In this document: in pieces, positions 1 to 58,782 of the stretch | Layout: each line of letters begins with the position of its first letter | Numbering within the stretch: position 1 is the first letter of the stretch | IMG/VR virus record: IMGVR_UViG_3300023181_000033 | Span: 1-58,782 of that record | DNA: 58,782 nucleotides | Strand: one strand, 5' to 3' | Source: a virus | The notes under the pieces: model-generated | The model's input: only the letters and a program-made list of their open reading frames with translations | The model's database searches: none | What the model was told of the DNA's origin: nothing | Position numbers and translations under genes: made by a program

Positions 1-99
1 AAAATAAAGCAGGCAGCAAAAGAGTTTTGCGAGGCTGAGGGAGTATCTTTCTTCCAACATGTAGAAGCTAATGAAGGAAGAACTTATTATAAGCAGGGC
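1..99. repeat. 99-bp direct repeat, copy 1
   Basis: The first 99 bases recur exactly at 41,924-42,022. The sequences diverge from base 100 (GTT here, TAA there). The repeat lies inside a coding region. The window opens on its first base, so any extension to the left cannot be seen. Confidence 0.97.
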
Positions 100-525
100 G
101 TTATATTGGAAAAATTCCTTCAGTCAATGATCGAAAAGGGAAAGGTTGTAACCAAAGATGAAGCTGACATATATCGTAGCAAAACAAGAGTTTTAACTAA
201 CGTTATTGAAAAGAACTGCCTTTTAGAAATAAAAACCGTTGACGGTTCTGATTTGGAATCAACCGTTTTAGGTGCCGGAAAGGAAGTGAATGACGAAAAA
301 ACGTCAAAATGGATACTTGATGAAGATTGTGTAAGATGCAATGATATTCCTTTGATAGAACAATCATTTCCGACAAAAGAGTCAAGAATAGCCATTAAAA
401 TAGCATCTAAAGCTATTGAAATGAAACAACTACTTGAAGAGTGCATTTACATATTTGTTTCAAATGATTATTCAGATAGAGAGTTTAAAAACAGAATATA
501 TAACCTATTAAAAGAAATACAATGA
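1..525 (+). CDS. Hypothetical early/packaging-side protein, 5' end outside the window
   Basis: The frame is open from base 1 and ends with TGA at 525. It gives at least 174 residues of a mostly charged, soluble-looking protein with no recognised domain. The sequence before the repeat at 41,912-41,923 supplies an in-frame ATG. If genome A closes on the 99-bp repeat, the full protein is 178 residues starting MNKKKIKQ. The stop overlaps the ATG of the next gene. Function unknown. Confidence 0.75.
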   Translation, partial: KIKQAAKEFCEAEGVSFFQHVEANEGRTYYKQGVILEKFLQSMIEKGKVVTKDEADIYRSKTRVLTNVIEKNCLLEIKTVDGSDLESTVLGAGKEVNDEKTSKWILDEDCVRCNDIPLIEQSFPTKESRIAIKIASKAIEMKQLLEECIYIFVSNDYSDREFKNRIYNLLKEIQ

Positions 526-701
526 TAAAAAATCAAGACAATAATAAGTCAAAAAAAGAATTATCCCTATTAATGTTCGCAAGAGAAGTAAATAACAGGA
601 TTAGATTCATAGGTGTAACCAAACCGAATGTTTTAACAATAGAAAAAGCTTATAAAAAAGGTTTGACCGTTAGCGATGCAGTATCATCTTTTATTAAATA
701 A
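522..701 (+). CDS. Small hypothetical protein (59 aa)
   Basis: ATG at 522 overlaps the stop of the preceding gene (ATGA), indicating translational coupling. The product is short, Lys/Asn-rich at its N-terminus and ends SDAVSSFIK. No domain was recognised. The position just upstream of the terminase genes suggests an accessory phage protein. Confidence 0.6.
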   Translation: MIKNQDNNKSKKELSLLMFAREVNNRIRFIGVTKPNVLTIEKAYKKGLTVSDAVSSFIK

Positions 702-710
702 CATTTTTTT

Positions 711-959
711 ATGAAAACAGCAGAGTATTATTTAATTATAGCTTTAGAAGAATCAGGAATAACTACTACAGATGATATAGATTCCAAAATATTAAATGCT
801 ATGGAGGAATACGCCAATCAATTCAAGTCATCCCATGCCAGTACGGAAATGAAGTCGACTGGCGAATTTATTGCTGTAGCTGAAAAAAAGCTGGGACTAA
901 AATACCCTCACATAGCGGTAATAGAGGAAGCTAAAAGGATGTACAACGACCAACTATAA
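711..959 (+). CDS. Small hypothetical protein with MKTAE...AMEEYA module (82 aa)
   Basis: This acidic protein begins with a roughly 40-residue module (MKTAEYYL, then AMEEYANQF). The same module opens the DUF551-like protein at 33,097-33,411 (MKTAEEIL, AMKEYAEQF). The remainder has no recognised domain. It sits directly upstream of terS. Function unknown. Confidence 0.7.
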   Translation: MKTAEYYLIIALEESGITTTDDIDSKILNAMEEYANQFKSSHASTEMKSTGEFIAVAEKKLGLKYPHIAVIEEAKRMYNDQL

Positions 960-990
960 CATTTTTATTGCAGGGGTTATAATTTATGGG

Positions 991-998
991 TATATTTG
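991..998 (+). promoter_or_regulatory. Bacteroidota -7 element TATATTTG before terS
   Basis: TATATTTG matches TAnnTTTG and lies 17 nt before the terS ATG at 1016. It lies within the alternative reading that would start at 986, which argues for the later start. Confidence 0.5.
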
Positions 999-1015
999 AG
1001 TTTACAATAATTAAC

Positions 1016-1522
1016 ATGACCGAGCAAAGAAAACGTTTCGCAGATAGATATTTTGAAACTCTAAACGGGTCTCAGTCAGCTATTTACGCGGGATATTCTG
1101 AAGCTACCTCAAGACAAAAGGCATGGGAATTATTGAACGATCCTGAGGTTGAAGAATATTTATCTAAGCTAAAGGCAGAATATTCCGAAAAGTCAGGCAT
1201 AAGCAAGCAGAGGGTGCTAGATGAATATCGTAAAATTGCATTCTCTGATGTAAGGAATATCTTAACTATCGATGGTGGCTTAAAAAGTATAGATGATCTT
1301 GACGATGACACCGCTGGGGCAATAGCGGGGATAGAGTCCTTTGATGAATTTAGTCGTGATGGTGAAAAACTTGGGACAAACAGAAAGATTAAACTTCACG
1401 ATAAACTAAGGGCATTAGAGGCTTTGTCTAAGCACCTTGGATTGTTCGAAAAAGACAACAAGCAAAAAGAAAACCAGTCTACGGTTACAATATTCCAATT
1501 GCCTGATAATGGCAGAAAATAG
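1016..1522 (+). CDS. terS: Terminase small subunit, phage A (Terminase_2-like)
   Basis: A 168-residue protein that recognises phage DNA and recruits the large terminase subunit. The N-terminal pattern MTEQRKRFADRYF, a GSQSAIYAGYS helix-turn-helix segment and the LLNDPEVEEYL helix are typical of the family. An in-frame ATG at 986 exists, but a promoter element overlaps it, so 1016 is preferred. It overlaps terL by 14 nt. It is not recognisably related to the phage B small subunit at 42,436. Confidence 0.88.
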   Translation: MTEQRKRFADRYFETLNGSQSAIYAGYSEATSRQKAWELLNDPEVEEYLSKLKAEYSEKSGISKQRVLDEYRKIAFSDVRNILTIDGGLKSIDDLDDDTAGAIAGIESFDEFSRDGEKLGTNRKIKLHDKLRALEALSKHLGLFEKDNKQKENQSTVTIFQLPDNGRK

Positions 1523-3038
1523 CATAAAATATATTCGGCCTCAAGAGGGGTACCAACTTGAATTTGCTTCTTCTCCTGCCGACATATGTATCGGAGGAGG
1601 CGCTGCGGGAGTTGGGAAAACTTTTTCATTGCTTCTGGAACCACTCAGGTATAAAGATATTGATGGGTTCGGGTCTGTAATATTTAGGCGTACTAATCCA
1701 CAAATCAGGAATGAGGGCGGGCTATGGGACACCTCGATGACATTATACAGTCTTCTAGGTGATGCTAATCCAAGACAAAGTAGTTTAGAGTGGGTGTTCG
1801 ATGTTTCTAAGCTAAAGTTTTCGCATCTTGAATATGAGAAAAATATATACGATTGGCAGGGTTCTCAAATTCCATTTATAGGCTTTGATGAGCTTACCCA
1901 CTTCACTAAAAAAATGTTCTTCTACCTACTTACACGTAATCGTTCTGTTTGCGGGGTGAACCCTTACGTTAGAGCAACTTGTAACCCTGATCCGGATAGT
2001 TGGGTAGCTGAATTTATATCGTGGTGGATAGACCAGGAAACAGGTTTTGCTATTCCGGAGCGTAAAGGTGTGTTAAGATACCTTGTTGTTGATGGTGAAA
2101 ATTATATTTGGGGCGATACACCGCAAGAGGCAATTGAAAAGGGCTGGCACATCATTGGGGAAGTAGCTGAAAAGTCAGGTATAGATCCTCTGTCATTCGT
2201 TAAATCAGTTACGTTTATAGGGGGGACTATTTACGACAACAAAGAATTGCTCAAAGAAAACCCGGCTTATCTAGGTAATTTACTGGCCCAAGATAAAGCT
2301 ACTCAGGCCGCTCTATTGCATTCAAACTGGAAAGTAGTGCTATCAGATAATGATATTTATGATTATGCTGCCTTTATTGGCATGTTTAACAACTTATACG
2401 AGGTTGACAGGACAGGCAAGTATATTACCGCAGATATTGCTATGAAAGGATCCGATAAGCTGATCGTATTTGCCTGGGAAGGTTATGAGTTGATTGATAT
2501 GATGATCCTGGATAAATCAAACGGTAAACAGGTGGTTACATCTATTGCTGGCATGGCATCAAGGCATTCAGTTCAAAACAGATACATAGCTTTTGATAAT
2601 GACGGAGTAGGGTCTTTTGTTGATGGGTTTATAGAAGGAGCCATTGAGTTTAACAACGGTGGACGTGCTTATCCTAGTCCAGACAAACCAATGAGGGATG
2701 CTAAAGGTAATGTTGTGCCCGAGAATTATCCCAATGTTAAAACACAATGTTATTACAGGTCGGGGGATAATGTTTTGAATGGAAAATACAAAATATCAGA
2801 ACATGTGGCTTCTATGATGTATGATGATAAGATGACTGTCAGACAAAGGTTAATACATGAACGTAAAGCAATAAAGCGTAAAAAGGCCGATATGGATGGT
2901 AAGCTACAAATAATAGGTAAAGACGAAATGAAAGCAGCACTTAACGGCCAATCCCCTGATTTAATGGATGCCTTTATGATGCGAGAGATATTCAATCTTA
3001 AAAAGGTTATAAAAGATCAAGAATTCTTTGCTGGTTAA
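1509..3038 (+). CDS. terL: Terminase large subunit, phage A
   Basis: ATPase-nuclease motor that pumps DNA into the prohead. The 509-residue protein has a Walker A GGGAAGVGKT at residues 29-38, a Walker B-like IGFDEL near residue 120, and an acidic nuclease-type segment IAFDNDGVGSF in the C-terminal half. The start MAENSIKY overlaps the end of terS. A further in-frame ATG at 1437 lies inside terS and is unlikely to be used. The protein is unlike the terL of phage B (42,868), so the two phages carry different motors. Confidence 0.93.
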   Translation: MAENSIKYIRPQEGYQLEFASSPADICIGGGAAGVGKTFSLLLEPLRYKDIDGFGSVIFRRTNPQIRNEGGLWDTSMTLYSLLGDANPRQSSLEWVFDVSKLKFSHLEYEKNIYDWQGSQIPFIGFDELTHFTKKMFFYLLTRNRSVCGVNPYVRATCNPDPDSWVAEFISWWIDQETGFAIPERKGVLRYLVVDGENYIWGDTPQEAIEKGWHIIGEVAEKSGIDPLSFVKSVTFIGGTIYDNKELLKENPAYLGNLLAQDKATQAALLHSNWKVVLSDNDIYDYAAFIGMFNNLYEVDRTGKYITADIAMKGSDKLIVFAWEGYELIDMMILDKSNGKQVVTSIAGMASRHSVQNRYIAFDNDGVGSFVDGFIEGAIEFNNGGRAYPSPDKPMRDAKGNVVPENYPNVKTQCYYRSGDNVLNGKYKISEHVASMMYDDKMTVRQRLIHERKAIKRKKADMDGKLQIIGKDEMKAALNGQSPDLMDAFMMREIFNLKKVIKDQEFFAG

Positions 3039-3069
3039 TTTGTAATTTTGTTGATACATAGAAATAGAT

Positions 3070-3077
3070 TACTTTTA
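3070..3077 (+). promoter_or_regulatory. Degenerate -7 element before portal gene
   Basis: TACTTTTA sits 4 nt before the portal ATG. The phage B portal has TACATTTG at exactly the same spacing (44,226-44,233). This looks like a decayed copy of TAnnTTTG. Confidence 0.3.
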
Positions 3078-3081
3078 TAGC

Positions 3082-4446
3082 ATGCAGTTAAAGAATTACG
3101 TCAAGACGGTAACAGCAGCGGTGTTACAGCCTATAGCTAAATCCTTGTGGGGGATTAATCCAAATGCCTCTATTGGCGTATCAATGCTGAATGATCGTGT
3201 TTTCAGGTGGAATCTGTCTGGAAATTCGGCCTATAATAATGGTATATTCTATACCGGAGCAAATATATTAGTTCGTAAAATGATAGAGGCTCCTATCACA
3301 TTTAACCAGAAGAAGGGTAAGCCTACTAAATCTATTGGCAAATACTACAGTAAAACCATAACGAGCAGCGAAAGAAATACGGTAAAGGCGGGAGTAGTTG
3401 ACGAATTGCCGGATCATGAGCTTAGCGAAATGTTCACCATTGAAACGATGGAGGATTTTTGGCATAATTATAACTTTGGGGACGGCTTTTTATGGTTTGA
3501 ACAACTTGGCGATGAGCTTACCAGGAACAGCAAGCCTATTAACGTGCATTCTCTTAGCCCTTCGAGAGTTGAGATCGTAACCAATGACGCGAAGTTTGAT
3601 AATGTTGCCTATTACAGGTACTCCTGCAAGAATGGAGAACAAATAAAGCTACCAAAAGAATCTGTATTACACTTAAGACACTGGAATCCTAATATAGGGG
3701 AATTGAAAGGTTACGGGGTAGATGTTGCAGCATCAAGGGATATATCCTTAAACAATGCAGGGAAAGACACTGAAGGCGCGGCATACGTTAATGGGGGTCG
3801 CGGCACACTGCTTAGTTCCGATGTTGAAATTGTAGACGGAGAACGGGTTGCAAAGATGACAGCCGAGCAAATGTCGTCACTTAAATCCACAATGGATAGC
3901 GACATGGCCGGAGCAAGGAATAACCGTAAGATGAATTATACTAACGGAAAAGTTGTAGTTACCCCATATGGCGATACGCTTGCGGAAATGGAGGTTAACA
4001 AATCTGAAGATAGCCGTTGGAAAAACATATTCGCCATACTTGGCTTACCTTGGGCTTTAACTCCTGTAGCAAGCCAGTCAAGTGAAAACAGCGTAGTTAC
4101 CGGGTATAAAGCCTTAGTGACAAACTTAGTCATATCAGAACTAAGGAAATTCGACCAGAAACTGACTAATATATTACAACAATGGTATAAAGGCATTATA
4201 GCTATATCTGATATTACTGAATACAGCGAATTAGCCCCTGATTTGAAGCTAATGAAAGAAATAGGATACGTTCCTTATGCAAGCGTAGATGAGAATAGAA
4301 AGGTATTTGGTCACGATGAGATAGGCGGAGAAATTGGGCAGGCTATATTAGTGCCATCCGGTCAAATGAAGATACAAGATATTATATCAGACGAATTTAC
4401 CAATGCTCCAGACGCTAACGATCCTAACGCACCTGAAAACCTGTAG
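3082..4446 (+). CDS. Portal protein, phage A (HK97 family)
   Basis: The 454-residue portal forms the dodecameric DNA channel at one capsid vertex. The length and the LKESV.LRHWNPNIGELKGYG-type core match HK97 portals. It is clearly homologous to the phage B portal (44,238-45,617), including the shared C-terminal motif DANDP.AP, although the terminases upstream are unrelated. The recombination boundary therefore falls between terL and portal. Followed by a small broken gene and MuF. Confidence 0.93.
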   Translation: MQLKNYVKTVTAAVLQPIAKSLWGINPNASIGVSMLNDRVFRWNLSGNSAYNNGIFYTGANILVRKMIEAPITFNQKKGKPTKSIGKYYSKTITSSERNTVKAGVVDELPDHELSEMFTIETMEDFWHNYNFGDGFLWFEQLGDELTRNSKPINVHSLSPSRVEIVTNDAKFDNVAYYRYSCKNGEQIKLPKESVLHLRHWNPNIGELKGYGVDVAASRDISLNNAGKDTEGAAYVNGGRGTLLSSDVEIVDGERVAKMTAEQMSSLKSTMDSDMAGARNNRKMNYTNGKVVVTPYGDTLAEMEVNKSEDSRWKNIFAILGLPWALTPVASQSSENSVVTGYKALVTNLVISELRKFDQKLTNILQQWYKGIIAISDITEYSELAPDLKLMKEIGYVPYASVDENRKVFGHDEIGGEIGQAILVPSGQMKIQDIISDEFTNAPDANDPNAPENL

Positions 4447-4448
4447 AT

Positions 4449-4611
4449 ATGGCGGCATTAGAAGTAATTATACTGCCATGGGAGAACGAACGCATATCGT
4501 AAAGGGTTTGAGGATGCCTTTATGATGATGGCTAACTTTGAAAATATGGATGAAACGTTGAATTGTAACAACATTGATACTCCTAATGACGAGGATAATA
4601 GTGATATTTGA
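4449..4611 (+). pseudogene. Frameshifted copy of the small gene between portal and MuF
   Basis: In phage B the equivalent gene (45,620-45,778) is an intact 52-residue protein. Here the ATG opens MAALEVIILP but stops after 17 codons. The conserved downstream part (YRKGFEDAF, MDETLN) is readable only in another frame, from about 4492 to the TGA at 4609-4611. Compared with B the N-terminal part is 8 nt shorter, which accounts for the shift. A short protein could still be made from the ATG run near 4522. Confidence 0.6.
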
Positions 4612-4614
4612 GGT

Positions 4615-4818
4615 ATGACAAGATTATCAAGAGCTATTCACTCGTTTTGGACTATATTAAATGGCAAGAATCATTCTTATGCCGATGATCGTATTTGCTT
4701 TCTTATTGGCAGAAAAGATGATATATGCAAAAACATAACTGATATTTCAACTCTTGCTACTGACGAAATACACAAGAACAACCTACTTTATGAGGCTAAG
4801 GAGATTTTAAATGCTTAA
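4615..4818 (+). CDS. Small hypothetical protein (67 aa), phage A only
   Basis: Begins MTRLSRAIHSFW, 3 nt after the broken gene, and overlaps the MuF start by 8 nt. Phage B has no counterpart here, so this is an insertion in A or a loss in B. No domain recognised. Confidence 0.55.
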   Translation: MTRLSRAIHSFWTILNGKNHSYADDRICFLIGRKDDICKNITDISTLATDEIHKNNLLYEAKEILNA

Positions 4819-5647
4819 CGAGTTCAAACAGGAGCGATTAGAGTTTGCCAGGTTCCACAAGAACGCGGAGAAACAGATGTTGCCTATTGTTAGGAAGGCT
4901 TTGAATAAGCAGGTAGAGAACGTGGTAGCATGGGTTAAGAACAATGGTGTAGAAAACGTGCCCGTTGAAATGCTGATCGATCGTTATGTATGGCGTAACA
5001 TGTACCCGCAATTGTATGAACAGTTCGGGATGAGTATGGCGAGATTGGAATATTACAGACAGCGTAGATTGGACGGCAATGCAAGTAAGGCAAGCGTGAT
5101 CGATTTTTTAAAAGATGTCTGGAGTGGCAAATTAAGACAGGCAGCCATATCATACGTAACCGGAATTGAAAACGCCCTAAATCAAACAACTATAGAGAAT
5201 GTCAGACGCGCTTTGACTAATGGATACGAGATAGGGTTAGACCGATTAGGCAGGATTAGGATATTCAATAGAGAAATATTTGACATCAACAAGGGTAGAG
5301 GGCTGACCATATCGAGAACAGAAACCAGCACAATAGCGAATCTAGGCAAAGAAATAGCCGCTAAATCTTGGATTGAACAACAAGGAAATGGTGAAGGGTA
5401 TAAAGTTTGGTTAGGCCGTATAAAGGGCGAACGCGATACGCATTTAGAAACTAATGATACTATTATACCGATGGAGGATAAGTATTCTCTTAGAGGCGAT
5501 CTATGCGACAGGCCAGGAGATGTGGAGTTGGAAGCTAAAAACCGCCTAAATTGTCGCTGCACTCAAAGTTTAATGGGTGAGGCAAGGTATCAGCAATATG
5601 TAAAAAGAAACCGGATAGTTAACGGCAAGTTGACCGGAGCAAGTTAA
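4811..5647 (+). CDS. MuF-like minor head protein, phage A
   Basis: 278-residue head morphogenesis protein of the SPP1 gp7/Mu gpF type, a minor capsid component near the portal that acts in assembly. The central AAKSWIEQQ, the KGER.THL..ND region and the Cys pair in NCRCTQSL near the C-terminus fit the family's C-terminal MuF fold. The phage B version (45,768-46,604) has the same length and differs at only scattered residues. Confidence 0.88.
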   Translation: MLNEFKQERLEFARFHKNAEKQMLPIVRKALNKQVENVVAWVKNNGVENVPVEMLIDRYVWRNMYPQLYEQFGMSMARLEYYRQRRLDGNASKASVIDFLKDVWSGKLRQAAISYVTGIENALNQTTIENVRRALTNGYEIGLDRLGRIRIFNREIFDINKGRGLTISRTETSTIANLGKEIAAKSWIEQQGNGEGYKVWLGRIKGERDTHLETNDTIIPMEDKYSLRGDLCDRPGDVELEAKNRLNCRCTQSLMGEARYQQYVKRNRIVNGKLTGAS

Positions 5648-5750
5648 AATAGCTATATTTGTATTACACAAAAAATAAAAATCATGCTTTCCAAAGTTAT
5701 TTTTGTACGTACGGGGTGTTACTGGTAATAATATCCTGATCATTTTTCAC

Positions 5751-5780
5751 ATCCACATCATAAAACGGTGTGGATTTTTT
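5751..5780 (+). terminator. Intrinsic terminator after MuF, phage A
   Basis: The 7-bp inverted repeat ATCCACA/TGTGGAT (5751-5757 with 5769-5775) is followed by a run of T. It closes the portal-MuF transcript just before a new promoter. Confidence 0.7.
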
Positions 5781-5828
5781 ATTTATTTGCTATTTCGGAT
5801 TATTATGTATATTTGCTATTGTAACAAA
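5779..5828 (+). promoter_or_regulatory. 50-bp promoter block shared with phage B
   Basis: This segment is identical over 50 bases to 46,605-46,654. It contains TATATTTG (5808-5815) and TGTAACA a few bases downstream (5820-5826). It precedes the protease module in both phages although the proteases themselves differ. Confidence 0.7.
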
Positions 5829-5840
5829 CAAGTGAATGAG

Positions 5841-5936
5841 ATGAGCGATAAGAAAAAATTGACCGAAGAGGAAATTAAAAAGCTTAAAGCGGATAAGGTT
5901 AAAAAAGTAAAAGAGCAGGTAATCGTTAGAAAATGA
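5841..5936 (+). CDS. Tiny Lys-rich protein (31 aa)
   Basis: MSDKKKLTEEEIKKLK followed by a basic helix. ATG at 5841, with an in-frame GTG at 5832 as an alternative. Overlaps the next gene by 4 nt (ATGA) and lies directly behind the shared promoter block. It may be a scaffold-like or accessory peptide. There is no direct evidence for function. Confidence 0.5.
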   Translation: MSDKKKLTEEEIKKLKADKVKKVKEQVIVRK

Positions 5937-6739
5937 AAATAATCCTTCCAGAGTTTACGAATAAGTCCGAAAAGTTTGACTACCTAGTGGAGAACAAAAA
6001 GGATTTAGTTAACCTTAAGAAATCAGCTATTAAGTTGGTAGACCCTTTCGGTACATCTAAATTCGAGGAAAGCGTAATTAAGTCTCTTAACGAAACAAAC
6101 AACCAGGATACAGATTCTCAAATTAAAAGGACTGTTATAGGAAATACTTATAACTGGATGGACTCTCATGAAGATTCACATTTAGACAATGTATTTGCAA
6201 ATAGCATAGAGCAAAAGGGAGCAAAAAACATTAACCATTTCCATGATCACGTTGCTCAGTTAATGGCTAAAGTGGGTATACCTCAGGCAGTATATGAGAA
6301 ATATATAAATTGGACTGACTTAGGGGTTAATAAAAGCGGCCAGACAATGGCTTTATTTATGGACTCCCTAATTAAAAGGTCGATGAACCCTTCTATATTT
6401 GAGCAGTATAAAGAAGGACTGATTAATCAACATAGTGTCGGCATGCAATATGTCAATATCATGTTAGGGATTAATGACCCTGAACGCAAAGAAGAATACG
6501 GCATTTGGAGTCAATACGCACCTAAATTGGGGAACTATGCTAAGGCCGAACAATTAGGATACTGTTTCTTTGTAAAAGAAGCTAAGCTGATTGAAATATC
6601 CTGCGTAATTGCAGGTAGTAACGAATTAACAGGCACTTTGCCTAACAAAAATATTGACCCGTCCGAAGACAGTCAGGCAACACCAGACCCGCGTTTAGAG
6701 CAGTCAACTAAGTCCTATTGGGACATTTATTTAAACTAA
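5933..6739 (+). CDS. Putative divergent prohead protease, phage A
   Basis: 268 residues, in the slot occupied in phage B by a canonical HK97 protease. The pattern resembles that family: NHFHDH carries a candidate catalytic His (near residue 103) and GLINQHSVGMQYV a candidate Ser (near residue 168), with GQTMALFMDSL between them as the usual strand. N- and C-terminal extensions differ from B. Such proteases cleave the capsid delta domain during maturation. The assignment rests on motif order and gene position. Confidence 0.6.
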   Translation: MKIILPEFTNKSEKFDYLVENKKDLVNLKKSAIKLVDPFGTSKFEESVIKSLNETNNQDTDSQIKRTVIGNTYNWMDSHEDSHLDNVFANSIEQKGAKNINHFHDHVAQLMAKVGIPQAVYEKYINWTDLGVNKSGQTMALFMDSLIKRSMNPSIFEQYKEGLINQHSVGMQYVNIMLGINDPERKEEYGIWSQYAPKLGNYAKAEQLGYCFFVKEAKLIEISCVIAGSNELTGTLPNKNIDPSEDSQATPDPRLEQSTKSYWDIYLN

Positions 6740-6746
6740 CAATAAC

Positions 6747-8132
6747 ATGAAAAAAGTATTTATTCCTGCAATGTCAGGGCTTGGTTCTGCATTTTTCCGC
6801 GCTAATTTATCTCCAGACGGGGGTGAAGGTAGCGGTTTGACAGACGAACAAAAGAAAGTTGCAGCACTTGCGGCAGTTAAACAGGCGGCAAAAGAAGAAG
6901 TAACGGCTATTTTACCAGATCTATTGACTAAAGGGTTAACTTCTGAAGAGGCTAAAACTGTTATCTCTAATGCTGTAAATGCAGCCTTTAAAGTGGCAAA
7001 GGTTGAAGATTTTGACGGTACTGAAAAAACGGTTACTGAAATCGTTAAAGAAATGCAAAAGCAGCACGATGCGCTTGCACTGGCATTCAAAAACAAAGGA
7101 TCTGAGGCTAATAAAAAAGGTGTTTTTGTTGAATTCGTAGAGAAAACCATTGCTGATAACGGTTTTAAAACCGGGACTGATAAAGGCAATGCCAAGTATA
7201 ACGAGACGTTCGAGTTTAAGGCTCCCGCTTTAATGACTACTGCAAACGTTGTGCCTAACGTAGCGGGTGGATTTTCACCATTATTTGGTAACTATATAGA
7301 CAATGAAATCGGTCACGTTCCAAAGCCGGCTCCTATTTTCATGCGTTTAGTTACGGTTACTTATCAGCCAGGTACAGAGAACATCTATTACACTGACCGT
7401 ATTAACGAAGAAGGTACAGCACAGTTTATAGCAGAGGGCGCATTAAAGCCTTTAATTGATGCAGAGTATAAAACTACTTCACTGCAAACAAAAGAGCTTG
7501 CAGAACGTTGGAAAATGACTACACGCCTAATGTACCACGCTCCTGCTGTTGTTACTGACTTTAGAGAGCATGCAAACGAGTTGATCGAGCAAGTTTTGGA
7601 TACTGCAGTATTAACAGGAGACAACACTGGTAACAACTTAAACGGTATTGTTGCTCAAGCTTCAGCGTTTGTTGTTCCGGCTCAATTAGCTGCTTATTAT
7701 GCAGAAGCTAATATTTGGGATGTTGTTATGGCAATGGCTACAGCCATTCGTTTGGCTAACTATAATGGTAAAATTACCGCAGTTCTCAATACTGTTTGGA
7801 TGGCTCAAATGGCTGGTATAAAAGATGGCGAAGGTCGTTACGTTATCGCTCCATTCGTTGCGCCTAACGGTAAAACAATTGGTGATGTTGAAGTAGAGTT
7901 TACCAATAAAATCCCGGCTACCGCTATTTTAGTTGGTGATCTGAAAAAATACAGATTGGTTATCTCTGAGAATGCAATCTATAACGAAGGTTATGAGAAT
8001 GATGACTTTTCTAAGAACTTAGTGTCTAAGAAAATCGAAACATTTGCTCAAGGTTATATCAAGCAGTCTGATAGAGGCGCAATCCTTTACGACACTATTG
8101 CTGACGTTTTAACCGACATTGCATCCGTATAA
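6747..8132 (+). CDS. Major capsid protein, phage A (HK97 fold)
   Basis: 461 residues. The N-terminal ~130 residues are Ala/Glu/Lys-rich and helical (EDFDGTEKTVTEIVKEMQ), as expected for a delta/scaffold domain removed by the protease. The HK97-like shell domain follows. The end has KDGEGRYVIAPFVAPNG and GYENDDFSKNLV, which match KDGEGRYLMPPF and GYVNDDFTRNLV in the phage B capsid (47,324-48,613). A GC-rich hairpin follows. Confidence 0.92.
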   Translation: MKKVFIPAMSGLGSAFFRANLSPDGGEGSGLTDEQKKVAALAAVKQAAKEEVTAILPDLLTKGLTSEEAKTVISNAVNAAFKVAKVEDFDGTEKTVTEIVKEMQKQHDALALAFKNKGSEANKKGVFVEFVEKTIADNGFKTGTDKGNAKYNETFEFKAPALMTTANVVPNVAGGFSPLFGNYIDNEIGHVPKPAPIFMRLVTVTYQPGTENIYYTDRINEEGTAQFIAEGALKPLIDAEYKTTSLQTKELAERWKMTTRLMYHAPAVVTDFREHANELIEQVLDTAVLTGDNTGNNLNGIVAQASAFVVPAQLAAYYAEANIWDVVMAMATAIRLANYNGKITAVLNTVWMAQMAGIKDGEGRYVIAPFVAPNGKTIGDVEVEFTNKIPATAILVGDLKKYRLVISENAIYNEGYENDDFSKNLVSKKIETFAQGYIKQSDRGAILYDTIADVLTDIASV

Positions 8133-8137
8133 TTAAC

Positions 8138-8158
8138 AGCCCCTTTAACCGGGGGGCT
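8138..8158 (+). terminator. Hairpin after capsid gene (no T-run)
   Basis: AGCCCC (8138-8143) pairs with GGGGCT (8153-8158) just after the capsid stop. Without a T-run it may be an attenuator or mRNA-stabilising stem rather than a full terminator. Confidence 0.4.
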
Positions 8159-8184
8159 AAATAAATAACCATTATAATATTAAC

Positions 8185-8406
8185 ATGCCAGAAGAAGCAA
8201 AAGTTAAGGCGTTTGATTCACGAAAGATGATCGCTGAACACGCTGAGAAAGAAACTAAGATCAATTACAACGATAGGATGACTGTCGAAATCATTGAAGC
8301 CACAAAGTTTTACAAGAAAGGCGACATTATAAGCCCTCATAAAATAAAAGGCCAGGCTTTGATTGATCAAAAAATCGCCAAGAAGTACACCAAAAAAGAA
8401 GATTAG
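8185..8406 (+). CDS. Small head-region protein (73 aa), phage A
   Basis: Highly charged protein ending KKYTKKED, between capsid and connector genes. The position matches the 65-residue protein at 49,487 in phage B, but sequence similarity is not evident. A strong terminator follows. Function unknown. Confidence 0.65.
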   Translation: MPEEAKVKAFDSRKMIAEHAEKETKINYNDRMTVEIIEATKFYKKGDIISPHKIKGQALIDQKIAKKYTKKED

Positions 8407-8421
8407 TAACTTATCCATACT

Positions 8422-8454
8422 AGCCCTTATCATTAATTTGGTAAGGGCTTTTTT
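8422..8454 (+). terminator. Intrinsic terminator, phage A head region
   Basis: An 8-bp stem AGCCCTTA/TAAGGGCT with a 12-nt loop TCATTAATTTGG and T-run. The identical 12-nt loop occurs in the terminator at 49,418-49,449 with a completely different stem. Confidence 0.85.
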
Positions 8455-8487
8455 ATTATATATCTTTACGTAACTAAAATAATACAA

Positions 8488-8610
8488 ATGTCAGGCTTTC
8501 AAATCAGGTTTATACGGCTGCTTAATGACGATAGTACCGACTTGTTTGTTGGTGGCTTCTTGAACGATGCAGGTATTTTAAATGACTCACAAATTTACGA
8601 TTTAACATAA
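8488..8610 (+). CDS. Small conserved protein MSGFQIRF (40 aa), phage A
   Basis: Starts MSGFQIRFIRLLND, exactly as the 40-residue protein at 49,686 in phage B. The C-terminal half differs between phages. The stop overlaps the ATG of the following adhesin gene (TAATG). The conserved start and coupling in two phages support a real gene. Function unknown. Confidence 0.65.
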   Translation: MSGFQIRFIRLLNDDSTDLFVGGFLNDAGILNDSQIYDLT

Positions 8611-10781
8611 TGGCAGCAGAAAAATTACCTAGTCAGGCGACGGGAGCAAATATAAGGAGCGCAATCGGTAATCATGCTGATTTGTTGGACGGCATTGCAT
8701 TGGATCTAATCAGCATCATATCACAAATAGCCACAAAGCTAGATGCAGATCAGGTACAGGCTTTGATTGATGCTTCTGGAGGTGGTGGCGGAGGTTCTGA
8801 GACGAAAGAAAGTATTTTACTGAAACTAGGCGCAACACAGGTAACAGGCAGCAACACCGGAGATCAGGACTTGAGCGGTATTATTACCTCACTGCAAGGT
8901 AAAGCGTCACAAGCAGATTTAACCTCGCTTAACAACTCTTATACGGCTTATGTAGCCTCGAATAACACTGCCGTAGCAGGCAAAGTATCGCAATCTGTTT
9001 ACGACGCTTTTGTGAGTGCTTATAATACGGCTATTGCTTTGAAGGTGGATAAGGTAGATGGCAAAGGTTTAAGTACGAATGATTATACGGCAACTGATAA
9101 AGGTAGAGTAGATACTATACCCGCTTTGACTACACAAGTTCAATCCAATACTGATACGCTTGCTTCTGCTGCCGTAGTAACAGGTGTTTTTCAACCTGAA
9201 ACATTAGCCTATCTTACTAAAATAAAAGCCGTGTCCGGTGGAGGGATTGACTTTTTTACACTTAGTCAAGTTGATAAAGCTATTACTGAAATAAAAAGAG
9301 TTGGTGCATATACTAAATTGAAGCGCCTTTCTTTTGCGTCGGGAGTTAATTTGGCGTCTGCATTGGTTCACGTAGTGGGGCAAATAACTAATACAGGCTT
9401 TGTTGAAGCAGATTTCACACAAGACAGGGCATTTAGTTTAACATCAAACTCAGGTAAATCATTAGATACAGGGTTAATACCGACATCTGAGGGGCTGTCA
9501 AATACTAATTTTTCTTTCGGGGTTATGGTTCTCGACGAGCAAACTACAAACTCCCCTGCTGCTCTGTTTTCAGATAGCCCCGCCTCTGGTGCTTCGGTTT
9601 TGTCTTTACAAGATAAATCATTTGGCATAGGTTCTGCTGGGGCTGCTGTATTTGGGGGCGGAGTTGAGTTTATATCAGCTTCTTACGGGTCTAGTATTTA
9701 TGGGTTTTTCATCAATGGTTACAAACTTTACGGAAACACAACAACGGTAGCGGCTACATTAAATTCTGAACTTAAGTTTTTTAGAGGTACTTTTAATGGA
9801 GCGCCTGTTTATTCAAAAACATCATTAGGATCTTATTTTGTAGGGGAATACTTAACGGACGTTCAAATTAAAGCCGTATCAAATGCTCTTAAAGCATATG
9901 AAGAAGCAATAGGACGCGTCTCCACTGTTGGCGGAAAAATAACATTTGAAGGGGACTCTAACACCGCAGGAAAGGGGATCAGCAACCCTTCCGACATAAC
10001 ATCAAGTCAAGTAGGAAAAGCGGTAGGATTCAGAGTAGAGAATTTGGGGTCTAGTGGCAGTCAGCTAAGGCAAGATACCTCATCTCTTAGCGCAATAGGG
10101 CTGTTTACAGGATATAGAGACATAACAAAAACAAAAAGAAACATTCACGTAATGATGCCGGGTACCAACGATAGAAATATCGGAGACCTTACTACAGACG
10201 GTAATCCTACGGTAATTTCTGATTTTATCAATAAATACGGTGTTATTGTTTCTGTGTTTAAGGGAGAAGGTAATAAAGTTGTAATAGTATCCCCGCCTGG
10301 AGACGCCTCTGGGGCTTCTAAAATAAAACAACAGGCGTATGTTGACGCTTGTGCTACTGTTGCCAATAGCAGGTCGGTGGTTATGGTAGACATCTACAAC
10401 TACATGTTAGACGCAACCGCTACAGGGGCGTTATCTGAACTCGTAGCGTTGTTCCTGCAAAATGACAACCTTCACTTAAGCACAGCTGGACATGCGTATA
10501 TAGTTTATCCAATTACATTAGGCATTCAGGGGCTTGTAGTTAGAAATCCGACATTTGATTTTCCAGAAGTAGCTTCTGGAGGTATGCAGGAGTTGACGGT
10601 AACAATGCCTAGTGTTAGAATCGGGGCTCAAATTACACCAACTTATCCTCCGGTTACAGGAATAATATTTCAGACTTATTGCGCAACAGACGGGGTGGTT
10701 ACCGTAAGAGCCACCAACTTGACTGCCTCTCCTATAAATCCTGCGGCATTGAAAATAAACATCGTAGCAAAGGCTCTTTAA
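8610..10781 (+). CDS. Large SGNH-hydrolase adhesin/decoration protein, phage A
   Basis: 723 residues. The N-terminal ~150 residues (helical, with a Gly hinge near residues 57-62 and SQSVYD.FVSAYNTAIA repeats) match the stand-alone 269-residue phage B protein at 49,808. A beta-rich middle follows. The C-terminal half holds an SGNH/GDSL esterase: GDSN near 449, GTND near 516, and DNLHLS near 618 (Asp/His). Such domains deacetylate or cleave surface glycans. The position between capsid and connectors suggests a head fibre or decoration, although a tail role is possible. Confidence 0.75.
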   Translation: MAAEKLPSQATGANIRSAIGNHADLLDGIALDLISIISQIATKLDADQVQALIDASGGGGGGSETKESILLKLGATQVTGSNTGDQDLSGIITSLQGKASQADLTSLNNSYTAYVASNNTAVAGKVSQSVYDAFVSAYNTAIALKVDKVDGKGLSTNDYTATDKGRVDTIPALTTQVQSNTDTLASAAVVTGVFQPETLAYLTKIKAVSGGGIDFFTLSQVDKAITEIKRVGAYTKLKRLSFASGVNLASALVHVVGQITNTGFVEADFTQDRAFSLTSNSGKSLDTGLIPTSEGLSNTNFSFGVMVLDEQTTNSPAALFSDSPASGASVLSLQDKSFGIGSAGAAVFGGGVEFISASYGSSIYGFFINGYKLYGNTTTVAATLNSELKFFRGTFNGAPVYSKTSLGSYFVGEYLTDVQIKAVSNALKAYEEAIGRVSTVGGKITFEGDSNTAGKGISNPSDITSSQVGKAVGFRVENLGSSGSQLRQDTSSLSAIGLFTGYRDITKTKRNIHVMMPGTNDRNIGDLTTDGNPTVISDFINKYGVIVSVFKGEGNKVVIVSPPGDASGASKIKQQAYVDACATVANSRSVVMVDIYNYMLDATATGALSELVALFLQNDNLHLSTAGHAYIVYPITLGIQGLVVRNPTFDFPEVASGGMQELTVTMPSVRIGAQITPTYPPVTGIIFQTYCATDGVVTVRATNLTASPINPAALKINIVAKAL

Positions 10782-10789
10782 CCTACAAC

Positions 10790-11338
10790 ATGGAACCAGT
10801 AACACTACAAGAGATAAAAGCATTCCTTCGCATTGACGCTGACTATGTGGCTGAGGATGCGTTTCTGACGTTAACAGCGGGTGCAGCAAGACAGATCATG
10901 CAGGATGAACTGAACATTGGACTTGTACCGATGGAGTTAGAATTTCAATGGAACGGTTGTAAGCAAGAGTTACCGTTAAGCCCTACCATATCCGTTGTGT
11001 CTGTTAAAGATGCTGAAGGGGTTGACGTGGAATATTCAACCGATGGTTACCAGGCTAAATCTATATGGGTGAACTGGAACGGGAATAGTGATGGCCAATG
11101 GTTCTACTCTATATCTGGAGGTTATGCAGAATATACACCGTTTGGCCGCGTAGGCGATGAACCTCTTTATAAGTGTGTATATCAAACTGGTTATGAAGTA
11201 CTGCCACAGACACTTAAATTAGCTTTGTTAGCGCAGATAGACCACATGTATAAGCTACGTGGACAGCCTGAAGGTTCGATGGTTAGTCAGGCCGCTTTAA
11301 ACATGGCAAGTAGGTACTCTAGGAATTTAGTGATATGA
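10790..11338 (+). CDS. Head-tail connector, gp6-like, phage A
   Basis: 182 residues starting MEPVTLQEIKAFLRID. This is the classic opening of HK97 gp6-type connector proteins (PF05135 family), which form a ring below the portal. It is nearly identical to phage B 52,272-52,820. Overlaps the next gene by 4 nt (ATGA). Confidence 0.85.
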   Translation: MEPVTLQEIKAFLRIDADYVAEDAFLTLTAGAARQIMQDELNIGLVPMELEFQWNGCKQELPLSPTISVVSVKDAEGVDVEYSTDGYQAKSIWVNWNGNSDGQWFYSISGGYAEYTPFGRVGDEPLYKCVYQTGYEVLPQTLKLALLAQIDHMYKLRGQPEGSMVSQAALNMASRYSRNLVI

Positions 11339-11685
11339 ACAAGAAACAAATCACATCAGGCGACCTTAACCAAGCGATAGAGATATACAAGCAGGAGAAT
11401 GTACCCAATGACTCAGGCGGTACGTATCCACTTGATGTACTATACTGGTCTACATCTGCTAAGGTTGACCAGATTAGGGCTGGTAGAACGCTTCAGGCAT
11501 TGCAGGATATACTAACGCCTGCTGTTACATTTATCGTTCGTTACAGGCAAGATAAATTCGTTACTCCTGATATGCGTATTAAATGGAGAGGTCAGTATTT
11601 TACGGTTATTACGGCTGAGGTGGATTATGTAGCGAAAGAATGGCTCGTTATTATAGGTAAGGCACAAGCTTTGCCGGAGAGGTAA
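11335..11685 (+). CDS. Head-tail joining protein, gp7/gp16-like, phage A
   Basis: 116 residues with the small beta-barrel pattern of Phage_H_T_join proteins: SGDLNQAIEIYKQ at the start, then RYRQDKFVTPDMRIKWRGQYF. It closes the head and links to the tail terminator. Phage B counterpart at 52,817-53,167 is almost the same. Followed by a hairpin facing an antisense gene. Confidence 0.85.
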   Translation: MNKKQITSGDLNQAIEIYKQENVPNDSGGTYPLDVLYWSTSAKVDQIRAGRTLQALQDILTPAVTFIVRYRQDKFVTPDMRIKWRGQYFTVITAEVDYVAKEWLVIIGKAQALPER

Positions 11686-11686
11686 T

Positions 11687-11716
11687 AAAAAAGCCCCGAA
11701 CAAAATGAACGGGGCT
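11687..11716. terminator. Bidirectional-type hairpin after connector genes
   Basis: AGCCCCG (11,692-11,698) pairs with CGGGGCT (11,710-11,716). The A-run on its left becomes a T-run for the minus strand, so it is best placed to end the antisense Imm-5-like gene. Confidence 0.7.
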
Positions 11717-11742
11717 TAATCAAAGTTTAGAAATTTCAAAAA

Positions 11743-12375
11743 CTAAACCTCAATAGCTGAAGTAAATTCTTTGAAAAAGCTTAGAAGTAATTGCCTGTAG
11801 TCTACATCAGCAGCAGCAGCAGCAGCATCAGCAGCATAAGCAGCAGCATCAGCAGCATAAGCAGCAGCATAAGCAGCAGCATCATCAGCAGCAGCAGCAG
11901 CAGCATCAGCAGCATAAGCAGCAGCATCAGCAGCATCAGCAGCATCAGCAGCATAAGCAGCAGCATCAGCAGCATAAGCAGCATAAGCAGCAGCATCAGC
12001 AGCATAAGCAGCAGCATCAGCAGCAGCAGCATCAGCAGCAGCATAAGCAGCTCTTTTTGTTCTCAATTCCTCTATGCTTATAGTTTTATTTAGATAATCC
12101 TGTGCCGCTTGTATCGCTTCCCTAGGGGCTTTATTTTCAGGGTATCTAGCCTCGTATATCGGAAGCACACATATAGCGCATCCGATTGCAAATTTTCTAT
12201 ACTCAGTGTCTGTAAACTCGCAGTTTCTTCTGATAAACCAAGCTTTATCTTTTATTGAAACATTCGAATTAAGCACATCTGAAATATCAAAGTTTTCGTT
12301 AGGTAAAAATGTGTCAGCTTTTTTACGTCCGTAGCATCCGAAGTTTGATGTTGTTTTATTGAAAGTATTTTTCAT
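11743..12375 (-). CDS. Imm-5-like putative immunity protein with Ala/Asp/Tyr repeat
   Basis: 210 residues. The N-terminal half (DKAWFIRRNCEFTD, FAIGCAICVLPIYEARYPEN, PREAIQAAQDYL) matches the putative immunity protein Imm-5 pattern. The second half is a run of Ala blocks broken by Asp and Tyr (AADAAAYAA), followed by a non-repeat tail ending KEFTSAIEV. Imm-5 proteins were named from polymorphic-toxin loci; the phage role is unknown. It is antisense, between connector and tail genes, with its own terminator and promoter. Phage B carries an unrelated gene at this site. This makes it a moron or cargo gene. Confidence 0.7.
   Translation of the reverse strand: MKNTFNKTTSNFGCYGRKKADTFLPNENFDISDVLNSNVSIKDKAWFIRRNCEFTDTEYRKFAIGCAICVLPIYEARYPENKAPREAIQAAQDYLNKTISIEELRTKRAAYAAADAAAADAAAYAADAAAYAAYAADAAAYAADAADAADAAAYAADAAAAAADDAAAYAAAYAADAAAYAADAAAAAADVDYRQLLLSFFKEFTSAIEV
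11808..12052. repeat. ~245-bp trinucleotide repeat tract (GCA-type)
   Basis: Almost uninterrupted CAG/CAT/TAA-phased triplets on the + strand. On the minus strand they read GCT codons with interspersed GAT and TAT. Slippage would change protein length by whole residues without a frameshift. Confidence 0.9.
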
Positions 12376-12398
12376 GTTTGAAATTTTTTAAATGAACC

Positions 12399-12439
12399 CA
12401 AATGTAACTACTAATCCTTATATTTGAATGTAACAAGTT
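12399..12439. promoter_or_regulatory. 41-bp divergent promoter shared with phage B
   Basis: Identical to 53,643-53,683. It holds TATATTTG on the + strand (12,419-12,426) facing the tail gene, and CAAATGTA (TACATTTG on the minus strand) facing the antisense cargo gene. TGTAACA follows the + box at 12,429-12,435. Confidence 0.65.
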
Positions 12440-12447
12440 TGTGGTAT

Positions 12448-12957
12448 ATGGCAAAAGTATTTAGGAATTTCTCGGAAATGTCTGCTGCACTTAAAAAGGC
12501 TACTGATGACTTTACTAAGGAGGCGAGGGGTTTGGTGGATTATAACTTAGGAGAACTTGAGTTGCAAGCAATCCGAACATCCCCGGGGCCAGGAAAAGAT
12601 ATAGCGACAACACATGGGCCAGAGAAACAGAAAGACATTGTGAATGGCAGGGGATGGACTCCAATAAGTCAGGCTATAGGATATACTTTAGACATCCCCA
12701 GTAAGGGCTTAAAAGGCACTGTATTCGTTGATATTGCAGCGGGGCCTATCGCAATCTGGACGGAATTTGGAACTGGCCCCTCTGCATCATACTACGTGAA
12801 CACTTTGCCACCTGAATTTCAAGCCGTTGCGAGAAAATATTTTATCAATGGCAAGGGCTCGATTATCGTTCAGCCATATTTACTTCCTGCATTCTTTAAA
12901 TACAGAGTAAATTTCAAAAAAGAAATGGCTGAGGCCGTTAAAAACATATCATTCTAA
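12448..12957 (+). CDS. HK97 gp10-like tail protein, phage A
   Basis: 169 residues, starting MAKVFRNFSEMSAALKKA, as in phage B (53,691). Carries the usual pattern of this minor tail/neck family: GRGWTPISQAIGY, then EFGTGPSASYYVNTLPPE, then LLPAFFKYR. A longer reading starting 24 nt upstream begins inside the promoter block and is unlikely. Overlaps the next gene by one base. Confidence 0.8.
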   Translation: MAKVFRNFSEMSAALKKATDDFTKEARGLVDYNLGELELQAIRTSPGPGKDIATTHGPEKQKDIVNGRGWTPISQAIGYTLDIPSKGLKGTVFVDIAAGPIAIWTEFGTGPSASYYVNTLPPEFQAVARKYFINGKGSIIVQPYLLPAFFKYRVNFKKEMAEAVKNISF

Positions 12958-13427
12958 TGAAAAGTACTACTTTGCCAATCCGAAAAAGTTTCTACCAAGT
13001 CATTAACACTGACCTGAAATACCAAAACGTAACTATTCCAGTATACGAGGAATATATGCCGGACGCTGCTAAACCTGCAGTATTAACGTTCAATAATCAA
13101 ACGGTAAAGGCTTATGTGATCTTGCTAAACCAGACGAGCAACTTTGATCCGGTATTGAAATGTGTTAGGAATGACCAATCATCTATACAGGTACAGGTAA
13201 CTACGCAATTTCCATCCGGAACGGGCGGGTCTGAGTTAGCAGAACTGATAGGGGACTTGATTAAGGCTAAGATATTTCCATCAGCAAACACAAACGCTTT
13301 GCAATTAGATCCTGTATTTAAACTATGGAAATGTAGCTATGAGTCGGGCAGAAATATACCGTATGACACTGAAACTAACCGCGTATGGGTGCATCAAATG
13401 ACATTTCTTTGCTATGTTGCGCAGTGA
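12957..13427 (+). CDS. Tail completion/terminator-like protein, phage A
   Basis: 156 residues (MKSTTLPIRKSFYQVINTD). The position after the gp10-like gene and before the tail tube is that of tail terminator proteins. No diagnostic motif was recognised, so the role is inferred from gene order. Phage B 54,200-54,670 is nearly identical. Confidence 0.65.
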   Translation: MKSTTLPIRKSFYQVINTDLKYQNVTIPVYEEYMPDAAKPAVLTFNNQTVKAYVILLNQTSNFDPVLKCVRNDQSSIQVQVTTQFPSGTGGSELAELIGDLIKAKIFPSANTNALQLDPVFKLWKCSYESGRNIPYDTETNRVWVHQMTFLCYVAQ

Positions 13428-13587
13428 TTTAGAAGCTCAGGCAGAGGTTTTATACCCAATGCCCGAGCGGTGTTGTGATTGGAAGCGCAAAAAGATTATT
13501 TGGCTTAGGATGAAGTGGGTGGAGAAGGCAACTCAGCAATCTGACAATAATAAGACTTCAGAATATTCCGGCCAACCATCAATATAA
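13414..13587 (+). CDS. Small Cys/Trp/Lys-rich protein (57 aa), phage A
   Basis: Overlaps the end of the tail completion gene by 14 nt. The first ~38 residues (PERCCDWKRKKIIWLRMKW) are the same in phage B at 54,657. The last third differs and overlaps an antisense gene. Conservation favours a real small protein, but some of it may follow from the shared DNA. Function unknown. Confidence 0.5.
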   Translation: MLRSDLEAQAEVLYPMPERCCDWKRKKIIWLRMKWVEKATQQSDNNKTSEYSGQPSI

Positions 13588-13766
13588 TTTAAATCCTCAG
13601 CGTCACATCTTCTTACATTTGGGAATTCAGAGTACCAGCCAGTGACAGCCTTATCGTCTTTTATAAAAACTTCCATGTCGTCTTCATCCTCACCGCCACC
13701 TGTCTGGTAAAAGAAGTTTGTATGCTTATATCCTTTAGCTATCAAAGTGTCATATAGCTCATCCAT
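13533..13766 (-). CDS. Acidic hypothetical cargo protein (77 aa), phage A
   Basis: Starts MDELYDTLIAKGYKHTNFF just after the stop of the coiled-coil gene. It has an acidic stretch GGGEDEDDMEVF and ends EVLLLSDC. In phage B the same position holds an unrelated membrane protein. An in-frame upstream ATG (13,865) lies inside the neighbouring gene and is not favoured. Last gene of the antisense cluster. Confidence 0.6.
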   Translation of the reverse strand: MDELYDTLIAKGYKHTNFFYQTGGGEDEDDMEVFIKDDKAVTGWYSEFPNVRRCDAEDLNYIDGWPEYSEVLLLSDC

Positions 13767-13770
13767 TTCT

Positions 13771-13953
13771 TTAAGATTCACCTTCACCTCCTTCCTGTTC
13801 CAACTTCGCCAATCTTTCTTGCCTCCTATTCGGTAAAGGCTTAGCGTCACTACTAGACTGTTCATTTCGTTCAGTCCTTACCAGTTTGCTTATCTTTTGC
13901 TCTAAAACCTGAACGCGTTGTTCGAGGGAGCTGATTTGTTCTTTTTGTGTCAT
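13771..13953 (-). CDS. Small coiled-coil protein (60 aa), phage A
   Basis: MTQKEQISSLEQRVQVLEQK forms a clear heptad coiled coil, followed by a polar tail (SSSDAKPLPNRRQERLAKLE). Phage B 54,987-55,166 has almost the same protein. It is conserved while its neighbours are exchanged. Confidence 0.65.
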   Translation of the reverse strand: MTQKEQISSLEQRVQVLEQKISKLVRTERNEQSSSDAKPLPNRRQERLAKLEQEGGEGES

Positions 13954-13955
13954 AA

Positions 13956-14201
13956 TTATTCTTCTTCTAATTTATGTATTCCTGGAATATGCACGTAATT
14001 AATCGGCACTTTCTTTTGGACGTGCTTCATTGTTTTGCCTTTGTTTTGGTGGCCTAAATGTATTTTCCCACAATGCGGACATCTGTATGAGGTCATCCGC
14101 TTCTTTTTACGCCCCTTGTTGATGTTAGCTACAGACGAGTTAGCTTGTTCAGCTGTGTCATACGGTATCTTTCCTAAGCATGAGTTTTCTGTTCGGATCA
14201 T
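13956..14201 (-). CDS. Small zinc-finger protein (81 aa), phage A
   Basis: The segment YRCPHCGKIHLGHQNKG supplies CxxC and closely spaced His residues, a plausible zinc site. Begins MIRTENSCLGKIPYDT. Homologue in phage B at 55,459-55,704, where the second zinc motif varies (CPHCTKFHNGH). Possibly nucleic-acid binding. Antisense cluster member. Confidence 0.7.
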   Translation of the reverse strand: MIRTENSCLGKIPYDTAEQANSSVANINKGRKKKRMTSYRCPHCGKIHLGHQNKGKTMKHVQKKVPINYVHIPGIHKLEEE

Positions 14202-14207
14202 ACATTG

Positions 14208-14531
14208 TTATGAGTTTTGAATAGATTTTTTGATTTCTATTTTCTTTTGTTCATTTAAGAACCGATTATAAATCCTATAAGCCTTAGCTACAGTTGATCT
14301 TGACGGCCTATAACGTCCTAGTTTAGTATCTAACGTAAAACTAGAATACGGATGATTTTCTACCCATATATCAACACCGTCTATAGTGCCTCTGTATCCG
14401 TCTGTTTTTGTGAATTTATAATTGTCGAGCAGGTAATTAACCCTAGTATCCCATTCTTTATTGAATTTTTCATTCATCAACCAATAAGACGGTAATACTG
14501 ATTTTAAGTAATCTATTATTTTCTTTTCCAT
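14208..14531 (-). CDS. Hypothetical cargo protein (107 aa), phage A
   Basis: Start MEKKIIDYLKSVLPSYW chosen over an ATG six codons upstream, by analogy with the MEKE start of the phage B gene in the same slot. The two proteins are otherwise unrelated. Basic C-terminus (KKIEIKKSIQNS). First gene of the antisense cluster. No domain recognised. Confidence 0.6.
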   Translation of the reverse strand: MEKKIIDYLKSVLPSYWLMNEKFNKEWDTRVNYLLDNYKFTKTDGYRGTIDGVDIWVENHPYSSFTLDTKLGRYRPSRSTVAKAYRIYNRFLNEQKKIEIKKSIQNS

Positions 14532-14603
14532 ACCGCAATTTACGAACAATATTATACCATAATGCTATGTATCAAGAATGTTGCAAATATCAGTCGCACA
14601 GTG

Positions 14604-14611
14604 TATCTTTG
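14604..14611 (+). promoter_or_regulatory. -7 element TATCTTTG before the tail tube gene, phage A
   Basis: TATCTTTG, 23 nt before the ATG. The stretch from the box to the ATG is the same in phage B except for one base (56,010-56,040), consistent with a strong late promoter for the tail genes. Confidence 0.55.
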
Positions 14612-14634
14612 ATAAACAACTTTAAATTAAAGCC

Positions 14635-15117
14635 ATGCCAGTATTTGACCCAATTCAAGGTACAGAGTATATTATCGAAATAGACACTGAAACCTTAACA
14701 ACTACTCCCAACGCAACAAGAGGCGTAGATGCTAATTTTAGACCTGTAGTGTGTTTAGTCAGTAATGGCGTGGACGCAACATCTGCCGATCAGGAAACGA
14801 CCAACAAGTGCTCAGGAGGCTTTAAAACTTCTCAGTCAGGTGTTAAGTCGTGGAACATCACAGGTAACGGACAGGCTATATCCATCACGCAAGCCCCTGC
14901 CGATGACTATGCTAACTTTAACGAGTTAATGTCGTTATGGAAATCGGGTACACAGTTCTTTGCGCGTATCACTAACGCAGCAAGCACGAACTATTACCGT
15001 GAAGGGCGTGTGTATATTTCTTCTCAAGCAGAAACACAGCCTAACCAAGAAGCGATTACGTTCGACACAACACTTACAGGTGTAGGCGAATTATTCTTAA
15101 CACCTCCAGTAGTATAA
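14635..15117 (+). CDS. Major tail (tube) protein, phage A
   Basis: 160 residues, the building block of the tail tube. Located just before the frameshifted chaperone pair and tape measure, the invariant position of siphovirus tube genes. Pattern: RPVVCLVSNG, NKCSGGFKTSQSG, GNGQAI, ANFNELMSLWKSG, TGVGELFL. Highly similar to phage B 56,041. A divergent paralogue occurs downstream at 20,806. Confidence 0.85.
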   Translation: MPVFDPIQGTEYIIEIDTETLTTTPNATRGVDANFRPVVCLVSNGVDATSADQETTNKCSGGFKTSQSGVKSWNITGNGQAISITQAPADDYANFNELMSLWKSGTQFFARITNAASTNYYREGRVYISSQAETQPNQEAITFDTTLTGVGELFLTPPVV

Positions 15118-15118
15118 T

Positions 15119-15502
15119 ATGAACGGAGTAGCAAAAGTTACCATTAAAGGTAAAGAGTATCCCTTGAAATTTGGGGTACAGGCATTGATGCGATATGAAG
15201 AACGGGGTAAGAAATCAACCGTATCTGATGACGAGAATATAAACGTGATTACGGCTTCTATCAATGTTTTCTATGCCGGATTAGTCGGGTCAAACATCAG
15301 ATTGGAACAGCCGATTATCACTTATGCTGATGCTTCAGACTTGTATGACGAATTGTCCTTAGAGGAAGATTACAACGCTCAATTGACCGATATATGGGCT
15401 GCATTCAACGAAAGTGTATTACCTATCATTGCCGCAAGAAATCCGTTAGCTAAGGAAGAAGATAAAAAAAAAGTGACGAGGAAATCGAAGCCGATATTAT
15501 AG
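15119..15502 (+). CDS. Tail assembly chaperone, G-type, phage A
   Basis: 127-residue unshifted product. Starts MNGVAKVTIKGKEYPLKFG, the same in phage B. Chaperones coat the tape measure before tube polymerisation. Near its end nine A residues form a -1 slippery site giving the longer GT form. Confidence 0.82.
   Translation: MNGVAKVTIKGKEYPLKFGVQALMRYEERGKKSTVSDDENINVITASINVFYAGLVGSNIRLEQPIITYADASDLYDELSLEEDYNAQLTDIWAAFNESVLPIIAARNPLAKEEDKKKVTRKSKPIL
15464..15472 (+). other. -1 programmed frameshift slippery site, phage A
   Basis: Nine consecutive A read as three Lys codons in frame 0. Slipping back one base continues as SDEEIEADIIANK into the open frame ending at 15,846. Phage B has the same arrangement at 56,864-56,872. 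Confidence 0.8.
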
Positions 15503-15846
15503 CGAACAAAGCTACAAACGAGGAAATCATGTGTTTGGCTTTTGGCGAAATGGGGTTATTGCCTCATGAATTAGAGGCTTACACAGTTGCTCAGTTTGAA
15601 GCTAAATGTAAGGGGTTCGCTAGGGGAAATGATAGGCTAGAGGTTATTGCAAGGCGAATGACAGGATTCCTCGTATCGGTTCACCTGGATAAAAAGGCAA
15701 AGTTCGATATCATTGAAAAATGGCCGATATTGAATGTTGACGAAAAGAATAAATACCGTACACAAGCCGTTCAGAGTAAAGCTAAAATAGCCCAAATGAT
15801 GGACAGGTTAGCAGAACAAAAGAAATCATGGCAGACGGTCAGTTAA
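15472..15846 (+). CDS. Tail chaperone GT extension (reached by -1 frameshift), phage A
   Basis: The GT product joins 15,119-15,472 with 15,472-15,846, about 242 residues. The T part contains CLAFGEMGLLPHELEAYT and ends in LAEQKKSWQTVS. It lacks a convincing independent start, since the first ATG (15,529) lies well inside the conserved part. The end overlaps the tape measure ATG by 19 nt, as is usual for G-GT-tape measure. Confidence 0.8.
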   Translation, partial: SDEEIEADIIANKATNEEIMCLAFGEMGLLPHELEAYTVAQFEAKCKGFARGNDRLEVIARRMTGFLVSVHLDKKAKFDIIEKWPILNVDEKNKYRTQAVQSKAKIAQMMDRLAEQKKSWQTVS

Positions 15847-18038
15847 GCGTATCATTACAAGCAGATATAGCCGGTTTTGTCCGGAATATGCAAGCGGCTT
15901 CTACGGTTGCCGATCAGACCGGAAGTTCAGTTTCTTCGCTATCGGTAAATGTAAGCCGTAATGTGGCGGCTATCAACAACACAGGCTTAACGGCTTTTGT
16001 TGCGTCATTACGTACAGCGGGAGCAAGCGCAACTGCGTTAGGCGCACAAACCGCTGCGGCATCGAGTACAGTGACCCGTAGTTTAGCACAGGCGGCAGCG
16101 GCCTCAGCTACTTCAGGTCGGGCAATTTCTACAGGGTCTAATCAGGCCGCATTTGCATTGACCAATTTAGGTAGGGTTGCGCAAGATGCTCCTTTCGGAT
16201 TTATTGGTATTCAAAATAACCTAAACCCATTATTAGAATCGTTCCAAAGGTTACGCGCTGAAACGGGTAGCAACGGAGCGGCTTTTAAAGCTTTGGGTCA
16301 ATCTTTAGCGGGGCCGGCTGGCATAGGTATTGCGCTATCGTTGGTTAGTGCAGGAGTTTTGCTGTACCAACAATATCAACAACGTGCAAATCGGGAAACC
16401 GCTGCTGCTGCTTCGGCAATGAAAAACGCTAAGAAGTCCGCAGAGGAATACGCGCTAACATTAGACGCGGTATCGCAAGCTAGGTTAGTAGGCTCGATTA
16501 ACGCTCAAAAGGAATTAACGGAACTACGTACGCTATATGCGATTACACAAGATACAACCATATCCACGCGTCAAAGAGGGCAGGCGGTTGATGAACTGCA
16601 AAAGAAATACCCGGAATACTTCAAGAACATTAAGGATGAAAATTTCTTAAATGGAGCGGCCAAAGAATCTTATGACAGATTAACCACCTCTATCATTGCA
16701 ACCGCAAGAGCAAGGGCGGCACAGGATATTATCACTAAAAACAGCTCCAGACAATTAGAGAATCAGCAAAAGATTAATGATGCTTTAATTGTTTACGATG
16801 CAGCAGCTAGAAAGATTGATGCTTTAAATAAAAAGCGTTCAGCATTAGGCGCGGCAGGAAATACAGCTGAACTATCCGGGGTAACCGCTCCTATCGCTAA
16901 GGCATTAGCTAAAGCGCAAGAAGACTTGATTGAATCGTCTACTACTATCCGCAACCTAAAGACTGACACCAATATACTTGACAAGCGTAATCTTGACCTA
17001 ACAAAAGAGATTACTAATCAAGTTAAAATAGGTGCTGATTTAGCAGGTAAAGTGGGTGATTTAGGTTCTGGCGGTAAATCAGCAAAGAGTGTTAAATCCT
17101 TAGGTGATGTATTAAAGGAATTAAACATTGATCTTACACAAACATCAGTACTTGCAGGGGCTTCGTTCGATCAAAAGAACGTTAAGCAGATTGATGCGTA
17201 TCAAAAGGCAATTGACGAACTGATTAAACTAGGCTATAAACCCGCCTCCGATGCAGTTGAGAAGTTAATTGACGCACAATCGAGGCTATTCCAATTAGGC
17301 CAAAACAATACCCTATCTGGATCAGTAAATCAAGGATTGCCAGCGCAAAGAAATTCGTTAGGGCAAACAGGACTTAACGGGATAAACGTACAGGATAAAA
17401 GCTTGGATGCCTTTAAGCGTCAGGAAAAAGAAATAGAAAAATCAAGGGCTAAAATAGTTAGACTTGTAAATGATGTAAATAATATCCTGGCAAACGGCAT
17501 AGGGCAAGGTTTATCCGGTTTTGCGTCAGGCATAGGCGAAGCATTAGCCAGCGGAACCAGTGTAATAGATGCAGTAGGGCAAGGTTTGCTGTCAGGATTG
17601 GGAAATATATTAACTCAACTAGGAGAGGCTGCCATTAAAATAGGGGTAGGGCTTGCTGCTATTAAGTTAGCCCTTAAATCTCTCAACCCGTTTGTTGCGG
17701 TTGCTGCAGGTGTTGGTTTAATAGCCCTAGGCGCGTTCTTCAGTAGCAAAGCATCATCTATAGGGGATAACGTCAAAGGCGGTTCAGGTGGAGGCGTTAC
17801 AGCCTTTGCAAATGGAGGTGTTGTATATGGCCCGACAAACGCTTTAATAGGCGAATATGCCGGGGCTAAATCAGATCCCGAAGTCGTTGCACCATTGAGC
17901 AAGTTGAAATCTATTATCGGCAAGGGAACGAATGACAACCCTAAAAACAACCAAACAGTACAAGTCGGCATTGAGGGAATAGTAAAAGGTAAAGATTTGG
18001 TGCTAATCACTAAAAGGGTAAATGAATCAAGAACATAA
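15828..18038 (+). CDS. Tape measure protein, phage A
   Basis: 736 residues: Ala/Ser/Gln-rich helices, a hydrophobic segment near 162-180 (GIGIALSLVSAGVLLY) and a larger hydrophobic block near 605-645 (VGLAAIKLALKSLNPFVAV), as usual in tape measures that set tail length and help DNA pass the membrane. The first ~45 residues match the phage B tape measure, after which they diverge. The length implies a fairly short siphovirus tail. Confidence 0.88.
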   Translation: MADGQLSVSLQADIAGFVRNMQAASTVADQTGSSVSSLSVNVSRNVAAINNTGLTAFVASLRTAGASATALGAQTAAASSTVTRSLAQAAAASATSGRAISTGSNQAAFALTNLGRVAQDAPFGFIGIQNNLNPLLESFQRLRAETGSNGAAFKALGQSLAGPAGIGIALSLVSAGVLLYQQYQQRANRETAAAASAMKNAKKSAEEYALTLDAVSQARLVGSINAQKELTELRTLYAITQDTTISTRQRGQAVDELQKKYPEYFKNIKDENFLNGAAKESYDRLTTSIIATARARAAQDIITKNSSRQLENQQKINDALIVYDAAARKIDALNKKRSALGAAGNTAELSGVTAPIAKALAKAQEDLIESSTTIRNLKTDTNILDKRNLDLTKEITNQVKIGADLAGKVGDLGSGGKSAKSVKSLGDVLKELNIDLTQTSVLAGASFDQKNVKQIDAYQKAIDELIKLGYKPASDAVEKLIDAQSRLFQLGQNNTLSGSVNQGLPAQRNSLGQTGLNGINVQDKSLDAFKRQEKEIEKSRAKIVRLVNDVNNILANGIGQGLSGFASGIGEALASGTSVIDAVGQGLLSGLGNILTQLGEAAIKIGVGLAAIKLALKSLNPFVAVAAGVGLIALGAFFSSKASSIGDNVKGGSGGGVTAFANGGVVYGPTNALIGEYAGAKSDPEVVAPLSKLKSIIGKGTNDNPKNNQTVQVGIEGIVKGKDLVLITKRVNESRT

Positions 18039-20491
18039 TGGCATTTAAAACAGTATTTCAGGGTTCTTTTTGCAATAAATCGGGCGAGGATGTTATTGTA
18101 CAGTTTCAGCGAGACTTTGTTGGGGGTGAGGAAATCATTCCGCAAGAGATCATCTTTGCAGGTGAGGACAATGAGCCTGTAGTAATTGAATACACTGAAG
18201 ACGGTAATAACAAGGATAACCCGATTAACAAATCTCAATGTACGGTCAATATAAAGGCTGTAGAGGGGTTTGAATTATCGTCATTATACACCGAGAACGA
18301 TAAGTACTGGCGTATCGTTATATCGGGCGCATGGAACTGGATTGGCTGGATGTTGCCTGACAATTCAAGTGAACCGTATGAGAATAAACCTTATGATGTA
18401 TCGGTACAAGCTACAGACGCGTTAGGGACGTTAGATGATTTGCCGTTCCAGAATGCAGATTTGACTAAGATCAAAGGATCTTTTTCAGATCATGATATAT
18501 TAAGGATCGCGCTGAATAAAACAGGATTGCAAATACCTTTATTGATTGGCGTGTCTACTTATGAGGCGCAAATGACTGTCGGTGTATGCCCGATGAAACA
18601 ATCTTTCATTCAGGCGCAAACATTCATTGATTCAGATCAATCTTCGTTTGCCTGTTCAGAGGTGATTCGTTCCATATTGGCGCGTTATGGATGTAGACTA
18701 CACCAGTTTAACGGCAAATGGCAAATCGTGAATGTACTGGAGTATTCACGAGGTACAGTATACGCTTGGGAATTTGACATAAACGGCAACCAGACGGCAA
18801 CTTATCCTAATATAGTAAACACTTTGGCTACTGGAAATTTTACCAGGGAGAATATACCAACGAATGCTACAAGCTCATTTGCTAAGGCTTATCTGTCAAG
18901 TACCGCATATTATCAGTTTGGATACCCGCCAAACAGCCTGATTAATGGCAATATGGATACGTGGTCTTTAAAACCTGCAGGATTACCGGACGGGTGGTTT
19001 GTAGTGCAGACCACAGGAACGATTACCGCTACAACCAAGATCAGGCAATCGGCAGGAGTAGACACAACAGATTATTATATCAGCGTATATGGGAGTGGGC
19101 AAGGTTACGTAAAGAACGCGAATGAAGTGCAGATCCGCGCAAACCAAATTGCAAGCGTATCGATGGATTTGCTATTACGCTATGACGTTGTGCCCGTAAT
19201 GTCGCCTATCTACTTTTCTGTTATAGTTCAGGACGATACAGGCAAGTATTACACAAACGCAGGCTGGCAAACAGCATACGGAACTTACACAGTTAGGTAC
19301 GACAGCGCAAGGGATGTAACGATAAACCAAGCTACGGTAAACTTTAATCTAGGAGCGCAAGCAAATGACTTTAAAATAACAGTCGCTTTCTTGGTTGCGG
19401 GACGTGCTGATGGTACGCATTACGAAACTTACGTGAACAATGTTACGGTATCAGCTAATACAGACGGTGCTTCAAAGGCTGCAATTGGTTCTTATAATAA
19501 GCAAACTCAAACGAGCAATCAAACCTTTCAGCCGGATCCTATATTAATCCTAAACAGTGATGATGACAGTACGCAAAGATTGTCGCCCATACTGGTTAAC
19601 GGCTTACCGACAGCGACATGGACTAGAGCCGGAATCACGGAATCGGTTAACTTATTGCATACCGTTGCTAACAGTCAATTACGGCTACATTCAAGACCGT
19701 ATAAGATATTTGAAGGCGATTTTATAGGCTATGGCGATATAAACCCGAATAGCCTAATTACAATTGACTTAAATCCCGGTTCGTTTATCTTTATGTCAGG
19801 TACATTTAATCTCAGGACTGATGTGCATACTTTGCGATGGGCTGAGACGTTAATCGATGATCCGACCTATATAGAGGCGCAAAGGTTAGATTATGGCACT
19901 GAAACAGATAAAAACGGGACATCTGTAGGTACTCCGCAAGGCGTAGGTGATCAGCCAGGGAGTTCATATGTTGACTTATCCGGGTATGCTAAAATAACTG
20001 ATGTACCTGCTGCTGCTACGAACGTAGAAACTCAGGCCGGCACAGTAGCGAATAAGTATGTTTCGCCATCAACTTTAGCCAATTGGTGGGCTTATGTTCG
20101 GGGGTTAGCGTTTACAATTACGGGTATTTGGTCAGTTCCAACGGCCGCGACGGGTACAAGCACGCAACAAATTGCAAGTACAGCGTTTGTTCAGTCGGCA
20201 TTGCTAACTTTAAATCCTAATTACAGGGAGGTAAACGCCAACTATACCCTTATAGCAACGGATAATACTGTAAACGTTACGGCAAATACGGTTACTCTAA
20301 CACTACCTACAGCGATAGGCATAACAGGCAGGATTATCAGGATTAAAAATAGCGGTACGGGTACGGTAACAATAAATACAACTGGCAGTCAGTTGATAGA
20401 TGGGACTTTAACTAAGGTAATTAACACGCAATATTCATTGTTTGGCCTGCAAAGTACAGGGGCAAATTGGATCATTATAGCACAAATGTAA
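18038..20491 (+). CDS. Tail tip/baseplate-type protein, phage A
   Basis: 817 residues, overlapping the tape measure stop by one base. The N-terminal half (MAFKTVFQGSFCNKSGED, ISGAWNWIGWMLPD) fits distal tail/tail-associated proteins by position. The C-terminal ~85 residues (NANYTLIATDNTVNVTA, TGTVTINTTGSQLIDG) form a beta-rich tail-fibre module. Probably part of the adhesion device. The exact baseplate role is inferred from order. Confidence 0.7.
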   Translation: MAFKTVFQGSFCNKSGEDVIVQFQRDFVGGEEIIPQEIIFAGEDNEPVVIEYTEDGNNKDNPINKSQCTVNIKAVEGFELSSLYTENDKYWRIVISGAWNWIGWMLPDNSSEPYENKPYDVSVQATDALGTLDDLPFQNADLTKIKGSFSDHDILRIALNKTGLQIPLLIGVSTYEAQMTVGVCPMKQSFIQAQTFIDSDQSSFACSEVIRSILARYGCRLHQFNGKWQIVNVLEYSRGTVYAWEFDINGNQTATYPNIVNTLATGNFTRENIPTNATSSFAKAYLSSTAYYQFGYPPNSLINGNMDTWSLKPAGLPDGWFVVQTTGTITATTKIRQSAGVDTTDYYISVYGSGQGYVKNANEVQIRANQIASVSMDLLLRYDVVPVMSPIYFSVIVQDDTGKYYTNAGWQTAYGTYTVRYDSARDVTINQATVNFNLGAQANDFKITVAFLVAGRADGTHYETYVNNVTVSANTDGASKAAIGSYNKQTQTSNQTFQPDPILILNSDDDSTQRLSPILVNGLPTATWTRAGITESVNLLHTVANSQLRLHSRPYKIFEGDFIGYGDINPNSLITIDLNPGSFIFMSGTFNLRTDVHTLRWAETLIDDPTYIEAQRLDYGTETDKNGTSVGTPQGVGDQPGSSYVDLSGYAKITDVPAAATNVETQAGTVANKYVSPSTLANWWAYVRGLAFTITGIWSVPTAATGTSTQQIASTAFVQSALLTLNPNYREVNANYTLIATDNTVNVTANTVTLTLPTAIGITGRIIRIKNSGTGTVTINTTGSQLIDGTLTKVINTQYSLFGLQSTGANWIIIAQM

Positions 20492-20496
20492 TAACT

Positions 20497-20787
20497 ATGA
20501 ACGTAATTCAATATGCTACCGCTACCTCGGGAACTATTGTAGCTAACAACACACAACAGGATTTAATAGTCCTACACAATGCAACTGCTCTAGTAGCTGT
20601 TTTGTCTTTTACATTACCGACTACACCTACCAATGGTCAAATCGTAACCTTCGCCACTAAGAACGGCATTACGCTATTTACTTTAACCGGAGGAACATTG
20701 ATTACTTCGCTTGCTACACTGTTAGCTGGCGGTTATGTAACATGGGTATATTCGTTAAATGCAAACGGGTGGTTTAGGATAAGATAA
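20497..20787 (+). CDS. Small tail fibre-like protein (96 aa)
   Basis: Starts MNVIQYATATSGTIVANN, 5 nt after the previous stop. The beta-rich pattern (TNGQIVTFATKNG, ending in NANGWFRIR) resembles the C-terminal module of the preceding tail protein. Probably a fibre-tip or decoration protein. Confidence 0.6.
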   Translation: MNVIQYATATSGTIVANNTQQDLIVLHNATALVAVLSFTLPTTPTNGQIVTFATKNGITLFTLTGGTLITSLATLLAGGYVTWVYSLNANGWFRIR

Positions 20788-20793
20788 ATTGAT

Positions 20794-20801
20794 TATATTT
20801 G
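20794..20801 (+). promoter_or_regulatory. -7 element TATATTTG 4 nt before an ATG
   Basis: TATATTTG, then 4 nt, then ATG at 20,806. Part of the recurring near-leaderless pattern. Confidence 0.55.
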
Positions 20802-20805
20802 AACT

Positions 20806-21342
20806 ATGGCAATAGACGCTTCGGCTTATGTGATTTTGATAGACACTGTCACCCCTCGTTCAGCGGGGCATGGCGCTGATTATCGTCCGGTTGCTTGTGG
20901 CACGTCCAATAATTGGGGTGGTGATGCTGAGGGGATATCTTTGCGTAACAAAATGGACGGCGGATATGATCAAAGTACAACAGGGTACATATCTACCAAT
21001 TTTGACATGGACGGGCAGGCAATAGGGTTACGCATGGCAGATAAGCTGATAAAGGCTAACTTTCAGGAACTAGCAGAATTGTTTTATAACAAGCGTGAAT
21101 TCTGGATTATGCAAGCAGATGCGGATATGACTATTGTCCGCGAAATATGGTGCAGAATAGGATCATACAGAGAGACAGCGCAAATGAATAGCCTTTACAC
21201 CTTTACCGCTTCATTCGTGGGTATTGGCCGACCGACAATGCTGACTGGAGATATAATAAAGTTGCTTCGCGCTACTGATTTAAGCGGTACAGAAATAAGA
21301 CAAGACGGAAACAACAATTTAATCGAGATAAAAAATGCCTGA
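20806..21342 (+). CDS. Divergent tail-tube-like paralogue (178 aa)
   Basis: Follows the same motif order as the tube protein at 14,635: YRPVACGTSN, then NKMDGGYDQSTTG, DMDGQAIGLR, ANFQELAELF, REIWCRIGS and a final SFVGIGRPT. Located among tail tip genes, it could be a second tube-fold ring, for example a distal or baseplate ring. Has its own promoter element. The relationship is judged by eye. Confidence 0.55.
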   Translation: MAIDASAYVILIDTVTPRSAGHGADYRPVACGTSNNWGGDAEGISLRNKMDGGYDQSTTGYISTNFDMDGQAIGLRMADKLIKANFQELAELFYNKREFWIMQADADMTIVREIWCRIGSYRETAQMNSLYTFTASFVGIGRPTMLTGDIIKLLRATDLSGTEIRQDGNNNLIEIKNA

Positions 21343-23968
21343 ATTTGAAACAATAACGATACCGGCCCTGCCAGACTTGGTTTTAGCTATAAGCACTTTT
21401 TTAGAAGGGTCGAACGCCGATCAAAAATCGGGCAAGTTTACAGCCGCTCAATTAGCAACCTTTTTAGCACCTTATGTAACAGCCGTGGGTGGCTCGGGCT
21501 ATGTGGCTACTACAGGAACGGTTTTACCTCAGGCAGCTGCAGGAAAGTATACTATTGTCGGCCCCGGTACATATACGCAAACTACAGGCGGGAACGTGGT
21601 TACTACGCAGCCTATAAACATTCTAGCCTCTAACGCAAGCTCGTGGGTATTGGTTACAGCTATCCCTCTTACTCTTACTGATTACGTAAAGAAGTCGGAT
21701 CCCACTTTTAAAGTATATCCAACAAAAGAGGCAGCTATTGCTGACATTGGTAATGTAGTTGTAGACGGAGTAAATAAACGTGACGGCAGGATTATTTTAA
21801 TAGGATCGGCAAACAACTATGTTCCTTATTGGTGGATGAATGGGTTCGAAGACGTGAACTTGGTAGAATTTCAGTCAGCCAGCAATACGGTAACTTTTGC
21901 TAAAGTGCCGGGATACATAGTTCCTAGTGGTGATATTAACTCTGCGCTAGGTTACAACTCAGGATTTGTTGATGTGAATGGAGCGCGTTATATACAGGGG
22001 TCGGTAAACCCTGGGTCTGTAGGATCATCCCTATCAATTGCTTTTTATGATAAAAATAAAATATTTATATCAGGCGTAAATACAGGGGGCATAACACAAT
22101 TAGCCACAGTGCCCACTAACGCTTTTTATGCAAAAATTGGCGGTATAGATATTTCTACTAGTGCTTATGTTATATATCTTTTGGCTACTAGCAAAACTAC
22201 ATCTGCCATTACAGAAAGATTAGATGCACATTTGAATACGTTCGTAGCTAATATCGCCTTTAAAAACGGGTATGTTGATATGTCTGGGTCTATAAATGCC
22301 CTATCATCTGACTGGAAGAACACTGGTTTTTATTACATAAGTGGAGCCAAAAAAATACGCGGCTACATATCAAATAGCCCTAGTATAGGCTCTGGCTACC
22401 CAGTTGCGTTTTACGATAAGAACCGAACTTTTATTTCAGGCGCAAACACGGGGGCTGTATACTATGATTTAGACATTCCAGTAAATGCTTATTATGTGAT
22501 ATTGTCAGGGCTAGCTTCTGGAGTAATTACGCTATCTGTCTTAGATGAGTCTAATCCAAAAGAATATATCAACGAATCAATAGAAAGCCCCGCTAGATAT
22601 TTCAGAGACGACCTAAGAGCTGGGTATTTGAGTGTTAACGGAGATATGGTCAATGTTACGGGGTGGTTCAATACAAATTTCATTTACGTGAAAGGAGAGT
22701 ATAAAATAGAGGCAAAAATAGGCCCGACTTCTCCAGGCGGTGCATTGTCGATAGCGTTCTATGGTAAAGATAAAAAGTTTATATCTGGTGTAAATGCGGG
22801 GACAGAATATGACGAGTCATTAATCCCAACAGCCGCATATTACGCGGCTGTTGGCGGAACTTCAATTTCTTATGTTAAGATCATAGGTAACTCATATAAG
22901 AACTTAGACAAAGACGTTTCAGATTACTTGACTTTTTTGCCTGATAAGTTTGTCTTAATAAAAAACTCAGCCGAAACGATTTATATGCCCGGGCTATATT
23001 CTCAGGGGAATAATTATAAAATAAATAGTGGAATTTTTTCTGATAAAAAAACATTGTATAAAAAGGTAGCTTTATTAGACCACAATGTTGATAATTCTAT
23101 ATTTTTCGCTTTTGACAGATCGCCCTTTGTAGTAGGGGCACCAGTTGAATTTATAGATAAGGCATCGTACAGTTATACTGGCGGGGCTAGGTCTGTAATG
23201 TTTATAGGGGATAGTTTAACCCAATTTGATATATGGCATCAGGAATTTATGCGTCAGCTAACCGGCACGGGCACCCCTGTAAATGGGCAAGTTACAGGGG
23301 TGTTGGCTCCAATGTCGCTGCCTTTAACAGCTATAGGAACCAGAGGTGGATCAGTTTCTGGTGTAAAGCATGAAGGGCGTGCAAGTTGGAGTGTAAATAC
23401 ATATCTTACTCAGTCGTCCGCTTTCGGCAGCAATAACGCTTTCTGGAACCCTTCTACGTCTCAATTTGATATAAACTACTATCTTACTCAAAATAATTTT
23501 TATACATCGTTAGGTGGCACAGTAAATGCTACTGGCGGTAATTTAGACATATTTATATTCTTAGGATGGAATGATCAGGGAATTAAAAAGGCGGAGTTAA
23601 CTACGCTTATCAATCTTATAAAAGCGAAATTGCCCAATGTTAATATTATTCTTGTTGGCCTGCAAACAACCCCCACTAGCGTTCCTAATTATGCTTTCGA
23701 CAGATATAAATCTGTTATGGATATGGTTATTCAAGATAGCATAGATAAACAAAGTGTGGCTAATTCCTTTACAAAGGTTAGCTTTTTCCCTACCGCACCT
23801 TATTTTATACCAGACGGGTCGTATAATGATATAGAAAAACTAGTTACCGTACGAGATTCAGAGCCTACCGTGTATGTAAACGATTGGATACATCCTAAAG
23901 ATAAAGGATTAGGTTTGATTGCCGACTCAAACGTTGCTCAATATCTATCCTATCTGAAGCAATATTAA
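21335..23968 (+). CDS. Tail fibre with repeats and SGNH hydrolase, phage A
   Basis: 877 residues. Three repeats, beginning near residues 205, 308 and 426, share FYDKN.....ISGVN and an Ala-Tyr-Tyr segment, probably carbohydrate-binding or stalk units. The C-terminal domain is an SGNH esterase: MFIGDSLT near 624, FLGWND near 744, DWIHP near 849 (catalytic Asp/His). Likely the receptor-binding, glycan-modifying fibre. Last gene of the tail operon; overlaps the preceding gene by 8 nt. Confidence 0.78.
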   Translation: MPEFETITIPALPDLVLAISTFLEGSNADQKSGKFTAAQLATFLAPYVTAVGGSGYVATTGTVLPQAAAGKYTIVGPGTYTQTTGGNVVTTQPINILASNASSWVLVTAIPLTLTDYVKKSDPTFKVYPTKEAAIADIGNVVVDGVNKRDGRIILIGSANNYVPYWWMNGFEDVNLVEFQSASNTVTFAKVPGYIVPSGDINSALGYNSGFVDVNGARYIQGSVNPGSVGSSLSIAFYDKNKIFISGVNTGGITQLATVPTNAFYAKIGGIDISTSAYVIYLLATSKTTSAITERLDAHLNTFVANIAFKNGYVDMSGSINALSSDWKNTGFYYISGAKKIRGYISNSPSIGSGYPVAFYDKNRTFISGANTGAVYYDLDIPVNAYYVILSGLASGVITLSVLDESNPKEYINESIESPARYFRDDLRAGYLSVNGDMVNVTGWFNTNFIYVKGEYKIEAKIGPTSPGGALSIAFYGKDKKFISGVNAGTEYDESLIPTAAYYAAVGGTSISYVKIIGNSYKNLDKDVSDYLTFLPDKFVLIKNSAETIYMPGLYSQGNNYKINSGIFSDKKTLYKKVALLDHNVDNSIFFAFDRSPFVVGAPVEFIDKASYSYTGGARSVMFIGDSLTQFDIWHQEFMRQLTGTGTPVNGQVTGVLAPMSLPLTAIGTRGGSVSGVKHEGRASWSVNTYLTQSSAFGSNNAFWNPSTSQFDINYYLTQNNFYTSLGGTVNATGGNLDIFIFLGWNDQGIKKAELTTLINLIKAKLPNVNIILVGLQTTPTSVPNYAFDRYKSVMDMVIQDSIDKQSVANSFTKVSFFPTAPYFIPDGSYNDIEKLVTVRDSEPTVYVNDWIHPKDKGLGLIADSNVAQYLSYLKQY

Positions 23969-24127
23969 TAATATTTTTAAAAAGCTATCTTTAACCGGAT
24001 GGCTTTCTACATTTAATAGAAGCACGTTTGTTCCGATTCGCGAATGAACATCTTCCTTTGATTTCGCATATAATGTCTGTTCGAAGACTATATTATTAGC
24101 CATTGCGGTAACTAAGTATTTTTTCAT
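23945..24127 (-). CDS. Small hypothetical protein (60 aa)
   Basis: MKKYLVTAMANNIVFEQTLY. Coupled to the upstream lipoprotein-like gene (ATGA) and overlaps the tail fibre gene's 3' end by 24 nt on the other strand. No domain recognised. Confidence 0.5.
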   Translation of the reverse strand: MKKYLVTAMANNIVFEQTLYAKSKEDVHSRIGTNVLLLNVESHPVKDSFLKILLILLQIG

Positions 24128-24288
24128 GGCTTAGGATGATAAGGGTATCCAACTGAACTATATCCTCCTGCACTTGTTGATGTAGGCTGGTTATCACTCC
24201 ATTCTTGCGCCCTTTCGAGTGCTTTACGGCAACCGTATGCTAAGGATACAACGAATATCCAAGCAAAGATGATGTTTCTATTTTTCAT
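24124..24288 (-). CDS. Small lipoprotein-like protein (54 aa)
   Basis: MKNRNIIFAWIFVVSLAYGC is a lipoprotein signal-like segment with Cys at 20, followed by a short polar, Ser/Tyr/Pro-rich mature part. Probably envelope-associated, possibly lysis- or exclusion-related. Overlaps both neighbours in a four-gene antisense cluster. Confidence 0.55.
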   Translation of the reverse strand: MKNRNIIFAWIFVVSLAYGCRKALERAQEWSDNQPTSTSAGGYSSVGYPYHPKP

Positions 24289-24448
24289 AATTAGATATAT
24301 GTTTAATATTGGTTACTTTAACAGATAGCACTTCATTGTTAGCGAACTGTATAATGAACATACGCTCGTTCATGGGATCTGATGAAATACCTTTGCATAC
24401 CATAGATTTGAAGCCTTTTAAAGGCTCTTTAAATTGCAGCTTAATCAT
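24278..24448 (-). CDS. Small hypothetical protein (56 aa)
   Basis: Start MIKLQFKEPLKGFKSMV overlaps the previous gene's end by 8 nt. A longer in-frame reading lies inside that gene. No domain recognised. Confidence 0.5.
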   Translation of the reverse strand: MIKLQFKEPLKGFKSMVCKGISSDPMNERMFIIQFANNEVLSVKVTNIKHISNYEK

Positions 24449-24629
24449 AAGACTCCCATTCGTTAATATTGCCTCCAACAGCCTTAATTGACTTAATCGG
24501 CAATATCCTGTTTCTACCCGATTCATTCCACCATTTAATGATTGATTCTTTGCAATAGCCTAAAACGTTCAGTTCGGTTATTCCGCTCTTGCTCATTTCG
24601 TCCCTGCAGTATATTTTGTAAATCTCCAT
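24441..24629 (-). CDS. Small hypothetical protein (62 aa), first of the antisense cluster
   Basis: MEIYKIYCRDEMSKSGI, then IIKWWNESGRNRILPI. Its ATG lies 4 nt from a minus-strand TATATTTG, marking the cluster promoter. Function unknown. Confidence 0.55.
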   Translation of the reverse strand: MEIYKIYCRDEMSKSGITELNVLGYCKESIIKWWNESGRNRILPIKSIKAVGGNINEWESYD

Positions 24630-24633
24630 ACAC

Positions 24634-24641
24634 CAAATATA
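24634..24641 (-). promoter_or_regulatory. -7 element for antisense cluster at 24.6 kb
   Basis: CAAATATA on the + strand is TATATTTG on the minus strand, 4 nt before the ATG at 24,629. Confidence 0.55.
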
Positions 24642-24678
24642 AACACACGATCTTGAATTTTTATATAGGTATCTATAA

Positions 24679-24701
24679 TGTTACAATAATTGCTATCTTT
24701 A
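24679..24701 (+). promoter_or_regulatory. Promoter region of the lysis block
   Basis: TGTTACA (24,679-24,685) followed by TATCTTTA (24,694-24,701), about 24 nt before the first small gene of the block. Confidence 0.4.
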
Positions 24702-24725
24702 CGTTACACTTAATTATATAGCATT

Positions 24726-24797
24726 ATGCCAGATCCTAAACCAGTAGACTTGCCAGATGATGGCGGCACACATCCAGAAGACCCTAAAAAACCTTAA
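24726..24797 (+). CDS. Tiny Pro/Asp-rich peptide (23 aa)
   Basis: MPDPKPVDLPDDGGTHPEDP; stop directly abuts the ATG of the next membrane protein. Preceded by promoter motifs. Plausible leader or accessory peptide, weakly supported. Confidence 0.35.
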   Translation: MPDPKPVDLPDDGGTHPEDPKKP

Positions 24798-25139
24798 ATG
24801 AAAGCAGGCGTTTGTGTTCTATATATTACAGCATTGTTCCTTTACTTCGCGTTTGATTTCGGGGGCTATTGGAATGACATTTATTTGCAGGCACAGGCTT
24901 TAATGGTAGCTTTTCTGTCATATACCCTATATAAACGTAAATCAATATTAGAACACGAACGCTTGTTATTTAAATTCATTGCGTGGATTGCTGTAGCTGA
25001 TTCGGCATATACCTTTGTTTGCATGTTTAGGGGCAAGGATTTTGCTATACACAATACAAATGTATTTGCGTACATTATAGGCTTTAGCGTCGTGGTTTTA
25101 TTGGGACATATTGCGTATAATAAGGACAAATTTAAATGA
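24798..25139 (+). CDS. Membrane protein (113 aa)
   Basis: About three to four hydrophobic segments (LYITALFLYFAFDF, LMVAFLSYTLY, FAYIIGFSVVVLLGHIA). First of three overlapping membrane-protein genes before the endolysin. May be a holin or holin partner. No family recognised. Confidence 0.6.
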   Translation: MKAGVCVLYITALFLYFAFDFGGYWNDIYLQAQALMVAFLSYTLYKRKSILEHERLLFKFIAWIAVADSAYTFVCMFRGKDFAIHNTNVFAYIIGFSVVVLLGHIAYNKDKFK

Positions 25140-25549
25140 ACATCGTGAACACAATAGCTAGGTCAGGTTATGAATTTCTTGTAATTAACATTGTCGCTGT
25201 ACCATTCATAGCGACAAGTCCATGGGTTATAGTTTGGTACTCATTATGCGTACTGCTTGCATTCGTTCTGAGGATAGGGATGATGCACAAAGATAAAACA
25301 TTGAATAGCGGCACTCTTTTGTGGCAGTCTATCGCGACAATTGGGTGGTCATTTATAATGATACTTGTCTGGGAATACGTGACTCCAGGTAAAAGCAAAG
25401 GATTTGAAATATATCTATTCGTAAATTCATTTTTTGCGTCGTTTGCGGTGTCACAATTTGAGCAAATAGGTAAGACCACAATCAAAAAATGGTTAAGAGC
25501 TAAACTTAGCACGTTTCTTGCCGTTGAGAAAGAGGAGGACAAATCATGA
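25136..25549 (+). CDS. Membrane protein, holin-like (137 aa)
   Basis: Several transmembrane segments (FLVINIVAVPFIAT, VWYSLCVLLAFVL, SIATIGWSFIMILVW) and a charged C-terminal tail (EKEEDKS), the general layout of holins. ATGA overlap with both neighbours. Function inferred from topology and place. Confidence 0.6.
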   Translation: MNIVNTIARSGYEFLVINIVAVPFIATSPWVIVWYSLCVLLAFVLRIGMMHKDKTLNSGTLLWQSIATIGWSFIMILVWEYVTPGKSKGFEIYLFVNSFFASFAVSQFEQIGKTTIKKWLRAKLSTFLAVEKEEDKS

Positions 25550-25899
25550 ATGTAGCACAGCTTTCGGGCTTCATATTAATATGCTTGATGATCAGTTTAG
25601 TATATCTGACGACTAAGTTCGTTTCTGCTGTCCGGTTTAAAGGGCACGGTATATATTTCATCACAATTAACGCCTGTTTTAGAGGCCATAAAGACTTTAG
25701 AGGCTGGCTAAAAGATAACTACGGTTACTTATGGTGTATCATACTCATTATAGCCCTGTCTGCTACAATATTATTACTTATTGAGCCATTTAGACATAAC
25801 AAAATGTTCATACGCCCTGAAGCCTCTATATTCATTAATGTACTCCTTTGGACTTCCATATATTACCGCGATAAGTGGCTTTATGGGAAAGTTAAATAG
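25546..25899 (+). CDS. Membrane protein (117 aa)
   Basis: Hydrophobic segments FILICLMISLVYLTT, WCIILIIALSATILLLI and INVLLWTSIYY. Third of the coupled trio, ending before a terminator. Possible lysis accessory protein. Confidence 0.6.
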   Translation: MNVAQLSGFILICLMISLVYLTTKFVSAVRFKGHGIYFITINACFRGHKDFRGWLKDNYGYLWCIILIIALSATILLLIEPFRHNKMFIRPEASIFINVLLWTSIYYRDKWLYGKVK

Positions 25900-25921
25900 A
25901 AATTCCGTCAGATTAAATATA

Positions 25922-25966
25922 GTCACCCCGCTTCCCAAAGATCAGCGCGCTCAGGGTGGCTTTTTT
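25922..25966 (+). terminator. Terminator after the membrane-protein trio
   Basis: GTCACCC (25,922-25,928) pairs with GGGTGGC (25,954-25,960, one G-T pair), followed by six T. Confidence 0.65.
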
Positions 25967-25982
25967 GTGTTAAATAAATAAG

Positions 25983-26636
25983 CTAAAGTAGGTCAGCAAA
26001 AGCCCTTAGTTGCTCTTTTCTTGCGCTTAGGCTTATGCCAGATTTTATCAGCTTAATGTTAGCCAATTGTAACCTGTTTAATTTGTCTAATTGCAATTCT
26101 GTAGCTTCATTTCGTTTCTTACCTTTAACATCATTAAACACCAATAGGTTCAAATAACTAGCTTCTTTCATGAACACCATAGGATCAGGTTTATTATTGA
26201 AGTAGCCAATATAAACATCTTGTATTGATTTACACATTTCAACATAGTGGTCTCCAGCTTGGTTTCTGTAGTCTATCAAATTGTCATAAACCCATTTAAT
26301 GATCTGAACCTCAAACTCAGGAGATAGCCACATTGCGAACTTCACGAAAAGGTAAGGGTGCATGAACGTACCGCCATTAACCCCTCTGGTTGCTGAATAA
26401 AGGTCTTTTTCTAAATAGGTAGAATTCTGCCCATTTGAATTCATGTCTTTTACTAGCTCTGTCATAAAATCTTGCGTGCCTTTGTTTACGAAAAAAGCCT
26501 TCATTTCTTTTTCAGACCTGTTGCCTGTTTTGTTATAAGCCTTAAGTAGTTCAGTCGAATTAAAAAACTTATCCCCACTCCTTTGAGTTATGTTGAATTC
26601 ATTAAACGGACGCTTCATTAATACTTGTGTTTTCAT
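25983..26636 (-). CDS. KilA-N domain protein
   Basis: 217 residues. The N-terminal ~120 residues follow the KilA-N pattern: KFFNSTELLKAYNKTG, GTFMHPYLFVKFAMWLSPEF, VQIIKWVYDN. These are DNA-binding or regulatory domains common in phage accessory genes. A helical C-terminus follows (LQLDKLNRLQLANIKLI). Transcribed against the lysis genes and divergent from the endolysin, with a minus-strand -7 box at 26,659-26,666. Regulatory or cargo role inferred. Confidence 0.85.
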   Translation of the reverse strand: MKTQVLMKRPFNEFNITQRSGDKFFNSTELLKAYNKTGNRSEKEMKAFFVNKGTQDFMTELVKDMNSNGQNSTYLEKDLYSATRGVNGGTFMHPYLFVKFAMWLSPEFEVQIIKWVYDNLIDYRNQAGDHYVEMCKSIQDVYIGYFNNKPDPMVFMKEASYLNLLVFNDVKGKKRNEATELQLDKLNRLQLANIKLIKSGISLSARKEQLRAFADLL

Positions 26637-26658
26637 TGTAAATGAGTTTTATTTAATA

Positions 26659-26666
26659 CAAATATA
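26659..26666 (-). promoter_or_regulatory. -7 element for the KilA-N gene
   Basis: CAAATATA on + is TATATTTG on minus, 22 nt before the ATG at 26,636. Confidence 0.5.
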
Positions 26667-26724
26667 AGAATATTATACCTATTTACATAATTTGTTCTGG
26701 CTTTTTTGTTTGCTATCAATCACT

Positions 26725-26732
26725 TATCTTTG
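26725..26732 (+). promoter_or_regulatory. -7 element before endolysin
   Basis: TATCTTTG, 4 nt before the ATG at 26,737. Near-leaderless pattern. Confidence 0.55.
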
Positions 26733-26736
26733 ATGT

Positions 26737-27327
26737 ATGGGAAACTTTAAGGAAGCAGAGCGGGTAACCGGAAGATTTGAGGGCGGTTGGGCTAACAATC
26801 CAAATGACCGAGGGAAAGAGACCTATGGGGGCATTGCGCGTAAGTTCTGGCCAAATTGGAAAGGGTGGCCTTATATCGACAAATTTAAGGCGGACTATGC
26901 AAAAGCTAAAACTAAGCTATCATTGGCGCAATGGGTAAACGCTTCTGCAAAGGCAAATCCTGCAGTCGGTGAATTGGTATCTCAATTTTACAAATCCAAC
27001 TTTTGGGATGTGAATAAGCTAGATGCAATAACAGATCAGCAATTAGCTAACGTTGTTTATGATTTCAGCGTTAATTCCGGCACAAACAGAGGAGCTAAGT
27101 TCTTACAGGATGCTTACAATAATGTTAATGGCATGTGGGTTGATTTGGTTAGTGACGGTGAAATAGGGCAGAAAACAATCAATGCTGTAAATGCCTTTAA
27201 TGCGAAGCTACTGTTCCAGGAATATCAAAGGTTGCGCGAACTGTTTTACCGAAAGCTAGCTACGGATCCTAGCCAAAAACAATTCCTGAATAGTTGGTTG
27301 AGTAGGCTTACTAAATACAAAGACTAA
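26737..27327 (+). CDS. Endolysin, GH108 N-acetylmuramidase
   Basis: 196 residues. The motif RFEGGWANNPNDRGKETYGGI contains the family catalytic Glu near residue 15 (E-G-G) and the D-R-G-x-x-T-Y-G-G-I loop. The second half resembles the PG-binding_3 domain (VYDFSVNSGTNRGAKFLQ, DGEIGQKTINAV). Cleaves glycan strands at lysis. No signal peptide, so it depends on a holin. One-base overlap with the following membrane protein. Confidence 0.9.
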   Translation: MGNFKEAERVTGRFEGGWANNPNDRGKETYGGIARKFWPNWKGWPYIDKFKADYAKAKTKLSLAQWVNASAKANPAVGELVSQFYKSNFWDVNKLDAITDQQLANVVYDFSVNSGTNRGAKFLQDAYNNVNGMWVDLVSDGEIGQKTINAVNAFNAKLLFQEYQRLRELFYRKLATDPSQKQFLNSWLSRLTKYKD

Positions 27328-27611
27328 TGCCCGATACCCACGTAGACGACAAAACCCGAAACAACCTTGCTTACATCTGGAGCATTGCCGTTATTACTTT
27401 GGTTGACTATATCGTATATAAATACGGTGACTTCAAAGAGATATTAACCCTTATCATTGGCTTTATAACGGGTGTAGCTGGAACGGTACTGGCGTTATAT
27501 TTTGGCGGTAACATTACGGGCAAGCAAAAGACGACTGCGGAAATAACACCAGATAGCACTATCATTACTCAGGAACCGATTAACCAACAGGACAATGAAA
27601 AACCAGTGTAA
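27327..27611 (+). CDS. Holin-like membrane protein (94 aa)
   Basis: Two hydrophobic helices (IWSIAVITLVDYIVY, LTLIIGFITGVAGTVLALYF) and a polar C-terminal tail. It lies between endolysin and spanin, the standard holin slot. Overlaps both neighbours. Confidence 0.7.
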   Translation: MPDTHVDDKTRNNLAYIWSIAVITLVDYIVYKYGDFKEILTLIIGFITGVAGTVLALYFGGNITGKQKTTAEITPDSTIITQEPINQQDNEKPV

Positions 27612-28080
27612 ATACCTACTCATAATTTCAGTGTGTGCATTTATTGCGCTAACTGGATGTGGTACTAGAAAGGTAGACGCAGAAAAGATACGTACTGAAA
27701 CTAAAGTACAGCAGGAATTAGAGGCTGAAGGGGAGTCTGAAAGGCGAGAAGTATTTACTACTCAGGATAAAGCGTTAAACATCGATTCAAAGACATCACA
27801 GACAACAGAACAAGGTGAATTTGATAGTATTACAGGAAAACTAATTAAAGGAAGCAGAACGGCTAATAATACTTCGCTTGTCATCACTAAAACTGTAAAC
27901 ACTACAGAGCGCATATTCCATGATGTAGAAAAGTGGAAGATTAAAAATAAGGTAATCACAAATACCATAACTGTATATAAAAGTAAGAAGTCCACCTCGT
28001 CTAGGGATGGACTTTATTACCTTGGCGGTTTTGGATTACTTATTTTGGGAGTTCTGGCTTGGTTGAAGTGGGTGAGGTAG
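27595..28080 (+). CDS. Unimolecular spanin (u-spanin)
   Basis: 161 residues. The N-terminal lipoprotein signal ends in IALTGC (Cys 22), so the mature end would sit in the outer membrane. A polar, Thr/Glu-rich periplasmic stretch follows, and a C-terminal transmembrane helix (LGGFGLLILGVLAWL) ends in KWVR. This two-anchor layout is that of u-spanins, which fuse the membranes in the last step of lysis. It implies a Gram-negative host. Confidence 0.75.
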   Translation: MKNQCKYLLIISVCAFIALTGCGTRKVDAEKIRTETKVQQELEAEGESERREVFTTQDKALNIDSKTSQTTEQGEFDSITGKLIKGSRTANNTSLVITKTVNTTERIFHDVEKWKIKNKVITNTITVYKSKKSTSSRDGLYYLGGFGLLILGVLAWLKWVR

Positions 28081-28492
28081 TTAATTCCTCGCCTGTAATC
28101 GCAAAAATCAGATTCTGTAATTGATGTACATATTCACATGGGATGTCTATCCTGTCCATCACAGACCCTCCGTGTATGTCTTCCGGCCATATTACTAGTG
28201 AGCTTTCCTTCTTCCAAAACTCAATACTGTAGTTTTTTGGGTAGTCATAAAAATCATTTGAGTGTTTTGGTTTTGTAAATCCTAATTTCAACAACCATTG
28301 TTCTGTTAAGGGCAATACCTCTATTCGATGCAGGTTATCGTTGCCATCCATATAGGCATTTTGCCAATTGTCAGGATTACAATAAGATATTCCATTGTTT
28401 TTTATCTCTAGGATCATGCTTGTTCCTAATAAAACGTGGTTAAACAAATTACCTCGTCTAAATTGCGCTTTAAAATTTTCTATTTCACTCAC
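28040..28492 (-). CDS. LTEQWLLK/YVHQLQNL family protein (150 aa)
   Basis: Contains LPLTEQWLLKLGF and EYVHQLQNLIFAITGEELT, both seen again in the 123-residue protein at 35,696 on the other strand. This looks like a widespread small phage family of unknown function. Last gene of the ten-gene antisense chain; overlaps the spanin 3' end by 41 nt. Confidence 0.7.
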   Translation of the reverse strand: MSEIENFKAQFRRGNLFNHVLLGTSMILEIKNNGISYCNPDNWQNAYMDGNDNLHRIEVLPLTEQWLLKLGFTKPKHSNDFYDYPKNYSIEFWKKESSLVIWPEDIHGGSVMDRIDIPCEYVHQLQNLIFAITGEELTTSPTSTKPELPK

Positions 28493-28728
28493 GGCTTAAC
28501 CCTCCTTTCTGCTTTAAACTTATCAATACTTGCCTTTCTATCGGCCTCCATTGCGGCATGGTTTAGGCTATCTTGCAGGTTTGAATCCGGGATCTTGGCA
28601 ACGGTATCTGATAAAGGCTTAGGATTATCTGTTAAGCTACATGCCTGAGCGCACATTACGCATGCCGTAGCGGTCAACAAGGCAACGACGTATATGTCAA
28701 TCGCCATAATAATTGGATGTTTTTTCAT
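28489..28728 (-). CDS. Small membrane/exported protein (79 aa)
   Basis: N-terminal hydrophobic segment MAIDIYVVALLTATACVMCAQ (Cys-rich), then a polar helical domain. It could be a signal anchor or lipoprotein. ATGA overlaps on both sides. Confidence 0.6.
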   Translation of the reverse strand: MKKHPIIMAIDIYVVALLTATACVMCAQACSLTDNPKPLSDTVAKIPDSNLQDSLNHAAMEADRKASIDKFKAERRVKP

Positions 28729-28940
28729 TTTAATCTGGTTAGTTCTTGTAAAATCTTTGCTTTTGTCGCCATAACATGACCTTCTTCAATGCAATTATCA
28801 TGCATTTTAAGGGATAGGTCAATGGCTTTGTTTAATTGAGATTGGATAGAAGCATATAGTTTATCATACCTTCTTCGCTCCCAAAATAATATATTGTTAA
28901 GCTCAGTAACCTGTTTCTTCCATATTTCTTTCTTTTCCAT
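28725..28940 (-). CDS. Small coiled-coil protein (71 aa)
   Basis: Start MEKKEIWKKQVTELNN; helical and charged. An ATG seven codons upstream lies inside the previous gene. Function unknown. Confidence 0.6.
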   Translation of the reverse strand: MEKKEIWKKQVTELNNILFWERRRYDKLYASIQSQLNKAIDLSLKMHDNCIEEGHVMATKAKILQELTRLK

Positions 28941-28941
28941 G

Positions 28942-29160
28942 TTATTTAAAGAAGAAGTCAAATGAATGGCTAATTGTTGATATACTTACCTGCTCAAATA
29001 TCATCCATTTAACCCATACTAAGGGCGCAAAGAAGAAGTCTATTATTGCCCAAAATACAGAGTCGTTTATGTGCTTACCGACTATTGCAGTGAACACGGC
29101 AAAAAGGAGATAAGTAATTTCAAGAATTAAGTTAATCGCGTAAAGGAATATGTATTTCAT
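28942..29160 (-). CDS. Small membrane protein (72 aa)
   Basis: MKYIFLYAINLILEITYLLF and a second hydrophobic stretch (VFWAIIDFFFAPLVWVKW). Start fixed by the ATGA overlap with the gene before it. Confidence 0.55.
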   Translation of the reverse strand: MKYIFLYAINLILEITYLLFAVFTAIVGKHINDSVFWAIIDFFFAPLVWVKWMIFEQVSISTISHSFDFFFK

Positions 29161-29252
29161 ACGTTCAAGTATTGACAAAGGTAAATTACTCCTGCTCCGG
29201 TACATAACAACGTAGCGAAACAGATTAGGTTTGTTTTTTGGTTTGGGGTCAT
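29157..29252 (-). CDS. Tiny membrane protein (31 aa)
   Basis: MTPNQKTNLICFATLLCTGA with a single hydrophobic helix. ATGA overlap at both ends within the antisense chain. Confidence 0.5.
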   Translation of the reverse strand: MTPNQKTNLICFATLLCTGAGVIYLCQYLNV

Positions 29253-29416
29253 GATTCGTTACTTTCTTTGTAAATAAATAGGAGTTTAACTAAGATCATA
29301 CCGATTATAAACGAGGGGAACGCGATGACTATATTTTTGTCAATCCAGTATTTATATATTGAAATTGAGCAGATAAAAATCATAACTAAATCCAGTGTTA
29401 AGAGAAATTTGATCAT
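29249..29416 (-). CDS. Tiny membrane protein (55 aa)
   Basis: Two hydrophobic segments: MIKFLLTLDLVMIFICSISI and VIAFPSFIIGMILVKLLF. Ends with an ATGA overlap. Confidence 0.55.
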   Translation of the reverse strand: MIKFLLTLDLVMIFICSISIYKYWIDKNIVIAFPSFIIGMILVKLLFIYKESNES

Positions 29417-29417
29417 T

Positions 29418-29522
29418 TTATTCCTCTTTTACGCCTCGTGAGCAGATGAATAAATATACAATTGTGATGACGATTGCCAAGCCGGTAACGTACGGCATAA
29501 GGTTTAAAATTGTGTTTGTCAT
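29418..29522 (-). CDS. Tiny membrane protein (34 aa)
   Basis: MTNTILNLMPYVTGLAIVIT continuing to YLFICSRGVKEE: one membrane helix and a charged tail. Separated by one base from each neighbour. Confidence 0.5.
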   Translation of the reverse strand: MTNTILNLMPYVTGLAIVITIVYLFICSRGVKEE

Positions 29523-29523
29523 G

Positions 29524-29736
29524 TTACCAAGTGTGAGATTGAGTGATTCTTGTTAATTCGTTTTTAAGGTCTAAGGCAGCTCGCCTAACGGCACCGTTCT
29601 CCTTGGTAATGTTAGTGCTGTATTTTGATTCAGCTTCTTTGTTTGTTCTTTCTTGACATTCATCAAGTTTTTTAATGAACCTCAGTGCTTCTTTTTTTAC
29701 ATCAGCTAAAACGGATGCTAATTTTTCTTTTTCCAT
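29524..29736 (-). CDS. Small coiled-coil protein (70 aa)
   Basis: MEKEKLASVLADVKKEALRF, then further charged helix. Spacing of one base to both neighbours. Function unknown. Confidence 0.6.
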   Translation of the reverse strand: MEKEKLASVLADVKKEALRFIKKLDECQERTNKEAESKYSTNITKENGAVRRAALDLKNELTRITQSHTW

Positions 29737-29737
29737 G

Positions 29738-30067
29738 TTATTTTATTAAGTTTTTTAAAAAATCAACTGTTAATTGAATTTGCTCATTGTTTAGCTTTGA
29801 CCATGCGAAAGTAGATACAAAAGAATTGTTAATTTTTCTTCGGTAAGCATTTTCAAGTTCTAAAGAAGGTAGGTAGTAATAAGTATTAGAGTACCCCTTT
29901 GTGCCAATAGCGGTCATTCCGTCGTAAAAAGGTTTTCTCAACTTAGTGTCATAACCCTCAAGAACTATCTGAGTTGGAGTTAGACACTTTACCTTTACCT
30001 TTGATATTCCATGGTATCCACTTTTAGCGAATAGTACATCTCCTGATTCTGGTTGTTTTGCCTCCAT
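29738..30067 (-). CDS. Hypothetical protein (109 aa)
   Basis: Start MEAKQPESGDVLFAKSGYHG is placed one base after the previous stop. A start ten codons earlier would lie inside that gene. A beta-rich first part (KVKVKCLTPTQIVLEGYDTK) and a helical end. No domain named. Confidence 0.6.
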   Translation of the reverse strand: MEAKQPESGDVLFAKSGYHGISKVKVKCLTPTQIVLEGYDTKLRKPFYDGMTAIGTKGYSNTYYYLPSLELENAYRRKINNSFVSTFAWSKLNNEQIQLTVDFLKNLIK

Positions 30068-30068
30068 A

Positions 30069-30218
30069 TTATTTATCCTCCTTTTTAATTTTGGCATCTA
30101 TAGCCTGTTCAATCCATTTTGTTAATGATTCTCTTTTTACTCCGGCTAGTCTTTTAATTATTTCGTGCTTATCGGTAAGCATGTAAACCGGAACCTGTTT
30201 TATATTTGCCTTTCCCAT
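30069..30218 (-). CDS. Small RHH-like protein, first gene of antisense chain (49 aa)
   Basis: MGKANIKQVPVYMLTDKHEI, followed by helices (RLAGVKRESLTKWIEQAID). The strand-helix-helix outline resembles a ribbon-helix-helix DNA binder. Its minus-strand -7 element is 4 nt away. It may regulate the divergent promoter region. Confidence 0.5.
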   Translation of the reverse strand: MGKANIKQVPVYMLTDKHEIIKRLAGVKRESLTKWIEQAIDAKIKKEDK

Positions 30219-30222
30219 ACCA

Positions 30223-30230
30223 CAAATATA
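30223..30230 (-). promoter_or_regulatory. -7 element driving the ten-gene antisense chain
   Basis: TATATTTG on the minus strand, 4 nt before ATG at 30,218. The 111 bases from 30,231 to 30,341 contain no gene and must carry the divergent early promoter. Confidence 0.6.
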
Positions 30231-30341
30231 CACTTTTATATTACAATCAAAAGAAAATTAAAATAAATTATTATTTCCTTGCAACTATCATTCCTTATAC
30301 CCATCTTTGTCAAGTCGTATCAATCAAACGGCATTCGGATT

Positions 30342-30536
30342 ATGAAAAATACAAACCCTAAAAAAAAGAAAATAACAATTAGCAAGGACTACGTTAAAGG
30401 ATTTATGCTAGATACGTCTGGCGTTAATTCGGTCAAGAAATTACTGGATGAATCAAAAGAAATCTATTGTTTAAATACAGAGGATTATCAAGACGGAACA
30501 GGAAGCGTAACTGTAACCATACACTTTAATGATTAA
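30342..30536 (+). CDS. Small hypothetical protein (64 aa), start of early region
   Basis: Start MKNTNPKKKKITISKDY. An earlier in-frame ATG lies in the intergenic region without support. Ends VTVTIHFND. First rightward gene after the divergent region. Confidence 0.55.
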   Translation: MKNTNPKKKKITISKDYVKGFMLDTSGVNSVKKLLDESKEIYCLNTEDYQDGTGSVTVTIHFND

Positions 30537-30540
30537 AACC

Positions 30541-30672
30541 ATGACGCCTTACCAAACCCAACTACACGAAAACATCAGCTTTAAAGGCACGATGTATAAG
30601 TTATCACCGGCTTTAATGGCTGATACGATTAAATTTAACGCTATGGTTTTACGTAACACTAAGAATAAATAA
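30541..30672 (+). CDS. Small hypothetical protein (43 aa)
   Basis: MTPYQTQLHENISFKGTMY, ending in RNTKNK. Tight spacing (4 nt before, 1 nt after). No domain. Confidence 0.5.
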   Translation: MTPYQTQLHENISFKGTMYKLSPALMADTIKFNAMVLRNTKNK

Positions 30673-30673
30673 T

Positions 30674-30934
30674 ATGAAAACAAATGGTAATGATCCGGCT
30701 TCACCGACTGAGGTGACTTATGTTGATGGTGTGCTTTGTGGTATTCAAACGGGTAATTCGTCAGGCATATCTATTGGCCTAACTAAACGCGAACAGTTTG
30801 CAATGGCCGCAATGCAAGGGATGTATAATAATGGTGTTATGACCATAAGCGGGTCTATTGACCGAAGTCCAGACGGAATAGCTAAAATGGCAGTTATAGC
30901 TGCCGATGAATTAATTGACGCTTTAAACAAATAA
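30674..30934 (+). CDS. Conserved phage protein, GLTKREQFAMAAMQG family (86 aa)
   Basis: The motif GLTKREQFAMAAMQGMYNNG and end AVIAADELIDAL are typical of small conserved early phage proteins of unknown function. Confidence 0.65.
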   Translation: MKTNGNDPASPTEVTYVDGVLCGIQTGNSSGISIGLTKREQFAMAAMQGMYNNGVMTISGSIDRSPDGIAKMAVIAADELIDALNK

Positions 30935-30938
30935 ACTT

Positions 30939-31145
30939 ATGACTACTCAACAAAAAATCGCAAAATGCCTGGAATTGGCGTTACAAATTGAAGGGGCTAA
31001 CTTTGATTATCATCCTTCGGCACAATCTATATCTATATTCAAGTTGAGTAGAGATAGTTACGATTTTAACTACTCAATATACACATACGATAGGTTAGAC
31101 GAACTAATCAGCCAACTTGAAACCCACACCAAAGACCATGCTTAA
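30939..31145 (+). CDS. Small hypothetical protein (68 aa)
   Basis: MTTQQKIAKCLELALQIEGA. Acidic/aromatic, overlaps the next gene by 8 nt. No domain recognised. Confidence 0.55.
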   Translation: MTTQQKIAKCLELALQIEGANFDYHPSAQSISIFKLSRDSYDFNYSIYTYDRLDELISQLETHTKDHA

Positions 31146-31215
31146 ATACACTTGGTTCCTTAGAATCACAATTACAATAGGCGCTATTGCTACAATTATT
31201 TATTTATTGAAATGA
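31138..31215 (+). CDS. Tiny membrane peptide (25 aa)
   Basis: MLKYTWFLRITITIGAIATI: a single membrane helix. Overlaps both neighbours (ATGA with the next). Small but position-supported. Confidence 0.4.
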   Translation: MLKYTWFLRITITIGAIATIIYLLK

Positions 31216-31430
31216 AAAAAGCAGAAGAATACGTGAAAGATATTCATGGTTGCGATCTGGACACGGAAACGACAGCGATATTGGTTAAAAGCTACAAAGA
31301 GTATGCAAAAAAAGTTGCAGAAAATGCATTGGAGGTCGCTAGTGAGAATTTGTACGACTGCCACAGTTCATTGTCTGCGTGGGAAAGTAATAAAAAGGAC
31401 ATTTTAAACACCGAAATTATAACTCCATAG
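31212..31430 (+). CDS. Small hypothetical protein (72 aa)
   Basis: MKKAEEYVKDIHGCDLDTET with helical remainder. The opening echoes the MKTAEE module of 33,097 and 711. Function unknown. Confidence 0.55.
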   Translation: MKKAEEYVKDIHGCDLDTETTAILVKSYKEYAKKVAENALEVASENLYDCHSSLSAWESNKKDILNTEIITP

Positions 31431-31432
31431 AA

Positions 31433-31966
31433 ATGAAAGAAACAAACATAGATGCTCGCAAGCACCGTAAATCTACACACTTAGCTGCTGCTGATTTAGA
31501 CGCGATGACAGTTGAAGGAAAGAAACTCGTTTTCACACTAAAAGAGGCTTGGTATGACACTAAAGTAGATGTGTCGGGTTCTGATACCGATGGTTACTTT
31601 TGTTCGTTCCAAGAGCCTATAAAGGATATGGTGATCAATTCTACCAACCGTAAAGTTATTGCCGGATTTGCCAAGAAAAGGGGTTTTAACGATATCGATT
31701 GCTGGAACATTGGCAACTGGGGTGGGATTAAAGTTGAACTAACTGTTCTTAGAGGTATTAAAGCATTTGGCAAGATCCAGGACGGTATTCGTGTTTCACC
31801 TATCCCGCCAGCAGAGAAGGTAAAGCCTGTATTTTATGAGGCTAACTTTGAAAAAGCACATTTGGCAAAGGCAAGTGTAGAGGCAATTGAAAAAGCGTAC
31901 CAGTTAACAGAGGAAATTAAAACACAATACTTACAATATGTCGCAGACAATAGCAAAGCAGAGTAA
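31433..31966 (+). CDS. Conserved early protein next to exonuclease (177 aa)
   Basis: Pattern MVINSTNRKVIAGFAKKRG, CWNIGNWGGIKVELTVLRGI, then GIRVSPIPP. I recognise this as a phage family often beside recombination or replication genes, possibly ssDNA-binding, but the biochemical role is not established here. Overlaps the YqaJ gene by 29 nt, implying joint function. Confidence 0.6.
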   Translation: MKETNIDARKHRKSTHLAAADLDAMTVEGKKLVFTLKEAWYDTKVDVSGSDTDGYFCSFQEPIKDMVINSTNRKVIAGFAKKRGFNDIDCWNIGNWGGIKVELTVLRGIKAFGKIQDGIRVSPIPPAEKVKPVFYEANFEKAHLAKASVEAIEKAYQLTEEIKTQYLQYVADNSKAE

Positions 31967-32585
31967 TTATCCACAAAGGAGTATCGAATGGCAAGCTGAA
32001 AGACTTGGAAAATTTACCTCTAGTAAAGCATCCGATTTATTAGGCATCAAAGGATTAGGCGAAACAGGTAAAACTTATGCCCGTAAATTAGCGGTTGATA
32101 TCGTAGAGGGTATTGATTATGATGAAAAAGAAGCTTCTATGACATTTTCGATGAGATTGGGCGTAGAAAATGAACCCTACGCATTCGAGCAATTCAAACA
32201 GCTAAAAACACTTGAATTTTTAGAAGTAACCAATTGTGGGTTCTTTGAGCTTACAAAAGACATTGGGGGTAGTCCTGATGGTTTAGTAGGAGATAATGCC
32301 GTACTGGAGATTAAATGCCCTAATTACGATACTTTCTTTAAGTTGGTCATTGATCAGGAAATCGATAAGAAGTATTATGCGCAAATGCAACATCAAATGT
32401 GGATCACCGATCGACAACATGCGTACTTCTTTAATTACGTTATCCATAATGGCGAACCTAAATGGCATGAGATAATTGTACATCGTGACGAGAACACTAT
32501 TGATCTGCTTAAATCCAGGACTGCGGAGGCTATTATTATTCGTGATGAATATATCGAAAAGTTACGTAAAAACAGACAGTATTAA
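31938..32585 (+). CDS. YqaJ-type exonuclease (lambda exo-like recombinase)
   Basis: 215 residues. The PD-(D/E)XK core is visible as GGSPDGLVGDNAVLEIKCP (Asp, Glu, Lys), followed by YYAQMQHQMWIT, the family Gln-rich helix. Degrades one strand at DNA ends to expose ssDNA for annealing. No RecT/Erf partner was recognised; the preceding conserved gene is the candidate partner. A terminator follows at 32,650. Confidence 0.87.
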   Translation: MSQTIAKQSNYPQRSIEWQAERLGKFTSSKASDLLGIKGLGETGKTYARKLAVDIVEGIDYDEKEASMTFSMRLGVENEPYAFEQFKQLKTLEFLEVTNCGFFELTKDIGGSPDGLVGDNAVLEIKCPNYDTFFKLVIDQEIDKKYYAQMQHQMWITDRQHAYFFNYVIHNGEPKWHEIIVHRDENTIDLLKSRTAEAIIIRDEYIEKLRKNRQY

Positions 32586-32649
32586 AGCCTAAGCCAGCCC
32601 GGCTTGATAGGACTGGCATAATTTAACCACATCATTTTGCTTACTAATC

Positions 32650-32677
32650 AACCGGAAGTTATGAGCCGGTTTTTTTT
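32650..32677 (+). terminator. Terminator after the exonuclease gene
   Basis: AACCGG (32,650-32,655) pairs with CCGGTT (32,666-32,671), continuing into a run of T. Confidence 0.8.
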
Positions 32678-32725
32678 GTGTAAAAAATAAATACGATTTA
32701 ATTTGGTAGTTGTTTGTTTTGTCTG

Positions 32726-32733
32726 TATATTTG
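32726..32733 (+). promoter_or_regulatory. -7 element of second early operon
   Basis: TATATTTG, 20 nt before the ATG at 32,754, right after the exonuclease terminator. Confidence 0.55.
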
Positions 32734-32753
32734 TATAAGCAAAACAAACAGAT

Positions 32754-32876
32754 ATGAAAAATATAATCAGAGGTAAAGAATTTCAAGTTAAACAAACTTC
32801 AAGCAAATATTTCTATTGGTCACCTAAAAATGGTCGTTGGTTGCCTATTTCAAAAAGTAAAGTAATTGTAAATTAA
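32754..32876 (+). CDS. Small basic protein (40 aa)
   Basis: MKNIIRGKEFQVKQTSSKYF, then Trp/Arg/Lys-rich sequence. Followed one base later by the next gene. Possible nucleic-acid binder. Confidence 0.5.
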   Translation: MKNIIRGKEFQVKQTSSKYFYWSPKNGRWLPISKSKVIVN

Positions 32877-32877
32877 T

Positions 32878-33087
32878 ATGAAACAATTAAATCTTTTTAA
32901 AGATAAATCGGATTGGAGTTTTGAATTCCATTTACATATGTGTTACGGAGATATAAACTATCTTAAAGATAGTATGCAGAAGTCTATAAATAGATATATA
33001 AATTGCGAAAATAAAACAATAAAAGTAATTGAAAGAATAAACATTATGTCAAATATAATAAAACAATGCAATGATAAACTAGATTAA
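32878..33087 (+). CDS. Small hypothetical protein (69 aa)
   Basis: MKQLNLFKDKSDWSFEFHLH; the rest is Asn/Lys/Ile-rich. No domain recognised. Confidence 0.55.
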   Translation: MKQLNLFKDKSDWSFEFHLHMCYGDINYLKDSMQKSINRYINCENKTIKVIERINIMSNIIKQCNDKLD

Positions 33088-33096
33088 ACTATAAGC

Positions 33097-33411
33097 ATGA
33101 AAACAGCAGAAGAAATATTGCAAAACGCCTATTCGGCCATAAAAAACAAACAAAGTAGTAAAAACTGCGATGTTGACCCTATTTTGATAGACGCAATGAA
33201 AGAATACGCAGAACAATTTAAACCTGAATGGATTAGTATCAAAGATAGCCTACCTTGTCTAGGAGATTATGTTTTGGCAGCAAACTATATGGGGATGGAT
33301 ATTGCAGAGTACAAGGGGGATAGATTTTTTATAGAAATAGAAGCGACGACAATGACCAGTCACTGGATGCCGTTGCCGGTTTTACCTAAAAAAAGCGACA
33401 AGTTGCTATAA
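33097..33411 (+). CDS. DUF551-like protein (104 aa)
   Basis: An N-terminal MKTAEEIL...AMKEYAEQF module is joined to a DUF551-type domain: WISIKDSLPCLGDYVLA at the start and SHWMPLPVLP at the end. The family is frequent in phage early regions and has no known activity. Confidence 0.75.
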   Translation: MKTAEEILQNAYSAIKNKQSSKNCDVDPILIDAMKEYAEQFKPEWISIKDSLPCLGDYVLAANYMGMDIAEYKGDRFFIEIEATTMTSHWMPLPVLPKKSDKLL

Positions 33412-33429
33412 TACATAACTCCAAATAAA

Positions 33430-33594
33430 ATGACAGAAGAACTATTAAACATGAAAGTAGGTGAATCGGGTGATAAGTCGCATTTCAACTACGACAGCTT
33501 CATCACAACCAAAACACGTTTAAAGCGTAACGGAAAAGGTGAATGGCAAAGTAAACTGAGCAAAGGCATATTAACAGTTAGGAGGACAGCGTAA
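33430..33594 (+). CDS. Small basic protein (54 aa)
   Basis: MTEELLNMKVGESGDKSHFN, then a Lys/Arg-rich end. The stop overlaps the ATG of the methyltransferase-like gene (TAATG). Confidence 0.5.
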   Translation: MTEELLNMKVGESGDKSHFNYDSFITTKTRLKRNGKGEWQSKLSKGILTVRRTA

Positions 33595-34265
33595 TGAAAA
33601 GACCAGAAGACATTTATTTTTTAGTAGGCTGCGAAGAAAGCCAGGCTATTACTATCGAGCTTAGAAAGATTGGTGTAAACGCTTTCAGCTGCGATTTAAA
33701 ACCATGTAGCGGTGGACATCCGGAATGGCATATACAAGGTGATGTTTTTGATGCAATAAACAGAACATCTTCGTTGTTGCAAAATGGTGATTATGCTCAT
33801 TTTAAAAAATGGGATGCCGCCGTATTTCATCCTGACTGTACTTATCTTACTGTTTCAGCCAACAAATGGTATAAAGATCAGCCAGAAAGAAAATCAGGAG
33901 TACTAGTTGGGGCCCGGCGTAGAGAGGCTAGGGAAAAAGCTATTAAATTCTTTATGAACTTATACAATTGCGGTATACCCAACATAAGAATTGAAAACCC
34001 AATATGCGTAATGAGTAGTCGATTTAGAAAGCCTGACCAGGTTTTACAACCTTGGATGTTTGGCATGGGTGAGACTAAAGCCACCTGTCTTTGGAACTTA
34101 GGATTTCCAAACGTTAAGTCAACTAACATAGTGGAAGGTAGAAAGCAAGCGTTACATTTACTGCCACCTTCTAAAGATAGAGCTGAGCTTAGGTCTAAGA
34201 CATACCAAGGAATTGCAGAGGCTATCGCAAAACAATCAGTTGAATTTTTAATATCACAAGCATGA
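33594..34265 (+). CDS. C5 cytosine methyltransferase-like protein
   Basis: 223 residues. The N-terminus (VGCEESQAITIELRKIG, CDLKP) resembles the SAM-binding start of C5 methylases. VFHPDCTYL takes the place of the Pro-Cys catalytic loop and IRIENP that of motif VI (ENV/ENP). It is short, with no clear target-recognition domain, and the family's usual F-G-G motif I is absent. It may modify phage DNA or be a catalytically altered relative. Confidence 0.65.
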   Translation: MKRPEDIYFLVGCEESQAITIELRKIGVNAFSCDLKPCSGGHPEWHIQGDVFDAINRTSSLLQNGDYAHFKKWDAAVFHPDCTYLTVSANKWYKDQPERKSGVLVGARRREAREKAIKFFMNLYNCGIPNIRIENPICVMSSRFRKPDQVLQPWMFGMGETKATCLWNLGFPNVKSTNIVEGRKQALHLLPPSKDRAELRSKTYQGIAEAIAKQSVEFLISQA

Positions 34266-34471
34266 TCACAGCACGCGCACACTTCGAAAAGCTACCAGAG
34301 CCACATCAGACTAATTGTTTGACCGCGATGGACAAGGCACTATGCAATGAACACTTTGAGTATATCACGGACGCGCTATTTATTGCGATTAACTGGTCAA
34401 GTGATCCAGGAATTGACTACTGGGAAGAACTACATGACGCTTGTCAGGAAGGGGTGTATAATGGCCAATAA
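34262..34471 (+). CDS. Small hypothetical protein (69 aa)
   Basis: MITARAHFEKLPEPHQTNCL; ATGA overlap with the previous gene, 11-nt overlap with the next. No domain. Confidence 0.55.
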   Translation: MITARAHFEKLPEPHQTNCLTAMDKALCNEHFEYITDALFIAINWSSDPGIDYWEELHDACQEGVYNGQ

Positions 34472-34802
34472 GATACCTGAATGGAAACGGACATTCATAG
34501 TTGAAAAGACCTACGAAATGACCGACAGAGAGATAGCTAATGCATTAGACCTGCCAATTGGTTCAATTCAAAGCATAAGGTTAGCTAAAGGCTTAAAACG
34601 AAGTATTAGAAATACCGATCCGGATCGAAGGCTAACGATAGTCGCTATGCTTGAAGATTATTGGTGTAATTACACGTCCATAACGGTATTAGCAAGGCGT
34701 TATAAGATGGATACAAGTAATATCGCTAGGCAAATACAACACTTGTTTAAAATGCCTTTAAATCAGTCAACAAAAATAATAGTATTAAAATCAAGGGTAT
34801 GA
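34461..34802 (+). CDS. HTH DNA-binding protein (113 aa)
   Basis: Start MANKIPEWKRTFIVEKTYEM. A first helix-turn-helix is suggested by MTDREIANALDLPIGSIQSI and a second by ITVLARRYKMDTSNIARQIQ. Likely transcriptional regulator of the early region. Earlier in-frame ATGs fall within the preceding gene. Confidence 0.65.
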   Translation: MANKIPEWKRTFIVEKTYEMTDREIANALDLPIGSIQSIRLAKGLKRSIRNTDPDRRLTIVAMLEDYWCNYTSITVLARRYKMDTSNIARQIQHLFKMPLNQSTKIIVLKSRV

Positions 34803-34990
34803 AAAAGAAAGGCAACGAACTTAATTTTATATCTCAAATCAATAGGGATGGAAGTGGTGTAAGTGAAATAAGTGAAACTTATATGTCGTTCCTTCAAAAG
34901 GATATTTTTAGATTACATAGATTATCTATAAATAAAGATACCTATATAGCATTTAATTTTAACGCATTTGTAGTAAAAATTAAAGTATGA
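34799..34990 (+). CDS. Small hypothetical protein (63 aa)
   Basis: MKKKGNELNFISQINRDGSG; ATGA overlaps at both ends. No domain. Confidence 0.5.
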   Translation: MKKKGNELNFISQINRDGSGVSEISETYMSFLQKDIFRLHRLSINKDTYIAFNFNAFVVKIKV

Positions 34991-35142
34991 CGGAATATGA
35001 AAAATGGATTGCCATGCTATCTGCCGATGAGCAAATCCAACTCAGGGAGGAAACGTTACGCATCGCACTAGGTGATGATGAGTATTACGATTTAAGAGGC
35101 AAGCAAGGGTATAATTTTGGACAGTTAGAAATGAAACTTTGA
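34987..35142 (+). CDS. Small acidic protein (51 aa)
   Basis: MTEYEKWIAMLSADEQIQLR, then an acidic/aromatic tail. Coupled to the neighbours (4-nt overlap upstream, 1-nt downstream). Confidence 0.5.
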   Translation: MTEYEKWIAMLSADEQIQLREETLRIALGDDEYYDLRGKQGYNFGQLEMKL

Positions 35143-35702
35143 TGCCAAAACCTAAACTACCACCAGGAGAAGCAAAACGCAGGGAGCGCGAACGATCTAA
35201 GCGAAGTAATGCGATATCCAAGGCTAAACGTGATGCTGAACGCGCTGCGGGTATACCCGCTGTTAAACGCATACTTACTGAAGCAGAGAAAGAGGCAATG
35301 CGTATACGGGTTAGGGAATACAGGGCAAAGCAGCGGTTGCTCAAACCTCCTAGGATACCCATGACGCCAGAGCAAAGACGCCTCAGAGCAATTGAGAAAA
35401 CACGTAAATCATACGAAAAGAAACTAGCTATGCAAGGAAAAGTAAGGCAAGTACCCGTAAAGAAACGTACCAAAGAAATTAAAACTAAACCAATGGAAAA
35501 AATATTAAAAGCACGTCCTGCAAACAGGATCAGCGAAAAGGTAATTAAACCTGTTAAAATCGATGCGACACGTCAAACGGTATGCAAGATCCTGACAGAT
35601 GACACCGGAAAGGTAAGGGTTAAACTAAACGAAAAGACTTGGGTGTATGCAAGTCCAGGTTATGATGTTGACGCTTTGAGGAGGAAGTTTAAGGTATGTT
35701 AA
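35142..35702 (+). CDS. Highly basic protein (186 aa)
   Basis: Rich in Arg/Lys (GEAKRRERERSKRSNAISKA), with an SPT-like coil, then a short C-terminal beta segment (KVRVKLNEKTWVYASPG). ATG at 35,142 overlaps the prior stop. Probably binds nucleic acid. No family recognised. Confidence 0.6.
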   Translation: MPKPKLPPGEAKRRERERSKRSNAISKAKRDAERAAGIPAVKRILTEAEKEAMRIRVREYRAKQRLLKPPRIPMTPEQRRLRAIEKTRKSYEKKLAMQGKVRQVPVKKRTKEIKTKPMEKILKARPANRISEKVIKPVKIDATRQTVCKILTDDTGKVRVKLNEKTWVYASPGYDVDALRRKFKVC

Positions 35703-36067
35703 TTAGTAATCCACTAGAATTAAGGTTAGATAACCTTGTTTTAGACAGGTATAGCCAATTGAACAGGTTTAGTATATCAGATTTCAATAACTTCAGGCAA
35801 CCTAATATGGGAGGAAACTACGGATTTAGTGCAATACCTTTAACAGAAGATTGGTTATTGAAGTTCAGGTTTGAAACTGATCACGTAACTTTTGATAAAG
35901 GTGATTTCAGAATAGGTCAATTTGTAGGAGAGAATAATTTTATATGGCTTCCAACAGGTAGCCTGAACAGCTCACATCATGGTGTTAAATTAGTTTACGT
36001 CCATCAATTGCAAAACTTGTACTTTGCTATTATATGCCAAGAGCTAACTATCAACACAGGGGAGTAA
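35696..36067 (+). CDS. LTEDWLLK/YVHQLQNL family protein (123 aa)
   Basis: Shares PLTEDWLLKFRF and YVHQLQNLYFAIICQELT with the antisense protein at 28,040. A paralogous pair within one genome. Function unknown. Confidence 0.7.
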   Translation: MLISNPLELRLDNLVLDRYSQLNRFSISDFNNFRQPNMGGNYGFSAIPLTEDWLLKFRFETDHVTFDKGDFRIGQFVGENNFIWLPTGSLNSSHHGVKLVYVHQLQNLYFAIICQELTINTGE

Positions 36068-36069
36068 AT

Positions 36070-36423
36070 ATGAAACCAGACAGACAATTAGTTCATAAAA
36101 AATGTAACGGTAGATGCGCATATTGCGGGATTGAAATAGCGATTAGGGACATGCAGGTAGATCATGTGATACCACAGTGGCGCGCTCGTATATATTCCCC
36201 TTACGAAACTGTTCATTGCCACGAAAACCATATGCCTTCTTGCAGGTCTTGCAATAACTACAAGTCCGGTAATACTATAGAGGTATTCAGGGAGGCCGTA
36301 GCAGATCAGATAAAGGTATTGCGAAGGGATAGGCCGACATTCAGATTAGCTGAACGGTTTGGCTTAATCGAATGCAAACCTAAGAAGATAGTATTTTATT
36401 TTGAAACGTTGCAAGGGGGGTAA
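36070..36423 (+). CDS. HNH endonuclease (117 aa)
   Basis: Classic HNH with zinc-binding CxxC pairs: GRCAYCG near residue 14, VDHVIPQWRA (the DH of the motif), then PSCRSCNNYKSGNT. Start MKPDRQLVHKK follows the previous stop. May be a homing or packaging-associated nuclease. Its early-region position, far from terL, argues against the packaging role. Confidence 0.85.
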   Translation: MKPDRQLVHKKCNGRCAYCGIEIAIRDMQVDHVIPQWRARIYSPYETVHCHENHMPSCRSCNNYKSGNTIEVFREAVADQIKVLRRDRPTFRLAERFGLIECKPKKIVFYFETLQGG

Positions 36424-36462
36424 TTTCCCCTTTTATATTTTGGAAATGTGAATTACATTTTG

Positions 36463-36470
36463 TAAATTTG
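36463..36470 (+). promoter_or_regulatory. -7 element TAAATTTG 4 nt before an ATG
   Basis: TAAATTTG, 4 nt, ATG at 36,475. Near-leaderless pattern. Confidence 0.5.
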
Positions 36471-36474
36471 AAAT

Positions 36475-36633
36475 ATGGAAAAAGAAATACTAATAAATCC
36501 GCAAAAGACTTTTACAAAAACCGAGTATCACAAGGTATTTGGTGTCAACCGGGTTAAAATCGATCAACTTATCAAGGATAAGGAATTGAAAACAATCAAC
36601 GTTAAAGGGACTACTTTAATAATCGTTAAATAA
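36475..36633 (+). CDS. Small HTH-like protein (52 aa)
   Basis: TEYHKVFGVNRVKIDQLIKD reads like an excisionase/MerR-type winged-helix start, followed by a strand pair (TINVKGTTLIIVK). Probably a small DNA-binding regulator. It has its own promoter element. Confidence 0.5.
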   Translation: MEKEILINPQKTFTKTEYHKVFGVNRVKIDQLIKDKELKTINVKGTTLIIVK

Positions 36634-36667
36634 TTTTTAGGCTATAAAATTTTACATTTAGTAAGAG

Positions 36668-37828
36668 ATGAACAAGTTAGATATAGAGTATGCAAAACCA
36701 ATGAGTAAGGAAGAGGTAGCTTCATTCTTACACTCATTAAAAACAAAACAAAACAAATTAATAGCTTCATCAAACGATGTTATCAATAAGCATTCAGATA
36801 AACTTATACAGTCGTATTTTTACTTTGAAAAATCATTGATTGAGGAGAATAGATTAAATGCAGATAAACACTCAATTGAAATCAACGCCTACAACAAAGA
36901 TAAATGTATTTGTGGGTCAGATCTTGTTTTAGTTGCTAGTGGGTCATTTTATGGGTGCATAAATTATAAGAATGATGGTAGCCATAAAAATTTCATGAAT
37001 CATAAGCGCAATAGTTGGGGTGCACCAAAGTTGTATCGGACTACCAGGGCTAAAAGCTATTTGTCAGACATTATTCAATCGCTTAATTTAAAAGGTCAGA
37101 TAAATGCGAAGGCATTAGCATCATTCTACTCAGATAACGATCTGCCTGATTTATATGAGCGGTTTAATGGTAAATCATCTGCCAGCCTTATAAACAGGTT
37201 TTCTGAAGTTAAAAAAGTAGCTAATGATTTTGAAAAAGAAATACATGTCCGATTAAAACCGCTTTATACTACTGTACTATCGCAATTATACATAAAGTAT
37301 AAATTAAAGGGAGGCAGGGAGAGGGTATGTATACCGGATTTTGTTTGCTCAAACGAAAGAGAAATTGTTATAATTGAGTGTAAAACAAACTCGATGTCTG
37401 TAGATGATCTTCAAAACGCATTGTATTTTTGCCTTTTTGAATTTATGAATAATGGGTCAAGGGAGCTAAGTATTTACAATCTTATTCAAGACGAACCTAA
37501 GACTTTTCAATACATAAAGCAAAGAGAGCAATGGATATATTACGGTAAATTTTTCGGATATCCATCTTGCTGTGTCGATCATTTTCTAAATAGAAAACGG
37601 TATACAGGAGGTAAAAGAATAAATTATCATACAGGATTTACTCCTTGTGTATCTTGTTCTACTAAAATCAAAAAACCTAGAGATTTGGAAAAATTGATAG
37701 AAAACAGAATATGTAAAACCCCTTTCCCCGATAATAGTAACGGAGAAGGAGAATCTTATATCGACTTACATAAACAGCATTGCCCAGGGTATTATGCAAA
37801 TGAATATAGGGAGGAAGATTATGTCTAA
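36668..37828 (+). CDS. Zinc-ribbon / PD-(D/E)XK nuclease / Cys-cluster fusion protein
   Basis: 386 residues. A topoisomerase-like zinc ribbon begins near residue 80 (CICGSD, FYGCINYKNDG). A nuclease core follows near 221-241 (PDFV then IVIIECKTN, the D and ExK pattern). A DUF483-like Cys motif lies near 297 (FFGYPSCCVDHF), with further Cys/His (CVSCSTK, KQHCPGYY). This combination was not recognised as a described family. Precedes the replication genes and overlaps the initiator by 8 nt. Function unknown; probably nucleic-acid processing. Confidence 0.6.
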   Translation: MNKLDIEYAKPMSKEEVASFLHSLKTKQNKLIASSNDVINKHSDKLIQSYFYFEKSLIEENRLNADKHSIEINAYNKDKCICGSDLVLVASGSFYGCINYKNDGSHKNFMNHKRNSWGAPKLYRTTRAKSYLSDIIQSLNLKGQINAKALASFYSDNDLPDLYERFNGKSSASLINRFSEVKKVANDFEKEIHVRLKPLYTTVLSQLYIKYKLKGGRERVCIPDFVCSNEREIVIIECKTNSMSVDDLQNALYFCLFEFMNNGSRELSIYNLIQDEPKTFQYIKQREQWIYYGKFFGYPSCCVDHFLNRKRYTGGKRINYHTGFTPCVSCSTKIKKPRDLEKLIENRICKTPFPDNSNGEGESYIDLHKQHCPGYYANEYREEDYV

Positions 37829-38585
37829 AGAATTGCCGTATTTTAAGTTTTATATAGCCGACTGGATTAGCGGAGATATAACGTTAGAAGATTACTCTAT
37901 TCAAGGTTTGTTCGTTAACATATGCGCATATTACTGGTCAAAAGACTGCGACTTGTCAATAATTAATCTCAGAAAAAAGTTCAGAGGGTTTGATGATGAA
38001 ATTGACGCTTTATTTGAGTCTAATATTATCAAAAAATCAGATGGAAATGTGCATATATCCTTCTTAAACGAACAATTAGAGAGTAAAGAGGTGCAGAAAA
38101 TAACTAATAAAATTAACGGTCAAAAGGGAGGTCGTCCTAAAGTGTTAAAAACCGAAACAAAACCGAATGGGTTAAATTTCGCTAACCGAAACGTAACCGA
38201 AACCATAACCGAAACCGAACCGAACGATAACCCAAACCTAACCAATATAAAGGAAAGGAAAGGAGATATAAAGGTTATAACCCCGGTAGAAAAAACGGGG
38301 TCTATTGATTATGTTAAATTTATTCAATTCTTTAACTCTAAGGCTAACCGTAATTACAGGGTTACAACAAAAGTTAAAACTTCTTTGAATGCGAGGCTTA
38401 AGGAGTATAAGAAAGAGGAAATATTGCAGGCTATCAACAATGCTTACCTAGATCCATATCACATAGAAACCGATTTTAAATATCTGACACCAGAATTTAT
38501 GCTCAGGCCGGATAAAATAGAAAAATTTCTCAATATAGGCACTCAAAAGAAATCAATAGGGTATACACCACAAATGACCAACTAA
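37821..38585 (+). CDS. Replication initiation protein (254 aa)
   Basis: The N-terminal winged-helix-like domain (YFKFYIADWISGDITLEDYS, then the GLFVNICAYYWS segment) and a C-terminal Phg_2220_C-type domain (FIQFFNSKANRNYRVTTKVK, then FKYLTPEFMLRPDKIEKFLN) match phage DnaD/DnaT-like initiators. A low-complexity Thr/Glu/Asn linker joins them. It sits directly before the helicase and overlaps it by one base. Confidence 0.78.
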   Translation: MSKELPYFKFYIADWISGDITLEDYSIQGLFVNICAYYWSKDCDLSIINLRKKFRGFDDEIDALFESNIIKKSDGNVHISFLNEQLESKEVQKITNKINGQKGGRPKVLKTETKPNGLNFANRNVTETITETEPNDNPNLTNIKERKGDIKVITPVEKTGSIDYVKFIQFFNSKANRNYRVTTKVKTSLNARLKEYKKEEILQAINNAYLDPYHIETDFKYLTPEFMLRPDKIEKFLNIGTQKKSIGYTPQMTN

Positions 38586-39565
38586 TGATAAAATCAATTC
38601 AATCAATACGGGATTCCGTAATAAAGCTAAGAGAGAAAGGCGTACAGGCTGGAGATACCACAGGGTTTAAATGCTTAGATGAGTTGTACACCATTAAAGC
38701 CGGCACTTACACAATAGTGCTTGGTGCTCCTACACATGGTAAAAGCGAAATAATATTTGAACTTTTAATCAATCAGGCGATAGAACATCACAAGAAATCT
38801 ATTATCCTAAGTCCTGAGACTGGTAATGCAGAAGAAATCACAATGGAGCTTGTTCATAAGTATTTGGGTAAAACGGCCTATAAGTCCAATCCATTCTCTT
38901 GCGATGATAAAGAGTTTTATGAGGCTTTAAATTGGGTAGATTATAATTTTGCCATTGCAGACGATGAAGAAAAAAGCTATTCATTCAAAGAGCTTATAGA
39001 CGAAATCGAAAAGTTTGAAAAAGAAAAGAATTGCGTTTTTGACAATGTTATGGCCGAGCCGTGGAATGAGCTTAATCATAAGCTCGCGCTGAATGATAAT
39101 TCAGGTAGACAGGATTTAGCCATTGAGGAAGAGCTTACATTTCTCAGGAGGTATTGTAAAATCAAGAATAAACATGCTTTCCTCAGCTTCCATCCATCAT
39201 TCCAAACATTGGTAGTTGACAAGAAAGCCGGATTGAGTTATTACGAAATGCCAAAAGCCAGGGAGGCTGCAGGTGGACAAGCTACGCTAAGAAAGGCATT
39301 TAGTTGGATCAATATTTGGAGACCTCCTGTAGGTATGTTAGATATCGATGGCATACCGTACAGCGATAACCAACTTATCATCCAAGTTGAGAAATCTAAA
39401 CCAAAAGGCATAGGTAAAAAAGGATTTTGCGGGTTGTTTTTCGATTGGAAGAAGAATAGGTATTATGAGCGGCTTAATGGGTCTGATAAATTCGCTTTTG
39501 AACATAAAAATAATTTAAACGTGCATAATCCGAATGCAGGCATTTCAAATTCAGAGATATTCTAA
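38585..39565 (+). CDS. DnaB-like replicative helicase
   Basis: 326 residues: RecA-type ATPase core only, lacking the DnaB N-terminal domain. Walker A IVLGAPTHGKSE near residues 45-56. The family's SPE segment appears as LSPETGNAEE, and the later AGGQATLRKAF and KSKPKGIG segments fit DnaB motifs. Loaded by the preceding initiator to unwind phage DNA. Confidence 0.82.
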   Translation: MIKSIQSIRDSVIKLREKGVQAGDTTGFKCLDELYTIKAGTYTIVLGAPTHGKSEIIFELLINQAIEHHKKSIILSPETGNAEEITMELVHKYLGKTAYKSNPFSCDDKEFYEALNWVDYNFAIADDEEKSYSFKELIDEIEKFEKEKNCVFDNVMAEPWNELNHKLALNDNSGRQDLAIEEELTFLRRYCKIKNKHAFLSFHPSFQTLVVDKKAGLSYYEMPKAREAAGGQATLRKAFSWINIWRPPVGMLDIDGIPYSDNQLIIQVEKSKPKGIGKKGFCGLFFDWKKNRYYERLNGSDKFAFEHKNNLNVHNPNAGISNSEIF

Positions 39566-39566
39566 T

Positions 39567-39920
39567 ATGAAAAATTCAATAGATCATTTCAAAAGATTAG
39601 CAGAGATTTACGTAACACAGGATCCAAACTCAAAAGATCATGTAACAAAGATAATGTTAGCCAAAGGTGTCGTTATTGAAATGGAGTCCGACCTTATATT
39701 TTTTGAGAAGTCAAAAGGAGAAACTCAGAAGTCAATTGAACAGAAGGATAGAATAAATATTTTAAGATCGGCTATTAGCACATTTTCAGACGTTTCTAGC
39801 AACAATCTACAGATAGGATATGTACTTTATACCTATCAAAAAGAAAATGAATTACAGAGCCTTAAAATAGGTCAGTTGGAAGATGAAATAAAAAAGTTAA
39901 GGGAGCAATTAGAATTTTAA
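39567..39920 (+). CDS. Hypothetical coiled-coil protein (117 aa)
   Basis: Start MKNSIDHFKRLAEIYVTQD. Ends in a coiled coil (LKIGQLEDEIKKLREQLEF). Downstream of the helicase; could be a replication accessory. No family recognised. Confidence 0.6.
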   Translation: MKNSIDHFKRLAEIYVTQDPNSKDHVTKIMLAKGVVIEMESDLIFFEKSKGETQKSIEQKDRINILRSAISTFSDVSSNNLQIGYVLYTYQKENELQSLKIGQLEDEIKKLREQLEF

Positions 39921-39923
39921 ACG

Positions 39924-40160
39924 ATGAACCAGAAAGAAAAATCATTCAAAGTGTTCGATGAGCTTAAATTAGGTCAGGTAGTAGTTATTGAGACTTATGC
40001 TACCAGGGATCCGGAATCATTTATCCAGTATGCAAAGGATTATATAGATGAAGGTAGTGGGTTGATATTCAGCGACGATTATTCGTCAATACGTAAATGC
40101 GAGTCAGCAGAAGAAGTGAAAAATATTATTCAACAAATAGAAAATAAAAGCAATGAGTGA
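39924..40160 (+). CDS. Small acidic protein (78 aa)
   Basis: MNQKEKSFKVFDELKLGQVV; mixed alpha/beta outline. Overlaps the DUF1064 gene by 8 nt. Confidence 0.55.
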   Translation: MNQKEKSFKVFDELKLGQVVVIETYATRDPESFIQYAKDYIDEGSGLIFSDDYSSIRKCESAEEVKNIIQQIENKSNE

Positions 40161-40491
40161 ACTAAAATTTGAAATACCTAAGCGAATGAAATACCGTAAC
40201 ATCAAGACTGTTATCGATGGGATTACTTTTGATAGCAAAAAAGAGGCTGCATATTACGGCACATTGGTGCTCCTTAAGAAGTCAGGAGAGGTTATTGATT
40301 TTGAGTTGCAACCTAAATACTACTTAGCTATTAATGGTGTTAAGTGTGGATTTTACAAGGCAGATTTTAAAGTAACATGGAAGTCAGGTGTAGTAAGGGT
40401 AGTTGACGTAAAAGGTATGAAAACGCCTATATACAACCTAAAAAAGAAACTTGTTAAAGCTATACATGGCATAGATATAATTGAAGTATAG
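40153..40491 (+). CDS. DUF1064 nuclease-like protein (112 aa)
   Basis: MKYRNIKTVIDG, FDSKKEAAYYGTLVLLKKSG, FELQPKYYL, YKADFKVTW and VVDVKGMKTPIYNLKKKL follow the DUF1064 pattern, a PD-(D/E)XK-like fold with ExK replaced by D-V-K. Predicted phage DNA-processing nuclease, possibly a junction resolvase. Confidence 0.82.
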   Translation: MSELKFEIPKRMKYRNIKTVIDGITFDSKKEAAYYGTLVLLKKSGEVIDFELQPKYYLAINGVKCGFYKADFKVTWKSGVVRVVDVKGMKTPIYNLKKKLVKAIHGIDIIEV

Positions 40492-40525
40492 CGTTAATGT
40501 TACAAATACGTATTATATTTCATTT

Positions 40526-40533
40526 TATATTTG
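40526..40533 (+). promoter_or_regulatory. -7 element before lipoprotein moron
   Basis: TATATTTG, 4 nt before ATG 40,538. TGTTACA lies 22 nt upstream of the box (40,498-40,504). Confidence 0.6.
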
Positions 40534-40537
40534 AGGC

Positions 40538-40795
40538 ATGAAAAGAATTATAATATTATTGCTACTGACCATCAGTATGATGTCATGCAAGAAAGACGAG
40601 ATAAAGCCAGATGGTTATTATCCTAAAGTTGGTGATACGTATCAATCGGTCGTTGATAATTGGGGTAAGACTAAGAACATAATGTATTTAAACCCCTCAT
40701 TTAACGATAGTGCAGATTACTATTACAAGGATCATAAAACCACAATCAGGGTTGTGACGGATAGAGTGGTTATGGTTACTCTTGACGGTAAATAA
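40538..40795 (+). CDS. Small lipoprotein moron (85 aa)
   Basis: MKRIIILLLLTISMMSC is a lipoprotein signal peptide with Cys at 17. The following KKDE is acidic-adjacent, as in Bacteroidota surface lipoproteins. The mature domain is small and beta-rich (VGDTYQSVVDNWGKTKN), resembling SmpA/BamE-like folds only loosely. Its own promoter suggests independent expression, for example in superinfection exclusion. Confidence 0.7.
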   Translation: MKRIIILLLLTISMMSCKKDEIKPDGYYPKVGDTYQSVVDNWGKTKNIMYLNPSFNDSADYYYKDHKTTIRVVTDRVVMVTLDGK

Positions 40796-40842
40796 CTTCG
40801 CAACATCTCTGTTACAAACTTGCCGATGACAGGTAAGAGTGG

Positions 40843-40850
40843 TAAGTTTG
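40843..40850 (+). promoter_or_regulatory. -7 element TAAGTTTG 3 nt before an ATG
   Basis: TAAGTTTG, 3 nt, ATG 40,854. TGTTACA lies upstream at 40,810-40,816. Confidence 0.45.
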
Positions 40851-40853
40851 GGA

Positions 40854-41141
40854 ATGGAAATAAAGAATAATATGAAACTAAAAGAATTAAAAAAGATCCT
40901 GGATAAACTTACACCAGAGCAATTAAATCAAGAGCTGATGTATAACAGCGAACAGTACAGCGTATCGGGAATAGCTAAGTTAACAAGAGCAAAGGCTTCC
41001 CTGTACAATAATCACGAGGATGATCCTTGTTTACTAAAGACCATGAAGGAGTTGAAAGAATACTACATGGGGGATAAAGACGAAATTGAGGCTTGTGATC
41101 TTGAAATAAAAAAAGGTGAATTTTTTATAGAATTTAATTAA
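40854..41141 (+). CDS. Conserved early protein, LTPEQLNQEL family (95 aa)
   Basis: MEIKNNMKLKELKKILDKLT; the promoter element favours the first Met, while the second (40,872) is an alternative. LTPEQLNQEL is a common motif in phage early proteins of unknown function. Confidence 0.6.
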   Translation: MEIKNNMKLKELKKILDKLTPEQLNQELMYNSEQYSVSGIAKLTRAKASLYNNHEDDPCLLKTMKELKEYYMGDKDEIEACDLEIKKGEFFIEFN

Positions 41142-41147
41142 AATCAT

Positions 41148-41318
41148 ATGTAAGATAAAAAACAAAATAAAAACATATTAGATATATGTGAATTTTACGG
41201 TCATAAATTTATGCCTAGGATGTCTTTTGATAATATTATTGATTATTATGAATGTTCAACTTGCTGGGTTTTAGAATCAACGATTTCAGTACATTATAAA
41301 GATAAAAATAACATATAG
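41148..41318 (+). pseudogene. Small zinc-ribbon-like gene with TAA at codon 2
   Basis: The frame ATG-TAA-GAT stays open for 54 further codons to a TAG at 41,316. The reading contains CEFYGHKF and YECSTCWVLES, a plausible C/H...CxxC zinc site. An internal ATG (MPRMSFDN) would lose the first ligand. Either a one-base nonsense change has inactivated it or an unusual start is used. Confidence 0.4.
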
Positions 41319-41322
41319 TAAA

Positions 41323-41709
41323 ATGGATAACATCAAAGAAATAACCACTTCAAAATTCACCGGGCTTGCAGTGCTTGTGCCGGGCAACTCGTTTAACTAC
41401 GTTGTTAGAGAAAATGAAGAACAATCTGATTTATGGTATGAAAGTCATTACGGTGACGATGATATTTCTAATTGGATAGAACTACCGTTGGCAAAACACC
41501 AATTCATCGCGCGATGGCCGGAAATAACAGAGTCACAAGCAGCGGAGATTGTTGATGAAGCAGGGTTTTTCGATTTTGGACATGGTAAATACAAATCTTA
41601 TTCAGAAAAAGATAAGAGCGTGATGTTTACCACCGAATCCTTCGCCTCCCTCATGCAGTCTATCGGATGTGAACAGGGGAAACAATATGTAATACTTAAA
41701 AAATTGTAG
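41323..41709 (+). CDS. Conserved phage protein (128 aa)
   Basis: Contains ARWPEITESQAAEIVDEAG and FASLMQSIGCEQGKQYVIL. It resembles small early proteins common in Bacteroidota phages. Function unknown. Confidence 0.6.
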   Translation: MDNIKEITTSKFTGLAVLVPGNSFNYVVRENEEQSDLWYESHYGDDDISNWIELPLAKHQFIARWPEITESQAAEIVDEAGFFDFGHGKYKSYSEKDKSVMFTTESFASLMQSIGCEQGKQYVILKKL

Positions 41710-41711
41710 AT

Positions 41712-41909
41712 ATGGAAGTAAAAATCAAACGAGTTAAATTTAACACAGGAGCGCCTGATTTTATATACGATGTAGAATCATGGTATAGTAACGGAGGCTG
41801 GAAAGGGTTCTTAAAAGATAACGGAATCAGTATAAGGGATATTGATCATGTTGAAAATAGCGAAATGCCTGAAAGAGAATTTCACACATTACCAGCATGG
41901 GAGGGCTAA
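41712..41909 (+). CDS. Small hypothetical protein (65 aa)
   Basis: MEVKIKRVKFNTGAPDFIYD; two bases after the previous stop. No domain. Confidence 0.55.
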   Translation: MEVKIKRVKFNTGAPDFIYDVESWYSNGGWKGFLKDNGISIRDIDHVENSEMPEREFHTLPAWEG

Positions 41910-41911
41910 AA

Positions 41912-42025
41912 ATGAACAAAAAAAAAATAAAGCAGGCAGCAAAAGAGTTTTGCGAGGCTGAGGGAGTATCTTTCTTCCAACATGTAGAAGCTAATGAAGG
42001 AAGAACTTATTATAAGCAGGGCTAA
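41912..42025 (+). CDS. 37-aa peptide spanning the A/B junction
   Basis: MNKKKIKQAAKEFCEAEG and onward, reading across the whole 99-bp repeat, then TAA immediately after it. The identical codons at 1-99 continue for 141 more residues. This is either a short natural phage B gene or a truncation made at the junction. Confidence 0.5.
   Translation: MNKKKIKQAAKEFCEAEGVSFFQHVEANEGRTYYKQG
41924..42022. repeat. 99-bp direct repeat, copy 2
   Basis: Exact copy of 1-99. Left of it lies the end of phage A, right of it the start of phage B. Confidence 0.97.
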
Positions 42026-42035
42026 ACAACCAACC

Positions 42036-42197
42036 ATGACCCGCAGACATTCAAAACTAAAACCGCATTTGGCCAGTCAGTATAAGTACCAACGTGAAGC
42101 AATAGAGCTTTGTTGGGTATCAGCTTGGTTTACTTGGTATACAAATTGCCAGGATACGGTAGGCGGCACAATATTTAGTGATAGGTTTAAAAAATAG
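42036..42197 (+). CDS. Small hypothetical protein (53 aa), phage B
   Basis: Start MTRRHSKLKPHLASQYKYQR. Trp/Tyr-rich middle (ELCWVSAWFTWYTN). No domain recognised. Absent from phage A. Confidence 0.55.
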   Translation: MTRRHSKLKPHLASQYKYQREAIELCWVSAWFTWYTNCQDTVGGTIFSDRFKK

Positions 42198-42201
42198 TCG
42201 T

Positions 42202-42417
42202 ATGTTAGATATAACTCAAACAGGCACATCATCATCAGGCAAGACAAATGTTTACACTGTAAATTCAGGCGAATTAAAATTAGGTACGATATCATTCTTT
42301 GGCAGATGGAGGAAGTATTGTTTCTATCCTAATGAAGGCATGCTGTTCGATCACTTATGCTTAACCGAAATAGCGGACTTCTGTAAAAAGCAAACTAATA
42401 TTGTATTCAAGCGTTAA
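42202..42417 (+). CDS. Small hypothetical protein (71 aa), phage B
   Basis: Start MLDITQTGTSSSGKTNVYTV; beta-rich, Cys pair near the end (FDHLCLTEIADFCKKQ). An earlier GTG overlaps the prior gene. Upstream of the packaging operon. Confidence 0.55.
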   Translation: MLDITQTGTSSSGKTNVYTVNSGELKLGTISFFGRWRKYCFYPNEGMLFDHLCLTEIADFCKKQTNIVFKR

Positions 42418-42422
42418 TGTCG

Positions 42423-42430
42423 TATATTTG
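42423..42430 (+). promoter_or_regulatory. -7 element before phage B terS
   Basis: TATATTTG, 5 nt before ATG 42,436. Confidence 0.55.
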
Positions 42431-42435
42431 ATATT

Positions 42436-42867
42436 ATGGATTTAGGACGACCAACAAAATACAGCGATAAATATCCTAAGCAGGCTTATAAGTTATGTTT
42501 GTTAGGTGCTACAGACCAGGAATTAGCTGATTTTTTCGAAATAAACGTTGATACAGTTCAAGAATGGAAGAAAGTTCACGAAGAATTTTCCGATTCCATA
42601 AAAAGGGGTAAGAAACAAGCAGACAGCGAAGTAGCGCATAAGCTTTTTAAAAGAGCTACCGGCTATGAACATCCAGAAGTCGATATTAAAATGTATGAGG
42701 GTCAAATCATAAAAACTGACCTTATAAAACATTACGCGCCTGACACAACTGCAGCTATATTTTGGCTTAAAAACAGGCAATCTAAACAGTGGAGAGATAA
42801 ACAGGAAATTGACCACTCATCTACTGACGGCACCATGTCACCTAAAACGACTATCAAATTCGAGTAA
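42436..42867 (+). CDS. terS: Terminase small subunit, phage B
   Basis: 143 residues. MDLGRPTKYSDKYPKQAYKL, an HTH (TDQELADFFEINVDTVQEWK), RATGYEHPEV and PDTTAAIFWLKNR are standard for the terminase small subunit family that pairs with PBSX-type large subunits. Unrelated to terS of phage A. The stop abuts the terL ATG. Confidence 0.9.
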   Translation: MDLGRPTKYSDKYPKQAYKLCLLGATDQELADFFEINVDTVQEWKKVHEEFSDSIKRGKKQADSEVAHKLFKRATGYEHPEVDIKMYEGQIIKTDLIKHYAPDTTAAIFWLKNRQSKQWRDKQEIDHSSTDGTMSPKTTIKFE

Positions 42868-44193
42868 ATGGACGAACTGATATTATCCAAGAAATACGCG
42901 CCACTTTTTAAGTGGCTTTCTTGTTTAGATACCGATGAGTTAGCTAAGGTCGATACTGTTGTTTGTACTGGGGGCAGGTATAGCCAGAAGTCATTCGCAG
43001 TAGGCACATGGTCGTGCATAGCGGCTAAAGACTTTGTGCATAGGATATTATACACCCGTTACACACTGGTTTCCGCTTCTGATTCAATCATTCCTGAGTT
43101 TTCAGAAAAAATAGATATTCTTGGTGTTCATGAAGATTTTACGGTTACTCGGGATCGTATTGTAGGTAATTTTAATGCCAGTAAGATTGTGTTTAAAGGT
43201 ATCAAAACCGGATCGGGTAATCAAACTGCTAACCTGAAATCATTAAAAGGGTTCTCAGTATTCATAGTTGAAGAAGCTGAAGAATTGCCTTCATTTGATC
43301 AATGGGATAAGATTAAAAAGTCAATTAGGGCGTTAGATGTGCGTAATCTATCCATACTCATACTTAACCCTGCCGTAAAAACCCACTGGATATATGAAGA
43401 ATTGTTTGAGGATAGGGGTGTGCAAGAAGGTTTTAATGGGATTAAAGATAATGTTTTATACATACATACAGATTACAGGGATTTAAAGCGCGAATTTATA
43501 CCCGATTCTATTTACCTTGACTTTGAAGACAAACGCATAGCCTATGAGCTGTATATGGCTACTGATAAGGATAAACGCGAATATCTGGACAAGAAGATCA
43601 TTAAAAAGGCTAATTACTATATTCACGTAATTGCAGGCGGATGGCTAGAAAATGCTGAAGGGGTAGTATTTGACAATTGGTCTATTGGCGCGTTTGATGA
43701 CAGTTTACCTTATGCATTTGGCCAAGACTACGGCTACTCGGCTGATCCTACGACACTTGTTAAGGTCGCTGTTAGCATTAAGCACAAGAAAATATACGTT
43801 AAGGGCTGCTTTGGTAAAGCCGGCATGTCTACCAATGATATTTATTTGGCCAACCTATTCCATTGCGGGTTAAACAGCGAGATCATAGGCGATAGTGCAG
43901 AGCCAAGGTTGATATCTGAGTTAAGCAAGCGTGAACTTAAAATAAAGGGCGCAATTAAAGGCCCAGGGTCCGTAACTGCCTCGATAAAAGACATGCAAGG
44001 CTACGAGATAATAGTAGACCCGGGTAATGAAAGCATCCCGATAATCAAAGAGCTGAACAATTACGTGTGGTCAGACAAGAAAGCGGGTGTGCCTGTAGAT
44101 TTGTGGAATCACTATATAGATCCAATCAGATATGTAGCATGGCCAATAATTAAAGCTCCCAAAAAAGAAAGAACAGTAATGCAATCAAGCTAA
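42868..44193 (+). CDS. terL: Terminase large subunit, phage B (PBSX/Terminase_3-like)
   Basis: 441 residues. Walker A-like VVCTGGRYSQKSFAV at about 32-46 is atypical (Gln-Lys-Ser instead of Gly-Lys-Ser/Thr). Walker B is FIVEEAEEL near residue 132. C-terminal nuclease features are KIYVKGCFGKAG, GDSAEPRLISEL and YVWSDKKAG. Packages DNA. A different terminase type from phage A. Confidence 0.9.
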   Translation: MDELILSKKYAPLFKWLSCLDTDELAKVDTVVCTGGRYSQKSFAVGTWSCIAAKDFVHRILYTRYTLVSASDSIIPEFSEKIDILGVHEDFTVTRDRIVGNFNASKIVFKGIKTGSGNQTANLKSLKGFSVFIVEEAEELPSFDQWDKIKKSIRALDVRNLSILILNPAVKTHWIYEELFEDRGVQEGFNGIKDNVLYIHTDYRDLKREFIPDSIYLDFEDKRIAYELYMATDKDKREYLDKKIIKKANYYIHVIAGGWLENAEGVVFDNWSIGAFDDSLPYAFGQDYGYSADPTTLVKVAVSIKHKKIYVKGCFGKAGMSTNDIYLANLFHCGLNSEIIGDSAEPRLISELSKRELKIKGAIKGPGSVTASIKDMQGYEIIVDPGNESIPIIKELNNYVWSDKKAGVPVDLWNHYIDPIRYVAWPIIKAPKKERTVMQSS

Positions 44194-44225
44194 ATTCATA
44201 TATTGCAAATACATAGCGATAATGT

Positions 44226-44233
44226 TACATTTG
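44226..44233 (+). promoter_or_regulatory. -7 element before phage B portal
   Basis: TACATTTG, 4 nt before ATG 44,238, overlapping TGTTACA (44,223-44,229). Confidence 0.55.
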
Positions 44234-44237
44234 TAGT

Positions 44238-45617
44238 ATGCAGATAAAGGAAGGGCTGAAAGTAATGTTCGGCAAATCAGTTGATACCATTAGTAAGGCC
44301 TATCCCAATTTAGGCGCGGCACTACCGTTAGTATTTGGCAACACGTTCAGATGGTCACTCAATGGCATGTCGGCCTATAACAATAAGATATTCTACTCAG
44401 CACAAAACATTCTTGTTAATAAGCTAACTGAAGCACCTATTATGTTTTCTAAACGTAAAAAAGGTGGTGAACAGAAGCTAAGAAAGTATTATTCTAAGGC
44501 GATATCTAACGAAGACAGGCAAAGAATAAAGGCTCAATCATTAGATGAGCAAGAAAATCACCCCTTAAATGCGTTATTTGATTCTCCAAATGAGTACCAG
44601 TCAGGTATTGAAATGATGGAAGATTTCTGGTTCAACTATGGTTATGGAGATGGATTTCTGTATTTCGAGTCGTTAGGCGATGAATCTTCCAGGAATAAGC
44701 AGCCTATTGCCGTACATTCATTAAGGCGCGACAGGTTAGAAGTTGTTCAGTCTAATCTAGCCTTTGATGGCATTGCTAAATATATCTATTCAGGGCTTAA
44801 CGGCACTCAGATAGAAATACCAAAAGACCGAGTATTACACCTAAAGCACTGGAATCCTAATATAGGCGAATTAAAAGGCCTAGGGGTTGATCAAATTGCT
44901 TCTATGGATATTTCACTGAACAATGCTAATAACGCCATGCAAGGGGCTGCATTTAAGAACGGAGGGCGGGGCACGATGTTCAGTTCTGACATACTTGTTG
45001 GTACTGATGGTGAAGTGACAGAGAAGATGACGGCAACACAAATGGATGCGTTAAAATCAACCATTAAATCTGACTACGCTGGTATAGAGAATTATAAAAA
45101 ACTACATTTCACTAACGGCTACGTTAAAGCCGAGACATTTGGCGACACGATGGTGGAAACCGATGCTATAAATGCCGAAGATTCACATTGGAAGAATATA
45201 TATACTATTTGCGGCGTACCATTCGTTTTATCCCCTGCCGCATCATCTGTAAGTGAAAATTCAATCATTGCCGGGTACAAGTCGCTAGTGACAAATACCA
45301 TAGTTTCTATCCTTCGCAAATTTGATCAGAAGTTAACTCAAAGGGTATTTCAATGGTGGCCTGATATTATTGCTTGTCACGATTTAACGGAGTTTACAGA
45401 ACTTGCACCGGATTTAAAACTGATGCGTGAAATATACGGACAGCCTACGTTAGATGAAGATGAGCGCAGGGCAATATTCGGGTTTGATGAAATGCGTGAC
45501 GGATTAGGTAAGAATTATTTGATAGCTTCAGGTTTAATGAAATTCGAAGATTTGATCAATGACGAATTTGCCGACACGCCCAATGCTAACGATCCCGACG
45601 CACCTCAAAAACTGTAG
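44238..45617 (+). CDS. Portal protein, phage B (HK97 family)
   Basis: 459 residues, homologous to phage A 3,082-4,446 along its length (ALHLKHWNPNIGELKGLG-type core, ELAPDLKLMREI, ANDPDAPQKL end). The N-terminus is more divergent than the rest. Its conservation despite unrelated terminases shows the module boundary. Confidence 0.93.
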   Translation: MQIKEGLKVMFGKSVDTISKAYPNLGAALPLVFGNTFRWSLNGMSAYNNKIFYSAQNILVNKLTEAPIMFSKRKKGGEQKLRKYYSKAISNEDRQRIKAQSLDEQENHPLNALFDSPNEYQSGIEMMEDFWFNYGYGDGFLYFESLGDESSRNKQPIAVHSLRRDRLEVVQSNLAFDGIAKYIYSGLNGTQIEIPKDRVLHLKHWNPNIGELKGLGVDQIASMDISLNNANNAMQGAAFKNGGRGTMFSSDILVGTDGEVTEKMTATQMDALKSTIKSDYAGIENYKKLHFTNGYVKAETFGDTMVETDAINAEDSHWKNIYTICGVPFVLSPAASSVSENSIIAGYKSLVTNTIVSILRKFDQKLTQRVFQWWPDIIACHDLTEFTELAPDLKLMREIYGQPTLDEDERRAIFGFDEMRDGLGKNYLIASGLMKFEDLINDEFADTPNANDPDAPQKL

Positions 45618-45619
45618 AT

Positions 45620-45778
45620 ATGGCAAAACTTGAATATACCCTTATTGCTGACGTGTCGTTAATCATGAAAGCATACAAGCGCGGGTTTGAAGACGCTTTT
45701 CTGCTGATGAATGATAGTGCCGATTTAGACGAAACGTTAAACATTAACAATATTTCAACAGAAGAAGATGCTGAATGA
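45620..45778 (+). CDS. Small conserved protein between portal and MuF (52 aa)
   Basis: MAKLEYTLIADVSLIMKAYK, ending in NNISTEEDAE. Overlaps MuF by 11 nt. This is the intact form of the frameshifted phage A locus at 4,449-4,611. Confidence 0.65.
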   Translation: MAKLEYTLIADVSLIMKAYKRGFEDAFLLMNDSADLDETLNINNISTEEDAE

Positions 45779-46604
45779 ATTCAAGCAAGAACGGCTAGAG
45801 TTTGCCAGGTTCCACAAGAACGCTGAGAAACAGATGTTGCCTATTGTTCGGAGAGCGTTAAACAAACAAGTTGAAAATGTGATAGCGTGGGTTGAAAACA
45901 ACGGAGTTGAGAACGTTCCTGTTGAAATGCTTATAGATCGCTCTGTATGGCGTAATATGTATCCTCAATTGTATGAGCAATTCGGCATGAGTATGGCTAG
46001 ACTAGAATACTACAGGCAACGAAGTTTAGACGGAGGCGCAACTAAAGCGAGTGCAATCGATTTCCTAAAGTCAGTGTGGAGCGGTAAACTTAGGCGCGCA
46101 GCAATAGAATACATAACCGGCATTGAAGACTTACTCAATCAAACAACTATAGAGAATGTCAGACGCGCTTTGACCAATGGTTACGAGATAGGGTTAGACC
46201 GATTAGGCCGCATAAGGATATTCAACAGAGAAATATTTGACATCAACAAAGGTAGAGGACTGACTATATCGAGAACAGAAACCAGCACAATTGCGAACCT
46301 AGGCAAAGAAATAGCCGCTAAATCTTGGATTGAACAGCAGGGAAATGGTGAAGGGTATAAAGTTTGGTTAGGCAGGATTAAAGGCGAACGCGAAACGCAT
46401 TTAGAAACGAATGACACTATCATACCGATGGGAGATAAATATTCTCTTAGAGGTGATCTATGCGACAGGCCGGGAGATGTAAATTTAACACCGTCTAACA
46501 GAATTTCTTGCCGATGCACTCAAAGTTTAATGGGTGAGGCAAGATATCAGCAATATGTCAAACGTGGTAGAATTGTTAATGGCAAGCTTTCTGGAGCTAG
46601 TTAA
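45768..46604 (+). CDS. MuF-like minor head protein, phage B
   Basis: 278 residues, near-identical to phage A 4,811-5,647, with a small variable patch near the C-terminus (GDVNLTPSNRISCRCTQ here). Assembles with the portal inside the prohead. Confidence 0.88.
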   Translation: MLNEFKQERLEFARFHKNAEKQMLPIVRRALNKQVENVIAWVENNGVENVPVEMLIDRSVWRNMYPQLYEQFGMSMARLEYYRQRSLDGGATKASAIDFLKSVWSGKLRRAAIEYITGIEDLLNQTTIENVRRALTNGYEIGLDRLGRIRIFNREIFDINKGRGLTISRTETSTIANLGKEIAAKSWIEQQGNGEGYKVWLGRIKGERETHLETNDTIIPMGDKYSLRGDLCDRPGDVNLTPSNRISCRCTQSLMGEARYQQYVKRGRIVNGKLSGAS

Positions 46605-46654
46605 TTATTTATTTGCTATTTCGGATTATTATGTATATTTGCTATTGTAACAAA
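46605..46654 (+). promoter_or_regulatory. 50-bp promoter block shared with phage A
   Basis: Identical to 5,779-5,828, with TATATTTG at 46,634-46,641 and TGTAACA at 46,646-46,652. Begins right after the MuF stop and drives the protease-capsid genes. Confidence 0.7.
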
Positions 46655-46664
46655 ATATTTACAA

Positions 46665-47327
46665 ATGCTCATAAAAGGGATTGCACAAGGGTTTAAGGAC
46701 GTAGATACCAAGCAAGGTATTGTTACTGGATATTTCGCGCATTTTGGATCTAAAGATTCAGATGGGGATATTATAGTTAGGGGGGCATTTTCTAAATCCA
46801 TACAGGAAAACGGGCCAAAATCCAGAAATCCACGTATTAAGCATTTGTTAGACCACAAGCGGGATAAAGCAATTGGGTTGCTGACTGATTTGTATGAGGA
46901 TGAGGTAGGCTTAGGATACGAATCTAAAGCCGGCCGTCATGCTGATGGTAGGGACTTCTTGTTAATGGTAGAAGACGGTATCATTACCGAACACTCACAC
47001 GGATTCCAGATCATCAAAGAGCAGCAAAAATCTGATGCTAATTACATTCAGGAATCCAGGCTTTACGAGGGTAGTTCTCTCCAATTTTGGGGGGCTAACG
47101 GGAACACTCCTATTACAGGTGTAAAGTCTGCTGCCGATATGATTGACGACCTTAATACCCTTGAAAGAGGTTTAAAAAACGGAAAATACACAGACGAAAC
47201 ATTTAAACGTTTGGAAGAAAGAATTAAATCACTCTATAACCTTTTGAAGCCGGATTCTGCCACTTCAAATGATGATGAGCCGACGGATAGCAAATCACCT
47301 TATTTATCATTTATCACAAAATCATGA
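46665..47327 (+). CDS. HK97-family prohead protease, phage B
   Basis: 220 residues. IVTGYFAHFGSKDSDGDIIV, the GAFSKSI segment, KHLLDHKRDKAIG (catalytic His) and IITEHSHGF (catalytic Ser in the S-H-G-F strand) match PF04586. Cleaves the capsid delta domain. Overlaps the capsid gene by 4 nt. A replacement of the divergent protein at this site in phage A. Confidence 0.9.
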   Translation: MLIKGIAQGFKDVDTKQGIVTGYFAHFGSKDSDGDIIVRGAFSKSIQENGPKSRNPRIKHLLDHKRDKAIGLLTDLYEDEVGLGYESKAGRHADGRDFLLMVEDGIITEHSHGFQIIKEQQKSDANYIQESRLYEGSSLQFWGANGNTPITGVKSAADMIDDLNTLERGLKNGKYTDETFKRLEERIKSLYNLLKPDSATSNDDEPTDSKSPYLSFITKS

Positions 47328-48613
47328 CAAAAGAAGAAATTGAATTGGCAGAAAAGAACATTAAGGACTTAGCCACCGATACCGCACAAAGGTATGTTGC
47401 GGATAACATTAAATCATTCCTTAAAGCTGAGGTAGGCTCTGACGAGGCTAAATCGCTGATAAAAGGAATTGCTGAGGAAGCAATGAAATCCATGAAAGTA
47501 AAAGACTTTGATGGTCAGGAAAAAGCATTAGACTTCATCTTTGAAGAAATGCAGAAGCAACACGACAGCCTAGCTAAAGTGGTTAAAGGCTTGAAAGACG
47601 GTGATGCTACAACTGTTAAATCGTTTGAAACAGAACTGAAAGAGCAATTAGGCGCACAAAAAGACGGCTTATTGAAGCTGAAAGAGACAGGGGAAGGTAA
47701 AGTAAACATTACCATGAAGGCCGCGGCAACGATGACTATTGCTACCAACTACACAGGCGGTACGGTAGGATTGACAAGCTTTGATAGCCAGTTTGCACGT
47801 GTACAACGTCGTCAGCCATTCATGCGTGAATTGGTTCGTGTGTTGACCACTGATAACATGTATATTGCTTGGGCTGAGATGGCAAATCCAGATCCGGGTG
47901 TTGCCGGGACTGTTGCTGAGGGTGCGGTTAAACCTCAAACAGATTTCGACATTGTAGAGCGTACTGCGAAAGTTGAAAAAATTGCAGTTTGGATTAAAGT
48001 ATCTAAAGAAGCATTGGCAGATATTAAATTCTTGCAAGCTGAGATTAATACTGAACTTCGTGAATTGGTTGACTTGAAACTGGACGAGCAAATCTTATCT
48101 GGTGACGGTGTATCACCAAACCTTAGAGGTATTTTACCTGTAGTGCCTACATTTGCGGCTATTTCTACGCTTGCATTGTTGGTGCCTACTCCAAACAGGT
48201 TTGACGTAATTATGGCTGCTGTAGCTCAAATTGCTGCTGCTAACTTTACAGCTGATACGGTTGTTTTAAACCCTGCTGATTACTACGCTATGCAATTAGT
48301 TAAAGATGGCGAGGGACGTTATTTAATGCCTCCATTCTCAACTGTTGACGGTATGAATATCGCTGGCTTGCGTGTTGTAGCTAACAATGGTGTTACTGCA
48401 GGAACGTTCTTGGTAGGTGACTTCAAAAAAGCATCACTTGCTATCCGTGAGGATGTGAACATTCAAGTAGGTTATGTTAATGACGACTTTACCCGTAACT
48501 TAGTGACTATTCTAGCTGAGATGCGAGCAGTATTGTACATTAAAACTAACTGGTTGAATGCCTTCGTGAAAGGCACGTTTAGTGTGGCTATAGCCTCGCT
48601 AACTAAACCGTAA
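47324..48613 (+). CDS. Major capsid protein, phage B (HK97 fold)
   Basis: 429 residues. The N-terminal ~100-residue helical delta domain (KVKDFDGQEKALDFIFEEMQ) is recognisably related to phage A's. The shell domain carries AEMANPDPGVAGTVAEGA and KDGEGRYLMPPF. Followed by a perfect 10-bp terminator. Confidence 0.92.
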   Translation: MTKEEIELAEKNIKDLATDTAQRYVADNIKSFLKAEVGSDEAKSLIKGIAEEAMKSMKVKDFDGQEKALDFIFEEMQKQHDSLAKVVKGLKDGDATTVKSFETELKEQLGAQKDGLLKLKETGEGKVNITMKAAATMTIATNYTGGTVGLTSFDSQFARVQRRQPFMRELVRVLTTDNMYIAWAEMANPDPGVAGTVAEGAVKPQTDFDIVERTAKVEKIAVWIKVSKEALADIKFLQAEINTELRELVDLKLDEQILSGDGVSPNLRGILPVVPTFAAISTLALLVPTPNRFDVIMAAVAQIAAANFTADTVVLNPADYYAMQLVKDGEGRYLMPPFSTVDGMNIAGLRVVANNGVTAGTFLVGDFKKASLAIREDVNIQVGYVNDDFTRNLVTILAEMRAVLYIKTNWLNAFVKGTFSVAIASLTKP

Positions 48614-48633
48614 GCATTAAAAAATTCTATAAG

Positions 48634-48669
48634 AAGTGCCCTGGGTATTTAGTTATTCAGGGCACTTTT
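48634..48669 (+). terminator. Terminator after phage B capsid gene
   Basis: A 10-bp stem AAGTGCCCTG/CAGGGCACTT (48,634-48,643 with 48,658-48,667) followed by T. Confidence 0.85.
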
Positions 48670-48672
48670 GCG

Positions 48673-48680
48673 TATATTTG
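48673..48680 (+). promoter_or_regulatory. -7 element before GIY-YIG gene
   Basis: TATATTTG, 5 nt before ATG 48,686, right behind the capsid terminator. Confidence 0.6.
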
Positions 48681-48685
48681 TGTCT

Positions 48686-49417
48686 ATGATAGGAATATAT
48701 AAAATAACAAATCCAGAGGGTAAAATTTACGTAGGTCAAAGTAAAGACATTGAAAAAAGGAAACATGATTACAGGTTGTTAAGGAATAAAAATCAAATAA
48801 AAATACATAGATCAATAGTTAAGTACGGGTGGGAAAACCATAAGTTCGAAATAATAACAGAATGTGACCAATGTGAATTAAACGACCTAGAGGAGTTTTA
48901 CATAAAAGAACTAAAAGCTATTAGTAGAGTAAAGGGGCTAAATCTTAAAACTGGAGGTAAAAATTCAGTCCTTAGCCCAGAAGCTTTAAATAAAATGGCA
49001 AAAACAATGAAGAATAAACATAAGTATGATGCTGATTTTAGAGAAAGGTTTTTAAAAATGTGCAGAGATAGGTCGGAAAAGATTAAAGGCGTGCCGAGAC
49101 CTAAAGAGGTGATAGATAAAATAAGAAATACAAAAGCAAAAACGGGCACGCTTACAATGAAAAAAAGTTCAATAGAAAAAATGGCAGAGACACAAAGAAG
49201 AAAATTTAATGAAGACCCTAGTATGAGATCGCGAATGATAGATATCAATAAATTGTCAAGTGGCAATGTAAAACCTGTTCGCTGTATTCTTACTGACAAA
49301 ACGTGGGGTTCATGCAAGCAAATGTGCGAAGAAATGGGTCTAAACTTAAGATATACAAGGAAGCAGCTTAATGGTTCTAGAACTAATTTCACTACATACG
49401 AGTATACAAGAAAATAG
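48686..49417 (+). CDS. GIY-YIG homing endonuclease, phage B
   Basis: 243 residues. The catalytic domain holds MIGIYKITNPEGKIYVGQS, an Arg in the KRKHDYRL helix and a Glu in NDLEEFYIKEL. C-terminal repeats (IEKMAETQRRKFNEDPS) and LTDKTWGSCKQMCEEMGLN resemble NUMOD DNA-binding motifs. The gene is free-standing with its own promoter and terminator, inserted between capsid and the next head gene. Phage A lacks it. Confidence 0.88.
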   Translation: MIGIYKITNPEGKIYVGQSKDIEKRKHDYRLLRNKNQIKIHRSIVKYGWENHKFEIITECDQCELNDLEEFYIKELKAISRVKGLNLKTGGKNSVLSPEALNKMAKTMKNKHKYDADFRERFLKMCRDRSEKIKGVPRPKEVIDKIRNTKAKTGTLTMKKSSIEKMAETQRRKFNEDPSMRSRMIDINKLSSGNVKPVRCILTDKTWGSCKQMCEEMGLNLRYTRKQLNGSRTNFTTYEYTRK

Positions 49418-49449
49418 ACACTCGTCATTAATTTGGCGGGTGTTTTTTT
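49418..49449 (+). terminator. Terminator after GIY-YIG gene
   Basis: The stem ACACTCG/CGGGTGT (one T-G pair) with loop TCATTAATTTGG and a T-run starts directly after the stop codon. The loop equals that of the phage A terminator at 8,422. Confidence 0.8.
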
Positions 49450-49486
49450 ATTAGCTATATTTGATTGTAACAAACATATTACGATC

Positions 49487-49684
49487 ATGAAATTAATCGC
49501 AAAAACTAGATTTTTAAACGCTATGACAGGCCAAATATTAGATCCTAAAGACGAATTTGAAGTCAAATCACAGGCTGATGTGGATTACTTTGTAGGTCAT
49601 GGTCTGGCGGAGGAGGTGAAGGAGAAAGAAGAGAAAATCAAGCCAGATACCAAAGAGGACAAAACAAAGATCAAAACCAAGTAA
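49487..49684 (+). CDS. Small head-region protein (65 aa), phage B
   Basis: Start MKLIAKTRFLNAMTGQILDP; charged C-terminal tail. A TATATTTG (49,456-49,463) and TGTAACA (49,466-49,472) precede it. Occupies the slot of phage A 8,185-8,406. Confidence 0.65.
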   Translation: MKLIAKTRFLNAMTGQILDPKDEFEVKSQADVDYFVGHGLAEEVKEKEEKIKPDTKEDKTKIKTK

Positions 49685-49685
49685 C

Positions 49686-49808
49686 ATGTCAGGCTTTCAA
49701 ATCAGGTTTATCCGGCTGCTTAATGACTCAGAGACCGATCAATTCCCTGGTGGTTTGGTTGATTTTGCTTTAACATTGGATTTCACAAAAATAGTAAACT
49801 TTACATAA
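49686..49808 (+). CDS. Small conserved protein MSGFQIRF (40 aa), phage B
   Basis: Same first 14 residues and same length as phage A 8,488-8,610; the second half differs. Stop overlaps the next ATG. Confidence 0.65.
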   Translation: MSGFQIRFIRLLNDSETDQFPGGLVDFALTLDFTKIVNFT

Positions 49809-50617
49809 TGGCGAATACACCAGTAACTAACGGCATGACTGTTGCTCAAATGGTAGCAATCATCAATACAATAGGCGTACAGGGGGATAATTCAGCACTG
49901 TCAATAGCAGAGCTGATATCTACCATGAGTACAAAGCTAAATGCAGCACAGGTACAAGCCTTGATTGATGCTTCTAGTGGAGGCGGTGGCGGTTCTGAAA
50001 CGAGGGAAAGCATTTTACTGAAGTTAGGCATTAGTGACATTTCTGGCGTAAATACCGGAGATCAGGACTTGACGGCGATTATCAGTGCATTAGCAGGTAA
50101 AGCAAGTCAAACTGATTTCAACAACCTGCAAACGGCTTATAATGCCTATGTAACGTCAAATAACAATGCGGTCGCAAGTAAAGTAGCACAATCGGTATAT
50201 GACACATTCGTTTCGGCTTACAATACGGCTATTGCGGCTAAGGTGGATACCGCTACGTACAACACCAATAAAACGAATACCGATGCGGCAATAGCAGCTT
50301 TAACGCCTACTGCTTTTAAAGATATTAATGGTAACTATACGTTTATACTTGCAGATGTCAAATCTAAGGGGCTTAGAAGTACTTCAGGGACATCCGCTAC
50401 GTGGACTATACCATTAAATACTACGGCTGCCTTTGCGGTTGAAGATACTATTCAAATTATTCAAAGAGGGGCTGGTGGCGTATTAATATCGCCTGCTGCG
50501 GGAGTTACTTTGGTTCAGATAGATAATAAATTTACCACTCGTGGGCCTGGAGCGGTCGCTGCATTACAGAAACAGGCATTAAATGAGTGGCTATTGATAG
50601 GGGATCTTTCGTTATGA
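49808..50617 (+). CDS. Adhesin N-terminal/adapter protein (269 aa), phage B
   Basis: The N-terminal ~150 residues match those of the fused phage A protein at 8,610, including the Gly hinge and QSVYDTFVSAYNTAIAAKV. It then ends in a beta-rich fibre module (YTFILADVKSKGLRSTSG). Its stop overlaps the ATG of the SGNH/LamG gene, so the two are probably made together as a split version of the phage A adhesin. Confidence 0.65.
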   Translation: MANTPVTNGMTVAQMVAIINTIGVQGDNSALSIAELISTMSTKLNAAQVQALIDASSGGGGGSETRESILLKLGISDISGVNTGDQDLTAIISALAGKASQTDFNNLQTAYNAYVTSNNNAVASKVAQSVYDTFVSAYNTAIAAKVDTATYNTNKTNTDAAIAALTPTAFKDINGNYTFILADVKSKGLRSTSGTSATWTIPLNTTAAFAVEDTIQIIQRGAGGVLISPAAGVTLVQIDNKFTTRGPGAVAALQKQALNEWLLIGDLSL

Positions 50618-52260
50618 TGATTGGTAATTTGGGGGTGCAAACTCAAAGAGAGACACCATCCGCGATATTAAACATCGACAGTAAAAAATGGTCTTATAAC
50701 CCATTCAACTATACAAGCGGATTATTTTCTTACCCTGCTGCATTTGCACAAATTGCTTTTAAAACTACATCTACCGCTTTAAATGTAACTGGTGGTGGCA
50801 ACGCTACGGCAACACAGATAGAATTTACCGTGTATATAGATGGGGTATTTAATCAATATGTGTCTTACGCCTCAGATACTTTGAATACTGAGGTTGTAAA
50901 ATCAATAACGCTACCGGTGGGTAATAAAACAGTTATTATACTAAGTGGCACCAGGGTCATTAACGCTGGTGTTATACAAGGCAACTTCTTAACCAAAATA
51001 CAAGCTACGGACGGGGCTGTTATTCAATTTATAACTCCTAAAAATGGCACAGATAGAGTCGGTTATTTAGGTGACAGCATAAGTGTTAGCCAAACATCGG
51101 TGCATCCCTTTACGTCAGGGAGTATAGGGTATATCAGAACAAGTGCCACTTTTACCAAAACAATAGCTTCATACGGGTATGGAAGTTTAGAGTTATTTGA
51201 TTTGGTAGGGACACAACCAAAAATGACAGCAGTAATTAACAATTTAATCACCTATTATAGTAACTGCTTAGGCGAAACAAGTCTTATAATTCAATTAAGT
51301 ACAAACGATTATGGCCACAATGTAATTAATGCCGCAGACTTTCAAACTCTATATAATACATTTTTAGATCAATTGATCGCAGCAATGCCATCACTTAAAA
51401 TTACATGTATTACGGCTTTTGCTAGAACTAATGAAGCAGCAAACGGTCTTGGGAGTACATTAGAAATGTATAGAATAGCCATTAGGAATGCGGTAGTAGG
51501 CAGACCATATGCCAAAATACTAGAAGGGTCGTCGATTTTTAACGCGAGTAACTTAAGCGGAGACGGCATACATCCAAGTGACCCTGATGGATACAGACAG
51601 ATAGGGGTTGGGCTAGTCAAATCTATCATGAACATCCCCGAAGCTGCACCTACTGGCTCCTACGTATTAACAGCGGCCAGTGCTACTGGATTTGCTACAA
51701 TCCCAGCCTCAACAACGATTGCATTAGGAGGCAGAACAAATTGGACGGTAAGTTTGAAGGGTAGAAGAACTAGAGAGGGTGTTAATGATTGGTTTTTTTC
51801 CCAAGGAAACACAAATGCAGCTTTAAAAGTGTTTTTCTTAGGGTCGTCAGTCGGTAATAAAATAGTCGCCAATTTTCTTGGTACCACGATTACATCTAAC
51901 ATTGCTATTATAGACCAAAAATGGCATACGTACCATGTTGTAAAGGAAGGGTTGTTTGTTGTACTATATCAAGATGGTGTAAACGTAGGTTCTGTTACCT
52001 TGCCTGGGGATTTTACAGGTACTTCTGATTCATATGTAGGCAAGGCGGTTACTACATATGGACAGGTGAATGTAGATGATTTAAGAATCTTTGACATCGC
52101 ATTAACACCTAGTCAGATACTAGCAGACATAGCAACTGTTACGCCAACTGATTTTACAAACATATTGGCAGCTTATAATTTTAACGGAAATATTACGGAC
52201 ATTAGCGGTAAAGGCCACAACGGTACATTAGGTGCGGCCGCTTCATACGTAACAGCATAA
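50614..52260 (+). CDS. SGNH hydrolase with LamG-like domain, phage B
   Basis: 548 residues. SGNH esterase motifs are GYLGDSIS near 152, LSTNDYG near 229 and DGIHPSD near 316. The C-terminal ~150 residues resemble a concanavalin/LamG fold (QKWHTYHVVKEG, LYQDGVNVG, VNVDDLRIFDIALTPSQI). Predicted glycan-binding and deacetylating structural protein. ATGA overlap with the adapter gene. Confidence 0.75.
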   Translation: MMIGNLGVQTQRETPSAILNIDSKKWSYNPFNYTSGLFSYPAAFAQIAFKTTSTALNVTGGGNATATQIEFTVYIDGVFNQYVSYASDTLNTEVVKSITLPVGNKTVIILSGTRVINAGVIQGNFLTKIQATDGAVIQFITPKNGTDRVGYLGDSISVSQTSVHPFTSGSIGYIRTSATFTKTIASYGYGSLELFDLVGTQPKMTAVINNLITYYSNCLGETSLIIQLSTNDYGHNVINAADFQTLYNTFLDQLIAAMPSLKITCITAFARTNEAANGLGSTLEMYRIAIRNAVVGRPYAKILEGSSIFNASNLSGDGIHPSDPDGYRQIGVGLVKSIMNIPEAAPTGSYVLTAASATGFATIPASTTIALGGRTNWTVSLKGRRTREGVNDWFFSQGNTNAALKVFFLGSSVGNKIVANFLGTTITSNIAIIDQKWHTYHVVKEGLFVVLYQDGVNVGSVTLPGDFTGTSDSYVGKAVTTYGQVNVDDLRIFDIALTPSQILADIATVTPTDFTNILAAYNFNGNITDISGKGHNGTLGAAASYVTA

Positions 52261-52271
52261 ATAAAACTAAC

Positions 52272-52820
52272 ATGGAACCAGTAACCTTACAAGAGATAAA
52301 AGCTTTCCTACGCATTGACGCTGACTATGTTGCTGAGGATAGTTTCCTGGAACTTACTGCGGGTGCAGCAAGGCAGATTATGCAGGATGAATTGAACATA
52401 GGACTTGTGCCGATGGAATTAGAGTTTCAATGGAACGGCCGTAAGCAAGAATTACCGTTAAGCCCTACTATTACTATTGTCAGCGTGAAAGATAGCGAAG
52501 GAGCAGATGTAGAATATGCTACAGACGGTTACCAAGCTAAATCTGTATGGGTGAATTGGAACGGTAATTCTGAAGGGCAATGGTTTTACTCTATATCTGG
52601 AGGTTATGCTGAATACACGCCATTTGGCCGTGTAGGAGACGAACCGTTGTACAAGTGCATCTATCAAACTGGCTATGAAGTATTACCTCAGACGCTTAAA
52701 TTAGCTTTGTTAGCACAAATTGACCACATGTATAAGTTACGTGGACAGCCAGAGGGGTCAATGGTTAGTCAGACCGCCTTAAACATGGCAAGTCGGTACT
52801 CTAGGAATTTGGTGATATGA
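52272..52820 (+). CDS. Head-tail connector, gp6-like, phage B
   Basis: 182 residues, near-identical to phage A 10,790-11,338 (only scattered substitutions). Same ATGA coupling to the next gene. Confidence 0.85.
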   Translation: MEPVTLQEIKAFLRIDADYVAEDSFLELTAGAARQIMQDELNIGLVPMELEFQWNGRKQELPLSPTITIVSVKDSEGADVEYATDGYQAKSVWVNWNGNSEGQWFYSISGGYAEYTPFGRVGDEPLYKCIYQTGYEVLPQTLKLALLAQIDHMYKLRGQPEGSMVSQTALNMASRYSRNLVI

Positions 52821-53167
52821 AAAAAAAGCTAATCACGTCTGGCGATTTAAACCAAAGTATTGAGATATATAAGCAGTCACTTGTCGAAGATGGCAGCGGT
52901 GGCACTTACCCCTTAGACGTCCTATATTGGGCTACTTCAGCTATGACAGATCAGATTAGGGCAGGTAGGACATTGCAGGCTTTACAGGATATACTAACAC
53001 CGGCAGTAACGTTTACAGTGCGCTATAGGCAAGATAAGTTTATAACGCCTGATATGCGTATTAAATGGAGAGGGCAATATTTTACAGTTATTACCGCTGA
53101 GGTGGATTTCGTAGCGAAGGAATGGCTGGTTATTATTGGTAGGGCTGAAGCTTTGCCGGAGAGGTAA
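52817..53167 (+). CDS. Head-tail joining protein, phage B
   Basis: 116 residues, same length and pattern as phage A 11,335-11,685 (RYRQDKFITPDMRIKWRGQY). Followed by a hairpin with AGCCCAC/GTGGGCT. Confidence 0.85.
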   Translation: MKKKLITSGDLNQSIEIYKQSLVEDGSGGTYPLDVLYWATSAMTDQIRAGRTLQALQDILTPAVTFTVRYRQDKFITPDMRIKWRGQYFTVITAEVDFVAKEWLVIIGRAEALPER

Positions 53168-53170
53168 TAA

Positions 53171-53201
53171 AAAAGCCCACCTGAACTTAATCGGGTGGGC
53201 T
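53171..53201. terminator. Hairpin between connector and antisense cargo, phage B
   Basis: AGCCCAC (53,174-53,180) pairs with GTGGGCT (53,195-53,201). The A-run on the left serves as a T-run for minus-strand transcripts. The same place in phage A has a different stem. Confidence 0.7.
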
Positions 53202-53237
53202 AATAATCCCGACTGAACTATCAGGAAACAGGCAGAA

Positions 53238-53606
53238 TTAATGAAATTCTAATCTTTGTTTTTTCTCTAATGCCAACTTGCAACCATCAATAAATGTTTG
53301 AGTTTTCTCTGCGTAATTACCGATATGCCCGCCGCCATCTTCTTTTTCTAGAAAAGGCAATATTTTAGTTAAAGCATCAATAATACCAGGTAATTTTGAC
53401 CTATTAATATAGCCATCGCAATCAGAATGATAAAGCAAAGGTGTTAATGGATGTTTTGTATCAAACTTTATAGCGTTTTTATCATCAGTAAAACCTTCCA
53501 TTTTATTTAAATCAGGTAATCCTGAGACTTCTGCAATTTTCATTCTCCACCTCATGAATGCGCTATAAGCCCCGTGCCAAGCATTGTGTGAAATATCTAA
53601 TCCCAT
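53238..53606 (-). CDS. Antisense cargo protein (122 aa), phage B
   Basis: MGLDISHNAWHGAYSAFMRW; His/Asp/Gly-rich, with FHSDCDGYI-like segment (YHSDCDGYINRSKLPGI) and a closing polar helix. Reminds me of small conserved phage proteins of unknown function. Occupies the same antisense slot as the Imm-5-like gene in phage A but is unrelated. Confidence 0.65.
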   Translation of the reverse strand: MGLDISHNAWHGAYSAFMRWRMKIAEVSGLPDLNKMEGFTDDKNAIKFDTKHPLTPLLYHSDCDGYINRSKLPGIIDALTKILPFLEKEDGGGHIGNYAEKTQTFIDGCKLALEKKQRLEFH

Positions 53607-53642
53607 TTTGATAGTTTTTTATATAGCTGAATTGCTACGATA

Positions 53643-53683
53643 CAAATGTAACTACTAATCCTTATATTTGAATGTAACAAGTT
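53643..53683. promoter_or_regulatory. 41-bp divergent promoter shared with phage A
   Basis: Identical to 12,399-12,439. + strand box TATATTTG at 53,663-53,670, minus-strand box at 53,643-53,650, TGTAACA at 53,673-53,679. Confidence 0.65.
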
Positions 53684-53690
53684 AGGTACA

Positions 53691-54200
53691 ATGGCAAAAG
53701 TATTTAGGAATTTCGGGGACATGTCTGCTGCACTTAAAAAGGTTACTGAGGATTTTGCTAAGGAGGCGCGGGGCTTGGTTGAATATAACCTTGGAGAACT
53801 TGAGTTGCAAGCAATACGCGACGCTCCGGCATCAGGTGACCCTATAGCCACAGAGTACGGTAATGAATCTCAGGAAGATATAGCAAGAGGTAGGGCGTGG
53901 ACTCCAATAAACCAGGCAATAGGATATGCACTTGATGTGCCAAGTAAGGGGCTTAAAGGAACCGTATACGTTGATAAATCTGCAGGCAACATTGTGGCAT
54001 TTGTGGAATTTGGGACTGGTCAATCAGCAGCATACTATGTAAACACGCTCCCTCCAGAGTTTCAGGCTACCGCGCGCAAATTTTTCGTGAATGGCAAGGG
54101 CAAGATACTCGCAAAACCATTTTTACTTCCTGCATTTTTTAAATACAGCGTCCAATTCAAAAAAGAAATGGCTGAGGCCGTTAAAAACATATCATTCTGA
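53691..54200 (+). CDS. HK97 gp10-like tail protein, phage B
   Basis: 169 residues, homologous throughout to phage A 12,448-12,957; the middle (GNIVAFVEFGTGQSAAYYV) is most variable. One-base overlap with the next gene. Confidence 0.8.
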   Translation: MAKVFRNFGDMSAALKKVTEDFAKEARGLVEYNLGELELQAIRDAPASGDPIATEYGNESQEDIARGRAWTPINQAIGYALDVPSKGLKGTVYVDKSAGNIVAFVEFGTGQSAAYYVNTLPPEFQATARKFFVNGKGKILAKPFLLPAFFKYSVQFKKEMAEAVKNISF

Positions 54201-54670
54201 TGAAAAGCACAACATTGCCAATCCGCAAAGCCTTCTACCAAGTCATTAACACTGACCTGAAATACCAAAACGTAACTATTCCGGTATACGAGGAATATAT
54301 TCCGGCCGCTGCTAAGCCTGCAGTATTGATTTTCAACAATCAAACGGTAAAGGCTTATGTCATCTTGCTAAACCAGACGAGTAACTTTGATCCGGTTTTG
54401 AAGTGCGTTAGAAATGACCAATCGTCCATACAGGTACAAGTAACTACTCAATTTCCATCTGGAACGGGCGGTTCTGAGCTGGCTGAATTGATAGGGGACT
54501 TGATTAAGGCTAAGATATTCCCAACGGCAAATACGAACGCTCTACAATTAGATCCGGCATTCAAACTTTGGAAATGTAGCTATGAATCGGGGCGTAACAT
54601 CCCATATGACACTGAAACTAACCGAGTATGGGTGCATCAAATGACATTTCTTTGCTATGTTGCGCAGTGA
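54200..54670 (+). CDS. Tail completion/terminator-like protein, phage B
   Basis: 156 residues with few differences from phage A 12,957-13,427. Role inferred from gene order. Confidence 0.65.
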   Translation: MKSTTLPIRKAFYQVINTDLKYQNVTIPVYEEYIPAAAKPAVLIFNNQTVKAYVILLNQTSNFDPVLKCVRNDQSSIQVQVTTQFPSGTGGSELAELIGDLIKAKIFPTANTNALQLDPAFKLWKCSYESGRNIPYDTETNRVWVHQMTFLCYVAQ

Positions 54671-54809
54671 TTTAGAAGCTCAGGCAGAGGTTTTATATCC
54701 AATGCCCGAGCGGTGTTGTGATTGGAAGCGCAAAAAGATTATTTGGCTTCGGATGAAGTGGGTTGAGAAACAGCAGACTATACTTTATAAATCAACTTCG
54801 AATAATTGA
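54657..54809 (+). CDS. Small Cys/Trp/Lys-rich protein (50 aa), phage B
   Basis: First ~38 residues equal phage A 13,414-13,587, with a different tail (QQTILYKSTSNN). Overlaps the preceding gene by 14 nt and an antisense gene by 32 nt. Confidence 0.5.
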   Translation: MLRSDLEAQAEVLYPMPERCCDWKRKKIIWLRMKWVEKQQTILYKSTSNN

Positions 54810-54990
54810 TTTTCTTACCCAATACAATATAAGAATTAAACCAACCCGTAAAAGGAAGCACAAAATATAATATACCATAACCTTTAATTGTCCATTTTTT
54901 TCTATCTGTTTCGCCATTAGCATCATAAGAAGCATAAACCCTTATGAATAAAAATTGAACTATATAATTCACGCAACCTAGTAATGTCAT
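54778..54990 (-). CDS. Small membrane protein cargo (70 aa), phage B
   Basis: MTLLGCVNYIVQFLFIRVYA and GILYFVLPFTGWFNSYIVLG give two hydrophobic segments. ATGA overlap with the coiled-coil gene. Phage A has an unrelated acidic protein here. Confidence 0.6.
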   Translation of the reverse strand: MTLLGCVNYIVQFLFIRVYASYDANGETDRKKWTIKGYGILYFVLPFTGWFNSYIVLGKKINYSKLIYKV

Positions 54991-55166
54991 TGTTGTTCAC
55001 CTCCTTCCTCACTCAACTTTGCCAGTCTTTCTTGCCTCCTATTCGGTAAAGGCTTAGCATCGCTTGACGACTGTTCATTTCGTTCAGTCCTTACCAATTT
55101 GCTTATCTTTTGCTCTAAAACCTGAACGCGTTGTTCTAGGGAGCTGATTTGTTCTTTTTGTGTCAT
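54987..55166 (-). CDS. Small coiled-coil protein (59 aa), phage B
   Basis: MTQKEQISSLEQRVQVLEQK, the same as phage A 13,771-13,953 apart from the last residues. Overlaps both neighbours with ATGA junctions. Confidence 0.6.
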   Translation of the reverse strand: MTQKEQISSLEQRVQVLEQKISKLVRTERNEQSSSDAKPLPNRRQERLAKLSEEGGEQQ

Positions 55167-55456
55167 ATAGAAATATTCAATAGTCTAATAATTGTAAAAT
55201 AATCATCTTCAGTTAATTCTGGATTTAAAGTAAAAAATGAACGCTCCGGGGTTTCGTTTATCCAGTGCAATTCTGAAATGCTAAAGGATCCGTACAAGCC
55301 TATTGAGCAAACTAAACTTGAATTCTTTATATGTTTAAAAGTTTCATATAAAGGTTTTTCTTCTTCTAAGACCCAGCCTTTAGAAAGTAGGAATTTTCTG
55401 TTAATCTTTATTTTCTCTTGAGCTTGTATGCTAAATGGTGTTGTTGGGGTTTTCAT
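55163..55456 (-). CDS. Hypothetical cargo protein (97 aa), phage B only
   Basis: MKTPTTPFSIQAQEKIKINR, then LSKGWVLEEEKPLYETFKHI, ending in DYFTIIRLLNISI. Inserted between the conserved coiled-coil and zinc-finger genes; phage A has nothing here. Confidence 0.6.
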   Translation of the reverse strand: MKTPTTPFSIQAQEKIKINRKFLLSKGWVLEEEKPLYETFKHIKNSSLVCSIGLYGSFSISELHWINETPERSFFTLNPELTEDDYFTIIRLLNISI

Positions 55457-55458
55457 AT

Positions 55459-55704
55459 CTATTCTTCTTCTAATTTATGTATTCCAGGAATATGCACGTA
55501 ATTAATCGGCTTCATCTTCTGGTCGTGTTTCATTGTTTTGCCTTTGTTTTGGTGACCATTGTGAAATTTAGTGCAATGCGGGCACTTATAACTAACCATC
55601 CGTTTCTTTTTACACCCCTTGTTGATATTGGCTACAGATGAATTTGCCTGTTCTGCTGTATCATAGGATATCTTGCCTAAGCATGCGTTTTCGGTTCGGA
55701 TCAT
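55459..55704 (-). CDS. Small zinc-finger protein (81 aa), phage B
   Basis: YKCPHCTKFHNGHQNKG offers CxxC and His ligands. Otherwise matches phage A 13,956-14,201 closely. Confidence 0.7.
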   Translation of the reverse strand: MIRTENACLGKISYDTAEQANSSVANINKGCKKKRMVSYKCPHCTKFHNGHQNKGKTMKHDQKMKPINYVHIPGIHKLEEE

Positions 55705-55707
55705 AGG

Positions 55708-55947
55708 CTAATCATCTATTTTAAGTGTAAATTTTTGTACATACCAAGATTCATACGCCCCAAATTTAGGTTTCCAGCCTTTCTTGTCGTCATAAATCCT
55801 ATCAAATTCTTTTTTTTCTTTTGCTTTATGAGCGTTCATAGCTTCGGTAGCCCCTTTTTTAGTTCTGTGGTAAGAAACGATGTAAGATGCTGACTCATAA
55901 TGCATAGGGTTATAATAGAACGCCCATAATTTAATTTCCTTTTCCAT
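55708..55947 (-). CDS. Hypothetical cargo protein (79 aa), phage B
   Basis: Start MEKEIKLWAFYYNPMHYESA. A minus-strand TATATTTG lies 3 nt before this ATG, which favours it over one ten codons upstream. Lys/Tyr/Trp-rich. First gene of the antisense cluster. Confidence 0.6.
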   Translation of the reverse strand: MEKEIKLWAFYYNPMHYESASYIVSYHRTKKGATEAMNAHKAKEKKEFDRIYDDKKGWKPKFGAYESWYVQKFTLKIDD

Positions 55948-55950
55948 ACC

Positions 55951-55958
55951 CAAATATA
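55951..55958 (-). promoter_or_regulatory. -7 element of antisense cluster, phage B
   Basis: CAAATATA on + equals TATATTTG on minus, 3 nt before ATG 55,947. Confidence 0.55.
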
Positions 55959-55990
55959 AGCGATATACATTTCTCATTTTGTACTATTGT

Positions 55991-56017
55991 TGTTACAAAG
56001 CTATTTACCTATCTTTG
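55991..56017 (+). promoter_or_regulatory. Promoter before tail tube gene, phage B
   Basis: TGTTACA (55,991-55,997) and TATCTTTG (56,010-56,017), 23 nt before the ATG. Leader nearly identical to phage A. Confidence 0.55.
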
Positions 56018-56040
56018 GTAAACAACTTTAAATTAAAGCC

Positions 56041-56523
56041 ATGCCAGTATTTGACCCAATTTTAGGTACAGAGTTTATTATTGAGATAGACACTGAAACC
56101 CGAACAACTACTCCTACCGCAGTGAGGGGTGTAGACGCTAATTTCAGACCCGTAGTGTGTTTAGTCAGTAATGGCGTGGATGCTACTGCTGCCGATCAGG
56201 AAACGACTAATAAATGCTCTGGAGGCTTTAAAACTTCCCAGTCAGGTGTGAAGTCGTGGAACATCACCGGCAACGGACAGGCTATCTCAGCAGCTCAAGC
56301 GCCGGAAGCTGATTATGCGAACTTTAACGAGTTAATGGAGCTTTGGAAATCGGGTACAGCGTTTTTTGCGCGTATCACCAATACCGCTTCTACTCTATAT
56401 TACCGTGAAGGGTTAGTATATAACTCGTCTCAATCAGAAGGCCAGCCAAACCAAGAGGCGATTACTTTTGATATTACCCTAACCGGAATAGGCGAATTAT
56501 TCTTATCACCTCCAACCGTATAG
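56041..56523 (+). CDS. Major tail (tube) protein, phage B
   Basis: 160 residues, same length and motif order as phage A 14,635-15,117, with substitutions concentrated in the last third. Confidence 0.85.
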   Translation: MPVFDPILGTEFIIEIDTETRTTTPTAVRGVDANFRPVVCLVSNGVDATAADQETTNKCSGGFKTSQSGVKSWNITGNGQAISAAQAPEADYANFNELMELWKSGTAFFARITNTASTLYYREGLVYNSSQSEGQPNQEAITFDITLTGIGELFLSPPTV

Positions 56524-56524
56524 T

Positions 56525-56887
56525 ATGAACGGAGTAGCAAAAGTTACCATTAAAGGCAAAGAATACCCGTTGAAATTTGGGGTACAGGCCATGCTCGTAT
56601 ACGAAGAAGAGGTTAACAAGAACCCATTAGCAGAAGGGGTGGCGGCTGGAATGGCTGCCACTTGTATTGTTCTGTATGCAGGGCTTATTGGAAATTCTAT
56701 CAGGAGTAGACAGCCAGTCATGCCGTTTGAAGAGGTATACGACTTAATGTACGACGGGCTGGCACTAGAGCCAGACTTCAATACTCAGGTCACCAGGATG
56801 TGGGGTGCTTTCAACGAAAGCATACAGCCAATAGTGAAGAGTAAAGAAGAAGGCGAAAGTGTCAAAAAAAAAGCCCCGAAGAAATAG
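56525..56887 (+). CDS. Tail assembly chaperone, G-type, phage B
   Basis: 120-residue unshifted product. The first ~22 residues match phage A, then the middle diverges strongly. Ends shortly after the slippery A-run. Confidence 0.82.
   Translation: MNGVAKVTIKGKEYPLKFGVQAMLVYEEEVNKNPLAEGVAAGMAATCIVLYAGLIGNSIRSRQPVMPFEEVYDLMYDGLALEPDFNTQVTRMWGAFNESIQPIVKSKEEGESVKKKAPKK
56864..56872 (+). other. -1 programmed frameshift slippery site, phage B
   Basis: Nine A. In frame 0 it reads three Lys and soon stops. After a -1 slip it reads SPEEIAANKATKEEI into the T frame. Confidence 0.8.
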
Positions 56888-57234
56888 CCGCAAATAAGGC
56901 GACCAAAGAGGAGATACTATGTTTAGCTTTTGGTGAAATGGGGTTGATGCCTCATGAGCTGGAAGAATACACGGTTTCACAATTTGACGCTAAATGCCGG
57001 GGATTCGTCAGGGGTGCTGAAAAAATGGAGTCTATCGCAAGAAGGATGACTGGGTTTATTGTGGCCCCACATTTAGATAAAAAAGCAAAGTTCGATATTA
57101 CCAATGCTTGGCCTATACTGAGCGTTGATGAAAAAAATACATACCGAGCCCAGGCTGTCCAAAGTAAGGCTAAAATAGCTCAAATGATGGATAGGCTGGC
57201 ACAACAAAAGAAATCATGGCAGACGGTCAGTTAA
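56872..57234 (+). CDS. Tail chaperone GT extension (reached by -1 frameshift), phage B
   Basis: Join of 56,525-56,872 and 56,872-57,234. CLAFGEMGLMPHELEEYT and LAQQKKSWQTVS parallel phage A. Overlaps the tape measure start by 19 nt. Confidence 0.8.
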   Translation, partial: SPEEIAANKATKEEILCLAFGEMGLMPHELEEYTVSQFDAKCRGFVRGAEKMESIARRMTGFIVAPHLDKKAKFDITNAWPILSVDEKNTYRAQAVQSKAKIAQMMDRLAQQKKSWQTVS

Positions 57235-58782
57235 GCGTATCATTACAGGCGGATATAGCAGGGTTTGTTAGAAACATGCAATCTGCAGCTACTGTTGCTG
57301 ATCAGACAGGGACATCAGTAAGTAAGCTGTCCACTAATGTAAGTCAGAACATTGCCGCGATAAACAGCGTTAACCTTAAGCAGCTAAATGCGTCTCTAGA
57401 GCAAAGTTCTGCCCCGTTAAAAGCAATAGCCGCAGAGTCTGAAAAAGCAGCTACAGGCATTAGCGCTTTTGCATCAAATGGCGCTAAGTCGATTAGGAGC
57501 TTAGAGATTCAGCTACAATCTTATCAAAGGGTGTCTGCTGCCGCTACAGACCCTGCAATAATAGCGCAGTACAACAAGAAGATCTCAGAAACTCAGAGCG
57601 AAATACAAAAGCTTAATAATATAGGTAAGCGAGGATACGATGAAATAGGAAATAGGATAAAGGCTACCATAGGCCAGCAAGAAGTGCTTACTAGCAGGCT
57701 TAAGTACTTCCAGGACCAGTTAAACTACGCTAGGGCCCCACAATCTTTTGTCGCATTAAATCAAAAAATACAGGAAACAGAAAACCAGTTAAATAGGCTA
57801 TCTAACGCTGGGAAAAAGGGGTTTGACGATCTCGGCAATAAAATAAAAGAAGTAGACGGCAACTCTAGCAAATTTCTTACTACCCTGAAAGGAATAGGCG
57901 GTGCTATTGCCGCGGCCTTTAGTGGACAGGTCATTTTATCATTCATAAAAGACTCAAGAGAACTTGCTGCAAGGGGAGAGGGTATTAGGGATGCCTTCTC
58001 TAGGCTGGACGAAGGAAATACGTTACAGATACTAAGGGACGCTACAAGAGGGGCTACGTCTGACATTGAATTGATGTCTGCTGCTCTTAGGGCCAGAAAT
58101 TTCCAAATAGCCCCCGGATTGCTCGCTAAAGGGTTAGAGCTTGCGGGGAAAATATCAAGGCAAACGGGGCAAGACGTTACTTATCTTGCTGATAGTTTTG
58201 TAAATGGACTAGGAAGGAGGTCTTTACTTATACTCGACAACCTTCAAATATCTCAGGTTCAATTAAGGGCTGAGATTAAAAAAACAGGCGACTTTCAAAC
58301 TGCTGTTGGCAATTTAGTTACGCAGAAGCTTGCCTCTATTGGCGAGGTAGCTATAACAACGGCAGATAAAATGGCGCAGTTTGCTACTAGGATAGCTAAC
58401 ATAAAGGAGCTTGTAGGTCAAAAGATAAACTTTGTTCTTAATTATGATTCATTAAGGGACGCAAATAAGGAGTTTTATGATACTGGCCTGCAAGTTAGGT
58501 CTCTTCAGAATAATATTTTGCCGTTAATAGATAGGTACGATCAATTATTCAGAAAAGCTAGCGATTTAGGCGGCTTCACGAAGCTGGCTAAGGATGAGCA
58601 AAAGGAAATGAAGGACGCTATCAAGCAGGTGGCTGAAGTTATCCCAAGTGCAATTGATCAGTTTGACGGGTACGGTAATGCAATAGGCATAAATACAGAT
58701 AGGGCAAAAGACTTCATTAAACAACAGGTTTTAGTGCTACAGGCATTGAATGCCAAAAGAATAGATGAGACGACCAATAGTT
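57216..58782 (+). CDS. Tape measure protein, phage B (3' end outside window)
   Basis: 522 codons are present and the frame is open to the last base. MADGQLSVSLQADIAGFVRN matches phage A for about 45 residues, then the sequence becomes a different helical protein (IQKLNNIGKRGYDEIGN repeats as NRLSNAGKKGFDDLGN). A hydrophobic patch GIGGAIAAAFSGQVIL occurs near residue 225. Confidence 0.85.
   Translation, partial: MADGQLSVSLQADIAGFVRNMQSAATVADQTGTSVSKLSTNVSQNIAAINSVNLKQLNASLEQSSAPLKAIAAESEKAATGISAFASNGAKSIRSLEIQLQSYQRVSAAATDPAIIAQYNKKISETQSEIQKLNNIGKRGYDEIGNRIKATIGQQEVLTSRLKYFQDQLNYARAPQSFVALNQKIQETENQLNRLSNAGKKGFDDLGNKIKEVDGNSSKFLTTLKGIGGAIAAAFSGQVILSFIKDSRELAARGEGIRDAFSRLDEGNTLQILRDATRGATSDIELMSAALRARNFQIAPGLLAKGLELAGKISRQTGQDVTYLADSFVNGLGRRSLLILDNLQISQVQLRAEIKKTGDFQTAVGNLVTQKLASIGEVAITTADKMAQFATRIANIKELVGQKINFVLNYDSLRDANKEFYDTGLQVRSLQNNILPLIDRYDQLFRKASDLGGFTKLAKDEQKEMKDAIKQVAEVIPSAIDQFDGYGNAIGINTDRAKDFIKQQVLVLQALNAKRIDETTNS

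Follow-up and report, generated by a model that had tools for sequence, protein, structure and literature searches.

A viral metagenome record that very probably holds one complete circular-map phage genome followed by a piece of a related phage

Results

Organization of the Record

We read the viral record IMGVR_UViG_3300023181_000033 as a metagenome contig that would hold the complete genome of one phage (phage A, with a circular map of 41,923 bp) and, behind it, a 16.76-kb piece of another (phage B). Almost certainly, a single ordinary phage genome, complete and with ends that meet, makes up the first 42 kb; the remainder comes from a related phage and was probably attached to it by assembly software. 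We put the probability of the whole explanation, namely a complete circular-map A, the re-reading of a k-mer, and a switch into B, at roughly 0.85. The window analyzed was the entire record (58,782 bp) and not a slice of it, and the contig is unbroken and without N; neither an end class nor a completeness value was listed for the record. Phage A lies on the plus strand at 1..41923 as one genome unit, as indicated by a direct repeat and by contigs that cross the seam where its ends meet, and phage B lies on the same strand at 42023..58782, a 16,760-bp fragment that extends from the 3′ end of a seam-gene homolog to the inside of a tape-measure-like gene. We judge a finding of this kind to be ordinary among metagenomic phage records.

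A 99-bp Direct Repeat and an Interrupted Gene

The preliminary description of this DNA had reported that bases 1–99 recur exactly at 41,924–42,022, and direct sequence comparison confirmed it. The first copy (1..99, plus strand) begins at base 1 and is the opening 99 bases of the record; the second (41924..42022, plus strand) matches it exactly, and the match is precisely 99 bp long, with G at base 100 and T at 42,023. It exceeds every other exact direct repeat in the window in length and has a chance expectation of about 1e-47; no exact inverted repeats of at least 25 bp were found in the window.

Joining 41,912–41,923 to 1–525 yields an uninterrupted frame of 178 codons. That this junction restores a 178-codon gene truncated at both ends in the linear window had also been proposed earlier, and the recomputed frame bore out both the coordinates and the truncation: the 3′ part (1..525, plus strand, 174 codons) is open at its 5′ end on the left, the gene being split by the opening of circle A, and the 5′ end (41912..42025, plus strand) starts with ATG and runs for 37 codons to an in-frame TAA that follows the repeat immediately, where A meets B. 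The part at 1..525 had no PHROG or Pfam match. With the 178-residue seam protein as query, four stretches matched a pattern, and two of these were confirmed, both in viral contigs (L003 and L049).

Independent Contigs Across the Seam of Phage A

Both of these contigs keep the order of phage A across the seam. L003 (IMGVR_UViG_3300023094_000104, 4,778 bp), the sole viral contig matched by 51 bases of the repeat, aligns to 41,653–42,022 (98.4%) and then without a break to 1–848 (95.1%). It is identical to A over 634 bases spanning the seam (41,733 to base 443), of which 191 precede the seam and 443 follow it, contains the 99-mer once, and encodes the seam gene as an intact 178-residue protein with few changes. 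L049 (IMGVR_UViG_3300023106_000080), whose terminase large subunit (TerL) is 99% identical to that of A over residues 1–497, with DNA at 89%, aligns to 40,794–41,955 and then to 259–848, and identity within the repeat is limited to its first 32 bp, after which the sequences diverge. Its seam gene is likewise intact, with 167 residues and a middle unlike that of A. The uninterrupted identical runs comprise 14 N-terminal and 17 C-terminal residues, and single changes are all that separate the near-identical C-terminal halves. The A-to-B join was seen in neither contig.

The seam gene, located slightly upstream of the terminase genes, is itself mosaic, with flanks in L049 that are near-identical to those of A and a replaced middle. 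The homologs in two longer relatives described below, G001 and G003, share their start with A and have a different and longer end.

Closed Relatives

Four contigs >36 kb with TerL identity of at least 60%, drawn from 26 loci, served as relatives for comparison. Three of them, all uncultured phages, have ends that overlap: G001 (IMGVR_UViG_3300023083_000007) by 160 bp at 99.4%, G003 (3300023082_000005) by 127 bp at 100%, and G004 (3300023094_000018) over 133 aligned positions at 99.2%; the resulting circles measure 40,111, 39,784, and 41,833 bp, respectively. The fourth, G005 (36,962 bp), showed no end overlap. The closed relatives thus resemble A in having closed maps of about 40–42 kb, and the 41,923 bp of A is in line with their lengths. 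They differ in their distance from it, with tblastx coverage of the 41,923 bp amounting to 22,465 for G001, 16,639 for G003, and 5,578 for the distant G004. When a head gene of A (4811–5647) was used as query, two loci were recovered, from G001 and from a 4,226-bp contig.

Relative to TerL, the maps open 1,991 bp upstream in G001, 3,468 bp downstream in G003, 7,307 bp downstream in G004, and 1,511 bp upstream in A. The openings thus differ in all four closed maps, those of A and G001 being only about 0.5 kb apart, which makes a fixed physical end unlikely; each has the look of an arbitrary cut made in a circular map. The openings of G001, G003, and G004 are also crossed by frames of at least 60 codons, but frames of this size can arise by chance and are given no weight here.

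The earlier proposal that A is circular or circularly permuted at 41,923 bp is therefore supported by L003 and L049 across the seam and by three of four relatives that close, in each case by contigs and not by reads. On these sequence comparisons, the genome of A is very probably complete, with a circular map of 41,923 bp that fits physically circular, circularly permuted, or concatemeric DNA alike.

Gene Content of Phage A

The PHROGs scan took in 34 frames of A and not all of its frames. The structural and packaging genes, all on the plus strand, begin with the terminase small subunit (TerS; 986..1522, phrog_51) and large subunit (1437..3038, phrog_979 and Pfam Terminase_6N), and continue with PHROGs matches to a portal protein (3082..4446) and a head morphogenesis protein (4811..5647), the major head protein (6747..8132, phrog_10), a PHROGs match to a head-tail adaptor (10679..11338), and the major tail protein (14635..15117, phrog_1407). 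The tape-measure-like protein (15828..18038) matched best phrog_30292, of unknown function, and weakly the tape measure family phrog_20660 (E 3e-6). Farther along the same strand are an endolysin (26737..27327) with GH108 and peptidoglycan-binding domains, a YqaJ/RecE-like exonuclease (31938..32585), and replication-initiation/primosomal-like and DNA primase/helicase-like genes (37794..39565).

The set expected of a siphovirus-type genome (terminase, portal, major capsid, major tail, and tape measure genes) was found in A, the tape measure match being weak. The preliminary description had held that everything a siphovirus needs lies between the repeat copies; this was nearly, though not strictly, borne out, with matches for packaging, head, tail, endolysin, and replication functions, including a weak neck/tail-completion match (E 7e-4), and with neither a holin nor a head protease named among the 34 frames of A scanned against PHROGs.

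Several other features were observed in this region. A second gene with the major tail family phrog_1407 is present at 20806–21342, and phrog_10066, of unknown function, is matched by two genes on opposite strands (28040–28492, minus; 35696–36067, plus). Between the head and connector genes, 8610–10781 encodes a 723-residue protein that contains a GDSL lipase domain and weakly matches a tail fiber, and short tandem repeats of the CAGCAGCAT type occur at 11805–12026 within a minus-strand frame (11743–12375) amid the plus-strand structural genes.

Gene Content of Phage B and Mosaicism Between the Phages

Phage B encodes its own TerS, TerL, portal, head protease, and major head protein. Its terminase small (phrog_309) and large (phrog_2) subunits (42436..44193, plus strand) belong to families other than those of A, and the fragment ends in the start of a tape-measure-like gene (57216–58781; tape measure family match, E 4e-6) that is cut by the record end and is the positional counterpart of 15828–18038 in A. 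The two phages are colinear, DNA-level blocks covering 5,289 of the 16,760 bases of B, and the blocks >150 bp are 70–92% identical.

The terminase families differ in these otherwise colinear genomes (986–3038 with phrog_51/phrog_979 in A; 42436–44193 with phrog_309/phrog_2 in B), which, at the level of sequence, suggests an exchange of the packaging module. The TerL of G001 is 99.5–100% identical to that of B, whereas the TerS/TerL pair of A differs. A 50-bp block is identical in A and B (5779–5828 and 46605–46654); G001 follows B up to this block and A (95.2%) after it, and a mosaic switch therefore lies in or at the block. Exact copies of the block were present at three loci, all from G001, among the 168 loci compared.

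The A-to-B Join

The nearest relative of B is G001 (locus L004), which matches from exactly 42,023 and is 92.6% identical over 42,023–46,654 (4.6 kb). Upstream of the position equivalent to 42,023, G001 carries its own 206-codon seam-gene homolog, not the sequence of A; this gene starts like the seam gene of A and ends in ...LNQQP. The bases at 42,023 read as the closing codons of a gene of this type, with the B side starting 14 bases before the stop codon, so that at the join the seam gene of A contributes its first 111 bases and a G001-type gene its final 17, counting the stop codon. By the alignment coordinates, about 490 bp of the G001 gene are absent at the join in the window. The sequence past the join accordingly has another upstream neighbor in its nearest relative, as expected of a chimeric contig, and an assembly chimera is the most likely explanation of the join. 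The first 30 bases of B, from 42,023, had an exact match in 0 contigs of viral_contigs, in a scan that may omit this record and very near ones.

Host and Wider Relatives

No named phage record matched bases 1–20,000 at near identity. The best named TerL relatives, nearly full length, were 34% identical for A (Bacteroides phage LoVEphage and others) and 43% identical for B (Nonlabens phage P12024L), and as these are taken to be too distant, TerL does not decide the packaging type. Closer and nearly full-length relatives of the TerL of A occur in Bacteroidota, for example in Chryseobacterium oranimense (75%), Pedobacter cryoconitis DSM 14825 (71%), and a Mucilaginibacter MAG (69%), and TerL proteins 69–75% identical are present in some other Bacteroidota genomes or MAGs. 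Other loci among the 39 are less similar to it; some of the loci belong to other phyla, and there the match is mostly limited to about residues 8–275. The comparison of A with the Bacteroidota genomes covered the terminase large subunit, and on this gene the host of A is likely a member of the Bacteroidota, perhaps of the Sphingobacteriaceae.

Discussion

Origin of the Repeat and of the Join

The 99 bp are best read as an assembler k-mer overlap and not as a biological terminal repeat. An assembler that makes one full circuit of a circular or circularly permuted genome would re-read its starting k-mer and so leave a 99-bp overlap. A starting k-mer inside a gene whose middle varies among near-identical phages would be a natural branching point in the assembly graph, and here the path, instead of stopping or closing, probably crossed from A into an allele or neighbor belonging to B; a variable seam gene would be the sort of place where an assembly path leaves one genome for another. 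Three parts of this account are inferred: the value of k (99), the switch of the path, and a physical basis in circularly permuted (headful-type) DNA. Values of k of 127 and 99 are commonly used; the exact 127-bp overlap of G003 agrees with k = 127, and the 99 bp of A would fit k = 99, or a maximum k of 100 in IDBA_UD. The COBRA paper, where it deals with contig ends, gives overlaps equal to maxK for metaSPAdes and MEGAHIT and to maxK-1 for IDBA_UD (PMC10914622).

The alternative that survives best, possible although doubtful, concerns the join alone and overlaps the preferred explanation: B may truly have a shortened seam-gene allele, made of the 5′ end of the A gene (at least 99 bp, acquired by recombination) and, after a deletion, the 3′ end of its own. 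The join would then be true B sequence, only the attachment of a whole A upstream of it would be wrong, and the reading of A would be untouched. The join does fall within homologous genes, its B side beginning shortly before a G001-type stop codon, the seam gene is mosaic between near-identical phages, as the replaced middle in L049 illustrates, and a graph path would require reads over the join; however, the scan of viral_contigs did not recover the exact B start, neither seam-crossing contig has the join, and the join leaves just 37 codons before TAA.

Because a de Bruijn path through the 99-mer plus T needs some reads that hold it, the join may also be real sequence in some genome. A real recombinant present in the sample, formed when co-infecting phages with different terminase modules swap whole blocks at a gene just upstream of the terminase that has an exchangeable cassette as its middle, is unlikely in our estimation; if true, the contig would have captured a crossing from A to B by which the packaging module would be replaced.

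More improbable still is a physical union of A and B, whether as tandem prophages in one host chromosome or as a hybrid concatemer formed during co-infection, with the repeat as attachment or recombination site. A continuous contig without N, the colinear kinship of A and B, and the YqaJ/RecE-kind exonuclease encoded by A would all accord with it, yet L003 shows the closed form of A, the repeat starts exactly at the first base of the contig, and 99 bp is long for an attachment core. The integrase/recombinase models PF00589, PF00239, and PF00665 each matched in 0 of 4 records (the window and three relatives), and in 14, 10, and 6 of 14 control genomes, respectively; with no match to these three models, a tandem prophage was judged unlikely.

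Weakest of all, and barely credible, is the reading of the 99 bp as a direct terminal repeat packaged with a linear genome: exact copies at both ends of one genome unit would suit it, but the 99 bp sit inside a coding gene, the three closed relatives open elsewhere, the four closed maps share no fixed terminus of the kind expected to be conserved with packaged terminal repeats, and L049 keeps the seam yet diverges early in the repeat, so that this candidate was rejected on the openings of the relatives and on the lack of conservation of the repeat in L049.

Implications and Comparison With Self-Circular Contigs

The practical upshot is that the record should be split at 42,022/42,023, with A treated as a complete 41.9-kb genome and B as partial. 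Left unsplit, a 58.8-kb “genome” carrying two sets of terminase, portal, and capsid genes would give misleading results in analyses of genome size, taxonomy, and gene sharing, and a check that compares just the two ends of the record would overlook the completeness of A, because the second copy of the repeat is internal.

Among known systems, the closest parallel to the complete A and its re-read k-mer is the self-circular metagenome contig, as treated in the COBRA paper's account of contig ends (PMC10914622). The record resembles such contigs in its exact overlap of a plausible k, in the single genome unit between the copies, in the gene restored at the seam, and in having relatives that close likewise; unlike them, it continues past the second copy into a second phage.

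Follow-up and report, generated by a model that had tools for sequence, protein, structure and literature searches.

The window, a stretch of 58,782 nucleotides of viral DNA analysed as a whole, carries TAnnTTTG boxes immediately upstream of start codons. With a probability of roughly 0.86, these boxes act as the -7 elements read by the primary sigma factor of Bacteroidota and produce leaderless mRNAs, a lineage trait accompanied by a lineage-specific dyad; this reading rests on sequence comparison. The Bacteroidota are an abundant phylum in gut, soil and sea. A literature search found no report of leaderless promoters in phages of this phylum, and the occurrence of a lineage-specific dyad in fixed registers on leaderless phage boxes is new.

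Boxes at start codons of two joined phages

The window consists of two phages joined in one contig, phage A (~41.9 kb, apparently complete) and a 16.8-kb portion of its relative, phage B. It is not a single phage, and a repeat lies at its start and at the junction:

1..99, plus strand: 99-base end repeat, identical to 41924-42022
41924..42022, plus strand: repeat of bases 1-99, where phage A gives way to the left arm of phage B

All 11 of the TAnnTTTG boxes reported by that annotation, together with their ATGs, were recovered, seven in phage A and four in phage B, with a gap of 4 nt in seven cases, 3 nt in two and 5 nt in two. The portal box of phage A was absent from its list and is included below.

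3070..3077, plus strand: TACTTTTA box, 4 nt before ATG 3082, portal, phage A
20794..20801, plus strand: TATATTTG box, 4 nt before ATG 20806, tail-tube-like protein (178 aa), phage A
24634..24641, minus strand: TATATTTG box, 4 nt before ATG 24629, 62-aa protein, phage A
26725..26732, plus strand: TATCTTTG box, 4 nt before ATG 26737, endolysin, phage A
30223..30230, minus strand: TATATTTG box, 4 nt before ATG 30218, 49-aa protein, phage A
36463..36470, plus strand: TAAATTTG box, 4 nt before ATG 36475, 52-aa protein, phage A
40526..40533, plus strand: TATATTTG box, 4 nt before ATG 40538, 85-aa lipoprotein-like protein
40843..40850, plus strand: TAAGTTTG box, 3 nt before ATG 40854, 95-aa protein
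42423..42430, plus strand: TATATTTG box, 5 nt before ATG 42436, terminase small subunit, phage B
44226..44233, plus strand: TACATTTG box, 4 nt before ATG 44238, portal, phage B
48632..48669, plus strand: intrinsic-terminator-like hairpin, directly 5' of the 48673 box
48673..48680, plus strand: TATATTTG box, 5 nt before ATG 48686, GIY-YIG homing endonuclease, phage B
55951..55958, minus strand: TATATTTG box, 3 nt before ATG 55947, 79-aa protein

The first-pass annotation proposed that this spacing should exceed that in shuffled sequence and recur in related phages, and both comparisons bore this out. Each ATG opening an ORF of at least 40 aa was taken as a start (n = 484 in the window), and each 60-nt upstream region was shuffled in 300 trials with dinucleotides kept; 11 of the 484 ATGs carry a box at 3–5 nt, against a shuffled mean of 1.0 and a maximum of 5. 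Across 16 related phage contigs (634 kb), the box occurs at 3–5 nt 88 times versus 12 expected. The window holds 97 copies of TAnnTTTG, a slight excess over the 72 ± 9 expected, and the unusual feature is where the boxes sit rather than their number. Gaps in the window are bimodal, at 3–5 nt and again at 15–26 nt with hardly any at 6–12 nt. The starts at 55947 (minus strand), 40854 and 48686 are less certain because in-frame alternatives lie upstream (ATG 55977, GTG 40839 and TTG 48668, respectively). F. johnsoniae avoids G as the third or fourth base of the box (PMC6847099), and some of the phage boxes have it there.

Signatures of probable leaderless starts

Enrichment at the box spacing is confined to ATG among the four start codons compared: ATG-opened ORFs with a box number 99 versus 13.7 expected, while GTG (3 versus 4.5), TTG (6 versus 10.1) and CTG (3 versus 5.2) are not enriched. 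A pyrimidine directly precedes the A of the start codon in 76, 96 and 82% of cases at gaps of 3, 4 and 5 nt, respectively, and the Kozak-like A at -3, present in 73% of leadered genes, is found in 37% of leaderless ones (p = 1e-5). Because of the ATG limit, the pyrimidine-A step and the loss of A-3, the A of AUG is the most probable transcription start of boxed genes. Leadered promoters show A enrichment at positions 12–13 from the box T, the same zone as the leaderless ATGs. A TTG at -23/-22 from the box T precedes 22 of 93 leaderless boxes versus 36 of 683 other boxes, so that TTG near -33 of leaderless promoters is enriched, not universal. Together with the ATG limit, the pyrimidine-A step and the loss of A-3, this supports the first-pass interpretation of Bacteroidota -7 elements with transcription beginning at the start codon. 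Folding across the first 40 nt of leaderless genes was not significantly lower (p = 0.13).

A lineage trait at probable operon heads

In the relatives, gaps of 3, 4 and 5 nt account for 36, 43 and 9 boxes, compared with about 4 expected per position, followed by a trough at 6–12 nt and a second, ordinary promoter class 15–26 nt before ATG; the reversed motif gives no peak. The 99 leaderless boxes are distributed over 69 protein clusters and thus do not represent one inherited sequence. Among portal homologues with distinct upstream regions (n = 33; 36–98% identical), 30 carry TAnnTTT[GA] at 3–5 nt before ATG, and the first methionine is invariant among 14 aligned portals. The box is also kept before 6 of 21 homologues of the tail-tube-like gene, in an endolysin homologue with 57% identity, in the G005 homologue of the 24629 gene (50% identity) and, for the terminase small subunit, in G001. 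The 52-aa protein at 36475 has no match in Pfam or PHROGs and no boxed homologue by tblastn; it clusters with similar small boxed proteins from G001, G008 and G016. The homologue search for the 30218 (minus strand) and 40854 genes gave none for box comparison; the 30218 protein has a weak CopG/RHH match.

What had been called widespread near-leaderless transcription is a lineage-specific class covering about 7–10% of genes, which sits beside an equally common class with a 10–20 nt leader. The related proposal that boxes mark operon heads agrees with the spacer upstream of boxed genes, whose median is 54 nt versus 2 nt for all genes.

Outside the lineage, prophage kin, four reference Bacteroidota phages, chromosome samples of three Bacteroidota and 118 genomes of the phylum showed the spacing at background frequency or close to it. 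TAYATTTGNNNNATG occurs at no more than about 6 per Mb in each of the 118 phylum genomes versus 54 per Mb in the phages. A portal-profile search of genomes for the host gave no match, and a TerL search returned only more distant prophages that do not share the box-spacing trait; their carriers include Dyadobacter, Chryseobacterium, Sphingobacterium and Pedobacter. In the Bacteroidota F. johnsoniae (PMC6847099), F. psychrophilum (PMC9723704) and B. thetaiotaomicron (PMC7366714), primary sigma (sigma-ABfr) promoters have a -33 TTTG and a -7 TAnnTTTG, most leaders exceed 10 nt, and fully or nearly leaderless transcripts make up 3.7–5.5% of mRNAs. Mapped start sites of F. johnsoniae follow the -7 element by 4–5 nt (PMC6847099); the 3-nt gap of some phage boxes is one shorter than this common distance.

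A GTAAC-N6-GTTAC dyad in fixed registers

Of the leaderless boxes, counting both TTTG and TTTA forms, about 44% have a 16-base dyad, GTAAC-N6-GTTAC, at fixed registers, centred near -42.5 (an activator-like position) or -17.5 (a repressor-like position). Exact dyads number 20 at spacer 6 versus 0–2 at other spacers. Examples in the window, including three on leadered promoters, are as follows.

24669..24684, minus strand: GTATC-TATAAT-GTTAC (plus-strand letters), register -43 of the 24641 box
40488..40503, plus strand: ATAGC-GTTAAT-GTTAC, register -38 of the 40526 box, activator-like position
40800..40815, plus strand: GCAAC-ATCTCT-GTTAC, register -43 of the 40843 box
44213..44228, plus strand: ATAGC-GATAAT-GTTAC, overlapping the portal box, register -13, repressor-like position
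55981..55996, minus strand: GTAAC-AACAAT-AGTAC (minus-strand letters), register -38 of the 55958 box
46634..46662, plus strand: leadered TATATTTG promoter with dyad at the start site (register +13), gap 23, ATG 46665, protease
49456..49482, plus strand: leadered TATATTTG promoter with dyad at +11, gap 23, ATG 49487
53663..53689, plus strand: leadered TATATTTG promoter with dyad at +11, gap 20, ATG 53691, neck protein

The neck-protein box at 53663 recurs in phage A with a gap of 21 before 12448. No enrichment of the dyad was found in 148 genomes, which rejects it as a host site; it is peculiar to the phage lineage, and we found no previous account of it. It shares the half-sites GTAAC and GTTAC with the operator of HcpR2 of the CRP/FNR family, GTAACnnnnGTTAC (PMC1274295), but that operator has a spacer of 4 and lies before hcp, whereas the phage dyad has a spacer of 6 and many sites per 40 kb. 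At spacer 4, no exact copy was present and the one-mismatch count equalled background; an HcpR2 or CRP/FNR site was rejected on the spacer.

Searches for the regulator found KilA-N in the window only, no HTH_3 protein common to the phages and no non-structural protein family common to all dyad-bearing phages. A search confined to the integrase family PF00589 found it in 0 of 17 records, and the pairing of integrase and CI-like repressor that marks a temperate-phage repressor system was not found.

Alternative explanations

Chance in AT-rich DNA would have the eleven boxes picked after looking from the 97 copies present. Local shuffles (1.0 versus 11), the repetition in independent relatives (88 versus 12) and the flat reversed motif rule this reading out, and we give it negligible probability. 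It is also very improbable that the box is a translation signal in leader RNA rather than a promoter. It does sit where ribosome signals sit, and to our knowledge Bacteroidota do not use Shine-Dalgarno pairing; however, TTG near -33 and dyads at fixed box offsets are promoter features at the DNA level, the same box is also found 15–26 nt upstream of ATG, and the A-3 signal is lost, not kept.

A closer competitor accepts the promoters and places the start sites some bases away, in which case the boxed ATG would not be the real start and a short leader or a later ATG would be used. The in-frame alternatives for 3 of 11 genes fit this. So does the distance at which A is most enriched in leadered promoters, 5 nt beyond the box (position 13), as against 3–4 nt for most leaderless ATGs. 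Yet enrichment is limited to ATG, the portal methionine is invariant, the pyrimidine-A step is alike at all three gaps and A-3 is lost, which makes such a shift distinctly unlikely. The phages might instead mirror a host whose genes are commonly leaderless. The sole host clue is the set of carriers of TerL-kin prophages, and no clear peak is seen in the sampled Dyadobacter, Chryseobacterium and Pedobacter chromosomes, although the actual host may differ. With the scarcity of TAYATTTGNNNNATG in the 118 genomes and a published leaderless share of just 3.7–5.5%, we regard a host origin as unlikely.

Proposed mechanism and relation to known systems

We therefore favour leaderless promoters as the property of one lineage of ~40-kb tailed phages. 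The boxes would serve as -7 elements for the Bacteroidota primary sigma factor, and their placement would set the transcription start on the A of the start codon, giving truly leaderless mRNAs translated without a leader. They would act mainly at heads of transcription units, namely portal, terS, tail, endolysin and small, often divergent genes. In the simplest reading, the dyad is a putative operator of a single regulator that would activate from about -42.5 and repress from about -17.5 or the start site. A more ambitious version, which we consider somewhat less likely than not, is a genome-wide switch: one phage-encoded regulator on the dyads would turn leaderless genes up from -42.5 and, from -17.5 or the start site, silence the promoters of structural genes such as portal, some dyads serving two divergent genes, and leaderless AUG-GAA/GAG mRNAs may have their own translation route in hosts that dispense with Shine-Dalgarno pairing.

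That leaderless promoters form a main class at operon heads, even at that of the portal gene, suggests an advantage during infection in doing without a leader. The pattern yields testable sequence rules (a box-AUG gap of 3–5 nt, a pyrimidine at -1, Glu as second codon and the dyad registers), offers a defined putative operator as bait for the phage regulator, and allows start codons in such phages to be set from promoter position.

The phage promoters resemble bacterial sigma-ABfr promoters in the -7 element, the distance to the inferred start and the weak TTG near -33, but the 3–5 nt class is at least as large as the 15–26 nt class in the phage lineage, in contrast to the small leaderless share in the bacteria. 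Known leaderless genes of another phylum likewise have a promoter box directly before the ORF that yields a leaderless mRNA; they use another sigma factor and box and are a feature of bacterial genomes, whereas the layout here is a trait of a phage lineage, not of the tested Bacteroidota chromosomes. The cI gene of phage lambda has a leaderless mRNA that starts at the AUG from PRM, and operators in activating and repressing positions flank this promoter. Here, too, a phage gene would be transcribed from its AUG by a promoter with operators at activator- and repressor-like positions. Lambda has one such gene; in the present lineage, where no integrase was found, many operon heads, including those of structural genes, would have this arrangement.

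Probable leaderless promoter boxes in the window and its relatives

The first-pass annotation placed TAnnTTTG, the Bacteroidota −7 promoter element, 3–5 nt before the ATG of eleven genes, and all eleven boxes and ATGs were recovered at those positions. Among 484 ATGs opening an ORF of ≥40 aa, 11 carried a box at this distance, compared with a mean of 1.0 and a maximum of 5 over 300 trials in which each upstream region was dinucleotide-shuffled. Overall, TAnnTTTG shows just a mild excess in the window (97 versus 72 ± 9 expected); its special feature is therefore its placement. Box-to-ATG gaps are bimodal, clustering at 3–5 nt (leaderless) and roughly 15–26 nt (leadered), with 6–12 nt nearly empty.

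Scans of viral contigs with portal and TerL yielded dozens of relatives, 16 of which were read at length (634 kb). Gaps of 3, 4 and 5 nt occurred there 36, 43 and 9 times against a background of ~4 per position, taken at 45–74 nt upstream, while 6–12 nt gaps numbered 16 (28 expected) and 15–26 nt gaps 88 (48 expected). The 99 boxes of relatives and window are distributed over 69 protein clusters. The box is kept in 30 of 33 portal homologues with distinct upstream regions (36–98% identity), and several portal homologues carry A instead of the box G, like the portal of phage A, the first of two phages joined in the window.

Signs of leaderless transcripts

Near-leaderless transcription from these boxes, as originally proposed, is well supported by several features of the sequence. 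ORFs opened by ATG 3–5 nt after a box numbered 99 versus 13.7 expected, and GTG, TTG, CTG, ATT and AAG showed no enrichment there in relatives and window. A pyrimidine immediately precedes the ATG in 76%, 96% and 82% of cases at gaps 3, 4 and 5, as expected of a transcription start site. Leadered promoters of the same phages are enriched in A 12–13 bases from the box T, the zone of the leaderless ATG; in F. johnsoniae, transcription starts 4–5 nt downstream of the −7 element (PMC6847099). A Kozak-like A at −3 marks 73% of leadered genes versus 37% of leaderless ones (p = 1e-5), as if positions before the leaderless ATG were untranscribed; the difference could be due partly to promoter bases occupying this region, a reading that makes the same point from the DNA side. 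TTG is commoner 22–23 bases upstream of the box than elsewhere, leaderless genes have a median upstream spacer of 54 nt (2 nt across all genes), and of 98 leaderless genes 46 diverge from their neighbour. From these patterns we infer the start-site position, the sigma factor involved and leaderless translation.

The leaderless genes also favor an AUG-GA start (36/95 versus 124/1046 other genes, p = 9e-10), with Glu (GAA/GAG) as second codon in 33% versus 9%, counted over 95 leaderless genes in the window and stretches L066–L099 of related records. Early translation or initial transcription could lie behind this excess.

Separately, at 48632–48680, a hairpin resembling an intrinsic terminator directly adjoins the leaderless promoter that serves a GIY-YIG homing endonuclease gene inserted after the capsid gene.

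Distribution among hosts and other phages

The description "widespread" needs narrowing to a lineage-specific promoter class that covers roughly one gene in ten, and the window is made up of two phages. The 3–5 nt count was at or near background in Dyadobacter (400 kb), Chryseobacterium (200 kb) and Pedobacter (151 kb), in prophage loci with related TerL, and in the phages Cellulophaga phi18:1, Flavobacterium 11b and Flavobacterium FCL-2, and Bacteroides B40-8. TAYATTTGNNNNATG occurred 34 times in 634 kb of phage sequence (reversed control, 0), or 54 per Mb; across the phylum, none of 118 genomes exceeded about 6 per Mb. Leaderless-to-leadered counts were 88:88 in phages versus 14:68 in chromosomes (p = 3e-7). 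Published maps report 5′ UTRs <10 nt at 3.7% in B. thetaiotaomicron (PMC7366714), a leaderless share of 5.5% in F. psychrophilum (PMC9723704) and leaders >10 nt at 87% in F. johnsoniae (PMC6847099). Leaderless mRNAs are of a known kind; our literature search found no report of their weight at Bacteroidota phage operon heads, or of leaderless promoters coupled to a lineage-specific dyad.

Composition of the window

The window comprises a complete-looking phage A of ~41.9 kb followed by 16.8 kb of the left arm of a relative, phage B, because PHROGs searches place a packaging and head module (terS/terL/portal/head) twice, at 986–8132 and 42436–48613, the 99 bases at 1–99 and 41924–42022 are identical, the second arm matches stretches of the first at 74–92% identity (a few short stretches closer to identity), and G001, a single 40,271-base relative, is a mosaic matching phage B in its left arm and phage A elsewhere. 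Seven of the eleven boxes fall in A and four in B. Assembly joining at a shared stretch most likely produced the junction, a natural tandem being the less probable origin. Double-phage contigs recur in this group: the 77-kb record G009 likewise carries two portal genes (L025, L027). The terminase pairs differ (phrog_51/979 at 986–3038, phrog_309/2 at 42436–44193) between otherwise homologous left arms, pointing to module swapping as seen among relatives as well. Several overlapping self-matches at 11805–12051 mark a tandem repeat within the minus-strand ORF 11743–12375.

A dyad associated with the promoters

Upstream sequences contain the dyad GTAAC-N6-GTTAC. Exact copies in relatives numbered 20 at spacer 6 versus 0–2 at other spacers, and copies with one mismatch 112 versus about 25; only background was seen in chromosomes, prophage kin, reference phages and 148 Bacteroidota genomes. 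Among 142 leaderless boxes (TTTG or TTTA), the dyad's first base lies at −38 or −39 from the box in 31, at −43 in 8, at −48 in 5 and at −13 in 19, together about 44% versus 0.07% per random position; leadered promoters also have it at +11.

Dyads in the window
Genes 40538 (+), 40854 (+), 24629 (−) and 55947 (−): upstream type
Phage B portal: overlapping type
46634, 49456 and 53663: at the start site of leadered promoters

Assuming that transcription starts 12 bases downstream of the box T, dyads of the −38 class would have their centre near −42.5, a typical activator position, and those of the −13 class would be centred near −17.5 and overlap the box, a typical repressor position; these positions raise the hypothesis of one putative regulator with a double role, activating and repressing. 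The HcpR2 operator, GTAACnnnnGTTAC (PMC1274295), has the same half-sites and a different spacer. Searches found no integrase (PF00589, 17 records) and no shared HTH_3 protein; KilA-N was found in the window only. In L093, from record G013, divergent leaderless genes 6260 (−) and 6318 (+) use one common dyad, a candidate two-way switch. At 12419–12448 and 53663–53691, a box is followed one base on by ATG-TAA, with a neck-protein ATG 20–21 nt past the box; this minimal start-stop is kept in phages A and B and overlaps a GTAAC half-site.
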